Below are positions 1-64,000 of a DNA stretch of 64,000 nucleotides, piece after piece. How positions within the stretch are numbered: the first letter of the stretch is position 1; each line of letters starts with the position of its first letter. The translations under genes were made by a program, and so were the position numbers. Location: the NCBI GenBank assembly GCA_003024785.1, contig PUQB01000034.1, positions 31,083 to 95,082 on the forward strand, read 5' to 3'. The stretch is from Selaginella tamariscina. Its lineage: Eukaryota; Streptophyta; Lycopodiopsida; Selaginellales; Selaginellaceae. The notes under the pieces are model-generated. The model ran no database searches, was not told the DNA's origin, and worked only from the letters and a program-made list of their open reading frames with translations.

Positions 1-1580
1 TCTCCCTAGAGTGTCTACCCCAAAACCCTTGAGGGATAACCCTAGTTGACTTAGGGTCTTGGCCCTAGAAGACCTAGACAGGCTCATGCCCTAACCCCAT
101 CAAGGAGATGTGTGTTCCACACATCCCTGGACAAAGCTAAGGCATTGTCACTTACCCCTTGAGGAACACCCTCATCCGGGAGTACAACCCCTTTAGGGCA
201 ACAAGGGGTACCCTGAACCACGACTAGGTTTGAGTGGCCAAGTTTACCCTAGACCTAGGGCTAGTACTTAGTGAGACACGAGTGTGCCGTAGGCGACACG
301 AGTGTTCTGCTAAGCAAACTCCCTAAGGCTAGGTTTGGGATAACCCTAAGCACATGACCTTGCGAGTGCCTACGAAAGGGCTTTCTAACATGTTTAGATT
401 GTTCAACCCTTGATTCCAAGGAGAACACTCCCCTAGCCAAGTATGTCAAAGCACACCAAGTTATGAGACCTAACCTCCCTTGAGCGGATGCCCAAGGCTT
501 AGCACCCTAGTGCAAGCACAAGCATGTTTGTTTGCTAAGTATCCAACCCCTTGGCGACAAGCCCATGACATAACCCCAAAGGTGTGCCTCAGGCGTTGTA
601 CCATGTGACGTTTAGCCCAGTGTCACATCTCCATGTGACACTGCCTTCCCCGATGTGGGCTATCATGCCATAGCCCTTAGATTCAAGAGTTGCACCAAGT
701 ACAAGACATGGCTCCTAAATGCCAACTCTAAGAACCCCTCAATGAACCCTCAGGAACTAGGTAACGTGAATTGTCAAACAAGATCCCACGCCCACAGTTG
801 GACAAGGACACGGATGTGCCTTGCTTGGCCGTGAGTGCTACACCTAGCTTGACGTGGAGGAGGAGGCTGGAGACAAGCCTCAACCTCTGCCTCTTGGAAC
901 GTGCATTTCGACAAGACCTCCCATGCATGGATTCGCCAACGTTAAGGGTAAGCTACCCCGAAGGTGGGACGTACCCTGGCATCTGGAAGTTAGGGCGGCA
1001 CAATAGAGGGTTGTGCCTTGACGACACAAGCTGAGCTTGCACCGGAGAAGAGTAACGAAGCTCATTCATGAACCCAACCTTCACTCCTACATACTCTACC
1101 TTATTTATGTGACGGAGCCCCCCCTCCCTACCCCCCCCCCCCCTCTTTTCCTGTATGTAAGTGGGCTGGCACTGAATTTTAGCCCCTTAATAAATTAACA
1201 ATATGAGCCTATAACTCACCCTTACTCCTACCCCTAAACCTACCCAAGGGGTGGGGGTTTTAAGGCGTGGGTTAGGGCAACCCTAGGGTTAGGTCAACCC
1301 TAGGGTGTTCATAACCCTACTTAACACGCCAAACTCATCTGCAAAGACCAATCAACCTATTCAAGACGTCAAAATTGGGGGTGGGTTTCTAGAAGGTAAG
1401 TTCTAGCTTCGCTTAGAGTTTCCTGCAAATACCTAATGACACCCGGCCGGACCATCACCAGATACCCAAGTGCACTAAGCGGGCCTGTTTCTACTACATC
1501 TAGGTCCATCAACATAGTACAGTAGGTAACAACAGTCAACGTCCAAAGTAAAGGGTCGAGTCATAGTAAAAACTATGACA
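1..1580 (-). repeat. 3' LTR of LARD-like element (start outside window)
   Basis: This stretch aligns with 5160-6237, including the shared opening TCCCTAGAGTGTCTACCC. It ends in ...CTATGACA at 1580, immediately next to the purine-rich tract. It contains many CCCTAG/CCCTAA-rich stretches. The short open frames at 261-1065 occur in both LTR copies only in broken form and I do not regard them as genes. Confidence 0.75.
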
Positions 1581-1600
1581 CACTCCCCGCCTTTGAAAAT
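1581..1600 (-). other. Polypurine tract of LARD-like element
   Basis: On the minus strand the bases directly upstream of the 3' LTR read AAAGGCGGGGAGTG, the expected purine-rich primer for plus-strand DNA synthesis in LTR retroelements. Its position right at the LTR edge fixes the element's orientation. Confidence 0.65.
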
Positions 1601-4600
1601 GTCAACGTCCTCGTTGACGTCCAACTCCAAGACTAGATAATGTTAGAAAAACTAACCAAAACTAACATATCACTCTATGCAGAGTTAGTGAAAAGTTCAC
1701 ATAATTTCATTACCCCCCTTACATTACACAAAGCCAAGTACTTCAGAACCGTCGTTCACTGAGTCGTAAACCCAGCTGCCGGAGGCCCACCTGCGACATG
1801 AAGTCACTTGAAGACCTTTTGCACGTCTGCAAAGTCTGTCACCCGACGCACACAACATTGGTTAATTTCTTTACTTAACTAGAATTTATATAGGAGGCCT
1901 CTAGTTAGTGTTGTTGCCAGCCCCTTGGTTAATAAGAAATAAAGACTTGCTTTATTCCTTAATATTAAACATTATTAACGACCTCTGTCATATAGCGCAC
2001 AACAAGCATTTCTCAAATGCTTGACCAAACATCTTTGATTTCCAATAGTCCCCACATTTCCACATGTTACGGTATTATTGCCTCATATTTCTGCATCTCT
2101 CGGTGTTTCTCATTACTCCTTTACATAAGGGTCTGCTACTATACCTATCCTTGTTAGTATATAGCTACACCAGACTAAGTATGAGACTTTTATCGGAAAC
2201 AAGCTCTCGGACAACCTTTAGATAACACGTCTCTTAATTGTTATTTCATTGTACTCATTCCCAAAGAGCACAACATACTAAGTGTCATTCAATAATTCCT
2301 AACTTTTTATCGTACTAAGTTCAAAATACCGAATTTTAGAACTTAGTTTCCACGATAAGAGTCTCTATGAACTTGTAATACTGCACGTCCTCTATAATAT
2401 ATATTGATTTCCAACTTTGAAATTGATTATGTAAATGTTTCTCAACACTATACCGAAGTATAATATTTTCACTAATTCAAGCAATTAGTGTTTTGATAAA
2501 TATTTTTAAAACTAATCCTTATTCCATAAATAGTTATAATTTTGATATTGATACTCTTGAATGGATAATGATCGTTTTAACGTTCAAATCCTAAGTTTAT
2601 CAACTAGTTGTTATATTAGCAGATATAAACTTACAATTGTATTAATTTATCAAAATGCTATGACTATAATATAGATATGGTGTTAATTTACATGAATCGA
2701 ACTTTAGTTTTGAAATGAAATACAATGTTATGACAGTATTTCGAGGAACTTTATTCAGAGACCAAGAGGAATCATGAACTAATGTCTGGTTCATCTAACT
2801 GATTTAGTAAGATATTATTTTCCACACTAATGTTTATCATGACACCAAAGTGCCACAACAACTTCATGTTTCAGTTATATCTTATACTTCAGCAGATCTT
2901 CCCAAACATGAATAAGATATCTAGTTCCGTATGTCAAATAAGATGTATTATTTATCTAGACACTAGTAATCCAGAAAGTACTACATTGCCCCTCAAGTAA
3001 CGTATTGAGAAATGCCTCATTTCTCAACAAACTTGAAAACATGTTTCAAGTTATAACACTAAGGTAGTGCCTTACCAAAGTGTCGAACTCAAGTGTGCTT
3101 GAGTCTTTTATTATATGATTATGGCCACCTCATGTGATCATAACCAAGTTTATATTGAGCGCTCCAAACTCAATATTGAAGAGATATTATACCATATTTT
3201 GACAAGTCATTTATAACCAATCTTGAAAAGATTGTCATAAATTCTGCCAAAGTTAGAATATAAATATCTCAACAGATGAGGTGATAGGAAACCTCATATT
3301 CTCGAACCGGATATTGGACGAACCTTGAACTACAATCATCAAGAAGGGACACCATCTTCTTGAGCTAATCCCGCTACACAATATCATACTTACAAGAATA
3401 TTGAACCAACTCAAGGAACACCATCAAACCTTGAGATAGAACTAACAACTAACCCAAGGAATACAATCAAACCTTGAGTCAAGAATAGTTCTATTTTTCA
3501 ATATTCTGAAAGATTGAAGATACATACTTTATTTGTTCTTTAAGTGCCCACATTTGCGACCATGATGCAGAGTCAAGAAACCGTCTTTTGAATAATCGTA
3601 TTCGACTCTAAAATGAAATTGATATTGAAAATCAATATCAACTTCTAATTCTCATCGAACACCGACTCTCTGAGGAGGTACATGCACTTAAACCTCCAAT
3701 GGAAATCCGACTATTACTAGCTCATTGGTAATTCTCAACATAAGTTATCAAACTTAGCAAGTTTCCTTACTTAGTCGATAAACAAAGTGAAGAATCCCAA
3801 ATCATGCTCTTCTTAACCAAGGAATCACCCTTGTTCAAGAACTTCTCCCCACATTGCAAACAACGTTACAGTTTCCAAGATTAAAGAGTTAACAATGAAA
3901 ATGCACAAGTGTGCGCCGAACGCCTTCACTATGCAAGTTCTTCATTACTCAGTAAACTAAAAATGTAAACGTATGTTTCCAACATTACTCTTTCTGATAT
4001 CATGCCATCTATCCCAAAAGTTGCATTGATAGGGATGCAACATTAAATCCGTCTACTGCCAAAATATATTTATCCCATTCTTAAGATCCCACATGAGATA
4101 ACTTCATAATCAAGTTAGTTGAGTTAGCTAACTTGAATACAAAGTGCCGCCTACAAACCAACTAAGGTTTCAAGTTGTACTTTGTTCAAATCAAACGACT
4201 TGAACTTAGTAAACTTAATGTTACTTGTAGCTAGCGTCATCAAAGTATTACGTCCATCGGACAATACTTTGATTACATTGGATCTTCGAACCAACTGCTT
4301 AACATATTCATCATATGTTAATATTTGACATTTCGTTGTATTATAAGTTCATCACCATAGTCTGCTTCTAGAGTTACACTCTCGAAAATGCACTATAATA
4401 AGAGCTTATTTTACACTTTATGTCAAAATGTAGTGTTCATTCTTATGTTTGAATATGCCCCTTCTCCCAAGTCAAAGATGCACTTTGAACATAAGTCTTT
4501 CCCCGTTTGAACACTATTGGAACCTGATATTGAATCTTGACATAAGCCAAAACTCAATGGACATAGTCATTCTCAAATCATGTGTTATCCCAAATTCAAA

Positions 4601-4972
4601 CACCTTAAAGAAAAAGAAAAATTTTCAATAATGTGTAGACTTAGGATATCACAAGACCACTCACAAGACTTAGTTTGTAAGCCAGAACAAACTAACACGC
4701 CACATCTTGTGGAGTATATGGTAAGTAACATGAAACCATAAAGTAAAGTAACCTGCATACAACTTGGAAGTTGCCTTCAAGTGCTACCTTTGACATTAGT
4801 CCATAACCCACACCCACTTAAGAAGTAGGTGTACTCTAAAGAGTTATAGATCTCAGGACCAACTCTCACGCAGAATTCAGACGTTAGCCAAAGTGATAGA
4901 GTACTTCAAGAATTTAGAACTAACTAAACCCTAAAACACACTACACTTTAGGCAGTCCTACTGACCGTAGAG
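1601..4972 (-). other. Non-coding interior of LARD-like element
   Basis: This AT-rich stretch of about 3.4 kb has no open frame longer than about 60 codons and no recognisable retroelement domain on either strand. A decayed version of its left 700 bp is found at 47398-48100, so it is a real repeat family and not unique DNA. Confidence 0.65.
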
Positions 4973-4990
4973 AATGGCTCCGATACCAAT
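4973..4990 (-). other. Primer-binding site, initiator-tRNA-Met type
   Basis: On the minus strand the bases just inside the 5' LTR read ATTGGTATCGGAGCCA. This closely matches the TGGTATCAGAGC primer-binding sites of plant LTR retroelements, which pair with the 3' end of initiator tRNA-Met. It touches the LTR edge at 4991. Confidence 0.7.
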
Positions 4991-6237
4991 TGTCAGAGTT
5001 TTAACCCAAAGGGCCAACACGTGGCAACACGTGGCTGCCAGGTGGCCATTCGGCGTCATCACCCTGTGTGAGCAACGCTAAGTTTCCCAGAACAACCCCA
5101 ACGACCCCTAAGGTTAGACTCTAATGCCCAAGTGGACAGGAGACTTAGGGTTTAGCCTAAGTCTCCCTAGAGTGTCTACCCCCAAACCCTTGAGGGATAA
5201 CCCTAGTTGACTTAGGGTCTTGCCCTAGAAGACCTAGACAGGCTCATGCCCTAACCCCATCAAGGAGACGTGTGTTCCACACATACCCCTGACAGAGCTA
5301 AGGCATCGTCACTTACCCCTTGAGGAATCACCCTCATCCGGGAGTACAACCCCTTTAGGGCACAAGGGGTACCCTGAACCACGACTAAGGGTTTGAGTGG
5401 CCAAGTTATACCCTAGACCTAGGGCTAGTACTTAGTGAGGACACGAGTGTGCGCCGTAGGCGGACACGAGTGTTCTGCTAAGCAAACCTCCCTAAGGCTA
5501 GGTTTGGGATAACCCTAAGCACATGACCTTGCGAGTGCCTCACAAAAGAGCTCTTTCTAACATGTTTAGATTGTTCAACCCTTGAATTCCAAGGAGACCA
5601 CTCCCCTAGCCAAGTATGTCAAAGCACACCAAGTTATGAGACCTAACCTCCCTTGAGTGGATGCCCAGGCTTAGCACCCTAGTGCAAGCACAAGCATGTT
5701 TGTTTGCTAAAGTATCCAACCCCTTGGCGATAAGCCCATGACATAACCCCAAAGGGTGTGCCTCAGGCGTTGTACCATGTGACATTTAGCCCAGTGTCAC
5801 ATCTCCATGTGACACTGCCTTCCCCGATGTGGCTATCATGCCATAGCCCATAGATTCAAGAGTTGCACCAAGTACCATAGACATGGCTCCTAAATGCCAA
5901 CTCTAGAACCCCTCAATGAACCCTCAGGAACTAGGTAACATGAATTTGTCAAACAAGATTCCACGCCCACAGTTGGACAAGGACACGGATGTGCCTTGCT
6001 TGGCCGTGAGTGCTACACCTAGCTTGACGTGGAGGAGGAGGCTGGAGACAAGCCTCAACCTCTGCCTCCTCAAGGGTGGGGTTTTAGGGCGTGGGTTAGG
6101 GCAACCCTAGGTGTTCCTAACCCTACTTAACATGCCGAACTCATTTGCAAAGACCAATCAACCTATTCAGGACGTCAAAATTGGGGTGGGTTTCTAGAAG
6201 GCAAGTTCTAGCTTCTCGCAGAGTTTCCTACAAATAC
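4991..6237 (-). repeat. 5' LTR of LARD-like element, truncated
   Basis: This is a direct repeat of 1-1580, preceded by about 170 bp that lie outside the window in the other copy. It lacks about 360 bp present at roughly 900-1250 in the left LTR. It stops at about 6237, where sequence of a minus-strand Ty3/gypsy element begins. Confidence 0.75.
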
Positions 6238-6550
6238 CAGCCAGTGATCACGAATGACAGATAAATCCGATAACAAGATTCTCCTCAATGTATTTTCTCA
6301 GTGTCTTCAACTCTGTCAGTGAGAGATCGTAGATGGGACCGAAGGATGGCTGCTTTTGTTGAAGACGTCTGCGAAATCAGCATACTGCTTTGGTAATGCA
6401 GAAGGAACAGGAACAAAAACATCCTTAGCAGAGCAAGGATAGACTTCGATCGAGAACACGGACGCTAGGTCATGTTGGCTATCTTTCTTGAACTGCTTTA
6501 AGGTGATATGCGAGACTTGAAGTAGAGGAGGAACTGGAACAGGATCGGAA

Positions 6551-6940
6551 TTAAAGAGTGTGGCTGGAGTTGAAAAAAGCTGAGAAACTGTTCATGAAAC
6601 GTTTTCTCCAACCAGGATCCACCAACTCGATCCACGGCAAACTAAGGATAATTAGAGAGTCCGGAATAGAAACAACACTAAAGGAGATGTTGCACACAAC
6701 ACCACAAGCAATGAACTCAACAAATTCTATGTCATTTATTACCGCTCCAGATTTGATATCTCGTCCATCAACAACCCATACAAAACTAGGAGTCTTCAAT
6801 GGATGTAAACGAATCCCGTGCTTGATAGCAAAATTTTTGTCGATGAAATTTGTGTTCGCTCCACTATTCACCAAAGCTTTATCAGAGAACTCTACCTCTG
6901 GTGTCTTCAACTGCATCGGAACATGGAACAACGTGCACAC
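6551..6940 (-). pseudogene. Retroviral-type aspartic protease remnant
   Basis: The 129-codon minus-strand frame contains ALVNSGANTNFIDKNFA, which corresponds to the LVDSGAT.NFI active-site region of Ty3/gypsy aspartic proteases. The catalytic Asp is replaced by Asn and the DSGA core reads NSGA, so this copy should be inactive. The frame then continues into the spacer before reverse transcriptase, which is missing. The opposite-strand frame at 6558-6968 is its shadow. Confidence 0.7.
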
Positions 6941-7214
6941 CTTTGTGGATGGAATGGATCCAAGATGAGGAAGGGAAGATGTTTTGAGTGAAGAGCCTTG
7001 AGGAACATGAGTTGTTCCACAGCAATCCAGCCGGACGGCTTCTATTCAGGTTGGATATTCTCGTTTTCCGGCAAGACAGCAAGGGCCACTTCACGAGCTT
7101 GCTTTGGACGTTAATGACAATTCTGCAGCTTGTGGTACGGGTCCCCACAGTACATACAAAGCTTGTACTAAATCCGCTTATGGCATTCGGTTGCAAAAGC
7201 TTGCCTCAACGTGA

Positions 7215-7860
7215 TCACCCTAATTTCATTGGGGATGGTTCTACTGAGGAAGATGATGGATCAACATATGAAGAAACAGGGACTGGACAAATGGAAAAAG
7301 ACGGCACCAGGAAGAAAGAAGGATGCTGACATTCTTGTTTCCGCTCGATTAACTGGTTGTCACAACGGATTGCCAACTCTATCATGTTGGTGAGGGTTTC
7401 CGGAATAGAAAAATTCAGCAACATGTCTTTGATCTCGTCCTGCAACCTTGACTGGAAAACCTCCTTGAGAGCACAATCTCCCCAAGTGACATCACAAGTA
7501 AGGAGTTGGAACTTCGACACATACTCAGCTACCGACATACCCCCTTGGTGAAGCTGGTGGAGTTTGGTGATGGCAGCACTCTCAGGATCCATGTCACTGA
7601 ACATCACCGTGAATCATTCCACAAACTCCTCAAAATTCTCAATGATTGGATCATTGTTCTCTAGCAAGGTTGAGAACACAAAAGAGCAGAACCGGAAAGC
7701 AGCAACTGATCAATCTAACCTTAATAGGTTATGTGCTATAACGCCTTGGCTGCATCACGATCTGCAAACGAATTTAATTGAGAAAACCTCGGAACTTCTA
7801 TTGAGTACCATCAAACTTCTCGGGCATGCTGATCTTCGGCTTTGGAGAATTCGCACATTG
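7215..7860 (-). pseudogene. Ty3/gypsy gag (capsid) remnant
   Basis: The minus-strand frame carries the typical plant retrotransposon gag region with MSVAEYVSKFQLL followed by LQDEIKDMLLNF. Upstream similarity continues to about 7860 in a shifted frame. The nucleocapsid zinc knuckle that normally follows was not recognised clearly. This would be the virus-like-particle shell protein of the parent element. Broken frames make it non-functional here. Confidence 0.65.
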
Positions 7861-8042
7861 TCAGAGCTGATCATTTTCTAGGTGTAGTTGTTCAAGCTGT
7901 TGCTGGAGGGTAACAATTTACTCATGAAGAGCATGCTCAAACATGATGAATCGAAGAAGAAAATTGAAGAAAAAAAAAAAGAAAATGGGATCGATGACAA
8001 GCGGGAGTAGAAGCTTGTCACTACCTGAGAATCATTCAAACT

Positions 8043-8445
8043 TACATGACCTTGTGTAAAGGGCGAAACCTTTAGAACAAGGGTGGAACCTTTAAGCTGA
8101 AAGGAGGAGATTGTATTCAAGAGAAAAATGAATACAAAATGAAACACAAGGCCGAAGATTGGTGTTGAATGATTATGAGAAACCTGGAACTAGAACCCTA
8201 TTTATATATTTGAGGTCCTGAGGATTGTGTGGTCCACAACTGGTCTGGAATGTGTAGTCCACAACTGGTCTGGAATGTGTAGTCCACAACTGGTCTAGAG
8301 CATGCGTATGAATATACGCCTTGCTGTTGATGGTGTAATTCAACATCCAAGATCATATGGACAAATTGGCTAACACATGTGTGTTAGTGGAAAGGTCTTG
8401 GGCTCAAGTTTTGTGAAAGGCAAAACATAACCTATGATCCTTACA
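8043..8445 (-). repeat. LTR of Ty3/gypsy element with internal triplication
   Basis: On the minus strand this begins TGTAAGGATCATAGG and matches the LTR at 52911-53263. It is longer because a 25-bp unit (about 8230-8305, containing AGTCCACAACTGG) is repeated three times in tandem; the other LTR has it once. Its outer edge at 8445 falls inside the hairpin upstream of a ParB/methyltransferase-like gene copy, so the retroelement inserted there. Confidence 0.7.
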
Positions 8446-8513
8446 TGTGCTAGTGTAAAAGATTGATAATATTTGGTTTTAGAAACTACTACAAATGTGA
8501 GTTTTGGACAATT
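8446..8513 (-). repeat. Half of the conserved promoter hairpin
   Basis: This is the distal part of the inverted repeat found complete at 17646-17732, 31595-31681 and 60391-60477. Here one arm is cut by the gypsy LTR at 8445. The remaining arm reads ACAAATGTGAGTTTTGGAC. Confidence 0.6.
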
Positions 8514-8619
8514 TCACATAATTTACTGGCTTTTACTCAAAATATTATAATAAGATGATAGAAGTAAATAAAATGAGATATGCAACTTATATATAGTAAT
8601 ACACATTTATATCACATGG

Positions 8620-9450
8620 AAGGGGTGGCGGGATTAATTTTATCACCCTTCTATGCCTCCTAAACGGGTGGCACCCTGGATGGGTGTGCGGATTAATCCT
8701 ACAACCCTTCTTGATCCCCTGTATGGGGTGCGGGATTAATCTTACCACACTTCTCGATCTCAAAGAGAATTGGGGGCATTTATTTGGTACACCCCACCAA
8801 GTGATCAAGAAGTGGTCGGGATTGATTTGGCTCACCAATTCAGGAGACAGAGAAGGGTGGCAAGATTAATCCTACCACCCCTTCCATGCTTGGTAAATGG
8901 GATTAATCCTGCCCAGGACACTCTTATATGGATAATGGCGGTTGGTGGGATTAATCCCGCCGCACTCCGTGCAAGTCATGGGCAACATGATTGATCCCGC
9001 CACCCTTCTATGCCCAGTGAAGGGAATTAATCCTCCCACCATTTTCACGCCTCTTCGGAGGGAGGGTGGGATTAATCTCGTCACCATGCATAGAAGGGTC
9101 GGCGGGATCAATCATGTTGCCCATGACTTGCACGGAGTGCGGCGGGATTAATCATCCGCCCACTTAACACCATGTTTAACACCAAAATCATAGCTTCGGA
9201 GAGAGTTGTGGGCGGGATTAATCCTGCCACCTATTCCCTGTCGGTGAGAGTTGTGGGCGGGATTAATCATGCCGACTCTTCTTCGTTGAAGGGTGTTGCG
9301 GTAGGATTAATCCCGTTGCCTCTTCCTCATTAGAGGGAGTCGGCAGCGAGATTAATCCCACCGACTCTCTCCAACAGGAAAGAGTCAACGGCAGAATTAA
9401 TCCCGCTGACTATTCCTCGTTGGGGGAGTCGTGGGCGGGATTAATCCCAC
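8620..9450. repeat. Palindrome array (about 18 units)
   Basis: These are repeated copies of the 18-bp palindrome GGCGGGATTAATCCCGCC and close variants. In the right half (centres about 9219, 9264, 9308, 9353, 9398 and 9442) the spacing is 44-45 bp. The left half has more diverged units and irregular spacing, like the gene-proximal ends of other arrays. Spacers such as AGAGGGAGTCGGC recur. Short frames reading GGINPA or AGLIPP come from the repeat itself and are not genes. Confidence 0.9.
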
Positions 9451-9585
9451 CCACCAGTTGTATTAATCAAGAATGATATATCCCTATACATAATTATGTA
9501 TTATTGCACATGTATATTATTAAGCACCCGCAATTCAAATTTCTTAGAAATATTGCATAAACAGATATCATAAATAACACAATTA

Positions 9586-12012
9586 TTTATGTGCAGGACA
9601 ATATGTTTAATACTGGAGATAAAGTATGTCTTTTTTGGAACAACGAGATAGTACTGTGAAAGTTCCAAATGATAATGCATCATGTTATAATATTGCTTAA
9701 GGATCTTGTGTGTATGTATGGGTGAACACCATTTGCAGGCATGTTGAGGTTCCAGAAATAAAATTTGAGGAGGGTTCTCTTGTATTGTGGATTTAGATGA
9801 AGTCAAGATTGACACAGAATATGCAGAGTCATAAACAAATAGTAGTACGAGTTCACCAGATGATGGCTTGCCTGCTGTGATGGATGAGGTGATTCTCTTT
9901 CTTCATGAGATCGTGGTTGGGAGAGGCATCATTACAGCTATAAATCCAATGGAAGTGGTGTCAGAAGAGAAACTAGGGGCCGACTTTGTGGGTGTAGTTG
10001 TGACAGAGGTTTCACCTAATTGCACATTGCATCTTGGATCCCTCATGAGGCGGCAAACATATGAATTAAGACGACAAGATGGTTTGAGTTGGATTTCAAT
10101 AATAACAACCCATATTTGAAGAGCTTCCTTGGATTGGCCCTATTGTATTCATGAGTTGCAGATCTTCCTTTGCAAGTTTTGGCAAGAGGGTCAAGATGGA
10201 TCCTACATCTTCTGCAAGTGCTACTAGCATTTCCACGATTGACTGCTACAAGAAGAAGTGTTATCAAATGGCAGACCGGAATGAAATTACCCAATGTAGA
10301 CATGTCTTTCGTATGCTCACCCAAAAGCAAAGGCATGAGTTTGTATATGCTACACTAACTGGGTGTATTGATGGAATGGCCTTGGACATAGGTTATCAGA
10401 GTACATCCATGGTATTTAATAAGATGGCCATTTTCTTCAAAGCTTGGTACACTATATACGGGATCCCAAAGACCATGTTCTACCGTTGGAGGGATGAGTG
10501 GCTAGATGGAGTGTGAACTTCAGTACATGGGAACACTCGCCTGGTCAAAACCCACTCTCACATTATGGCAACCATAAAGATACTCAAGGCTTTTGTGGAA
10601 GCAAATGCAGATAAGATGCCTCACAAATGCCGAACCACAAATGCAGGGTATAGGAAAATCTCAAGGTTTTTCTTTCAATATACACTCAATTGAAGCTGTG
10701 TGAACATGTGAACAAGTGCATCAGTTTGATGGGGCTTCAAGTAATCTGCATTGGTACCTTCAACAACATATGGAATACTCATTTTAAGGATGTGGAGATT
10801 GCAAACACTCTAGCTTTTCCAAATGTGACACTTGTACATCATTGAAGGCTGCAAAGGTTTGTGCAAAAACCTTGGTGGAGATCAGTGCCATTCAAAAAAA
10901 AAATGGAGGCCCATATAATTACACAATAAACTTGCTGGTCTCAGTACTATGCACACTGCATGCTTTCTGTGTCACGCCCATCAAAATACCTATGCTTGAT
11001 TCATAACAAGATGGATTATTAAAAGACAGCATTCCAAAGCTCGTTGCAACACCAAAGTGCCTTGGAAATGTCATGGAACTTCTGATTTCATTGACATGGT
11101 GCTAACACATGGACACGGTTGTGAGTCATATGGACAATTTTTACTTCCACAATGGTCTAGCGACTCAATTTCATATTGGGTCATTGGCCATGTGTTTCAG
11201 AAACCTTGAAGCCCACTCATCTCAAAGTGAAGAAACAACACCTTCAACCTTTATATAATGCTACATTGAGGCTACTTGGGAATATGAGAGGCATTGTCAG
11301 CAACTTGCACAAAAAATAGATGGCCATGTTGAGAGTTCTAGTTCAGTGGAGGGATCTAGCTCAAATAGTGTGCATGTGTCCTCAACATCAAATAAGCTTC
11401 CTCGTCATTTGCTTTTACAGATGGATAATTGTGTAACCATAAGTAAATCATTTTAGTTAAGGGTTTCTCAAGCTCATACTTACTTTTATTTTTTAGATAT
11501 GTGCTAGCATACTTGTCAATGCTTGTTGCCAAAGGTGTGTTTAAGACAATCACGCTCAGTTTCCTTATGGTTGGTCACACTCATAAAGATATTGATGCGT
11601 TCTTCAGTAAGGTCTCCAATTCTACAAAAAGGAAAGGTGCATTTACCTTACCGCATATGATGGATCTTTTTGAAAAATTGCATCTCCAAAAAAAATTGTG
11701 CTTTGCTTGTGACTGAGGTGCCAGACTTCAAAAAGTTTCTCAAGGAGTATATAAAAGAGGGGAGTGATTATTTAGTTGGTCACCTTGTGCCGCTATAGTT
11801 TTTTTCTCCATAAGAGATGGTATACCTATTATGTAGTACAAGTTATGACCATCAAAGTAGGTGGTTACCAAAAGAGGGCTTAATGCTCTTCAAAAGTGGA
11901 GAGGATAGAAAGCCACTTCTCCTAAAAAGACAATCAAACCCTATTCCATTAAGTGCCCAGCTCAAGGAACAAGAGGTTATTATTGATGGCATCAAAAAAT
12001 ATGTGGCATGGG
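9586..12012 (+). pseudogene. RNase-H-like transposase-type gene, decayed, 3' end lost
   Basis: This matches the minus-strand genes at 24423-26333 and 62717-64000. Regions in order are a small beta-rich N-terminal part (9600-10100), a DNA-binding-like part (about 10200-10700, with RNEITQCRHVFRML and TMFYRWRDEWLDGV), a decayed middle, then DNC...SFLMVGHTHKDIDAFFSKVS (11390-11640). The last motif pattern occurs in a eukaryotic transposase-related family that I believe is the DUF7869 type. This copy keeps about 1.2 kb that the 24423 copy has deleted, but it carries several stops and frameshifts. It ends at about 12012 within the C-terminal region, where an array replaces the rest. Confidence 0.65.
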
Positions 12013-12029
12013 ATGCAAAAGAAGGGAGT

Positions 12030-12360
12030 CCGGCGGGATTAATCCCGCCAACTCATTCTCGCCGGAAAGAGTCAGCGGGATTAATCCCGCCAGACTCCCC
12101 CCGAGGAGGAAGAGGCGGCGGGATTAATCCTGCCGGCTCTTCCTTGTCGGAGGGAGTCCAAGGCGGGATTAATCCCGCCCACAATTCTTACGACGGGGAA
12201 TGGGTGGCGGGATTAAACCCGCACATAACTCTCTCCAAAACTATGATTTCAAAGAGATCTTGGGATAAATCCTGTCCCCAAATCTTTAAAATAGGGAAGT
12301 GGTGGCGAGATTAATCCCGCCACCCCTTCCCTGCCTCCTAAAATGGTTGGCAGGATTAAT
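12030..12360. repeat. Palindrome array fragment (about 8 units)
   Basis: These are copies of GGCGGGATTAATCCCGCC with centres at about 12040, 12082, 12125, 12170 and 12214, then looser copies. Sequence from here rightward matches about 27060 onward in the same orientation. This is therefore the start of the right-hand part of a new element copy, joined to an unrelated fragment on its left. Confidence 0.85.
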
Positions 12361-13640
12361 TAAGAGAGAATGTAAGAGAGTGAATCTTTATAAGTATTTT
12401 TAAATTTGTTTATAATACTTACTTGTAAACAGCACTGAAGGCGCCGTGCTTTCCTATAAAGAATAGCACCCAATTTAATCTCGCTCCTGAGATGATCACT
12501 ATGAAGAAAAAAGAAGATCTAAAGAGTGAAAAATACAGAAATGAAGAAACCCTTGCCGGAGAAAGAACCAGATCTGAATTTGAGTGGGAAATTAAATGCA
12601 TTTTCAAATTTACATGTCAGACCGACAATACATATGTCAGAAATTCAAATTTTTTAAAAAGAACAGAAAATAAAATTTAAGATGAGTTGACACAAATATC
12701 CGACACTCTGACATATCTCCAGTTCCAATAAGTATTTTAAAATTGCATTTAATATTATTCAAGTGATTCAAGCTGTTTAATATTACGAAATTTTAGACTA
12801 TATTCTACATTCTTAGTATTCAAGTATATTTATATTATATATATATATATAAAAATATATACTTATACAATAAATAAATTGATATATTATTATGTATCAT
12901 TTAAAATATATTCATAGTCTGTTTATTATTATTATTTTCTTAATTACTCGAGTATTTAGTTTTCATTTCCTAGTATCAATGGGATATTCTTTAATATTTT
13001 ATTAATATTTGAAGAATATTCTAATATTAACCTGATTATCATAATTAAATTAGTCTTGTTCTTAATTATTGCAGTAATTATTCTACATTTGTATATATTA
13101 ATGGGATTTTCTCAATTAATTTGTTATTATTTCAAGAATATTCATGTGTTAAACCTTATTATCAATATTAAATTAATACACACTATGAACATATTTTAAA
13201 TTATACATAATAATACATCATTTTATCTAAATATAGTCATATATAATTTTAATAATATATATATTAATATCATTTCCTTAATTACTTGAGTAATTAATCT
13301 TCTTTATATTAATGGGATATTCTTTATTATTTTCTTATTATTCCAAGAATATTCCAATATTAAACATGATTATGATAATTAATTTAGTTAATTATTTGAG
13401 TACTTAATTTACATTTGTATATATTAATGGGATTTTCTCAATTAATTTCTTATTATTTCAAGAATATTTCAATGTTAAACCTTTTTTATCAATATTAAAT
13501 TAATATATATTATTAAAACTATATATGGCTATATATTAGATAAAATCATATATTATTATGTATAATTTAAAATATGTTCATAGTGTGTTTATTAATATTA
13601 TTTTCTTAATTATTCGATGTTTGTTTTGCACACATATATA
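12361..13640. repeat. AT-rich internal block of the element
   Basis: This contains no gene. It matches 27600-28880. It starts with a conserved stretch (AGCACTGAAGGCGCCGTGC) and then has about four degenerate units beginning TTAATGGGAT and followed by AAGAATATTC, at about 12976, 13099, 13310 and 13425. Confidence 0.7.
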
Positions 13641-13854
13641 AACACAATCATAAATTTACACACGCATTACAAGAACTTACAAAAACACATATGCACACAC
13701 ATGCACAACCCTAAACCAAACTGAAGAAATAGGTTGCTTCTTTATTGAAAACATCATGTTCAACGCATGTATGATATATGTACTCAATCTGTGTGACTGT
13801 ATGTAACACATTGAATTTACATGTGTAATATTTATATTAAGCTTATTGGAAGCA

Positions 13855-13882
13855 AACCCTAAACCCTAAACCCTAAACCCTG
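13855..13882. repeat. Short interstitial telomere-type repeat
   Basis: About three and a half units of CCCTAAA, the plant telomere repeat, lie inside the element's internal block. The equivalent site in the copy at 28977 has only CCCTAAACC, so the units expanded in copy I. Confidence 0.8.
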
Positions 13883-14448
13883 TGTATACATGTGTGTACA
13901 AAAATAATTTTTCAACACTCTCTCTTCACACCATGCATGATCCATCCTAAACCCTAATATGTAACACAATGAATTTACTCATGTAATATGTATGTATGTC
14001 TGTGTGTATACACGTGTGCATGTATATATGTGTACTTTCTGTCTTCTCTCATACATACACACCATGCATGATCCATGTTAATATGTACTGTCTCTCTTCT
14101 CTCAAACATACACACCATGCATGATCCATAATATGTATTGTCACTCTTCTCTCATACATACACCCACGCACACGCACGCACACGTGATACACCCACGCAC
14201 ACGCACGCACACGCACGCACATGTGATACACCCACGCACACGCACGCGCTAATAATATAATGAAAGAATATTCGTTTAGGGCGAATCTATATTTTATTCT
14301 TGTTAGGGTTTAAGTATATTCTCAGAAGGAATATTCTATTAGGGTTAATATATATATTTAATTCCTTTAGGGTTTAGTTATATTCTTAGGGTTTCAAGAG
14401 GTGGCGGCTGTGAAATCGGCAGCGGCGGCTGTGCACACAGGTGAGATC

Positions 14449-14481
<33 letters not shown>

Positions 14482-14748
14482 ATATGTATAGGAGTGTGCG
14501 TATAAATTTATTTATTAGTTTTATCTCTCGCACACACACGCACATTCCTGTGTATGTATATGTGTGTGTGGGTGTGTGTTTGTTTATCTGTATGATTTTA
14601 TTTGTTTCGCTCACACACGCATACACACGATATACATATACACATATATATATATACCTATATACATATATACATACATATATTATGTGTACCAGTATCT
14701 GTAAATTTTTTTTTATTGATCTATCTCTCCCACACACACGCACACTGC

Positions 14749-14793
<45 letters not shown>

Positions 14794-15170
14794 TATATAT
14801 ATATATATATATCAATGCATATTAACAAATAGTATACAACACTAGTTTATATATATGCTTATATATTCATATGGGTTATATATCTATATACACACATATA
14901 TATGTGTGTGTGTTTATCTGTATAATTTTATTTATTTATTAGTTTTATCTCTCGCACACACACGCACATTCCTGTGTATGTATATGTGTGTGTGGGTGTG
15001 TGTTTGTTTATCTGTATGATTTTATTTGTTTTGCTCACACACGCATACACACGATATACATATACACATATATATATACCTATATACATATATACATACA
15101 TATATTATGTGTACCAGTATCTGTAAATTTTTTTTTATTGATCTATCTCTCCCACACACACGCACACTGC

Positions 15171-15236
<66 letters not shown>

Positions 15237-15985
15237 ATCAATGCATATTAACAAATAGTATACAACACTAGTTTATATATATGCTTATATATTCATATGG
15301 GTTATATATCTATATACACACATATATATATGTGTGTGTTTATCTGTATAATTTTATTTATTTATTAGTTTTATCTTTCGCACACACACGCACACTCCTG
15401 TGTATGTATATGTGTGTGTGTGTGTGTGTTGTTTATCTGTATGATTTTATTGTTTCGCTCACACACGCATACACACAATATACATATACACATATATATA
15501 TACCTATATACATATATACATACATACAACACTAGTTTATATATATGCTTATATATTCACAGACTCTCTCTCTTTCTCTATGGATTATATATTTATATAC
15601 ACACATATATATGTGTGTGTTTATCTGTATAATTTTATTTTTTATTAGTTTTATCTTTCGCACACACACGCACACTCCTGTGTATATATATGTGTGTGTG
15701 TGTGTTTGTTTATCTGTATGATTTTATTTGTTTCGCTCACACGCATACACACGATATACATATACACACATATATATACCTATGTACACACATATATTAT
15801 GTGTACCAGTACTGTATAATTTTATTTATTTATCTATCTCTTGCACACACACGTACACTCCTATACATACATACATACATACATATATATATATATATAC
15901 ACACACACACATATATATATGTGTGTGTTTTTATCTGTATAATTTTTTTATTTATTAATTTTATCTCTCGCACACACGCTAAGGC
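13883..15985. repeat. Microsatellite block with about 420-bp tandem units
   Basis: The block is CA/TG-, TA- and CACGCA-rich. Within it a larger unit recurs at about 14519, 14941, 15367 and 15650, each starting near TTTTATCTCTCGCACACAC or a variant. The first two periods are about 422 and 426 bp and the third about 283 bp. Open frames here encode Tyr-Ile-His-Thr low-complexity strings and are not genes. Confidence 0.85.
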
Positions 15986-15989
15986 CCTT

Positions 15990-17540
15990 CGAGCGGCGGG
16001 ATTAATCCCCCCGCTATAGGTTTATAGCCTCGGCGGCGGGATTAATCCCGCTGCTATATGGTTGGGGCCATGGCGGCGGGATTAATCCCGCCGCCGCGGC
16101 CCTTCACGTAGGCTATGGGCGGCGGGATTAACTCGCCGCTGTACGACAAACCGAAGAGCGGCGGGATTAATCCCGCCGCCCATGGCCTGCGTGAGGGGCC
16201 TCGGCGGCGGGATTAATCCCGCCGCCCATGGCCTGCGTGAGGGGCCTCGGCGGCGGGATTAATCCCGCCGCTCACCCATGCCCTGCGCGGAATGCGGCGG
16301 GATTTATCTCGCCGGCAATGGCCTGTGTGAAGGCCCTAATGGGCGAGATTAATCCCCCGGATTCCGCACAGGGCATTTACAGGGGATGGGCGGCGGGATT
16401 AATCCCGCCGCCCAGGGAATTCACGCAGGACATGAATGGCGGATTAATCCGGCCCCACGCTCATGCCCTTTGCGGAGGGCGGCGGGATTAATCCCGCCGC
16501 TCAGGCACTTCCGCAGGATATAAGCGGCGGGATTAATCCCCCCCACCCATCCCTGTTCAAAATGCCGCAGCCAATATATATGTGTGAGCGCATGATTTAC
16601 GAGAGGGCGGCGGGATTAGTCCTCTCCGAACCTTCATTACCCGGTGGCGGGATTAATCTCCGAACCTTCATTACCCCATTGGTATGTTGAATCAATCCCG
16701 ACTAACTCTGTCTGAGACGGAGAAGGTTTACAAAATACCAATGGAGGGAACTAGAAGGGTGGTGGGATTAATTTCACCATCCCTTACATGGTGGGCGGGA
16801 TTAATCCCGCCGCGTACGCATGCCCTGCGCGGAATCGGGCGGGATTTATCCCGCCGCCATTGGCCTGCCTGAAGGGCCTAGGCGGCGGGATTAATCCCGC
16901 AAGATTTCGCACAGGGCATTGGCGGCGGGATTAATCCCGCCGACGACTAAGGCCCGAGTGAAGGGCCTGGGAGGCGGGATTAATCCCGCCGGACGCCATT
17001 CCCTGCGCGGAATCGGGCGGGATTATCCCGCCGCCATTGGCCTGCTGAAGTGCCTAGGCGGCGGGATTAATCCCGCCCGATTCCGCGCAGGGAATTGGCG
17101 TCCGGCGGGATTAATCCCGCCGCATAGGGACCGAGTGAAGGCCCTGGGCGGCGGGATTAATCCCGCCGAGTCTTCAATGCCTGTTGGAGGAATGAATCCC
17201 GCCACCCTTCCTTTTTTCTCCATTGGTGAGTCGGACCAATCCCAAACGTTTCTGTCTGAGACGTAGAAGGTTTACAACATACCAATGGAGAGAATGGGAA
17301 GGGTGGGGAAATTCATTTAACCATCCCTTACATGGTGGGCGAGATTAATCCCGCCCCTTTCTGGAGTCACTGAAGGGGTGTGAGAAATAAATCCTGCCCA
17401 GTTCTCTCTGAGACCGAGAAGGGTGGCAAGATTAATTCCGCACTCCCGTTCAAGGCCTCCAGAAAGGTGGCGAGATTAATCCCGCCCACTCTTTCAGGAG
17501 GCATTGAAGGGGTGGCGAGATTAATCCCGCCGCACCTTCC
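15990..17540. repeat. Palindrome array, gene-proximal (about 30 units)
   Basis: This is the longest array in the window. The left part has spacers of the CATGCCCTGCGCGGAAT and GAAGGGCCT type with 39-46 bp spacing; the part closest to the gene has longer spacers (for example around 17180-17540). Spacers occur in both orientations, so neighbouring units are themselves mutually inverted. Equivalent arrays are at 30426-31480 and 60590-61545. Confidence 0.9.
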
Positions 17541-17645
17541 ATGTGAATATATATGTGTATTAGTATATATAAGTTGCATATCTCATTTTATTTACTTTTA
17601 TCATCTTATCATAATATTTCGAGTAAAAGCTAGGAATCTATGTAA

Positions 17646-17732
17646 AACTGTCCAGAGCTCACATTTGTGGTGGTTCTAAAACGAAATGTTATCTTTCTTT
17701 TGCACTAACACAAATGTGAGCTTCGGACAGTT
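17646..17732. repeat. Conserved 24-bp inverted repeat (hairpin) upstream of ParB-like gene
   Basis: The left arm 17646-17669 (starting AACTGTCC) and the right arm 17709-17732 (ending GGACAGTT) are inverted copies separated by about 39 bp. The same structure at the same place is found at 31595-31681 and 60391-60477. It lies between the palindrome array and the transcribed region, so it may be regulatory, a recombination site, or a small nested insertion shared by all copies. Confidence 0.75.
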
Positions 17733-17874
17733 AATTACGTCTACTTCTCTCTGTGTATTATTTTTGTATATTCGGGTTTATACAAGTGTGTGTGCGTTTT
17801 TATATAATTTATATTTATAGTGTATTATTTTGCAGAAGGACGATTTGATCAAACAAGGAGATCGAGTCATTAGT

Positions 17875-20800
17875 ATGGAGTCGTCGTCAAATTCTGGGTA
17901 AGAATTAAAATAAAATCTGTTATACTCGGATACTTGAACTAATCATTTTTGTATTCAGATGTGGAATTGAGGTGACATTAAAGACAAGAGCAGGAGAAGA
18001 GATGGGCAGGGGGATTCTGGAATCAACTTGGCCATATTTTAAGATAAATGGGAAGCGCATTGGAGCAACCATGGTTGCTGTCAAATTAACCTCTGTCACA
18101 TCTCATGGACAAGCAAAACAATGGAAAGTAGATTCGCTAGTCAAGCACCCGAAAGCAGGCTGCGAACCCAGATTGGACGATGCTCGACACATATGCCTTG
18201 TTCCATCCAATGTCACGTTCTCGGATCCAGAGGTCGTCAGTTACAACATTAATTTCGGGTGGTTTTGTCGACTTGTGGATAATGACGTTCACGTGTTCAC
18301 TAATGATGTTGACCTTGGAGTTCTTCTTCAACTCAACGAAAGCCCATCTATGGAGGGGATCCATCTGGATGTCTACTTCGAAGATCTTCAGACTCATCGA
18401 GTAGGTGTATTGTCAGGAGATATTGCTTCACAATACAGAAAATCAGCAAGTGGAGCAATCTTCCCTCTTCACATTGAAGAAGAACACAGCGACATCATAA
18501 GGAGATTGAGAGGGTGGCTCGGTCTCAGGTTCTCTACAGATCACGTTCAATTTGCTTAGGAAGCTTTGGGAGCTGGAAGAGTGTGCCGAGAACACTAGAA
18601 CAGCTGCAGTCGGGGATCACACATGTTGATTCGGAAAAAGAAAATCATCAATCGTTTTGTCAGCTGCACCTGTGGCATCTCATGCTGCAATAAGTCACAA
18701 GGAAATGATGTTGGATGATAAGATTTATCCTTGTAGGGTTAAATATTGCAGCGTCAACCCAAACTTCAATTACAGGCCACTCAACCAGGAACGTGTAGCT
18801 GAGCTCATGGAGAAGATGAAGGACGACAATTCTTATACCGTTCCACATAATGCTGTTTTGTGTCCATACTATGAAAGAAGGAAGGGCTGACAAAGTCTGG
18901 ATCACAACACCAGAACAACTCATGAAGATTCAGACGGAGAATAAAAATCTATCAAGTACTACATCATTAGTGGCCAGCACACAATAACGGCAGCCCAACG
19001 ACTTCTCGAGAACACAACAAAGGAACGATGGCAACAAAACTTTCCGAGCATACCCGTGAGAAGCTGACAAAAAGATCGGCGTTTTTAGCTAAGCCGAATC
19101 TCACAATCGAGCAGTACCATAAGTTATCGGCGGAATGGGACGCTGCCGACACCAACCACTACAACAGCAAAATATGGGAGAAGTTTAAACACACGCGAGC
19201 CGTGTGGGAATCTCTTCAGCGACCACAAAGAGCTACCGCAGGGAATACACAATCTGCGGAATACCGGGTAAGCAAATTGTTTGGGCGGGATTTATCTCGC
19301 CGGTATATTAATCTGTCTTTTTCCTCAGAGAGTTGAAGAAATTGCAGCAGTTGATTTTGCCCAGGTGGGCGGGAAGGAAACATCCTTTCTGATGATGTTG
19401 ATTTCTTGCCCCGAAGATAGGATCTTTGCCAAATGGTTGGGGATTATGGAATCCTTTTCAAAAGGAACACTGAAGAAGAAGCAGACAAGTGAAGGGGAGC
19501 CCTCAGAAAAGTCTGCAAAGAAACCCAGTAAGACGCCGAAGGCTAAGTCTGTTCAATCTACAAAGGATGTAGACAACGATTTCAAGCTCACATGGTTGAA
19601 GCCTTTAAATGGAACAACGATGGAGGAGATGGAAGTCTTGGCTGATTTGGTGATCGATGGCAAACTACAAATTAATAACAGCAGCCCAACCTCTCCTTTT
19701 CATCTCAAGGCAATGGAGTTGAAGACGGTCAGGCATTTCAAGGAGTGGTTGGGAATACACTGCCACAAACTGGGTTGGACCTCGACTTCAACATATGAAG
19801 AGGTCAGCAAATATTTGCATGTGACGAACGATGATATGCTTGTCGAATGGGTGAACCAATCGGAAGATCTGGCAAGAATCTATTGCACGCCAACGCCAAA
19901 AAGGAGAACATTGGGATGACGCCTTCTCTTATGGCAGTCCTTCAGCAGCGGAGAACCGAATTGAACCTTATAAAGGAGGATGCTACGAATCACGACAAGC
20001 CCTACAGATGTTTGTTGTTAGATTCGGAGACTTTATGGGGTAACATCACTGCTTGTAGGAAACCGTTTCAATTGTTCGTGATGGATCGGCGGGTGTCAAA
20101 AAATCTTTCGACAGATAGGGCACTAGAGGATCTGGTGGAGAAACTTAGCCGTGCAAGCATATACATAGAAGGTATTTATTATTGAATTCATGCTTGCGCT
20201 CTTCACTGATACCTACTTTTTCAGGTATTTATTTCTTGATTCTTGCTCATGTCACCGATACTTTTGCCTTCGCCTTCGCCAAGAAGAATAGACATCGTTG
20301 GACAGGATTTTATATGAACGATGCTAATCCCAAGTGCATTGATACCGTTGTTCACTTGGTTGTTAGGAATGCGCCAAACAATTTCAAGCTTCCAAATGAC
20401 TGGCCAGGCATCTGTTTGCACTCCAACGGCCCTGAACCTCCATCCGATACACCGATAGGTATGAGTGACGTATTCGGCAATGTACGTTATCCAAACATTA
20501 CAAGTCAAGCGGCACGGAGCATCGTCAACTTGATCAGGGGTCCTCACAGTGATGCGTGGGTTTTTGACTACTGCACTAGGGGGTCCGTCTTGAAGGAGTG
20601 TTACCTTCGGCATACATGTGTGTTTGCCGTTGAAAAGGATAAGACCATGGTTGAGGACCTGAACAAGTGGATAGATTGGGTCTCAACTGAGTACCCCAAC
20701 GAATCCATAAAGGCGTATTTGAGAAAGTTCCCTCCAGATAAGTGCGATAGCTCTGAAGGTGAATCTGGTTCAATCTCGGAGTCTGAGAACGAACTTCAAT

Positions 20801-20970
20801 CAGATATTAGACCGGAAGTTATCTCGAGGAGTACAGAACATTCGCACACTCCAGGACCCATGGAAACATCAATAGAAGATGCAGAAGATCTTGAACCATC
20901 TCACAAGCGGCTTAGACCTTCTTCGCCTCACTCAGAAGGTAATAGCGAAGAAGAATTGATAATGAATTGA
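17875..20970 (+). CDS. ParB-like / degenerate DNA-methyltransferase-like protein, copy I
   Basis: Proposed exons are 17875-17897, 17959-19267, 19329-20171 and 20225-20970, with short introns and good GT-AG borders. The copies at 31824 and 60249 support them. The N-terminal part (to about 18500) is unrecognised. A ParB/sulfiredoxin-like segment at about 18715-19015 includes YYIISGQHTITAAQ, like the ParB G.HR..AA motif. A Lys-rich linker follows at about 19470-19570. The C-terminal part looks like a permuted amino-methyltransferase: a DPPW-like position reads LLDSETLWG (about 20020), and the later SAM-motif position reads VFDYCTRGSVLKE...AVEKD (about 20560-20635). Both catalytic signatures are degenerate, so binding rather than methylation is likely. 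An acidic Ser-rich tail ends the protein. Single-base homopolymer losses (for example near 18497 and 19870) break this copy, and the 60249 copy is intact at those points. Function is inferred from fold-like similarity only. Confidence 0.6.
19268..19328 (+). promoter_or_regulatory. Intron of ParB-like gene carrying one array palindrome
   Basis: This 61-bp GT-AG intron contains GGCGGGATTTATCTCGCC (about 19285-19302), a one-off copy of the array palindrome. The inverted copy of the gene has the same insertion (about 58815-58832). It is the only such palindrome I see inside a gene of the element. Confidence 0.7.
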
Positions 20971-21173
20971 TAGAGTGAGAATAGTTGTAAATGAGTGTAA
21001 CATAAGGCATTTTTGTATATTTCTTTTATATTTGTACAGAAAATAAATTCTCAAGGATTAATGAAGCTTTTAGTTCAAACATGGGTCACACATTAACAAG
21101 GTAAATAATATACCTTGATAATTTTAAGGTCAGCTAATTATCATTTTGCAGATGTAATGAAATAATTGAGAAC

Positions 21174-22407
21174 ATGGATTTTCAGCATTGCATGAGGTAA
21201 GAGAGGGGTTTGGCGACAATTTCTTGTGCCACATGTCAGAATGACAGAGTTCATGCAGGAAATGGATAATAATGCAGCTCAAAACATCGTTACCATGGGG
21301 GCCACTTCATCATCATTTTTATTGGCTTCAGTTCCGAAATCAATTTCTTCAGCGCATGCAATATCTGAATCTTGTAAGGATGATGTACAATTAAATGATG
21401 AAGGGATAGGCAACGAGATAGTGGCAACGGATAAATGTGAAAGGGAGCAAACAAGTGATTTGCAAAGTATTCAAGAGGCAACGCTATCTCATGTTACTCA
21501 TGGCCATATTGTGTTGTTGGATGTCAATGGTGTTCTGCTTCATCGACAAAGGCCCCAGGATAGAAAAAAAGAAATCAAACAAGGAGATTTCATTCCTTGT
21601 CATGGTAAATTTCGATATGATATTATTTTTCGTCCAGGGTTGGATCGTCTCTTTCAAAAGCTTAAGGAGATGGGTGCGCTTGTGGGGATTTGGTCATGCA
21701 TGCAGATTCATAACTTAACACCGCTGTTGAATTTACTTAAGAAACATTGTAGTGTTGCAGAAGAGGTGATTCGTAAAGATTGGATTTTTGACCAGCGAAT
21801 GTGTCATAAACCTCTCGAATTTCACAATATAAGAAAGGAAAGCAAGCCATACTTCTTCAAGAATGAAAGAATAATTGGGACTCATGGGGAGATCAGTCGC
21901 TTAAGGATAATGAAGAACGCACAGATGTTAGTAGTAGACGACTCTCCTCAGAAGGCTATGCTCAACCAAAACATTGCTTGTATTCATCCAATCACTTTCG
22001 ATCCATATTCTGATACCGATATCATGGATGAGCTAGTGAACTACTTGGATACGTGCCTCAGAAAGAAGAATCTCGAAAATTTTTGTGAGCAGTATCCACC
22101 GTATCATACATTTCCTGAAGCTTTTCTTTCTCGTGATATTGAATTTTATAAAATGAAGGATAGCAACCGGGCGCTTTATAATATTATTCTTAAGGAACGT
22201 CAGTTTTTAGATGAGCCTTTATGCAGACCTTCTCTTATCACATCTTATGTATTAACAAGGATGGCAACTCCCAATTGCATTCGTGAGAGTGTTAAGTGGT
22301 GGCAACAACATCAAGATATTGACCAAAATGATTTGATTAATCCGGAGAGTGATGATTTAGACAAAATGAAAAGATTTCTTTGTATGATAGAAAGAAAGTA
22401 TTTATAA
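21174..22407 (+). CDS. FCP1/HAD-phosphatase-like protein carried by the element
   Basis: A 393-codon frame opens at 21226. An alternative start at 21174, with a 43-bp intron 21197-21239, reads MDFQHCMR into the same frame. The central domain has HAD-type motifs in order: LLDVNGVLLHR, WSCMQ, a Lys region (YFFKNERIIGTHGE) and VVDDSP. This order is typical of FCP1/NIF-like C-terminal-domain phosphatases. The second catalytic Asp of DxDx(T/V) is Asn, as in a set of plant FCP1-like proteins, so activity is uncertain. The C-terminal 150 residues are element-specific. It follows the ParB-like gene on the same strand by about 200-250 bp and is the last gene before the terminus. This copy is intact; the copy near 56938-55719 is broken. 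Confidence 0.7.
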
Positions 22408-22695
22408 AAAATTAACATGTTGATAAGAAAATGATTTCATTTGTAATTATGTTTGATAGTATTTCTTCATTATTGTAAACTATTTTTAGAATAATATGAA
22501 TATTCTAAGATATTTTAGGAATATTCCTTACTAAGTAAGGTTATTGAAGGATTAATTAATTAATTAATTAATATTTAAGGCTTAATTACATATTAATTAA
22601 ATGATTAATTAATAATTAAAACTTAAGTATTAATTAGTAATTTATTTTATATTCCCATTTTCACGTATCATGCCCACTTTAGTTACAACGTGCAT
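22408..22695. repeat. AT-rich right end and terminal inverted repeat of copy I
   Basis: Several TTAATTAA-rich runs precede the terminus. The last 27 bp (22669-22695) are the inverted counterpart of the left termini at 23915, 53806, 61697 and 62220. Read inward from 22695, the terminus is ATGCACGTTGTAACTAAAG. Confidence 0.75.
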
Positions 22696-23914
22696 TCTTA
22701 CAAGATTCAGATATTGCACATGCTAGAGAAAGTGATTTAGGAACTTAAGGCGATGATGCATAAACTAAAAGAATTAACAACCTCAATTATAATATTCTTT
22801 TGTAACTTGTCAAGACAAGTAATCCCCGTAGTGAAGATGTTTTGAGCTGCATTGTTGTACATTTCCTACATGAACTATGTCATTCTGATGTGGCACTATT
22901 AATTTTTGTCATACCCCTCTTACCTCATGCCACTATTGAAAATCCTTGTACTCAACTGTTTTATTACATAAAATTATAGTTAACTGGCCTTATAGTTACC
23001 AAGGTATATTATTTACCTTGTTAATGTGTAACCCATGTTTGAATTAAAAGCTTCTTTAGTCCTTGAGAATTTATTTTTATACAAATATACACAAAATATA
23101 CAAAAATACCTTAATATGTTACACTCATTTGTAACTATTTTTACTTTAACAATTCATGTTCCATGTTACCTTCTGAGCCAAGTGAAGAAGGTTTTAACCG
23201 CTTGGGAAATTATTCAACATCTTATGTTTCTTCAGTTGATGTTTCCATGATTAGTAGAGTAATTGAATGTTATGTACTCTTTGAGATAATTTCGATGTGA
23301 TATTTGGTTTAGGATCGTCCTCAGATTCTGACATCGAACAAGATTCCTCCTTAGAGCTGTTGCAATTCTCAGAAGGGAACTTTCTCAAATACTCTTGTAT
23401 GGGTTTGTTCAGGTAGTCAATTGAGAATCTCTTTATCCACTTGTTCAAGTTCTCGATCATGGTCGTACATTGCCGAATACGTCCCTCTTGGCTATCGTTG
23501 TATTGGATGAAGATTTAAGTCCATTGGAGCGAAACAAATGCTTGGCCAGTTGTTTAGAAGTTTGAAATTGTTTGGTGCATTCTTAACAATTAAGTGAACA
23601 ATCATATCAATACACCTAGGATCAGCATCATTAATATAAATCCAATCTAGTGATGTATGTTCTTCTTGGCGAAAACAAAGGCAAAAGTACCGATGATATG
23701 AACAAAATCAGAAATTAAATACCTGAAAATGTAAGTATTAGGTAAGTGTGCAAAAATTAAATAATAAGTGTCTTCTTTGTATATGCTTGCACAATTAAGC
23801 TTTTCTATTAAATCTTCTAGCGCCTTTTCCAAAGAAGGATTTTTGACACCTGTCAATCCATCATGACCATTTGAAACGATTTCCTACAGGCAGTAATGTT
23901 ACCCCATAAAGTCT
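22696..23914 (-). pseudogene. Older inverted copy: FCP1-like 5' end and ParB/MTase-like 3' end
   Basis: On the minus strand, 22696-22945 matches the 5' region of the FCP1-like gene and 22980-23914 matches the 3' part of the ParB/methyltransferase-like gene (for example MIENLNKWIKRFSIDYLNK at about 23460, and the acidic tail). The fragment is bounded on both sides by termini of younger copies: copy I ends at 22695 and copy II begins at 23915. Divergence is clearly higher than between other copies, so it is the oldest layer. Confidence 0.75.
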
Positions 23915-23941
23915 ATGCATGTTATAACTAAATGGGCATGG
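23915..23941. repeat. Left terminal inverted repeat, copy II
   Basis: It begins ATGCATGTTATAACTAAA and then TGGGCATGG. It matches the termini at 53806, 55435, 61697 and 62220, and inverted at 22695. The flank matches gene sequence found uninterrupted at about 58080, which fixes the boundary. Confidence 0.75.
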
Positions 23942-24422
23942 CTATAGTCCCATTTCCTAATAATTAGCAATTTTAGCTATTTAATTAACATTTTCTAATA
24001 TTAAAGGAATATTCTTTAGAATATATGTTTGAAAAAAAAATATTCTTTAAAATATTCTATTTTGTATTCGACCCTTTAATAAATTATAGCATTCATTGAA
24101 CAAAAATTAATAACATTATAAAAGTAGAAAGTATTAAATTATATAATATATTGCCTAATATAACAATTAAGGAAGAGCATAAGAGGTACATTATATAAAT
24201 ATTGATGTTGTTATTAAAATATTAATATTTAAATATAACATTATTAATTAAAAATTTGTAGTAGTAATAATATATAATATAAATCCTATAATAATATAGT
24301 CAATCTTCCATATCATTTTTTAAATTTATATAGTTAAGTAAACAATTTGGTACTATTATTAAAGAGTTTATAATATATTATAGAATATTAAATATATGAT
24401 ATTTTATAATTTTGTAATTGCT
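23942..24422. repeat. AT-rich left subterminal region, copy II
   Basis: This contains no gene. It is nearly identical to 61724-62210 and 62247-62716, and more diverged from 53830-54356, which shows it is a fixed part of the element's left end. Confidence 0.75.
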
Positions 24423-26333
24423 TTAAGCTTCAGAAAACATACATTCCCTTGCAGTTTTGTTAATCGTGACTTTATCAACGCTTCTTGACATCCACCCATA
24501 TCGAATGGATTTAACATTTATAAAACATGCTGGGTCTTTTTGATTGGGAGACCATCATGTTTTCTATAGGCATCCATTATATCTTTCGCTCTCCTTCTCG
24601 TGTCGCCTTTTTTGTGGTTTGAACCATGCAACCTTAACAATACTATTTTTTGTGATTACTTCAGGTGTGTCGATAATTTGACCCATCCAAATAGGCTGAT
24701 TATATGACGCATCTGGAGTAATGAGAACCATCATTAGTTTTTGAAGATCCTTGCAGCAATCAAAGTATGCTTTAGGTTTTTGGTTCCTTTGTTCAACAAA
24801 GTGTAGAGTTTGCACTTCCACATCACTACTGGCTTCTATGTCGTCTGTGCTCAGTGATGTCATTTCAATCTCCTCTCGCCACCTTGTTTTAGACCAAAAA
24901 GGGTGTTGCAATTCTGTACTTGTGACAATAGGCCCTTCCAACTCTCGAACAACAGTCTCCCAATAGTCAACCACATGCTTATATAGTTCTGAGTAACCAG
25001 TTGCCTTATCAGAATTCTTTGGCATTGATTTTTGAACCCATGCCACATATTTTTTAATGCCATCAATAATAACCTCTTGTTCCTTGAGCTGGGCACTCAA
25101 TGGAATAAGGTCTGGTTGTCCTTCTGGGAGAAGTGGCTTTCCATTCTCTCCACTTTTGAAGAGCATTAACCCCTCTTTCGGTAACCACTCCTGCTATGAT
25201 GGTCGTAACTTGTACTGCATAATAGGTATACCATCTCGTATGGAGAAAAAGAATTGTAGCGGCACAAGGTGACCAACTAAAGAATCACTCCCCTCTTTTA
25301 TATACTCCTTGAGAAATTTTTTAAAATCTGGCACCTCAGTCACAAGCAAAGCACAACTTTTTTGGAGATGCAGGTTTCAAAAAGATTCATCATATGCGGT
25401 AAGGTAAGTGCACTTGGCCTTTTTGTAGAGTTGGAGACCTTGCTGAAGAACGCATCAATATCTTCATGAGTGTGACCAACCATAAGAAAACTGAGCGTGA
25501 TTGTTTTAAACACACCTTTGGCAACAAGCATTGACAAGTATGCTAGCACATATCTAGAAAATAAAAGTAAGTATGAGCTTGAGAAACCCTTAAGTAAAAT
25601 GATTTACCTATTTTTGTAAAATGACAACACTTCTTCTTGCAGTAGTCAATCGTGGAAATGCTCGTAACACTTTCGGAAGATGTAGGATCCTCTTGCTGAA
25701 ACATGCAGGGGAAGATCTGCAACCCATGAATCGCCTTTTTCTTATAATAGGACTAATGCAAGGAACCTCTTCAAATATGAATTGTTCTTCCGGGTTGTTA
25801 TTATTGAAATCCAACTCAGAATATGTTGAACCATCTTGCCGTCTTAATTCAGATGTTCGCCACCTCACGAGGGATCCAGGATGTAAAGTGCCATTAGGTG
25901 AAACCTCTGTCACAACTACACCCATGAAGTCGGACCCTAGTTTCTCTTCTGACACTGCTTCCATTGGATTTATAGCTGTGATGATGCCTCTCCCAACCTC
26001 AATCTCATGAAGAAAGAGAATCACCTCATCCATCACAGCAAGCAAGCTATCATCTGGAAAACTCGTGCTATTGTTTGTTTGTGACTCTGTATATTCTGTG
26101 TCAGCCTTGACTTCATCCAAATTCCACAATACAGGAGAACCCTCCTCAAATTCCATTCCAGGAACCTCAACATGCTTGAAAATGGTGTTCACCCATACGT
26201 ACACACAAGATCCTTGGGCAATATTGTGACATGATGCATTATCATCTCGAACTTCCACAATTCTAGTGCCAACTATCTCGTTGTTCCGAAGAAGACATAC
26301 TTTATCTCCAGTATTATACATATTGTCCTGCAC
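24423..26333 (-). pseudogene. Transposase-type gene, copy II, internally deleted
   Basis: The N-terminal half is open from about 26333 (the first certain Met lies a few codons in, because GTGCAG there may be a splice acceptor) to about 25620. About 1.2 kb that is present at 10262-11430 is then missing. The frame resumes with LAYLSMLVAKGVFKTITLSF and SFLMVGHTHEDIDAFFSKVS (25549-25430), then a C-terminal region including WMGQIIDTPEVITKNSIVKV, which looks like a small beta-barrel reader-type segment. The stop is at 24423. Loss of the middle removes the DNC motif found in the copy at the right window end. The likely role of the intact family is transposition of this element, by position and motif, but that is inferred. 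Confidence 0.65.
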
Positions 26334-26479
26334 ATAAATAATTGTGTTATTTATGATATCTGTTTATGTAATATTTCTAAGAAATCATAACTGCGGTTGC
26401 TTAATAATATGCATGTGCAATAATACATAATTATGTATAAAGATAATATCTCATGCTTTATTAATTTATTAACTAATGG

Positions 26480-27520
26480 GTGGGATTAATCCCGCCGCAG
26501 ACTTTACTCCTTCAGAGTGAGTCAGCGGGATTAATCCCGCCGTCAACTCTACCCCATCAGAGAGAGTCGGCTGGATTAATCCCGCCGCCAATACTTCCTC
26601 GTCGGAGAGAGGCGGCGGGATTAATCCCGCCGCGGGCTCCCTCCGACGAGGAAGTACCGGCGGGATTAATCCCGCCGTGGGCTCCATCCGACGAGGAAGT
26701 ACCGGCGGGATTAATCCCGCCGTGGGCTCCATCCGACGAGGAAGTAGCGGCGGGATTAATCCCGCCGTCGACTCTACCCCATCGGAGAGAGTCGGCTGGA
26801 TTAATCCCGCCGCCAATACTTCCTCGTCGGAGAGAGGCGGCGGGATTAATCTCGCCGCGGGCTCCCTCCGATGAGGAAGTACTGGCAGGATTAATCCCGC
26901 CGCGGGCTCCCTCCGATGAGGAAGTAGCGGCGGGATTAATCTCGTCGCGGGCTCCTTTCGATGAGGAAGTACCGGCGGGATTAATCCCGCCAGCGGATCT
27001 TCCTCGTCTATGAGAGTCGGCGGGATTAATCCCGCCGCAAATTCCTCCGACAAGGAAGAGGGGGCGAGATTAATCCCGCCCACAACACTGACGATGGAGA
27101 ATAGGCGGCGGGATTAATCCCGCCCACAACTCTGACGACGGGGAATAAGCGGCGGGATTAATCCCGCACACAACTCTCCGAAACTATGATTTCAAAGAGA
27201 TTCGGGATGAATTCTGCCCACAAATATTTAAACAGGGAAGTATTGACGAGATTAATCCTGCCACCCCTTCTCTGCCTCCTAAAAGGTTGGCAAGATTAAT
27301 TCCGCTGACAACTCTTTCTAATAAATTCAAGTAAATCATTATCAATTGAGAGAGTTATCGACTGGATTAATCTTGCCGCTCTTTTTAAGAGGCGGAGAAG
27401 CATTGCCCGAACTAATTCTGCCATAACTATGAAAGAGATGGTGGTAGGATTAATCCCGCTACCTCTTCAAAGAGGCGAAAAAAAAATGGCCGGATTAATC
27501 CCGCTGCCCCGGCTAACCGA
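26480..27520. repeat. Palindrome array with strict 45-bp period (about 20-24 units)
   Basis: Centres of GGCGGGATTAATCCCGCC fall at about 26487, 26532, 26577, 26622, 26667, 26712, 26757, 26802, 26847, 26892, 26937, 26982 and 27027, exactly 45 bp apart, then 44 bp, then looser. The 27-bp spacers are of the CTTCCTCGTCGGAGAGAG type in either orientation. The array lies just upstream of the transposase-type gene. Frames on both strands stay open across it only because the period is a multiple of three. Confidence 0.9.
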
Positions 27521-28900
27521 GAATATTAAGTTAAAGGTATATTTAAACAGAATAAATCCCTAACAGAATATATTGTAATCCTAATGCATTCCTAAATCCC
27601 TAAATTCTAAAATTTAAGAGAGAATGTAAGAGAGTGAATCTTTATAAATATATCTAAATTTATTTATAATACTTGTAAACAGCACTGAAGGCGCCGTGCT
27701 TTCCTATAAACAATAGCGCACCCAATTTAATGTCGCTCCTGAGCTGATCACTAAGAAGAAAAAAGAAAATCTGAAGAGTGAAAAATAAAGAAATGAAGAA
27801 ACCCTTGCCGGAGAAAGAACCAGATCTGAATTTGAGTGGGAAATTAAATGTATTTTCAAATTTACATGTCAGACTGATAATACTTATGTCAGAAATTCGA
27901 AATTTTTGAAATAACAAAAAAGAAAATTTAAAATGAGTTGAAACAAATAACCGACAGTCTGACATATATACTCTCCAATTCCAATGAGTGTTTTAAAATT
28001 GCATTTAATGTTATTCAAGTGCTTCAAACTGTTTAATATTACGAAATTTTTGTAATTGTTCTACATTCTTAATATTCAAGTATATATTATTGAGTTTTAT
28101 TATATATATATATACACTAATACAATAAATAAATTGATATATTATTATGTATCATTTAAAATATATTCATAGTATGTTTATTATTATTATTTTCTTAATT
28201 ACTCGAGTAATTAATTTACATTTCCTACTATTAATGGGATATTCTTTATTATTTTCTTAATATTGAAAGAATATTCCAATATTAAACCTGATTATCATAA
28301 TTAAATTAGTCTTATTCTTAATTATCTCAGTAATTATTCTACATTTCTATATATTAATAGGATTTTCTCAATTAATTTGTTATTATTTCAAGAATATTCC
28401 TATGTTAAACCTTATTATCAATATTAAATTAATATATATTATTAAAACTATATATGACTATATATTAGATAAAATGTATTATTATGTATCATTTAAAATA
28501 TGTTCATAGTGTGTATATTAATTTCATTTTTTTAATTACTTGAGTAATTAATCTTCTTTATATTAATGTGATATTCTTTATTATTTTCTTATTATTCCAA
28601 GAATATTTCAATATTAAACATGATTATCATAATTAATTTAGTTAATTATTTCAATACTTAATCTACATTTGTATATATTAATGGGATTTTCTCAATTAAT
28701 TTCTTATTATTTCAAGAATATTCTAATGTTAAACCTTATTATCAATATTAAATTAATATATATTATTAAAACTATATATGGCTATATATTAGATAAAATC
28801 ATATATTATTATGTATAATTTAAATATGTTCATAGTGTGTATATTAATATTATTTTCTTAATTATTCGATGTTTGTTTTGCACATATTATATATAAACAC
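27521..28900. repeat. AT-rich internal block, copy II
   Basis: This matches 12361-13640 and has the same conserved start near AGCACTGAAGGCGCCGTGC. I see no gene in it; the 101-codon frame at 27660-27965 is not conserved as an open frame in copy I. Confidence 0.7.
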
Positions 28901-30055
28901 GATTATAAATTTATATATACATGTGCACACGCATTAGAAGCACTTACAAAGACACATATGCACACACATGCACATTGCCCTAAACCAAACTTGAGAAATT
29001 ATATGTTGCTTCTTTATTGAAAAACATCATGTTCAACGCATGTATGATCTATATATACTCAATCTGTGTGTATGTAACACATTGAATTTACACATGTAAT
29101 ATATATGTATGTTTGTGTGTATACACATGTGTATGTATATATGTGTACTAATATATGCAATGTGTACGGTTTTCATTTGTTAACACTCTATCTCTTCTCT
29201 CATACATACACAGTGTCACCATGCATAATCCCTTCTCTCATACATACACACCATGCATGATCATGATCCATAATATGTAGCCTGTCTCTTCTCTCATACA
29301 TACACACCATGCATGATCCATAATATGTATTGTCACTCTTCTCTCATACATACACACCATATATAATCCTGTACTCTGTCTCTCTAATATTAATATGTAC
29401 TAATATGTATGTATGTCTATGTGTATAATACTATGTGTGTATATATGTATCGCTGCACGTGAAACTTTAACACTCTCATGGACACACACGTGTTAAACCC
29501 TTGCATGATATTTATTCTTGGGGTGTATGTGATACACCCACGCACACGCACACGCACACGCTGATAATATAATGAAAGAATATTCGTTTAGGGCGAATCT
29601 ATAGTTTATTCTTTTTAGGGTCTAAGTATATTCTTAGAAGGAATATTCGATTAGGGTTAATATATATTCTATTCCTTTTAGGGTTTAAGTATATTCCTAG
29701 GGTTTGTAAGGCGGCAGCAGCGGCGGCGAAATCTCCTTCTCTCTCTCACACATGTGAGATCTCTCTCTTCTCTCTCTCACACGCACACTCCTCTGAGTTT
29801 ATTTATTTATTTTTATTCACATATATATTTATATGTGTGTGTATCTTAATAATATAATTTAGATCTCTATCTCTCGCACACACGCACACTCGTATACATA
29901 TACACACACAGATATATATATATCCTTCTCTTTTCTCTATAGATCTCTATCTCTCGCACACACGCACACTCGTATACATATACACACACACACAGATATA
30001 TATATATCTGTGTGACACAGATATATATATATATATATATATATCTGTGTGACAC

Positions 30056-30094
<39 letters not shown>

Positions 30095-30425
30095 TCTATT
30101 TATTTATTTATATATGTGTGTGTGTGTTTGTTTATCTATATGATTTTATTTGTTTCACACATGCATACACACGATATACATATACAATATATATAGATAT
30201 ACCTATGTATACATACATATATTATGTGTACCAGTATCTATATAATTTTATTTATTTATCTATCTCTCGCACACACACGCACTCTCCTGTATATACATAT
30301 ACATATACATATATTGTGTGTGTGTGTGTATCTGTATAATTTTTCTTTAATTTGACTATCTTTGGCACACACACGCACTCTCCTACACACACATATACAT
30401 ATATATATCTGTGTGTGTGTGTGTG
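28901..30425. repeat. Microsatellite block, copy II
   Basis: Repeats of CA/TG, TA and ACGCACAC type correspond to 13883-15985 but are shorter and lack the multiple 420-bp units. Several copies of CATACATACACACCATGCAT lie at about 29210-29360. No gene is seen. Confidence 0.75.
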
Positions 30426-31480
30426 TAGCGGTGGGATTAATCCCGCCGCTATATGGTGAGACGTGTGTAGCGGCGGGATTAATCCCGCCACTATATGATT
30501 AGCCACTCGGCGGCGGGATTAATCCGCCGCTCATTCGTTACCCTCATGAGTGGCAGGATTAATCCCGCCGCCATTTCAGGAAGGTTATTTGGTTAGCCAA
30601 ATGAGCGGCAGGATTAATCCCTCTGCACATGGCCCTAGTGAAGGGCCTGGGCGGCGGGATTAATCCCACCGCGTACGCATGTCCTGCGCAGAATCGGGCG
30701 GGATTTATCTCGCCGCCAAAGGCCTGCCTAAAGGGCCTAGGTGGCGGGATAAATCCCGCCGGATTTCGCACAGGGCATTGGCGTCTGACGAGATTAATCC
30801 CGCTGCGTATGCATGCCCTGCACAGAATCGGGCGGGATTTCCCGCCGCCAAAGGCCTGCCTGAAGGGCCTAGGCGGCGGGATTAATCCGCCGGATTCCGC
30901 ACAGGGCATTGGTGTCCGACGGGATTAATCCCGCCGCGTATGCATGCCCTGCGCAGAATTGGGCGGGATTTATCTCGCCGCCAAAGGCTTGCCTGAAGGA
31001 CCTAGGTGGCGGGATTAATCCTGACCGATTCCGTGTAGGGCATTGGCGTCCGGCGGGATTAATCCTGCCGCATAGGGACCGAGTGAAGGGACTGGGCGGC
31101 GGATTAATCCCGCCAAGCCTTCAATGCCTGTTAGAGGGATGAATCCCGCCACCCTTCCTTTTTTACTCCTTTGGTGAGTCGGACCAATCCCAAACGTTTA
31201 TGTCTAAAACGTAGAAGGTTTACAACATACCAATGGAGAGGACTGGGAAGGGTGGCGAGATTTATTTCACCATTCTTACATGGTGGGCGAGATTAATCCC
31301 GCCGCCTTTCTAGAGTCACTGAAGGGGTGTGCTAAATAAATCCTGCCAAGTTCTCTCTGAAACCGAGAAGGGTGGCAGGGTTAATCCCGCACTCCTATTC
31401 AGGGCCTCCAGAAAGGTGGCGAGATTAATCCCGCCCACTCTTTCAGGAGGCATTGAAGGGGTGACGAGATTAATCCTGCC
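30426..31480. repeat. Palindrome array, gene-proximal, copy II (about 20 units)
   Basis: This corresponds to 15990-17540 with the same spacer families (CATGCCCTGCGCAGAAT, AAAGGCCTGCCT) but fewer units. The last four units near the gene have longer spacers that match copy I closely. Confidence 0.9.
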
Positions 31481-31594
31481 GCACCTTCCATATGAATATA
31501 TATGTGTATTAGTATATATAAGTTGCATATCTCATTTTATTTACTTTTATCATCTTATCATAATATTTCGAATAAAAGCCAGTAAACTATGTAA

Positions 31595-31681
31595 AACTGT
31601 CCAAAGCTCACATTTGTGGTGGTTCTAAAACCAAATATTATCTTTCTTTTGCACTAGCACAAAGGTGAGCTTTGGACAGTT
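31595..31681. repeat. Conserved hairpin upstream of ParB-like gene, copy II
   Basis: Arms are at 31595-31618 and 31658-31681, starting AACTGTCC and ending GGACAGTT. Position relative to the gene is the same as in copies I and V. Confidence 0.75.
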
Positions 31682-31823
31682 AATTCCGTCCACTTCTCTC
31701 TGTGTATTATTTTTGTATATTTGGGTTTATATAAGTGTGTGTGCGTTTTTATATGATTTGTATTCATAATGTATTATTTTGCAGAAGGACGATTTAATTA
31801 AACAAGGAGATTAAGTCATTAGT

Positions 31824-33198
31824 ATGGAGTCGTCGTCAAATTCAGGGTAAGAATTAAAATAAAATCTGTTATACTCGGATATGTGCTTGAAGAATTAATC
31901 ATTTTTGTATTCAGATGTGGAATTGAGGTGGCATTGAAGACGAGAGCAGGAGAAGAAATGGGCAGGGGGATTCTGGAAACAACTTGGCCATATTTCAAAC
32001 TAAACGGGAAGCGCATTGGAACAACCATGGTTGCTGTCAAACTAACCTCTATCACATCGCATGGACAAGCAAAACAATGGAAAGTGGGTGTGCTAGTCAA
32101 GCATTCGAAAGCATGCTGCAAACCTAGATTGAGCGATGCTCGAAACATATGCCTTGTTCCATCCAATGTCACGTTCTCGGATCCAGAGGTCACCAGTTAC
32201 AACATTAATTTCGGGTGGTTTTGTCGACTTGTGGATAATGACGTTCACGTGTTCACTAATGATGTTGACCGTGGAGTTCTTCTTCAACTCAACGAAAGCC
32301 CATCTATGGAGGGGATCCAACTGAATGTTTATTTCGAAGATCTTCATACTCATCGAGTAGGTGTATTCTCAGCAGAGATTGCTTCACAATACAAAAAGTC
32401 CACAAGTGGAGCAATCTTCCCTCTTCACATTGAAGAAGAACACAGCGACACCATTAAGGAGATTGAGAGGGTGGCTTGGTCTTAGGTTCTTTATAGATCA
32501 CATTCAATTTGCTTAGCAAATTTCGGGAGCTGAAAAAGTGTGCCGAGAACATTAAAACAGCATCAATCGGGGATCACACATGTTGATTCGGATCATAAAA
32601 GAAAATCATTAGTCGTTTTGTCAGCTGCACCTGTGGCGTCCCATGCTGCAATAAGCCACAAGGAAATGATGTTGGATGATAGAATTTACGAGTGTAGGGT
32701 TAAGTATTGCAGCGTCAACCCAAACTTCAATTACAGGCCACTCAATCAAGAACGTGTAACTGAGCTCATGGAGAAGATGAAGGATGACAATTCTTACACC
32801 ATTCCACATAATGCTGTTTTGTGCGCATACTACGAAAAAAACAAAGGCGCTGACAAAGTGTGGATCACAACACCGGAACAAATAAGGAAGGTTCAAACGG
32901 AGAATAGAAAATCAATCAAGTACTACATCATTAGTGGCTAGCACACAATAATGGCAGCCCAACGACTTCTCGACGAACACAACAAAGGAACAATGGCAAC
33001 AAAACTTTTCGAGCATACCCGTGAGAAGCTGACGAAAAGATTGGCGTTTTTAGCGAAGCCGAATCTCATAATCAAACAGTACCATAAGTTATCGGCGGAA
33101 TGGGACGCTGCAGACACCAACCACTACAACAGCAAAATATGGGAGAAGTTCAAACACACGCGAGCCGTGTGAGAATCTCTTCAGCGACCACAAAGAGC
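31824..33198 (+). pseudogene. ParB/methyltransferase-like gene, copy II, truncated
   Basis: It opens with the same short first exon and intron as copy I. The N-terminal region (to about 32480) and the ParB-like region are well kept. The Gln codon of the ISGQHT motif is TAG at about 32939 (CAG in copies I and V), a C-to-T nonsense change. A frameshift lies near 32480. The gene stops at about 33198, before the methyltransferase-like part, where Ty3/gypsy integrase sequence begins. Confidence 0.7.
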
Positions 33199-34012
33199 AT
33201 GTGCACCCTGACCATACGGATTGGAATATGTGGCTTTCATATCTCCAATTTGCTTATGTTTCAGCCCCTCACAAGTCAATAGGGATTTCCCCATTCAAAG
33301 CTTTGTATGGTCGTGAACTTGTATTGCCACCAGCAGTTGGCATCACTCCTCATGAGGCACGGTATATGGATGGGCGTATGTGATTGGAGCATTTGAACCA
33401 AGTTCTTTCTCTGTTGTATGCTCAAGGTGGAGAACAGTTAGCTCGTGGCACAAGAGTATCAGCGTCGGACTTACAATCAACGACATCGAATGCCACCTCA
33501 ATACCAAGTGGGAGATTTGGTTCTCGATAAGTTTCCAATGTTAGGGATTAAACACACGCAACAGGGCTTCAACCGCGATGGGTCGGGCCTTGGAGTGTTG
33601 AAGAACAATTGGGAACACAAGTGTATCGCTTGAAGCGGCGTGAGTCACAACATGTCACTCATGTGTGTCGGTTACTACCATTCCACCAACGGACACTCGT
33701 CCAAGGAGGAGGACCACCTTGATAGGTAGAAGCCACGTCTTGAGAGGGGGATGATGTAAGGTTCCATGGTATATACTACGTATATACACCACGTATACTC
33801 TACCATGGAGGTGCCAAGTGGCATTAGGATTCATACACACTAATATTGGGCATTGCCTAATCTGGGGCTGGCTAATCTGGGCACCATAATTTACTTGGTA
33901 CCAAGAGTGCTAATCTTAGCTAATAACACTTAGTATAAATACCCTGTATTAGTCAGACCTAATTGAATCGTATTTAGTATTCACACGCCTCTCTCAAAGT
34001 CTAGATTTATTT
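33199..34012 (+). mobile_element. Ty3/gypsy 3' end: integrase C-terminus and LTR
   Basis: The frame at 33201-33383 reads FAYVSAPHKSIGISPFKALY, typical of the integrase C-terminal region of Ty3/gypsy elements. It is followed by QRRTYNQRHRMPPQYQVGDL (about 33450-33530). A purine tract (GAGAGGGGGATGA) precedes a presumed LTR that starts TGTAAGGTTCCATGG at 33755; its right end is uncertain. This is a different family from the elements at 6238 and 48121. Confidence 0.65.
33755..34012 (+). repeat. LTR (3') of the Ty3/gypsy fragment, end uncertain
   Basis: It starts at TGTAAGG directly after the purine tract. It includes a possible TATA region (TATAAATACCCTG, about 33930). I could not place the right edge, because only one copy is in the window. 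Confidence 0.5.
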
Positions 34013-34220
34013 ATTTATTTTTCTTACCATGTGTTTTATTATCGTAAGTTTAAATAAAATTTATAAAATATATTAAAATAAATAATTAAGATTTTTAATT
34101 TTATTTATTTTATTAAAAAATAATATAATTGAGAAGACAATTCTAATTTATATTTACTTTAATTAAAAAACAAAATTTATTAAGTTTAGGTCATGTATAG
34201 GGTTTTAAGAATTTAAGTAG

Positions 34221-34915
34221 ATGGTCATGGCGGTCACCGGGATGGCGATTCCAACGCTGCGGGCGCCGGCTATTGTGTTTTCGCGCTCTCGTCCAGGCGG
34301 CGTGTGCCTGGGCACTAGTCGGCGGCCTGTCAACATAAGAGCATGTGAAGCTATGGATCCATTTAAGGCTAGCACATAAATTGTCTCATATTTTAGTCAC
34401 GCATTGCTTGGTTGATCGTGCAGGTGGCTCCTCGGGGCGATAGAGTGCTTGTTCGGCTGGAAGAGTTGTCTGAGGCAAGTTCCGTGCTTTTCAGAACCTT
34501 GAGGTTAATTGTTTTTTTTCTATTACAGAAATCCGAGGGTGGAGTGCTACTGCCCAAGTCAGCTGTCAAATTTGAAAGGTACCTCATTGGCGAGGTGAGC
34601 CTTTCATGTTTTGTTACTATTGCTGTAATTTATTCGACCACTAGGTGATTTCGATTGGGAAAGAAGCCGAGGCAGTTGAAAAAGGCCAAAAGGTACTACA
34701 GTTCTGTATTTATTGATGACTGACTGTTTGTTGGGGCAGGTCATGCTCTCTGATATCAATGCCTACGAGGTAAGTAGCGTTGTAACGTTTCTTTGTGCTT
34801 TGCGTAACTTCCCTTTGTGCTTTGCATGCTTGACGTTTGTTTGCAGGTAAACTTTGGTACCGACGAAAAGCTTTGCTTCTGTAGAGCTGGAGATTTGCTT
34901 GCCACTGTCGAATAG
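34221..34915 (+). CDS. CPN10: Chaperonin 10, chloroplast type
   Basis: Proposed exons are 34221-34367, 34424-34474, 34529-34594, 34645-34692, 34740-34769 and 34847-34915 (136 aa). The N-terminus is rich in Ala, Arg and Ser and lacks acids, like a plastid transit peptide. The mature part has DRVLVRLEELSEKSEGGVLL, then SAVKFERYLIGEV and SDINAYEVNFG, matching plastid Cpn10, the GroES-type lid that caps the Cpn60 folding cage in the stroma. It has a single GroES domain, not the doubled Cpn20 form. Intron 2 has a GC-AG border (GAG|GCAAGT). Intron 1 may also be GC-AG, or may use the GT at 34329. The gene ends 34 bp from the end of the opposing gene at 34950. Identification is strong; the first exon border is less sure. 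Confidence 0.85.
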
Positions 34916-34949
34916 AGACAGACATATTTGTGTACCAATTTTACGAGAA

Positions 34950-36270
34950 TCAATTTGAATTCTTTCTAAATAGTGTTACGTACAGCAGTTGGTTCCACGT
35001 GTCTGGAACTCCAGGAAGGCACCAGTGGCTGCAATCCAGAGGGGGATCTCCTCCGGTCCATTTCCCGACGTGACCATCACTTCTGGATTCTGTCAAGGCA
35101 GCGATATTTAGGAGTTCGATGGTTTTGTTCATGCCCTTGACAACTCTATTCAGGATTCGGTTGTACAACAAGAACTGCTTGGCTGGATTCCACTTGGTAG
35201 TCACATTGGGTTGCTTCTGGGTGTAGCATTTTTTCCTCTGCCAACTGGAAAGCAGGTGCAATCAGCACAAAAGAAACACAGGTGTGAGAATCGACCTACT
35301 CCCAATGTGAAGGCTCAAAGCTTCTTATAACCACTCGGGTCTTGGTCGTGTTGACAGTGCTCTCAACCCACGATGCCCAAGTCCTCAATGCTCTTTGGTA
35401 AGCAGCCTCCACTTTCAATCCGAGCCTCAAAGAATCAGCAACGTAGAAGTAACAACCCCTGCCACCACAGAGAGTCAGCTGGTCTGGTGCTGATGCATAC
35501 AATTACCTGAGTTTGGGTTACAACATTTGATGCGTCTTGGAAGGATTCCACCAGTGTCCAGAGTTGAACACGAGCACGTCGGCAGAACGCCATTGCCTTT
35601 CTGATGCCTCCAACTTGTCAAGCTTGAGAATGGAACGTACTCTCTTTGGAGCATGTTTTGGAGATGGAGCCACTTGGACAAGGAAAGGTGAACGGTGGTA
35701 TTCTACTGTGACGTTGTGTGTACTGAAGTGGAATGCCAGATATTGTGTACGCTTAGTGATGCTGCTGTTGTTAATTTCAAACACAGAGGATTTGTCAATC
35801 ACCGTGGCCATGAGCATGCAGACAAGTGACTCCCATTGGGTTCTCCCCATGGAATCCCCCACAAAGACAATCCGCTTGTCTTGTAACCTCTCAAGCATGA
35901 ACATGCCATTGAAGCTGCAAATACGCAGTTGTTAGTGAAAGACAGCGGTTTGGAAAGACACATGCCTAGGAATGTTGCAGCCCCGGGGCTTCCATCTCCA
36001 TTTGGTGTAGCTGTGGTCCGGACGGCCGTTTTGTTGGCATCTGAAGCTCTGCTCTAGGATGCTGCACGACGATGGCTGATACAAGGGATGGAAAGAATCG
36101 TCATACACCCATGTGCCACTAAATATGTCGCATTCGGCAGGTAGACGGGCGAACTGGTGGAGCAAGCCTGGATTCAACAGGAGGGATAACAGATATGGCA
36201 CCACAAGGAGGAGCAGCATGGGGATTAAAGCCATCTGCAGTCGAAGAATGCGAGCCGCCATACCCTTCAC
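34950..36270 (-). CDS. TBL: Trichome birefringence-like (TBL/DUF231) O-acetyltransferase
   Basis: Exons on the minus strand are 36270-35966, 35914-35522, 35458-35300 and 35244-34950 (383 aa, frame consistent). An N-terminal hydrophobic segment (MALIPMLLLLVVPYLLSLLL) is a Golgi signal anchor. The TBL domain has CDIFSGTWVYDD, the GDS motif (VFVGDSMGRTQWESL) and the C-terminal DCSHWCLPGVPDTWN with the DxxH motif, so both catalytic signatures are present. Family members add acetyl groups to cell-wall polysaccharides such as xylan, mannan or pectin in the Golgi; the substrate cannot be told here. Intron 1 appears to be GC-AG (CCTAG|GCATGT). The gene is divergent from the SBP-box gene with 141 bp between starts. 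Length is at the short end of the family. Confidence 0.87.
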
Positions 36271-36411
36271 AGGGAATAAAAATGGACTTATTTGTTTTTG
36301 TTATTTTATTTGTTTTGGCGGGTCCGAACCGCGGCCCATCGTAGCCGCTCGTCTTAGCAAGCTGAAAGGTCAGAAGCAGTAGAGACAGAGACTGAGCAGC
36401 TTGGTAAGGTA
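36271..36411. promoter_or_regulatory. Short bidirectional promoter region
   Basis: Only 141 bp separate the start codons of the divergent TBL and SBP-box genes, so both promoters and 5' UTRs must overlap here or extend into the genes. I see no convincing TATA box. Confidence 0.55.
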
Positions 36412-38913
36412 ATGGCAAACAGCAATCATGACACAGGCGCCCTATGGGATTGGGATAGCGTCCTGCTACTGGCTCATTCAGTGGACTCGACGGAAACTCA
36501 TGAGTCCCTTGTAGCAACAGAAGATACACCACAGCAGCGGAGGCGGCGAGATCCGAGGCTCAGCTGCCCCAATTATCTGGCGGGGCGAGTGCCGTGTGCC
36601 TGCTCAGACGAGGAAGACAAAGAGGAGGAGGATAGGTTGCACAAGCGGGCACGTTGTCAGGTACCGAATTGTGAGTCAGACCTGAGGCAGCTCAAGGGCT
36701 ACCACCAGAGGCACAGAGTCTGCCTTAGTTGCGCCAATGCTACTTCCGTCGTTTTACATAATCATAACCACAGATACTGTCAACAATGTGGCAAGTAAGT
36801 CTCACACATTGAATCACTCACAATCACGCTCCTGTCTTGCAGATTTCATCCTGTGGCCGATTTCGATGGTGACAAGCGCAGCTGCAGGAGGAAATTGGAA
36901 AGGCATAACAACAGGAGGCGCAAACTTCCTGATGAATCTGTTTTCAACGAACAGCCTCAGTTACCAGCCAACACAAACAACTCGGATGGTATTTCAGTCT
37001 TTGTAAATTTACTCTTTATCGCTGAGGAAGAATGTTGCATGCAGTGAGTGCCAGTGATGTGCAAGGCCGCCTGCCAGAAACCCCACCCGAAACTAGTGCT
37101 GCGCCCCTCTATTCTTTGGAGTCGCATGAGCATCATCTAGTGGGCAAGGAGCCGGAATCTGCTGCAGTACGTGAGAACTCGCTTGCTCCGCATGATACAA
37201 GTGCCACTGGTGAGCAGTCATTACTTGCACTTCTCTTGGAGGAACAAACTGGTGATGAACACATTAGTCAACCTAAAGAGAACAACAAGCACTTGGGTCC
37301 ATCTGTTTCATCTTCGACCATTAGAAAGCCATCTTCTTACACTTCTCCGGTAAGCCACAGTGCTGAAACGGACCGTCTCATCTTTCTCTTATGTGCGCAG
37401 TGCCCCACAAGGCGGATATCTTTTAAGTTTTACGACTGGAACCCGGCAGACTTCCCTCGCAGACTGCGTGAACAGGCAATATTTGAGATATGATGTTGCT
37501 GTAGTGGTTTAGCTGATTCTGTTTGCAGATACTGGAGTGGCTGGCAAACATGCCAGTGGAGCTTGAAGGTTATATTCGGTCCGGATGCACTATCCTTACT
37601 CTTTTCATTGCTATGCCTGACACAGTCTGGTTGAGGGTACGTTAGTAGCTCTCTGTTTGCATCGTTGACAGTCCATTGTCTGCAGCTGCATGAGGATTGG
37701 AATGGTTCTCTGGTGAAGCTTATATGTGCAGCCGACTCTGGCTTTTGGGACAAAGGCTTTATGTCAGCATTTCTTGACAATAAAGTTGCACACATTCAAA
37801 ATGGTAAACCACGCCGTGTACTATATATATATATATAGAGAGAGAGAGATATTTTATGCAGGAATTGTTTCATCACCTTCACTTCATGAGGAGACTAGCA
37901 AGAGATATCCTGTTATAGAGGCTGCTTATCCAATATGTTTGGAAGCAGGAGCGAAAGCAAAAGTGACGGTGCTAGGCCACAATCTCTTGGAGCTGAATGC
38001 CAGGTCTGTAACATAATATGGATGCAATGATAATGTAACATTCGCACAGGTTGTTGGTAGGATCAGAAGGGAAGTATCTCCCATACTATGCAAGCAATGT
38101 TACTTCTAGTCTTCAAGTTGATATCCTTACACCTCAACGGTTTGGAATTGCATTTGTTGAGGTAAGGCTCGTTAGCTTCTTATATACTTCTCACATCTCG
38201 AATGTAGGTGGCTTATGACTATGGAATGAGCAACTTTGTACCATTGTTAATAGCTGATAAAGAAGTGTGTAAGGAAGTCCAGAAGTTTGAGCAAGATATG
38301 GCAATTCCAAAGCAATGTTGCTGCCCGGAAGGCAGTGGTCGCTGTGTTAATATGCAAAGGCAGCAGGAGGTCCATGATCTGTTGATTGACCTGGGCTGGG
38401 TTGTTAAACAAGCACAAGCGGTAGAGAAAGTTCCTGTCACAGATTTTGATATAGAGCGCCTTCAACGGCTTTTGATCTTCTCAGCGAAGAGAGGATGGTG
38501 GGTGATAGCAACACGAGTTTTGCAAGTGGCAAATGCTTTTCATATCGTTGAGCACGTTGGTATTGACAACGCTCTTAAGCTGGCGGCAGAGCCACAGATT
38601 GTTAAGATACTGTTGGCATTTCAAGCTCAGTGTGAGATGAAATCCCAGAAAGCTGAGGTGAGTACGTCTCAGAAATATATTGTCGTTTCTCACCTTTTCT
38701 CACCTCGATTTGCTCTCGCAGGAAGTTGGCGATTCGTATTGGACTTCTTATTATCCATACCTATGTGGCCTGCTGAGAGTAAAGAAGGGACATGTTATCA
38801 AGGCAGCATTGGGTTTAACAGCAGCTTGTGTTGGTGTCTGTATTGTCTTTCAGCATCCTTTGGAATTATCTAGGTCCTTGAGGCGATGTTTGTGGTACAA
38901 ACCCATGGTGTAG
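36412..38913 (+). CDS. SPL7: SBP-box transcription factor, SPL7/CRR1-like
   Basis: Ten exons (36412-36794, 36843-36988, 37045-37349, 37401-37475, 37529-37636, 37686-37803, 37862-38003, 38050-38161, 38208-38657, 38722-38913) give 676 aa in one frame. The SBP domain (about residues 82-160) has CQVPNC, KGYHQRHRVCLSC, RYCQQCGKFHP and the basic KRSCRRKLERHNNRRRK nuclear signal that overlaps zinc finger 2. The first finger ends in Cys (VCLSC) instead of His, which marks the SPL7/CRR1 group that controls copper-deficiency responses. The region from 37401 (RISFKFYDWNPADFPRRL) and the long C-terminal half match long SPLs. A hydrophobic stretch near the end (about 38800-38860) resembles a membrane segment. 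Intron 4 is GC-AG (CAG|GCAATA). The SBP assignment is firm; the SPL7 subgroup is likely. Confidence 0.85.
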
Positions 38914-39059
38914 CAAGGAATGATTATAAAACTTTGGTCTTGATAAAGTTTTGGCCAAATGATACAAGTTATTTCAATCCATAGAAAGGTCCGTTTTTAT
39001 TGTGCATGTCCAATAGAAACATCTGGCAAGCTATCAAGGTTTTCTCTTAGATATAATCT

Positions 39060-39683
39060 TTAATTGGATGCTTGAAACTTAACACTGCCTGCATCATCTC
39101 TTTGTGCCAAGGGGAGCTCGAGAGTCACCAGGAAAATGTTTTTGCCTGGTTCTCTTATATATCCACCTCTCCATTCATGAGTTTGACAAGCTTACGGCAC
39201 ATACTAAGACCCAGACCTTCCTGAGTCATGCCTCGTCCCTGTCAAACATCTCTTGAACCAGCTCCTCTGGCAAGCCCACTCCCGGGTGAGTAATTCTATG
39301 AAATAATTAAATGAAATGGGTTACACTCTAAATAAAGAAAAGGCACACAACAAACCCACCTGAACTCCAAATGCATAACGTGTACACCACCCCAAGACGT
39401 TTTCTAGATGTAGCAACCTTTATGCCCACCCAATTTTCAGAGGATGGTGTGAACCGGATGGCATTGAGCAAGAAATCAGCCAACACTTGCTGGAGTCTTA
39501 CTTGATCTCCATACAGAAACATCGACTTGATTTCCTTAGGTGTCTCCCGAATGAGCTGCAAGTTCTTTTCTTTAGATGTAATCATGCCTTGACTTATGAC
39601 AGCATCCATCACAGTTCCCATCATGAACTCAGTAGTGTCCAACTCTAGATAACTGAAACTCACAAAAAATTAAAAAAGTATAT

Positions 39684-39719
<36 letters not shown>

Positions 39720-42673
39720 CTACTGGAGTAATAATGGTTTAGGAAGTTACCCGTCTTCAATGCTCTCAAGGTCCATATCATCAAGAATCTTTCTTATTTG
39801 CTTCTCACACACAGCACCGGTCTCCACGTACTGCTTTTGTACTTCAGATAAATCTGTGCCTTCCATAAGAGACCGCGTGAACATAATACCATACAAAGGG
39901 TTTTTGATCTCTTGACGAATATATGCGAGCTCCTTAAGCTTAGACAGTGCAACCTTCTCTGTAGCTCTTTGAACAGTAAGTGCTTGTTGCAGCTCAGCAC
40001 TCGCAATGTGCAAGAAACAAAAACTCCAGTTATAGAACCTTCAGCATCTGTTCTCTTGGTCGCTGTGAGCAATGCCTCCACATACTTGCCTTGGCGATCG
40101 AAAAAAGCAAAAGGGAACTTTTCAGTGTCCTGGCCATCAGCCGCACTGTTGAGGACGATCATGAACTTAGTAACAGCGTCCTGACCTTTCAGGCGGCAGT
40201 ACATCATCTGGATACCAAATATTTCACCTACAAGCATCTTTCCCAATACTTCCTCCCTCTTCCATCCTGAAAGCTTTTCCATGGCCGGGTTCCATTCGGA
40301 GCAGTAGCCAAGCTCATCAGCACCAAAGATGGGCGGTATAAGAGGGTTGGGGTTCTGCACAATGGCTTTGTAATCACCTTGAATCCGAGTAAACTTGTCC
40401 ATGACCACCTTCTGGCTGGTCACATCCTGCCCAACAAAGCAAACTCCCACTACATTGTCTGATACGTCCCTACTGCTGCATGCGTTCACCACAAGGATAA
40501 CAGCTTCTTTGTCCTTCTGCATTCCAAACGTCTTGAGCTTGAGCTCCACATTTTGTTCCTCTTCACCTGTTGCATGTACATTTTCATAAAGGCAAAAACG
40601 AGAAAAATGGCACTACTGACCTTGAAGGGCAAGGTAAAGCAGCCTGTCCACCATCTCAGCCGAGTCCTGTAGCACTAGCTCCTTTGCAAGTGACCTACCC
40701 ATGGCTTCACTCACAGGAAGACCCGTCAACTCTGCCACTTTTGCGTTCCAGCCATTGATGAAGCCACTTGAGTCAACAGCTAGGATGGGTGCAGTGGCAG
40801 TCTCAATCAGTCTCACCATCTCATTCGCAACGGTGCTTAACTCGTCCATACCCTGCAGCTTAAGATCGTTGAGACGGGCATGGATCATTGTCTTGGTGTC
40901 GCTGTCGTCGATATCCTGGAATGAGCCACGAAGAATGAGCTGCAATGAGTGAATTGCATCCATTTCAACATCCTCCCAAGGCAGGCTCCTCCTCTTCACC
41001 ACTTCCAGGAATGCCTTGAAAGAAGAGCGTGGATGCATCTTGCGTCCATCATCTTTGTCATCTGGGTCATGCTTGGCACCACCCCATTTTATCTCCTTGG
41101 CGGTATGAGACCTGAACCAGAAAAGAAAGTCCTTTGCAGTGATCTTCGCCGCTGCCATGCCACAGACTTCGTCACCCAAAGATGCAGCACCAGGGTAGCC
41201 TGCATCAGCAAGGCTGTCCGTGCTGAGACCTGTAGAATCCTTGTGATGTTCTAGCAGCCACTCCGCAATGTCCTTAATTTGCGACTCGCTCGGGGTGGTT
41301 CCGAGCAGCCAGAATCTCTTTCCGTAATATAGGGCTGCACCATCGCACTTAACCAGGTCCATAATATTGGGCGACTGTGAAACTATGCCAATGGGGGCAT
41401 CCCGAAGCAACATGTCACACAATAATGTCTGTGTGCGCAGGATGTGCTTCTCACGGAGCTGTGCCGCCAATTCCACCTCCATGTTGAGCTGGAGCCCAAA
41501 CACCTGCATTAGGAACTCACAGGCAGATCTAAGAGGGAATGGAACCGAGCGAGGAGATGTGTGGTGGCATACCACCAAACCCCACAGCTTCCTGCCTTTG
41601 TGCTGATGCTGCTGCTGCTTGCCACCACCGTAAGAGTCATCGTCATTGTCATTGATGATCACTGCCATGACCAGTGATGCAACGGAGCCATGTTGCCCAT
41701 GTACTGAGCATGGCAACCGTGTGGTGCCCTCAACGTGGAACCAGCCAAACTGATGGGCTGCCTCAATGCTTTGTCTTGTGTAATCCTCACTGGGAGGCAC
41801 TACAATCTGCAATCATGCGCACCCTGTTCTTCATGAAGAGGAAGCGAGACGCCTGCGGAATATCCGTGGCTGGATAATGCAGCCCAGGTAAGGCTCCAGG
41901 TCGGACCTCCGGATTTCTGCAACAACCTCCCCGTGCTCGTCCTCGTGGAATTTGTAGGCCATGACCCGGTCGTAGCCCGTGAGCTCACGCACCTCCTCCA
42001 CAACTGTATCACACAGCAGCCCTATGTCCCCACCAGGCAGGGACTGAAGACGCGAGATGGCCTTCGCAGCCAGCTTGTGTGATTGCAGTGCTCCAGCTGC
42101 AGAGACTGTTGTGTCACTTGGCTTGATGGGCTCCAAATCCAGAACCAGGCCAACATCAATCCGGTGAACAATGGCGTAGAAAGGCTTGGCAGAACTTTTA
42201 CAGTGGACAGATATGGGATTGACCATACTTACATCAATTGCCCCGGCTGCTTTCTCAAGAGCAATAGCACTGGCTGGTGTGAAGAGAGTTCGTGCATCAG
42301 TGCCAATCCCAAGACGTCCTGTTGCCCAACGCTGGGTACTGATTGAGGCATCAAGTCCAACATCTCCCTTGCATTCTCGCTAAAAGCAATCACCCGGAAG
42401 CTGCCCTCTTCCACTGCCAGCATACAGCCAAAGGGCTGCACAAGGCCACCCCGCTGCATCGCTGGAGGTATGCGGTTACTGCCTGTGCCGGGATGCTCTC
42501 TCACTGGACTTGGTAGCGTTCACTGATTTGGTGTAATCGAAAGAGTCTCCTGATTCGCCTGATTCCTCATACACAGCATGGAGTTTGGCATCGGCTGTTG
42601 TCTGCGCTACTCTCACACTGTGTTTGGACTTCGCAGAGCTACCTGACGAATACGTGAGCTTGGTCGTCGACAT
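39060..42673 (-). CDS. PHY: Phytochrome, red/far-red photoreceptor
   Basis: Exons are about 42673-40621, 40566-39751, 39652-39360 and 39295-39060, the usual plant phytochrome three-intron pattern. Domains in order are a Ser-rich N-terminus ([20 protein letters not shown]), PAS, GAF, PHY, two PAS repeats and a histidine-kinase-related region ([13 protein letters not shown]). The bilin-attachment Cys lies in the PHGCHAQ motif at about 41715-41730. The protein binds phytochromobilin and switches between Pr and Pfr to control light responses. At least eight small indels interrupt the frame, nearly all single-base losses in homopolymers (for example near 42500, 42308, 41868, 41770, 41688, 40022, 39390, 39230 and 39150), while the protein sequence around them stays conserved. 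This suggests assembly error rather than a pseudogene. The stop is 147 bp from that of the convergent SBP gene. Confidence 0.88.
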
Positions 42674-45600
42674 TTCGTGCCTGTTTAGGGCTCTCTGAGG
42701 GTCTCCCTACCTTTATTTACATTCACGATTCTCAAGAGAGATAAAAATGTTTCAGGATACGGAGCCATGTGCCTGTCCATGTGACCACTGACCACTTCCC
42801 ATGTCTCCTCTTATCCGAACCCATTTTATGTGATAGAATATTCCGCTGAGGATTAACCTGGTCGTCAAATCCGAGATATTTGCAAATGTTAAATAACATA
42901 AGTTTGTAAAGGGTAAATAACGTAAGTGTTTGGAATAAGATACATACTCGTGATGCCACATTGGAACAATTTTTTTAGTACAAATGTGACTCGATGACTT
43001 GAATTTGAATTGCTTATATAGTAGAAAGAACATAGTTTAAAATACATTTATAAATTTAAGGGAAATTATTTATTATATAGTATTTAACATATATACCCTT
43101 ACAAATTTTATATTTACATATATAACAAGTTTTTAAAATTCACATATATACCCTTAAAAAACTTCAACCATAAACATATATAAAAATATATACCTTTTAA
43201 AATAAAATATTAATTAAAAATATATTTTTAATTCATAATATATTGCAAATGAAATAATTAAAGTTTGTTAAATGTTAAATATTAAAAAATGTCATAATAA
43301 AAATGGAATATTTTTTTAAATAATTATATTATATTGTGATATATATGTTGTTATATTTGGACCTAAATATAATAAAATACAAATTAATTATATTATATTT
43401 TTAATTTTTTAAAATAATTTTTAATTTTTAATTTTGAAATGTATAGAGTTCTAAATTAAAGTTTAAAAGATATATATGTAAATAGAAAGTTTAATTAAAA
43501 TTAGTTAATTCATAATATTTTAATTAAAATCATAAAAATATATTTTTAGTTAATATTGTTATTTTCAAAGTCAAAATATTATGATTGAACTTTTTTAAGG
43601 ATAATATGTATCTAAAACTCTTATAAGGGTATATAAATGTAAATTTTATGAGTATATATATAAATATGATAAATTTCAAGGGTATAAATGTAATTTTCCT
43701 TATCTATGACAAACCTAAAATAATATTAAAGTTACGATTTTAATAAATTTTGTACTAATAGAACAAATAGTTAAAAATATTATTTCAAATTCATTTTTTA
43801 TCCTCTTAAGATATACAATTTGTACATTGTGTGCTAACACCCATTATGTTTGTATGACTACATCATCAGGTTCATACAAACTTTTTATCATTAGTAAAAT
43901 ATTTATGTTTTCAATGCTAAGTACATGTTCATAAATTAAAATTATGTTAATTTCATTCATTTTAAAAAATGTTAGTACATAACCTCATAAATTTATGAGT
44001 TTGATTCTTTTTAATGTAAGTTTAGTACATATCCCAATTGAGATTCAAATTCATAGTTTTTTAGGATTATGTATGCACCATTCAAATTCATAATTTTAGG
44101 GTTATGCATACACCATCCCTGGCATTGAAGATGGTTTGTGACCTTAGAAGGTAGCTTATAAATGCTTTTTAAAAATGTCCATTTAAAAAATAAAATGAAA
44201 ACATTTTTACACTACAAAATTCTTATTTTAACAAACTATATAGAAATTATATTACACGTGCCATGTGTATGCATGTGTTAAGTTGCTTTTGTGTGCATAA
44301 GTATTTATTGCATCACATGATGTTAACAAATTACGGGGATGAACCTTGATTGGATCTTGTTATAGGGCATGTCATGATAGGAGTTCTCTCTTCCCATACG
44401 GTGTTAAGGGTCCTCTAAATGAAGGATTTTATACATTACATTTTGCAATTAAGTCGACACATACACAAACACTATGTGTATGAATATACATGTTTAAAGT
44501 TGTAGAGTTTGTATAAAACCCACAAGGTATAGTTCTAGTTTATTTGTATATTAATTTGTGTATGTTTGAGAGAGAAAGAGGGAGAAAGATCATCATTAGT
44601 ATAAGTCTGTATATAAGGTGGTAAACTTGAACAAGGTGAATTTACATATATTAAGTTTGTCTGAGTTTTTATACAATTAGTAAAGAGTGGTATGTGGGCC
44701 CAACTACATATAGAAGTATTGAAAAAACAATGTTTAAAACTATGTTATTGAAATATTATTCTTTTATGACTTGTCAAATTTTTTTTAATGATATAAGTGT
44801 GTGTAAATGTTAATTGTTGATATTTCTTTTCACGTACAATATAATTATAATAATATACTAGAAAGACATGAGATCAAATCAATCTAAATTGTTGTAATGC
44901 TAAATAGGTATAATGTGATAAACATAACATACTATATGAAAGAGATAACTACATTCGACTATTGAGGTTTATGCATAGTATAGTTCTAGTGATGTTCAAA
45001 CTTGTAACTTTTTACATTGTCCCAATGAGTTATTGAACTCACACCTTATGGGCCATGTACCATCCTTGGTGTTGAAGATGAAGTGTGATCCTGTAAAGTG
45101 TAAATGTAATTCTTTTTTAATAAAAGGTTGATGCATGGCCATTCATAATTTATTTTTTAATTTTTTTTTTAAATTCTTATAAAAGATTGATTCTTAATTC
45201 AATGAGGTTTGAACTCAAAGTCTTATGGCCATGCACCATCATTGATGCCAAAGATGATGCATGGCCCCAAAGCTACAAGTTTAATCCTCTTTTAGCAAAA
45301 AGTTTGTGAATGGCCTTAATAAGGTTCAAACTTGTGGTCTTTTGGGGCCATACACCATCTTGGGTAGAAGACAAAAATTAAACTAGACACTATTGTCGAG
45401 ATAGTTGACTAATTTCATAAGATAACAAAGGCGACTTGCATGTGTGGGACTTAAAGTTTTATTTTGAACTAGAAGCATCATAAATTTTATTAAAATACAA
45501 CTTGTATGACATGCTGACATACTTATAATACATAAATTTATTAAAATTGTAAAGAATTGTACAAATACTTGTATGGACATGCTGACATGGGTGCATGAAT

Positions 45601-45886
45601 GTTAATGTTAGTGCCAATGCATACTTTAGACGCACTCTAATGACTTTTATAAAGTAGTAATAAGCATTGAACAAATAGTCTAAATGTTATTTCAAATTCT
45701 TTTTACCCTTTTGATCTATTTGATTCTTTTATTATTAAGATGTTTTTTAATATTCTCACTTAAATTAATTGATTCATAAAAAAACTCAAATCCAATGCCT
45801 TATTGTTTATAAGATTCTTATTATTCTCACATAAATCAATTTAATAAAAAGAAATAAAGAGATGTTAAACTTTGTATTACTAATCT
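42674..45886. other. AT-rich intergenic region
   Basis: No gene is supported. The upstream region of the phytochrome should hold its promoter, but I see no clear core element. A MITE-like repeat lies at 43058-43702. A phrase resembling CACCATC-TTGG-GAAGATG recurs at about 44107, 45057, 45233 and 45350, suggesting degenerate repeats. The frame at 45383-45674 has no recognisable product. Confidence 0.5.
43058..43702. repeat. Possible MITE with inverted ends
   Basis: The left end AAGGGAAATTAT and the right end GTAATTTTCCTT are near-perfect inverted copies. Next to each is a further inverted TATACCC/GGGTATA stretch. The interior of about 640 bp is very AT-rich and has no gene. No clear target duplication was identified, so this remains tentative. 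Confidence 0.4.
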
Positions 45887-48120
45887 TGTTAGAGTTTTAC
45901 TTAAAGGTGGTTGCCAAGGACCATTTAGTGTTAATACCATGTGTAATGCTAAGTCTTCCAAGACAACCCCAAGAGCTTGATTTAGATACCCAAATATGCA
46001 CAAGTCTTACAATCTTATCCTAAGTTCCCTAGAATGATTATCTTTCGAACATTGAAGGATAATTCAAGTAGACTTTAGGATTCTGCCCAAAAAACTTAAA
46101 TATGCTCATGCCTTAACCTCATTAAGGAAACATGCCTTGCACATACCCCCGTGACAAAGCCAAGGCATTGTGACTTACCTCTTAAGGAATCACCCTCATT
46201 GGGAAGTACAACCCCTTTAAGGTGATAAGGGGTACTCTGAACCATAATTAACCCCTAAGGGTTTGAGTGGCCAAGTTATATTCTAGACTTAGGGTTACTA
46301 CTTAATGAGGACATGAGTGTGCACCATTTGTGGACATAAGTGTTTACTAAACTCCCTAAGACTATGTTTAGATAACCATAAGTGCACGACGGGCTCTTGC
46401 TAATGCGCTTAGGTCATTCAACCCTTGGATTTAAGGAGAACACCCCCTTTAGTCAAGTGTGTCAATAACACACCTAGTTATGAGACTTAACCTCCCTTAA
46501 GTGAATGCGTAAGGCTTAGCACTTCAATGTGTTATATCCAACCCCTTGGCGTTAAGCCCATGAGACAACCAAGGGCTTGCCTCGGGCATTGTAATGTGTA
46601 CCATTTAACATAATGTCACATCTTTATATAACACTATTTCTCAAGATGTGGGCCATAGCCCCTCAGTTTGAGAGTTACACTAGTGTCATGAATGTGGCTC
46701 ACAAATGCCTCTTTAGAACCCTTCTTTGAACTTTTTGGAACTTGGTAAAGAGAACACATCAGCTAAGATCTTTACACTCATATTTGGACAATGACAAAAA
46801 TGTGCCCTATTTAGTTGCAAGTTCTACTCCTAGCTTGATGTAAAGGATGACATTGGAGACATGTCTTAATCTCTAACCCTTAAAACATATATTCCAATAA
46901 GACCTCCCAGATACATATTCACCAATGTTAAAGGTAAGTTACCCTGAAGGTGGGATGTACCTTAACGTTTAAAAGTTGAAATTGCACAATATAGGGTTGT
47001 GCCTTAATGACACAAGCTAAAGCTTTCACTGGTAAAAGAATAATAAGCTTAATTATAAACTCAAGAACTCTCATTATATGTCTTACTTAATATATATGAT
47101 AGGCCCCATCCCCTTATTTTCTTATTTTGTAAAGTGGGTTAGAATGGAATATCATTCCCAATATGAAATAATCCAACCAAGACATGAAAAAACAAGGGTA
47201 AGAGTTTATAAATGGAAGTACTAGTTTTGCTTAGAGTTTCTTACAAATATTTAATGACACCTGACCAAACCATCACTAAATACTCAAGTGCATTAAGCGA
47301 GCTTATTTCTTATACATGTAGGGCTTATCAGCATAATTCAATTAGTAATAACATTTAACTCCAAAATAAAAGTAAAGGTCATAGTAAAATTATGACACTC
47401 TTTTTGCATTTCAAATGTTAACGTCCTCATTGATGCATAATGCTAACTCCAATGCCAAACCAAAACAAACATATTACTCTATACATAGTTAGCAAAATTT
47501 TCACATAATTTTCATTACCCCTGCATTATGCAAAACCAAGTACTTCAAACCATCATTTATTAAGTCATAAACTTAGCTATTAGAGGCACCACTTGCGACA
47601 TAAAATCACATAGAGACCTTTGCATGTCTGCAAAGTCTGTCACATGACACAGACAACATAATATAATAGTTAATTTCTTTACTTAATTAAAATTTATATT
47701 AAGGCTTCTGTTTAATATTGATTGCCAGTCCCTAGGTTGACAAGAACTAAAGCCTTTGCTTTATTCCTTCACTTAAACACAGTTGATGACCTTATCGTTA
47801 GTACACAATAAGTAACTTGAGTCCATCTCAAATGCTTAACTCAACGCCTTCACATTTCTTCAATTTTTCAATGGTTACACATTTAGGTAACTTACAAAAT
47901 ATTATAACCTCACATTTCTACATCCCTTAGTGTTTCTCATACTCCTTGCACAAGGGTCTGCTACTATACTTATCCCTCATTAAATGTATAGCTACGCTAG
48001 ACTAGGTATGAAATGTTTATCGGAATCAAGCTCTTTTCTAATACGAGAATATATTTTCAAAATCTTGTCTTTGTAGACATGTTAATTAGGTTAGAGTCAA
48101 TCCCAGAGGCGCATAGCTAT
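45887..48120 (-). mobile_element. Old, decayed copy of the LARD-like element
   Basis: It begins TGTTAGAGTTTTAC (TGTCAGAGTTTTAAC in the young LTR). It follows the LTR sequence of 4991-6237/1-1580 to about 47397 (...AAATTATGACA), then interior sequence to about 48100, where a Ty3/gypsy element begins. Most differences from the young copy are C-to-T or G-to-A, as expected from long exposure to cytosine methylation. No genes are present. Confidence 0.65.
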
Positions 48121-48259
48121 ACACAGCCCGAATAGGAGCCGTCCGACTGGATTATTGTGGAATAACTCATGTTCCTCAAGGCTCTTCACTCAAAACATCT
48201 TCCCTTCCTCATTTTGGATCCATTCCATCCACAAAGATGTGCGAGCTATTTTATGTTCC

Positions 48260-48420
48260 GGTGCACTGAAGGCACAAGAGGTAGAGTTCTCTGCTAAAGC
48301 TTTGGTGGATAGAAGAGCAAACGTAAATTTCATCGACAAGAATTTTGTTGTCAAGCACGGGATTCGTCACATTCGTTGAAGACTCCTGGTTCTGTACGGG
48401 TTGTTGATGGACGAGATATC
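48260..48420 (+). pseudogene. Aspartic protease remnant
   Basis: The segment contains KALVDRRANVNFIDKNFVVK, where a Ty3/gypsy protease would have LVDSGA.. followed by NFI. The catalytic core DSG reads DRR. It matches the minus-strand remnant at 6551-6940. Confidence 0.6.
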
Positions 48421-48831
48421 AAATTTGGAGTGGTAATAAATGACATAGAGTTCGTTGAGGTCGTTGCTTGCGGTGTTTGTGTGTAACATTTCCTTCAGTG
48501 TTATTTCTATTCCGAACTCTACGATTATCCTTGTTTGCCGTGGATCAAGTTGGTGGATCTTGGTTGGAGAGAACATTTCATGAACAGTTTCCCAGCTATT
48601 TCAACTCCAGTCACACTCTTTAATTCTGATCCTGTTCTAGTTCTCCTCCGCTTCAAGTCTTACATTCACCTTGAAGTAGTTCAAGAAAGATAGCTGACAT
48701 GACCTAGCGTCCATGTTCGTGATCAAAGTCTATCCCTGTTATGCTAAGGATGTTTATGTTCATGTTCCTCCTGCCTTACCAAAGCAGTATGCTAGTTTTG
48801 CAAACGTCTTCGACAAAAGAAAGCTTCTGCC

Positions 48832-50060
48832 TTGCAACCGCACCGTGAGTACGACTTTCCTATCAATCTCATTGAGGTAAGTAGCCATCCTCCGGTCCCA
48901 TCTATAGCTCTCCTCACCGACAGAGTTGAGGCATTAAGGAAACACATTAAGGAGAATCTTGTCACCGGATTTATTCGTCATTCGCAATCAAGGGCTGGTG
49001 CCTCAGTATTCTTTGTTTCTAAGAAGGATGGAAGTCTTCGGTTCGTGGTGGACTACCGGAATCTGAACAAAGTCACCATTGTGAAATACCGGCACCAAAA
49101 AGACGCTTGAGCATGTCGGAGATGAGTGGGAAGGATACTTGTTTGGAATGGATGATTTAAGAGGAGCGTACAATCTCATCTAAATTCGAGAAAGGGACGA
49201 GTGGAAAACAGCATTCCATACACACTACGACATTTTGAGTATTAGTAATGCCGTTTGCCCTGACAAATGCACTTGTTTTTTCAACACATGGCTAACAATA
49301 TTTTCTTGGACTTCTTGGATTTGTTTGTTATCATGTACCTAAACGACATCCTGATATTTTTCAAGACTCAAGAAGAACACGAATGATATGTACAATTAGT
49401 CTCCACCTGTTTGCCAAGTTGGAGAAGTGCTCCTTCAAACAGCAGTCTGTCGAGTTCCTTGGTACATCGTTTCAGCTGAAGGTGTTCACATGGATCCTAC
49501 AAAAGTCTGAACTGTATTGGAGTGATCAAATGTTCATGATGTTCGATGTTTCTTTGGGTTTGCGAACTTTTATCGACGTTCCGTTTGGGATTTCTCCAAG
49601 ATTGCATTGCCATTAACGAAGTTGATTGGCAAGGATGTTCCATTTGTCTAGTCCTCTGAGGTTGAGGAGGCATTTGAGTTCCTAAAGAAGGCGTTCACCT
49701 TGGCACCTGTTTTTATCCATCCTGACCCTGCGAAGCCATATTTTATGGAAGCTGATGCCTCTGACTTTGTTATTGGTGGAGTGCTATCCTAGGAAGGTCC
49801 AAATCATCTTCTCCATCCCATTGCTTTCCATTCCTGCAAATTCACTACACCTGAGATTAATATGATGTCTACAATAAGGAGTTGCTGGCGATCGTTGATG
49901 CCTTTGAGGAGTGGCACAGATTCCTTAAAGTTTCCCCGCATGTGGTTAAGGTGTATTGTGATCATAAGAACCTCAAGTACTAGGCAACAACACGAATTCT
50001 CAATTGGCATCAGGTGCGATGGGCACAGTCTTTGTCCCGGTTTTGATACGTGATTATTCA
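48832..50060 (+). pseudogene. Reverse transcriptase and RNase H remnant
   Basis: The reverse transcriptase start is recognisable by FFVSKKDGSLRFVVDYRNLN (about 49005-49065). The catalytic region near 49330 (FVIMYLNDI) corresponds to the YxDD box but reads YLND. RNase H begins near 49660, with HPDPAKPYFMEADASDF (about 49715-49770). Several stops and shifts interrupt the frame. In intact elements this enzyme copies RNA to DNA. Confidence 0.7.
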
Positions 50061-50307
50061 TCGTCCCGATCGTCTAAATGGCAAAGCAAATGCTTTATCT
50101 TGTCACAGTTACCTAGCTCCACTACCAAGTGAAATCCCATTTGATCAACAAGAACAAGTCATCATGAGCTCTGATCAGTTGTTGGTGAATGCGCTTTCCC
50201 ATTCTTTTGCTCCAGTTGACACTTCGTTTTTGGATTTAATCCGAGAAAGTCTTCCTCAAGACGAGTTTGCTCGTGATGTCCTTGCACATGTTCAACGAGT
50301 TTAGCCA

Positions 50308-51225
50308 TTGTCTTTAGGGTCACAACTACGAGATTATGTTGCTTTCCATCTTTATAATGAGATGTTGTACCACCACATTCAAATCTATGTTCCGAACAGA
50401 GAATTGAGGTTGCGAGCTGTCCAACATTGCCATGACAACACAATTGCGGGACATTTGGCATTCGGAAGACAATCGACATGGTACAGCGTGTGTTCTGGTA
50501 TGTTGAGAAATTTGTGTGATTTTGTGACACGTGCCAGCGTATAAAGCTTTCTTATCATCGACCGGTTGGACTACTACAGCCTTTTCCTATTGCTCAGCAG
50601 CCATGGTCCTCCATCACCATGGATTTCATCACTGATTTACCGCCTTTTAGAGGGTTTGATGTTGTCCTAGTCATTGTTGATCGATTTTTTAAAATGGCGC
50701 ACTTTATTCCTTGCAACAAGACATGTTCGGGTCCTGATGTTACAGATTTGGTGTATCAGGAGGTGTTCCATCTTCATAGTCTTCCTGATGAACTTGTCAT
50801 TGATCAAGGTCCCCAGTTCACTTCGGCATTTTGGCAGAGATTCCTAAATCGGCTACGTATCACCGGGAAGCTATCTACTGCACATCATCCTGAAACAGAT
50901 GGCCAAACAGAGCTCATGATTCAGACTTTAGAACAATATCTCTAGTGTTTCATTTCTCATCTGCAAGATGAATTGGTCGATCTCCTTCTTGCTGCTGAGT
51001 TCGCGTACAACAACATGGCACACTCATCCATAGGTGTGTCGCCATTTTTCGCGTTCTTTGGTGTTCATCCTCGTTGGTCTTACAGCTTGCCCGTGGTTCC
51101 TGGCCTACCACTGCTGCCGATGATCATGTTGAGCATCTCCAACAGGTTCATGAAGAAGTGCAACATCATCTTCAACGTGTTGCAACAACAAGCTGTTGAT
51201 CGTTCCCGTTCCTCTCCTCCAGCAT
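50308..51225 (+). pseudogene. Ty3/gypsy integrase remnant
   Basis: The zinc-binding part is at about 50430-50530, and the catalytic core runs from MDFITDLPPFRGFDVVLVIV (50619) through DQGPQFTSAFWQRF to HHPETDGQTELMIQT (about 50880-50925). Asp, Asp and Glu of the integrase triad appear to be retained, but stops at 50945 and elsewhere break the protein. It is followed by FAYNNMAHSSIGVSPFFAFF, the usual downstream region. Confidence 0.75.
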
Positions 51226-52899
51226 TTACAATTGGTGACCAAGTGTGGCTCCTCCAGCGTCATTGGCCAACCACATGTCCCTGTGACAAGCCGTTCCTCT
51301 CCTCCAGCATTTACAGTTGGTGACTAAGTGTGGCTCCTCGGTGTCATTGGCCAACCACACGTCCCTGTGACAAGCTGGACTATCAACGCTTGGGCTCATT
51401 TTGCATACACGTTTCTTGACAAGCTGGACTATCAATGCTTGGGCCCATTTTGCATCATCGAGAGACTCTCTGATGTGACATTTCGTCTCAAACTTCCCAC
51501 CAGCCATTCGGATCCATCCTGTGTTCCATCTTTCTTTGTTCGAGCCTTATCATGCTCCTTTTAAACCCAGCCGACTTCTTCCACCACCTCCTTCGGTTAT
51601 AGTTGTTGGTGAATCTGAGTTTGAGGTTGCTGCAATTCTTGACTCCAAACTTGTTCATGGTCAGCTTCTGAGTTTGAGGTTGTTGCAATTCTTGACTCCA
51701 AACTTATTCATGGTCAGCTTCACTACTTTGTAGTCTGGGTTGGTTATCCACCCAGCAAATGCACTTGGGAGCCTACTACTCATCTTGTTCATGCTCATGA
51801 TCTTCTTACTTCACTATTTTGTGGATTGGGTTGGTTATCCGCCCAGCAAACTCATTTCATGGACTGGGCTAGTTATCACCCAGCAAATGCACTTGGTCGG
51901 TTATCCACCCAGCAAATGCACTTGGGAGCATGCTACCTCCTTCGGTTATAGTTGCTGGTAAATCTGAGTTTGAGGTTGCTGCAATTCTTGACTCCAAACT
52001 TGTTCATGGTCAGCTTCTGAGTTTGAGGTTGTTGCAATTCTTGACTCCAAACTTATTCATGGTCAGCTTCACTACTTGTAGTCTGGGTTGGTTATCCACC
52101 CAGCAAATGCACTTGGGAGCCTACTACTCATCTTGTTCATGCTCATGATCTTGTTACTTCACTATTTTGTGGATTGGGTTGGTTATCCGCCCAACAAACT
52201 CACTATTTCATGGACTGGGCTAGTTATCACCCAGCAAATGCACTTGGGTCGGTTATCCACCCAGCAAATGCACTTGGGAGCATGCTACCTCCTTCGGTTA
52301 TAGTGCTGGTAAATCTGGTTTGAGGTTGCTGCAATTCTTGACTCCAAGCTTGTTCATGGTCAGCTTCTGAGTTTGAGGTTGTTGCAATTCTTGACTCCAA
52401 ACTTGTTCATGGTCAGCTTCACTATTTTGTAGACTGGGTCGGTATCCACCCAGCAAATGCACTTGGAGCCTGTTACTCATTTTGTTCATGCTCATGATCT
52501 TGTTACTTCACTATTTTGTGAACTGTCATGATCTTGTTACTTCACTATTTTGTGGACTGGGTTGGTTATCCGCCCAGCAAACTCACTATTTCATGGACTA
52601 GGTTAGTTATCCACCTAGCAAACGCACTTGGGTCGGTTATCCACCCAGCAAATGCACTTGGGAGCCTGCTACCTCCTTCAGTTATAGTTGCTGGTGAATC
52701 TGAGTTTGAGGTTGCTACAATTCTTGACTCCAAACTTGTTCATGGTCAGCTTCACTATTTTGTAGACTGGGTCGGTTATCCACCCAAAAAATGCACTTGG
52801 GAGCGTGCTACTCATCTTGTTCATGCTCCTGATCTTGTTGTCGAATTCCATCATCGATATCTTGTTTATGCAAAACCTAGACACGGTGCTCGTCATTGA
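51226..52899 (+). repeat. Tandemly amplified chromodomain-coding segment
   Basis: The C-terminal chromodomain code (FVDWVGYPP.K.TWE) occurs repeatedly. Units of about 350 bp start at CTTCGGTTATAG or variants near 51591, 51941, 52291 and 52675, with smaller internal repeats of TATCCACCCAGCAAATGCAC. Only the last copy (about 52745-52899) continues through WERATHLVHAPD to the end of the protein. The first 200 bp (51226-51430) are a separate pair of short direct duplications. Confidence 0.8.
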
Positions 52900-52910
52900 A
52901 GGGGGAATAA

Positions 52911-53263
52911 TGTAAGGATCATGGGTTAATTTTTGCCTTTCACAGAACTTGGACCCGAGACCTTTCTTTAACACACATATGTGTTAGCCAACTTGTTCGT
53001 ATGATCCTGGATGTTGAATTACACCATCAATAGCAAGGCGTATATTCATACGCATGTTCCAGACCAGTTGTGGACCACACAATCCTTAGGACCTCAAATA
53101 TATAAATAGGTTCCAGTTCCATGTTTCTCAGAATCATTCAACACCAGTCTTCGTCCTTGTGTTTCATTTGTATTCATTTCTCTCTTGAATACAATCTCCT
53201 CCTTTCAACTCAAAAGTTCCGCCCTTGTTTTAAAGGTTTCGCCCTTTGCACAAGGTCGTGACA
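52911..53263 (+). repeat. 3' LTR of chromodomain Ty3/gypsy element
   Basis: It starts TGTAAGGATCATGGG and ends GGTCGTGACA. It matches the inverted LTR at 8043-8445 but has only one copy of the 25-bp unit that is triplicated there. A TATA-like motif (ATATAAATAGG) lies at about 53098. Confidence 0.8.
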
Positions 53264-53805
53264 GGCGTTGTATCGTGTGACATCTAGCCCAGTGTCACAT
53301 CCCCATGTGACACTACCTTCCACAATGTGGGCTATCATGCTATAGCTCTTTAGATTCAAGAGTTATACCAAGTGCCACAAACATGACTCTTAAATGCCAA
53401 CTCTAAAACCCCTTAGTGAACCCTTAGGAACTAAGTAATGTGAACCTGTCAAACAAGATTCTACGCCCACAGTTGGACAAGGACGCGGATGTGAGCCTAT
53501 AACTCACCCTTACTCCTACCCCTAGGTGTTTTAGGGGGTTTTAGGGTGTGTGTTAGGTCAACCCTAGAGGTGTTATAACCCTACTAAACACGCCAAACTC
53601 ATTTACATTAACCAATCAACCTAACTAAGACGTCAAAATTGGGGGTGGATTTTTAGAAAGTAAGTTCTAGCTTCGCTTAAAGTTTCTTAATGACACTCAG
53701 CCGGAGCATCACCATATACCCAAGTGTACTAAATGGGCATTTTCTACTATATATAGGTCCATCAACATAGTATAGTAAGTAACAACTATCAACATCCAAA
53801 GTAAC
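53264..53805 (-). repeat. LARD LTR fragment
   Basis: This corresponds to positions 590-1560 of the left LTR with an internal deletion near 53491. It is cut on the right at 53806 by the left terminus of the large DNA element. Confidence 0.7.
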
Positions 53806-55434
53806 ATGCAAGTTGTAATTAAAATGAGCATGTCTACAGTCCCATTTCTTAATAATTAGCAATTTTAGCTATTTAATTAGCATTTTCTAATATTAAAGGA
53901 ATATTCTTTAGAATAATATATGTTTAAAGAAAGAATATTCTTTAGAATATATGTTTGAAGACAAAATATTCTTTAGAACATTATATTATGTAATTGACCC
54001 TTTAATAAATTATAACATTTGTGGACCAAAAAATAATAACATTATAAAAGTAGAAGGTATTAAGTTTTATAATATTATATTTAAGATTGTATGGGCCTAA
54101 TATAAAAATTATTAAAGAGCATGAGAGGTACATTATATAAATATTTATGTTGTTATTAAAATATTAATATTTAAATATAATATTAATTAATAATTTGTAC
54201 TAGTAATAATATATATAATATACAAAATCCTATAATAATATAGTCAATCTTCCATATCTTTTTATAATTATAGTTAAGTAAACAATTTGGTACTATTATT
54301 AAAGAGTTTATTATAATTATGAATATTAAATATATTATATTTTATTTTGTAATTGCTTTAAGCTTCAGAAAGCATACATTCTTTTGCAGTTTGTTAATCG
54401 TGACTTTATCAATGCTTCTTAACATCCACCCATATCGAATGGATTTAACATTTATAAAATATGCTAGGTCTTTTTTATTCAGATACCATGTTTTATCTAG
54501 GCATCCATTATATTTCGCTCTTCTTCTCATGTCGCCTTTTTGTGGTTTAAACCATGCAACCTTTACCATACTATTTTCTTTTATAACTTCAGATGTGTCG
54601 ATAATTTAACTCATCTAAATAGGCTGGTTATATGACACATCTGGAATAATGAGGACAATCATCAATTTTTGAAGATCCTTGCAGCAATCAAAGTATGGTT
54701 TAGGTTTTTAGTTCTTTTGTTGAGCTCATTGATGTCATTTCAATATGCTCTCCCCACTTTGTTTTAGGCCAAAAAAGGTATTGTAATTCTGTACTTGTGA
54801 CAGCTGGCCCTTATAACTCTCAAAAAATAATCTTTCAATAGTCAACCACATGCTTATATAATTCTGAGTAACTAGTTGCCTTATCAAAATTATTTGGCAT
54901 CGATCATGCCACATATTTTTTAATGCCATCAATTATAAGCTCTTGATCCTTAAGCTGGCACTCAATGGAATAGGGTCTGGTTGTCCTTTTGGAGAAGTGG
55001 CTTTCCATCCTCTCCACTTTTGAAAAGCAATAAGCCCTCTTTCAGTAACCACTCCTGCTCTGATGGATATAACTTGTATACATAATATATATCATCTCTT
55101 ATGGAGAAAAAGAATTATAGGCATAAGGTGACCAGTTAAAGAATCGCTCCATTATTTGATATACTCTTTGAGAAACTTTTTGAAGTTTGGCACCTCAGTC
55201 ACAAGCAAAGCACAAATTTTTTTGGAAATGTAATTTTCAAAAAGATCCATTATATGCGGTAAAGTAAGTGCGCTTGTCCATTTTTGAAAGTTGGAAACCT
55301 TGCTGAAGAGCGCATCAATATCTTCATGAGTATGACTAACCATAAGAAAACTAAGCGTGATTGTCTTAAATACACCTTTGGTAACAAGCATTGACAAGTA
55401 TGCTAGTACATATCTAGAAAATAAAAGTAAATAT
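53806..55434 (+). mobile_element. Large DNA element, copy IV (left end only)
   Basis: The left terminus ATGCAAGTTGTAATTAAAA at 53806 is followed by the AT-rich end and the 3' two-thirds of the transposase-type gene, which is interrupted at 55435 by the right terminus of copy V. It is more diverged than copies II and VII, so it was in place earlier. Confidence 0.7.
54357..55434 (-). pseudogene. Transposase-type gene, copy IV, decayed and interrupted
   Basis: It matches 24423-25555 with many small differences. The SFLMVSHTHEDIDALFSKVS motif (about 55300-55360) has Gly changed to Ser. Several frameshifts lie between 54569 and 55150. Its 5' part is displaced by copy V, which inserted within what copy VII shows to be a 54-bp intron. 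Confidence 0.65.
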
Positions 55435-55718
55435 ATGCACGTTGTAACTAAAGTGGGCATGATATGTGAAAATGGGAATATAAAATAAATTACTAATTAA
55501 TACTTAAGTTTTAATTATTAATTAATATTTAATTAATATGTAATTAAGCCTTAAATTATTAATTAATTAATTAATCCTTCAATAACCTTACTTAGTAAGG
55601 AATATTCCTAAAATATCTTAGAATATTCATATTATTCTAAAAATAGTTTACAATAATTAAGAAATACTATCAAACATAATTACAAATGAAATCATTTTCT
55701 TATCAACATGTTAATTTT

Positions 55719-56938
55719 TTTATAAATACTTTCTTCTATCATACAAAGAAATCTTTCATTTTGTCTAAATCATCACTCTCCGGATTAATCAAATCATTTT
55801 GGTCAATATCTTGATGTTGTTGCCACCACTAACACTCTCACGAATGCAATTGGGAGTTGCCATCCTTGTTAATACATAAGATGTGATAAGAGAAGGTCTG
55901 CATAAAGGCTCATCTAAAAACTGACGTTCCTTAAGAATAATATTATAAAGCGCCCGGTTGCTATCCTTCATTTTATAAAATTCAAATCACGAGAAAGAAA
56001 AGCTTCAGGAAATGTTTGATACGGTGGATACTGCTCACAAAAGTTTTCGAGATTCTTCTTTCTGAGGCACGTATCCAAGTAGTTCACTAGCTCATCCATG
56101 ATATCGGTATCAGAATATGGATCGAAAGTGATTGGATGAATACAAGCAATGTTTTGGTTGAGCATAGCCTTCTGAGGAGAGTCGTCTACCACTAACATCT
56201 GTGCGTTCTTCATTATCCTTAAGCGACTGATCTCCCCATGAGTCCCAATTATTCTTTCATTCTTGAAGAAGTATGGCTTGCTTTCTTTCTTTATATTGTG
56301 AAATTCGAGAGGTTTATAACATATTCGCTGGTCAAAAATCCAATCTTTACGAATCACCTCTTCTGCAACACTACAATGTTTCTTAAGCAAATTCAACAGC
56401 GGTGTTAAGTTATGAATCTGCATGCATGACCAAATCCCCACAAGCGCACCCATCTCCTTAAGCTTTTGAAAGAGACGATCCAACCCTGGACGAAAAATAA
56501 TATCATATCGAAATTTACCATGACAAGGAATGAAATCTCCTTGTTTGATTTCTTTTTTCTATCCTCGGGCCTTTGTCGATGAAGCAGAACACCATTGACA
56601 TCCAACAACACAATATGGCCATGAGTAACATGGATAGCGTTGCCTCTTGAATACTTTGCAAATCACTTGTTTGCTCCCTTTCACATTTATCCGTTGACAC
56701 TATCTCGTTGCCTATCCCTTATCATTTAATTGTACATCATCCTTACAAGATTCAGATATTGCATGCGCTGAAGAAATTGATTTCGGAACTGAAGCCAATA
56801 AAATGATGATGAAAAAACTGAAGTGGCCCCCATGGTAACGATGTTTTGAGCTGCATTATTATCCATTTCCTGCATGAACTCTGTCATTCTGACATGTGGC
56901 ACAAGAAATTTGCCAAACCCCTCTCTTACCTCATGCAA
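55719..56938 (-). pseudogene. FCP1/HAD-phosphatase-like gene, copy V
   Basis: It is very similar to 21174-22407, with the same HAD motifs (LLDVNGVLLHR, VVDDSP). Three small changes break the frame: one A lost from an A-run near 56555, two bases lost near 55985 and one near 55830. The A-run loss could be assembly error; the 2-bp loss is more likely real. Confidence 0.7.
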
Positions 56939-57164
56939 TGCTGAAAATCCATGTTCTCAATTGTTTCATTACATCTGCAAAATGATAATTAGCTGACCTT
57001 AAAATTATCAAGGTATATTATTTACCTTGTTAATGTGTGACCCATGTTTGAACTAAAAGCTTCATTAATCCTTGAGAATTTATTTTCTGTACAAATATAA
57101 ACGAAATATACAAAAATGCCTTATGTTACACTCATTTACAACTATTCGTCACTCTAAGAACTCA

Positions 57165-60100
57165 TTAACAATTCTTCTTCGCTATTACCTTCTGAGTGAG
57201 GCGAAGAAGGTCTAAGCCGCTTGTGAGATGGTTCAAGATCTTCGTATCTTCTATTGATGTTTCCATGGGTAATGGAGTGTGCGAATGTTCTGTACTCCTC
57301 GAGATAACTTCCGGTCTAATATCTGATTGAAGTTCGTCCTCAGACTCCGACATTGAACCAGATTCGTCTTCAAGCTATCGCACTTATCGGGAGGGAACTT
57401 TCTCAAATACTCCTGTATGGTTTGTTGGGGTAGTCAGTTGAGAACCTATCTATCCACTTGTTCAGGTCCTCAACCATGGTCTTATCCTTTTCAACGGCAA
57501 ACACACATGTTCCCGAAGGTAACACTCCTTCAAGACGGACCCCCTAGTGCAGTAGTCAAAAACCCACGCATCACTGTGAGGACCCCTGATCAAGTTGACG
57601 ATGCTCCGTGCTTGACTTGTGATGTTTGGATAACGTACATTGCCGAATACGTCACTCTCAGCTATCGGTGTATCGGATGGAGGTTCAGGGCCGTTGGAGT
57701 GCAAACAGATGCCTGCCAGTCATTTGGAAGTTTGAAATTGTTTGGCGCATTCCTAACAACCAAGTGAACAACCGAATCAATGCACTTCGGATCAGCATCA
57801 TTCATATAAAATCCTGTCCAACGATGTTTATTCCTCTTGGCAAAGGCGAAGGCAAAGGTATCGGTGACATGAGCAAGAATCAAGAAATAAATACCTGAAA
57901 ACGTAGATATCAGTCAAGAGTGCAAGTATGAATTCAATAATAAATACCTTCTTTGTACATGCTTGCACGGCTAAGTTTCTCCACCAAATCCTCTAGTGTC
58001 CTGTCTGTCGAAGGATTTTTTGACACCCGCCGATCCATCACGAACAATTGAAACGGTTTCCTACAAGCAGTGATGGTACCCCATAAAGTCTCCGAATCCA
58101 ACAACAAACATCTGTAGGGCTTGTCGTGATTCGTAGCATCCTCCTTTATAAGGTTCAACTCGGTTCTCGCTGCTGAAGGACTGCCATAAGAGAAGGCGTC
58201 ATCGCAATGTTCTCCTTTTGGCGTTGGCGTGCAATAGATTCTTGCCCAGATCTTCCGATTGATTCACCCATTCGACAAGCATATCATCATTTGTCACATG
58301 CAAATATTTGCTGACCTCTTCGTATGTTGAAGCCGAGGTCCAACCCAGTTTGTGGCAGTGTATTCCCAACCACTCCTTGAAGTGCCTGACCGTCTTCAAC
58401 TCCATTGCCTTGAGATGAAAAGGAGAGGTGGGGCTGCTGTTGTTAATCTGTAATTTGCCATCAATCACCAAATCAGCCAAGACTTCCATCTCTCCATCGT
58501 TGTTCCATTTAAAGGCTTCAACCATGTGAGCTTGAAATCGTTGTCTACATCCTTTATAGATTGAACAGACTTAGCCTTCGGCGTCTTACTGGGTTTCTTT
58601 GCAGACTTCTCTGAGGGCTCCCTTCACTTGTCTGCTTCTTCTTCAGTGTTCCTTTTGCAAAGGATTCCATAATCCCCAACCATTTGGCAAAGATCCTATC
58701 CTCGGGACAAGAAATCAACATCATCAAAAAGGATGTTTCCTTCCCGCCCACCTGGGCAAAATCAACTGCTACAATTTCTTCAACTCTCTGAAAAAAAGAC
58801 AGATTAATATACCGGCGAGATAAATCCCGCCCAAACAATTTGCTTACCCGGTAGTCCGCAGATTGTGTATTCCCTGCGGTAGCTCTTTGTGGTCGCTGAA
58901 GAGATTCCCACACGGCTCGCGTGTGTTTGAACTTCTCCCATATTTTGCTGTTGTAGTGGTTGGTGTCTGCAGCGTCCCATTCCGCCGATAACTTATGGTA
59001 CTGCTCGATTGTGAGATTCGGCTTCGCTAAAAACGCCGATCTTTTCGTCAGCTTCTCACGGGTATGCTCGGAAAGTTTTGTTGCCATCGTTCCTTTGTTG
59101 TGTTCGTCGAGAAGTCGTTGGGCTGCCGTATTGTGTGCTGGCCACTAATGATGTAGTACTTGATTGATTTTCTATTCTCCGTCTGAATCTTCCTCATTTG
59201 TTCCAGTGTTGTGATCCACACTTTGTCAGCGCCTTTGTTTCTCTCGTAGTATGGGTACAAAACAGCATTATGTGGAACGTGTAAGATTGTCGTATTTCAT
59301 CTTCTCCATGAGCTTAGCTACACGTTCATGGTTGAGTGGCCTATAATTAAAGTTTGGGTTGACGCTGCAATATTTAACCCTACACTCGTAAATCCTATCA
59401 TCTAACATCATTTCCTTGTGGCTTATTGCAGCATGGGATGTCACAGGTGCAGCTGACAAAACGACCGAGGATTTTCTTTTACAATCCGAATCAACATGTG
59501 TGATCCCTGATTGATGTTGTTCTAATGTTCTCAGCACACTCTTTCAGCTCCCAGAATTTTCTAAGCAAATTGAACGTGATTTATAAAGAACCTGAGACCG
59601 AGCCACCCTATTAATCTCCCTTATGATGTCGCTATGTTCTTCTTCAATATGAAGAGGGACGATTGCTCCACTTGTGAATTTTTTGTATTGTGAAACAATC
59701 TCTGCTGAGAATACACTTACTCGATGAGTCTGAAGATCCTCGAAGTAGACATCTAGTTGAATTCCTATAGATGGGCTTTCGTTGAGTTGAAGAAGAACTC
59801 CACGGTCAACATCATTAGTGAACACGTGAACGTCATTATCCACAAGTCAATAAGACCACCCGAAATTAATGTTGTAACTGGCGACCTCTGGATCCAAGAA
59901 TGTGACATTAGATGGAACAAGGCATATGTGTCGAGCATCATTCAATTTGGGTTCACAGCATGCTTTCGGATGCTTGACTAGCACACCCACTTTCCATTGT
60001 TTTGCTTGTCCATGCGATGTGACAGAGGTTAGTTTGACAGCAACCATGGTTGTTTCAATGCGTTTCCCGTTTAGTTTAAAATATGGCCAAGTTGATTCCA

Positions 60101-60249
60101 GAATCCCCTTGCCCATCTCTTCTCCTGCTCTCGTCTTCAATGTCACCTCAATTCCACATCTGAATACAAAAATGATTAGTTCTTCAAGCACATATCCAAG
60201 TATGACAGATTTATTTTAATTCTTACCCAGAATTTGACGACGACTCCAT
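57165..60249 (-). pseudogene. ParB/methyltransferase-like gene, copy V
   Basis: This copy covers the same full span as copy I. It is open through the end of the N-terminal domain where copy I is shifted, and it has the full EDLGKNLLHANAK stretch where copy I lost a G. In turn it has its own losses (for example one A near 58215, and the region of about 59275). The ParB-like motif keeps ISGQHTI, though the following ALA-type residues differ through a shift. The methyltransferase-like part keeps VFDYCTRGSVLKE. The copies support one ancestral protein of roughly 900 residues. As sequenced it is broken, possibly in part by assembly error. Confidence 0.65.
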
Positions 60250-60390
60250 ACTAATGACTCGATCTCTTGTTTAATTAAATCGTCCTTTTGCAAAATAATA
60301 CACTATGAATACAAATCATATAAAAATGCACACACACTTGTATAAACCCGAATATACAAAAATAATACACAAAGAGAAGTGGATGGAATT

Positions 60391-60477
60391 AACTGTCCAA
60401 AGCTCACATTTGTGCTAGTGCAAAAGAAATATAACATTTCGTTTTAGAATCACCACAAATGTGAGCTCTGGACAGTT
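60391..60477. repeat. Conserved hairpin upstream of ParB-like gene, copy V
   Basis: Arms are at 60391-60414 and 60454-60477, inverted relative to copy I and with nearly perfect arm pairing. It has the same distance to the gene start as in the other copies. Confidence 0.75.
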
Positions 60478-60589
60478 TTATATAGATTCCTCCTAGCTTT
60501 TACTTGAAATATTATGATAAGATGATAAAAGTAAATAAAATGAGATATGCAACTTATATATACTAATACACATATATATTCACATGGAA

Positions 60590-61545
60590 GGTGCGGCGAG
60601 ATTAATCTCGCCACCCCTTCAATGCCTCATGAAAGAGTGGGTGGGATTAATCTTGCGACCTTTCTGGAGGCCCTGAAAGGGTGTGCGGGATTAATCCCAC
60701 CATCCTTCTCGGTTTCAGAGAAAACTGGGCAGGATTTATTTGGCACACCTCTTCAGGGGCTCCAAAAAGGTGGCGGGATTAATCTCACCCACCATGTAAG
60801 GGATGGTGAAATGAATCTCATCACCCTTCTCAGTCCCCTCCATTGGTATATTGTAAACCTTCTTTGTCTCAGACAGAAACGTTTGGGATTGGTCCGACTC
60901 ACCAATGAAGAAAAAAGAGAAGGGTGGTTGGATTCATCCCTCCACCAGGCATTGAAGGCTCGGCGGGATTAATCTCGCCGCCTAGCCCTTCCCGCAGGCC
61001 ATGTGCAACGGGATTAATCCCGCTGAATTTTGTACAGGGCATGGGTGTGCGGCGGGATTAATCCCGCCGCCCACGCATGCCCTGCGCGGAATTGGGCGGG
61101 ATTAATCCCGTCACACACCCGTGCCATGTGCGAAATCCGGCGGGATTAATTCCGTTGCCTAGGCCCTCAACGGAGGCCTTTGGCGGCGGGATAAATCCCG
61201 TCGGATTCCGCGCAGGGCATGTGTACGCGACGGGATTAATCTCGCCATCTAGGCCCAGCACGTAGCCATGGGCGGCGGAATTAATCTCGCCGGACGCCCA
61301 TGCCCTACGCGAATCTGGCGGGATTAATCCCGCCGCCTAGACCCTTTGGACAGGCCATTGGCGGCGGGATAAATCCCGTCGAATTCTGCGTAGGGCATGC
61401 GTAGGCGGAAGGATTAATCCTGCCGCCTAGGCCCAGCACGTAGGCCATGGCCGACGGAATTAATCCCGCCGCTTTTCGATTAGCCTACCTGAATCGCCAC
61501 TCATGAGGGTAACAAATGAGCGGCAAGATTAATCCCGCCGCTACA
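60590..61545. repeat. Palindrome array, gene-proximal, copy V (about 19 units)
   Basis: Copies of GGCGGGATTAATCCCGCC and variants alternate with CATGCCCTGCGCGGAATT and AGGCCCAGCACGTAG type spacers. The order of spacer types from the gene outwards matches 15990-17540 and 30426-31480. Confidence 0.9.
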
Positions 61546-61696
61546 TACATATATATATCTATATGTATATGTGTGTGTAGGAGAGTGCGTGTGTGTGCCA
61601 GAGATAGACAAATTAGATAAAATTATATTGATACACACACTCACATATGTATATGTATATGTATATCGTATGTGTGTGCTACATAAATTAAATTAT
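61546..61696. repeat. Microsatellite remnant of copy V
   Basis: TA/TG-rich sequence (ATGTATATGTGTGTGTAGG) corresponds to the start of the microsatellite block of other copies. It is cut at 61697 by the next element. Confidence 0.65.
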
Positions 61697-62219
61697 ATGC
61701 ATGTTGTAACTAAAATGGGCATGGCTATAGTCCCATTTCCTAATAATTAGCAATTTTAGCTATTTTAATTAGCATTTTCTAATATTAAAGGAATTTATTT
61801 AGAATATATGTTTGAAAACAAAATATTCTTTAGAATATTCTATTTTGTATTCGACCCTTTAATAAATTATAGCATTCATTGAACAAAAATTAATAACATT
61901 ATAAAAGTAGAAGGTATTAAATTATATAATATATTGCCTAATATAACAATTAAGGAAGAGCATAAGAGGTACATTATATAAATATTGATGTTATTATTAA
62001 AATATTAATATTTAAATATAACATTATTAATTAAAAATTTGTAGTAGTAATAATATATATATATAATCCTTATAATATAGTCAATCTTCCATATCATTTT
62101 TTAAATTTATATAGTTAAGTAAACAATTTGGTATTATTATTAAAGAGTTTATAATAATTATGAATATTAAATATATGATATTTTATAATTTTGTAATTGC
62201 TTTAAGCTTCAGAAAACAT
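61697..62219 (+). mobile_element. Large DNA element, copy VI (left end only)
   Basis: The left terminus ATGCATGTTGTAACTAAAA is followed by the AT-rich subterminal region up to the last codons of the transposase-type gene (GCTTCAGAAAACAT), where copy VII begins. It is nearly identical to copy VII, so both insertions are young. Confidence 0.75.
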
Positions 62220-64000
62220 ATGCAAGTTGTAACTAAAATGGGCATGGCTATAGTCCCATTTCCTAATAATTAGCAATTTTAGCTATTTAATTAGCATTTT
62301 CTAATATTAAAGGAATATTCTTTAGAATATATGTTTGAAAACAAAATATTCTTTAGAATATTCTATTTTGTATTCTACCCTTTAATAAATTATAACATTC
62401 ATTGAACAAAAATTAATAACATTATAAAAGTAGAATGTATAAATTATATATATGCCTAATATAACAATTAAGGAAGAGCATAAGAGGTACATTATATAAA
62501 TATTGATGTTGTTATTAAAATATTAATATTTAAATATAACATTATTAATTAAAATTTGTAGTAGTAATAATATATATAAAATCCTATAATAATATAGTCA
62601 ATCTTCCATATCATTTTTTAAATTTATATAGTTAAGTATACAATTTGGTACTATTATTAAAGTTTATAATAATTATGAATATTAAATATATGATATTTTA
62701 TAATTTTGTAATTGCTTTAAGCTTCAGAAAACATACATTCCCTTGCAGTTTTGTTAATCGTGACTTTATTAACGCTTCTTGACATCCACCCATATCGAAT
62801 GGATTTAACATTTATAAAACATGCTGGGTCTTTTTGATTGGGAGACCATGTTTTCTCTAGGCATCCATTATATCTTTCGCTCTCCTTCTCGTGTCGCCTT
62901 TTTTGTGGTTTGAACCATGCAACCTTAACAATACTATTTTTTGTGATTACTTCAGGTGTGTCGATAATTTGACCCATCCAAATAGGCTGATTATATGACG
63001 CATCTGGAGTAATGAGAACCATCATTAGTTTTTGAAGATCCTTGCAGCAATCAAAGTATGCTTTAGGTTTTTGGTTCCTTTGTCCAACAAAGTGTGGGGT
63101 TTGCACTTCCACATCACTACTGGCTTCTATGTCGTGTATGCTCAGTGATGTCATTTCAATCTCCTCTCGCCACCTTGTTTTTAGGCCAGAAAGGGTGTTG
63201 CAATTCTGTACTTGTGACAGTAGGCCCTTCCAACTCTCGAACAACAGTCTCCCAATAGTTGACCACATGCTTATATAGTTCTGAGTAACCAGTTGCCTTA
63301 TCAGAATTCTTTGGCATTGATTTTTGAACCCATGCCACATATTTTTTGATGCCATCAATAATAACCTCTTGTTCCTTGAGCTGGGCACTCAATGGAATAG
63401 GGTCTAGTTGTCCTTCTGGGAGAAGTGGCTTTCCATCCTCTCCACTTTTGAAGAGCATTAAGCCCTCTTTCGGTAACCACTCCTGCTCTGATGGCCATAA
63501 CTTGTACTGCATAATAGGTATACCATCTCGTATGGAGAAAAAGAATTGTAGCGGCACAAGGTGACCAACTAAAGAATCACTCCCTTCTTTTATATACTCC
63601 TTGAGAAATTTTTTGAAGTCTGGCACCTCAGTCACAAGCAAAGCACAACTTTTTTTGGAGATGCAATTTTCAAAAAGATTCATCATATGCGGTAAGGTAA
63701 GTGCACTTGTCCTTTTTGTAGAGTTGGAGACCTTGCTGAAGAACGCATCAATATCTTCATGAGTGTGACCAACCATAAGGAAACTGAGCGTGATTGTTTC
63801 AAACACACCTTTGGCAACAAGCATTGACAAGTATGCTAGCACATATCTAGAAAATAAAAGTAAGTATGAGCTTGAGAAACCCTTAAGTAAAATGATTTAC
63901 CTATTTTTGTTCTCGCCTGCACAATTATCCATCTGTAAAAGCAAATGACGAGGAAGCTTATTTGATGTTGAGGACACATGTACACTATTTGAGCTAGATC
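62220..64000 (+). mobile_element. Large DNA element, copy VII (left part, runs off window)
   Basis: The terminus ATGCAAGTTGTAACTAAAA at 62220 lies within the transposase 3' end of copy VI. The AT-rich end and the transposase-type gene follow and continue past the window edge. This is the least decayed left part seen. Confidence 0.75.
62717..64000 (-). CDS. RNase-H-like transposase-type gene, copy VII (5' part outside window)
   Basis: Two exons are visible on the minus strand: from the window edge to 63901, then 63846-62717, with a 54-bp GT-AG intron. The first ends in HLLLQMDNCAGENKNR and joins YVLAYLSMLVAKGV, followed by SFLMVGHTHEDIDAFFSKVS. A DNC..NKN strand followed by GHTHEDID is characteristic of a transposase-related RNase-H-fold family (DUF7869 type, from memory). 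Asp of DNC and Asp/Glu of HEDID are candidate metal ligands. The C-terminal part carries an acidic linker and a beta-rich WMGQIIDTPEVITKNSIVKV segment. One extra T near 63181 shifts the frame, which copy II does not have. It is always located at the left end of the element and transcribed outward, so it is probably the mobility gene. The catalytic mechanism is inferred. Confidence 0.65.

Follow-up and report, generated by a model that had tools for sequence, protein, structure and literature searches.

The window analysed here (the whole stretch of 64,000 nucleotides) contains interrupted and nested copies of what is very probably a plant family of cut-and-paste DNA transposons, about 14 kb long, autonomous and active in recent times. 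The host's genes are those of a plant. Its likely transposase carries DUF7869 (PF25273), a widespread Pfam domain of unknown function, which thus gains a likely role as the transposase of a large inverted-repeat element, and the ends and target duplication described below allow relatives of the family to be found. We regard the transposon reading as firm, while the function of its two arrays of an 18-bp palindrome is what we infer from their arrangement.

Genome-wide copies and organization of the family

The family is displayed better by the surrounding assembly than by the window. In the 300.7 Mb assembly the terminus was matched 1670 and 1605 times and the reversed pattern not once (0), and the 100 terminus places listed include at least 19 pairs that face each other at a distance of 10-18 kb, that is, with inverted terminal repeats at both ends. 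The terminal inverted repeat is an imperfect 27-bp sequence, ATGCANGTTGTAACTAAARTGGGCATG. Ten pairs were picked solely on their two facing termini, and the whole sequence was then retrieved. These complete copies are 13.80-14.85 kb long, and in all ten of them each of the three genes and each of the two arrays was matched, in one common order: the DUF7869 transposase, palindrome array 1, an AT-rich spacer of 3-3.6 kb, array 2, the orphan gene B and a NIF/FCP1-type phosphatase gene. The transposase gene is located at the left end and transcribed toward it, and the other two genes are transcribed toward the right end. The element family proposed earlier from the window alone (hereafter the sequence-only reading) does, therefore, occur across the genome in copies that carry the two termini together with all three genes, but its full-length estimate of 13.8 kb, made by joining two copies, was only roughly right, because about 1.18 kb of the transposase gene is missing from copy 2.

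Reading frames are broken in many of the ten complete copies, and in one of them (E8) most of the C-terminal part of the transposase is gone. All three genes exhibit dN/dS below 1, and since gene B and the phosphatase gene both do so and both stay with the element, 'cargo', as they had been called, is probably the wrong word. Some copies are only 0-0.7% apart and have therefore moved recently; the last 3.4 kb of copy 1, for instance, differs by 0.0-0.7% from 8 of 11 complete genome copies. Differences below 1% suggest that the family may still be mobile, and the ideas on its transposase and arrays would thus be testable in the living plant.

Copies and junctions in the window

The common order of genes and repeats that had been noticed in copies 1, 2 and 3 was borne out by their alignment (94% between 17105-22695 and 61023-55435, 91% between 16975-19233 and 30920-33198). 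The same three had been described as ending in inverted termini, yet each of them has one end only, copies 1 and 3 the right and copy 2 the left. The parts of the family in the window are as follows.

8446..12024, minus strand: old decayed reversed copy, holding the transposase gene region absent from copy 2; arrays 2 and 1 lie close together, the central spacer being gone
12025..22695, plus strand: copy 1; right end present, left part lost, starts inside array 1
22669..22695, minus strand: right terminal inverted repeat of copy 1
22696..23914, minus strand: old reversed fragment with the 3' part of gene B and the start of the phosphatase gene; host of the insertions of copies 1 and 2
23915..33198, plus strand: copy 2; has its left end, while at 33198 other repeat sequence takes the place of the right end
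23915..23940, plus strand: left terminal inverted repeat of copy 2; one base shorter than the 27-bp family form and with one change
53806..55434, plus strand: left end of a further element, inserted at 53805 in an LTR-like repeat and interrupted by copy 3
55435..61696, minus strand: copy 3; reversed, right end at 55435, broken at 61696/61697 by another element's left end
55435..55461, plus strand: right terminal inverted repeat of copy 3
61697..62219, plus strand: left end of another element, which lies within copy 3 and is itself interrupted by the next one
62220..64000, plus strand: left end of yet another element, which is nested in the one at 61697 and runs off the window

Two boundaries given earlier were rejected. 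The 'ATGCA' at 12013, taken for the left terminus of copy 1, belongs to the transposase sequence ATGCCAAAGAA of the old reversed copy after an 11-bp deletion, and that copy meets array 1 at about 12024. Position 61696, taken for the end of copy 3, is instead the point where another element's left end starts.

Allowing up to 3 mismatches, the terminus matches six places in the window, at 22678-22695(-), 23915(+), 53806(+), 55435(+), 61697(+) and 62220(+), compared with a mean of 0.45 and a maximum of 3 in the shuffled control. The claim that a neighbouring copy displays the uninterrupted target held for five of the six junctions: the target is found in the LTR-like repeat for 53805, in other copies of the left end for 55434 and 62219, and in the old reversed fragment for 23914 and 22695 (the flank of the latter was read by eye). 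It failed at 61696, where the flank continues into copy 3 and a clean uninterrupted match is absent. Self-targeting was considered and rejected: five of the six window junctions lie in family copies, yet family sequence flanks only 2 of the 20 genome insertions, and the window pattern therefore looks like local nesting.

A target duplication of 4 bp, whose sequence varies among insertions, was found at 10 of 20 insertions, as opposed to 5 of 380 mismatched flank pairs; in the remaining 10 an exact 4-bp duplication is absent. The comparison of insertions with empty sites, which the sequence-only reading had recommended, yielded the same length at one empty site (that of copy E2).

Comparison with known superfamilies

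Inverted ends on complete copies and a duplication of constant length (4 bp, 10 of 20) characterize the family as a cut-and-paste element with terminal inverted repeats. The duplication is 8 bp in hAT and P, 8-11 bp in Mutator, 2-3 bp in CACTA, 3 bp in PIF/Harbinger and the fixed TTAA in piggyBac, none of which agrees with 4 bp of varying sequence. Helitrons, which encode Rep/helicase, have neither inverted repeats nor a duplication, and the element has both. Cryptons use a tyrosine recombinase, and no match to that Pfam family was found among the three genes. The earlier opinion that no named superfamily fits thus stands for hAT, Mutator, CACTA, PIF and Helitron because the duplication is 4 bp, but it had left Sola and Academ out of consideration.

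Large size, several genes and inverted ends might also point to an integrated virus or a Polinton-like element, which we consider extremely improbable. Polinton/Maverick elements make a 6-bp duplication, unlike the 4 bp here, and they, like viruses, carry polymerase and capsid genes. None of these was seen by eye among the ORFs of at least 90 aa in the complete copy C607, where the ORFs other than the three genes look low-complexity or antisense by eye. In PHROGs the best hit of gene B pieces had an E-value of 0.096 (unknown function), gene B lacks a phage match, and a search of viral contigs for close relatives of the phosphatase gave one pattern match and 0 confirmed.

Sola elements have a 4-bp duplication and DDD/E chemistry, and Academ elements in part a 4-bp duplication. 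It is a serious possibility, though somewhat short of even, that the family is a member of Repbase Sola or Academ with two extra genes, in which case only these genes and the arrays would be new. The element resembles Sola in its 4-bp duplication, in part also Academ, and both in its predicted DDD/E chemistry. DUF7869 proteins occur in bivalves, corals and a liverwort, and Sola1, Sola2 and Academ have been reported from bivalves (PMC10294476). The same source gives mean lengths of 5.4 and 5.6 kb for curated Sola1 and Academ elements of molluscs, against about 14 kb here, a difference that does not test this alternative. Among the matches listed in the open-licence literature, the accessible parts of papers on transposon superfamilies do not include the element family.

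The probable DUF7869 transposase

24423..26321, minus strand: copy 2 transposase gene; frame broken, about 1.18 kb deleted internally (region kept in the old copy 8446-12024), intron near 25570-25605
62717..64000, minus strand: C-terminal part of the transposase gene in the nested element; DUF7869 E 7e-28

An RNase-H-like transposase had been recognized from the sequence, and this is supported by the match to PF25273 (98 bits in the window, 94.1 and 48.2 bits in C607, against the profile's curated cut-off of 26 bits) and by the predicted DDE-type fold of a relative. The N-terminal ORF in copy 2 gave no Pfam match above cut-off, and the first ORF found in the PDB only ribosomal protein bL32m (E 0.5 and 1.1), taken as chance. 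Among the DUF7869 relatives are 57 proteins with 27-80% identity over 13-96% of the query, from a liverwort, molluscs (bivalves), corals, sea urchins, a ribbon worm and metagenomes, with conserved D...D...HTHEDID motifs. They belong to the same transposase family and are known in these searches from the protein alone. For one family we describe here the element as well, with its architecture, termini and target duplication. Among the 50 matches listed in the VIA-align comparison, hAT, Mutator and piggyBac transposases are absent, which excludes nothing. We found no paper using 'DUF7869' as a name or any of three motif strings in the open-licence literature, and no BAH-domain transposase in the accessible parts of the matches listed there.

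The DUF7869 protein would act as an RNase-H-fold DDE/D transposase. It would cut at both inverted repeats and insert the element at staggered target sites, which would account for the 4-bp duplications. A BAH-like domain in its C-terminal part may serve to read chromatin.

Gene B and the phosphatase gene

17875..20970, plus strand: gene B, copy 1; splice signals indicate four exons, frame broken here
31824..33198, plus strand: N-terminal half of gene B, copy 2; four stop codons from 31913 read through for translation P0058
21241..22407, plus strand: NIF/FCP1-type HAD phosphatase gene, copy 1; PF03031 E 1.6e-12, frame open

Gene B encodes an orphan protein of about 975 aa, the frame of which is open in copy C607. 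The ParB/methyltransferase label given to it gained no support: Pfam yielded no match (E up to 10), PHROGs and NCBIfam none to families of that kind (E up to 1) and a set of 5.8 billion proteins none, and the accessible parts of the matches listed in the open-licence literature include no ParB-bearing plant transposon. Its predicted structure (pLDDT 37) is too poor for use. The C-terminal part matches two designed toroid proteins in the PDB over one 39-residue stretch (E 6.5e-6 and 0.017); no stretch passes on its own, and the matches were read as an artefact of repeat composition. A common N-terminal domain of gene B and the transposase was likewise discarded as weak, the Pfam link being lost in C607.

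The FCP1/HAD-like assignment of the third gene was upheld by PF03031 (47.9 bits against a cut-off of 21.8 bits), and its sequence has no match in the PDB. As a guess from the NIF/FCP1 family, the phosphatase may act on proteins of chromatin or transcription.

The palindrome arrays

12032..12321: array 1 remnant, copy 1; 6 units
26479..27505: array 1, copy 2; 21 units with a spacing of mostly 45 bp, lying upstream of the transposase gene
15995..17531: array 2, copy 1; 28 units, upstream of gene B
30430..31480: array 2, copy 2; 20 units
60595..61539: array 2, copy 3; 18 units
19284..19301: single palindrome in the gene B intron; 2 mismatches

Both arrays, as noticed earlier, are genuine: they consist of one 18-bp palindrome, GGCGGGATTAATCCCGCC, repeated in unrelated spacers, which occurs 107 times in the window with up to 4 mismatches, compared with 0, 1, 0, 0 and 0 in five Markov controls. 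The commonest spacing in the window is 44-46 bp. In copy C607 the palindrome is exact in 22 of 35 array units and 22 of 33 spacings are 42-48 bp. A comparison of matched units in the three window copies gave no significant purifying selection on the palindrome cores.

The arrays might be sites for a host factor, GGCGGGA-TTAA-TCCCGCC being read as two inverted E2F-type sites through which the element would borrow S-phase promoter expression. This is consistent with their position upstream of both transcription units and with the half-site GGCGGGA, which we take to resemble the E2F core. However, host sites need not preserve the entire palindrome including its TTAA centre, as the exact units of C607 do, nor need they share a spacing near 45 bp or recur in an intron, and we consider this explanation distinctly unlikely. 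The open-licence literature yielded no paper on the E2F-like motif, which tells neither way.

Slightly less improbable, but still an outsider, is a structural role, with the palindromes serving as sites of transposase binding or synapsis, or else arising as hairpin or replication-slippage products without a protein partner. En/Spm elements, too, have subterminal repeats. The units are palindromic, and array 1 shows partial inversion between neighbouring spacers (a spacer has 0.70 identity with the next one in reverse complement, versus 0.64 direct); moreover, the transposase N-terminus of copy 2 resembles Transposase_23 (TNP1/En/Spm) weakly, below cut-off (E 0.098), and so does a 37-residue stretch of gene B (6 of 3000 shuffles were as good). 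Against this, the Transposase_23 match is absent in C607, and both arrays are remote from the termini, with a distance of about 3.7-4.5 kb between array 1 and the left end (2.8-3.5 kb in E8) and of about 5-7 kb between array 2 and the right end. Slippage alone is insufficient because the core is the same in both arrays although their spacers are unrelated.

A possible self-protection system

We give almost even chances to the reading in which a protein of the element, most likely the gene B product, would bind the palindromes upstream of both transcription units and in the gene B intron, so that the element stays transcribed and escapes silencing in the way that VANDAL elements do through VANC. 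This would be a possible second plant case of a transposon with its own array-reading regulator. VANDAL elements of Arabidopsis are of the Mutator type. As DNA transposons with a transposase and accessory genes, they encode the anti-silencing protein VANC, and a short motif enriched in the family is densely repeated in their non-coding sequence, both ahead of the transposase gene and within accessory-gene introns (PMC5735166, PMC10398659). This resembles the sequence arrangement found here, where VANC-type binding and anti-silencing are putative. The two differ in the transposase (here DUF7869), in the duplication (here 4 bp), in the motif (here an 18-bp palindrome, commonly at a spacing near 45 bp, there the 9-base YAGTATTAY), and in that gene B has no known relative and a NIF-type phosphatase is added. 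Fungal DNA transposons with an extra enzyme gene, a TET/JBP dioxygenase thought to counter silencing, provide a further parallel with another enzyme and in another kingdom (PMC12730594).

A bolder version, which we find doubtful, is that DUF7869 would define a eukaryote-wide transposase superfamily undescribed as such, and that this plant lineage of it would have evolved VANC-like self-protection independently: the orphan, putatively DNA-binding gene B protein would strip or block silencing by reading palindromes near 45 bp apart, which lie at the two promoters as well as in an intron of its own gene, with the BAH-domain transposase and the NIF-type phosphatase as chromatin-facing partners. 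Like the VANDAL motif, the palindrome keeps to its family within the window: 107 of 107 window matches lie inside copies of the element, both arrays are present in 11 of 11 complete copies and the intron site in 10 of 11.

The window and its transposon copies

The window (C660:31083-95082 in a 300.7-Mb assembly of 1391 contigs) is plant DNA, as identified by its phytochrome (PHY, 1.5e-59), SBP-domain (3.1e-13) and PC-Esterase (1.3e-41) genes. Self-comparison of the window confirms a common order, as the sequence-only reading had described, in the copies now placed at 12025-22695 (copy 1), 23915-33198 (copy 2) and 55435-61696 (copy 3, reversed). A terminus search revealed six occurrences (0.45 expected), with a single end visible per copy:

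23915, 53806, 61697 and 62220: left ends
22695 and 55435: right ends

Between the transposon copies, at 34950-42379, lie the PC-Esterase, SBP-domain and phytochrome host genes (phytochrome on the minus strand).

The left terminus of copy 1 had been placed at 12013, but a four-copy alignment shows that ATGCAAAAGAA at this position is not an end: it is what an 11-bp deletion has left of ATGCCAAAGAA in the transposase gene of a reversed, older copy (8446-12024). In the same alignment, the transposase gene of copy 2 lacks about 1.18 kb that the older copy keeps.

Several minor features were noted. In the old copy (8446-9460) only a short distance separates arrays 2 and 1, the rows of an 18-bp palindrome, and the AT-rich, microsatellite-bearing spacer of 3 kb is absent, because of a deletion or because this is an older form. 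Telomere-like AAACCCT units (13854-13881) occur within the central spacer of copy 1. The region 53806-64000 exhibits same-family nesting, with an element inserted in an LTR-like repeat, copy 3 inside it, another element in copy 3 and yet another in that one. At 48796-52899, LTR-retrotransposon pol fragments recognized by eye are followed by tandem repeats about 350 bp apart and 93-96% identical in self-comparison, which by eye seem to encode chromodomain-like segments.

Complete copies in the assembly

The 18-position end occurs 1670 times in forward and 1605 times in reverse orientation, while the same pattern read backwards does not occur in the assembly. Among the 100 ends in the matches listed, a hand count gives 18 pairs (36 ends) that face inward at a distance of 10-16 kb, and extrapolation to all 3275 ends gives about 590 near-complete copies, a crude figure drawn from the first contigs only. 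Ten of the 18 pairs (E1-E10) were fetched in full, and the flanks alone were fetched for the other eight, for one 18.1-kb pair and for one 245-bp element. All ten full-length copies (13,800-14,845 bp) match the transposase, both arrays, gene B and the phosphatase in the same order, which bears out the proposal of a family whose complete members carry both termini and three genes.

Every one of the ten has some broken frames, to a varying degree, and E8 lacks the bulk of the C-terminal part of the transposase. An eleventh complete copy, C607 (14,694 bp), retains open ORFs of 572 and 392 aa for the transposase and of 478, 304 and 273 aa for gene B; in this copy the first codons of the transposase have fallen out of frame, and the phosphatase gene is disrupted. 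The phosphatase frame is open in window copy 1 (403 aa). None of the copies examined has all three genes open. Gene B matches, including those of the window, were free of internal stops in 84 of the 98 cases scored, out of 6543 first-look candidates, so that the number of matches is a lower bound. Two equal-scoring gene B copies at C533:358162 and 373816, on the same strand and separated by 15.7 kb, may belong to tandem elements.

In the right-hand 3.4 kb, the divergence among E1, E3, E4, E5, E7, E8, E9, C607 and window copy 1 is 0.0-0.7%, and 2.2-3.3% separates these from a second group (E2, E6, E10 and window copy 3). In the left 1.7 kb, compared without E8, whose left part is deleted, the divergence is 0.0% between E1, E4 and C607, and 3.5-4.8% between E9 and every other copy.

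Termini, target duplication and classification

The terminal inverted repeat, taken up to the point where left and right ends diverge, is ATGCANGTTGTAACTAAARTGGGCATG (27 bp), from which E1, E6 and E8 deviate by one or a few bases. An exact 4-bp target duplication was found at 10 of 20 insertions (TTAA, ACAT, CAAT, AAGG, AACG, CTAT, TATC, ATTA, AAGA and TCTA), compared with 4-bp agreement in 5 of 380 random flank pairs taken from different insertions. TTAA flanks the following element, which is a MITE of this family:

G000 C1:1443135-1443379: non-autonomous element of 245 bp, one end of the left type and the other of the right type

E2 sits in another copy of the same family, and its flanks, joined after removal of one ATTA, reproduce window copy 2 at the matching place, bar point changes, i.e. 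an empty site. Among the ten insertions without an exact duplication, E1 is one base off and insertion F8 has three bases in common; no 4-bp duplication was found at C607. Recombination between copies may have produced the insertions whose flanks do not match.

The 4-bp duplication, set against the duplication lengths of the known groups, rules out hAT, P, Mutator, CACTA, PIF, piggyBac, Helitron and Polinton, and thereby upholds the earlier view that the element matches none of hAT, Mutator, CACTA, PIF and Helitron. Sola and Academ are still candidates. The Repbase paper (PMC4455052) provides a list of superfamilies and a PSI-BLAST rule for assignment. Among open-licence papers we found none that mentions the transposase domain, DUF7869 (PF25273), by name.

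Element-encoded proteins

Gene B comprises about 975 residues in four exons, as delimited by splice signals. Searches of Pfam and phage genomes (both to E 10), of NCBIfam and PADLOC (both to E 1), of the PDB with the middle region and of 5.8 billion proteins (candidates 0.55-1.75 times the query length) returned no match; one of the two protein searches scored the 7999 candidates with most words in common. PHROGs yielded one family of unknown function (E 0.096). Matches of the C-terminal part to two designed toroid proteins (E 6.5e-6 and 0.017) were discounted, and a single-sequence structure model was too poor to use. The suggested ParB/methyltransferase likeness found no support: it comes down to motif-like stretches seen by eye (YYIISGQHTITAAQ and DYCTRGSVL), the ParB-motif arginine and the methyltransferase DPPY motif are both missing, and these searches gave no such profile match. 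The gene B product is best treated as an orphan.

Window copies were compared by the Nei-Gojobori method (Table).

Table. dN/dS between window copies
Transposase, C-terminal part: 0.26-0.50, six pairs; Fisher p < 0.01 in five of six
Gene B, N-terminal half: 0.26-0.35, three pairs (ratios alone, without significance test)
Gene B, exon 3, first part: 0.067 (p 1.4e-7)
Gene B, later parts: 0.25-0.58, six pairs; two (copies 1 and 3) non-significant
Phosphatase, copies 1 and 3: 0.29 (p 0.047)
Phosphatase, against the old fragment: 0.48 (p 0.08, 0.18)

We read these values as a sign that the three genes stayed functional while the family spread.

Residues 493-614 of P0002, a DUF7869 transposase, form a C-terminal BAH-like domain, to which the plant histone readers SHL and EBS are nearest in fold comparison. 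A part of the window resembles it:

near 62717-63175, minus strand: similarity to the P0002 BAH-like domain

Palindrome arrays

C607 contains 35 array units of GGCGGGATTAATCCCGCC (up to 3 mismatches), 22 of them exact, and one more in the gene B intron. The cores of arrays 1 and 2 are 0.97 identical, a value somewhat inflated by the mismatch threshold, of which the exact units are independent, whereas the spacers are 0.546 identical (0.525 for shuffled spacers). In the eleven complete copies the number of units ranges from 8 to 16 in array 1 and from 5 to 28 in array 2, about half to seven tenths of the spacings are 42-48 bp, and the intron palindrome is present in ten. In a matched-unit test on the three window copies, change in the palindrome cores was not significantly lower, which counts against strong selection within recent copies.

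The element consists of two diverging transcription units with an array upstream of each, plus the palindrome in the gene B intron. According to PMC5735166, VANC21 of VANDAL21 binds a motif, arrayed through tandem repetition, upstream of VANA and in the introns of VANB and VANC. Since the layout resembles the one reported there, the gene B product would most likely read the palindromes and shield the element from silencing. The main rivals assign the palindromes to host E2F-type factors or to the transposase as their binder. By this analogy, that an element-encoded protein acts in regulation or anti-silencing is a tentative proposal, to which we give slightly less than an even chance.

When ten copies are aligned to C607, the C/G transitions at CpG and elsewhere number 32/2324 and 116/5854 in the arrays, 69/3943 and 268/26825 in the genes, and 23/932 and 175/9577 outside arrays and genes. 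Together with CpG observed/expected ratios of 1.07 in the arrays versus 0.40 in the transposase gene, these counts, which take C607 as a stand-in for the ancestor, suggest that methylation-driven decay is weaker in the arrays.
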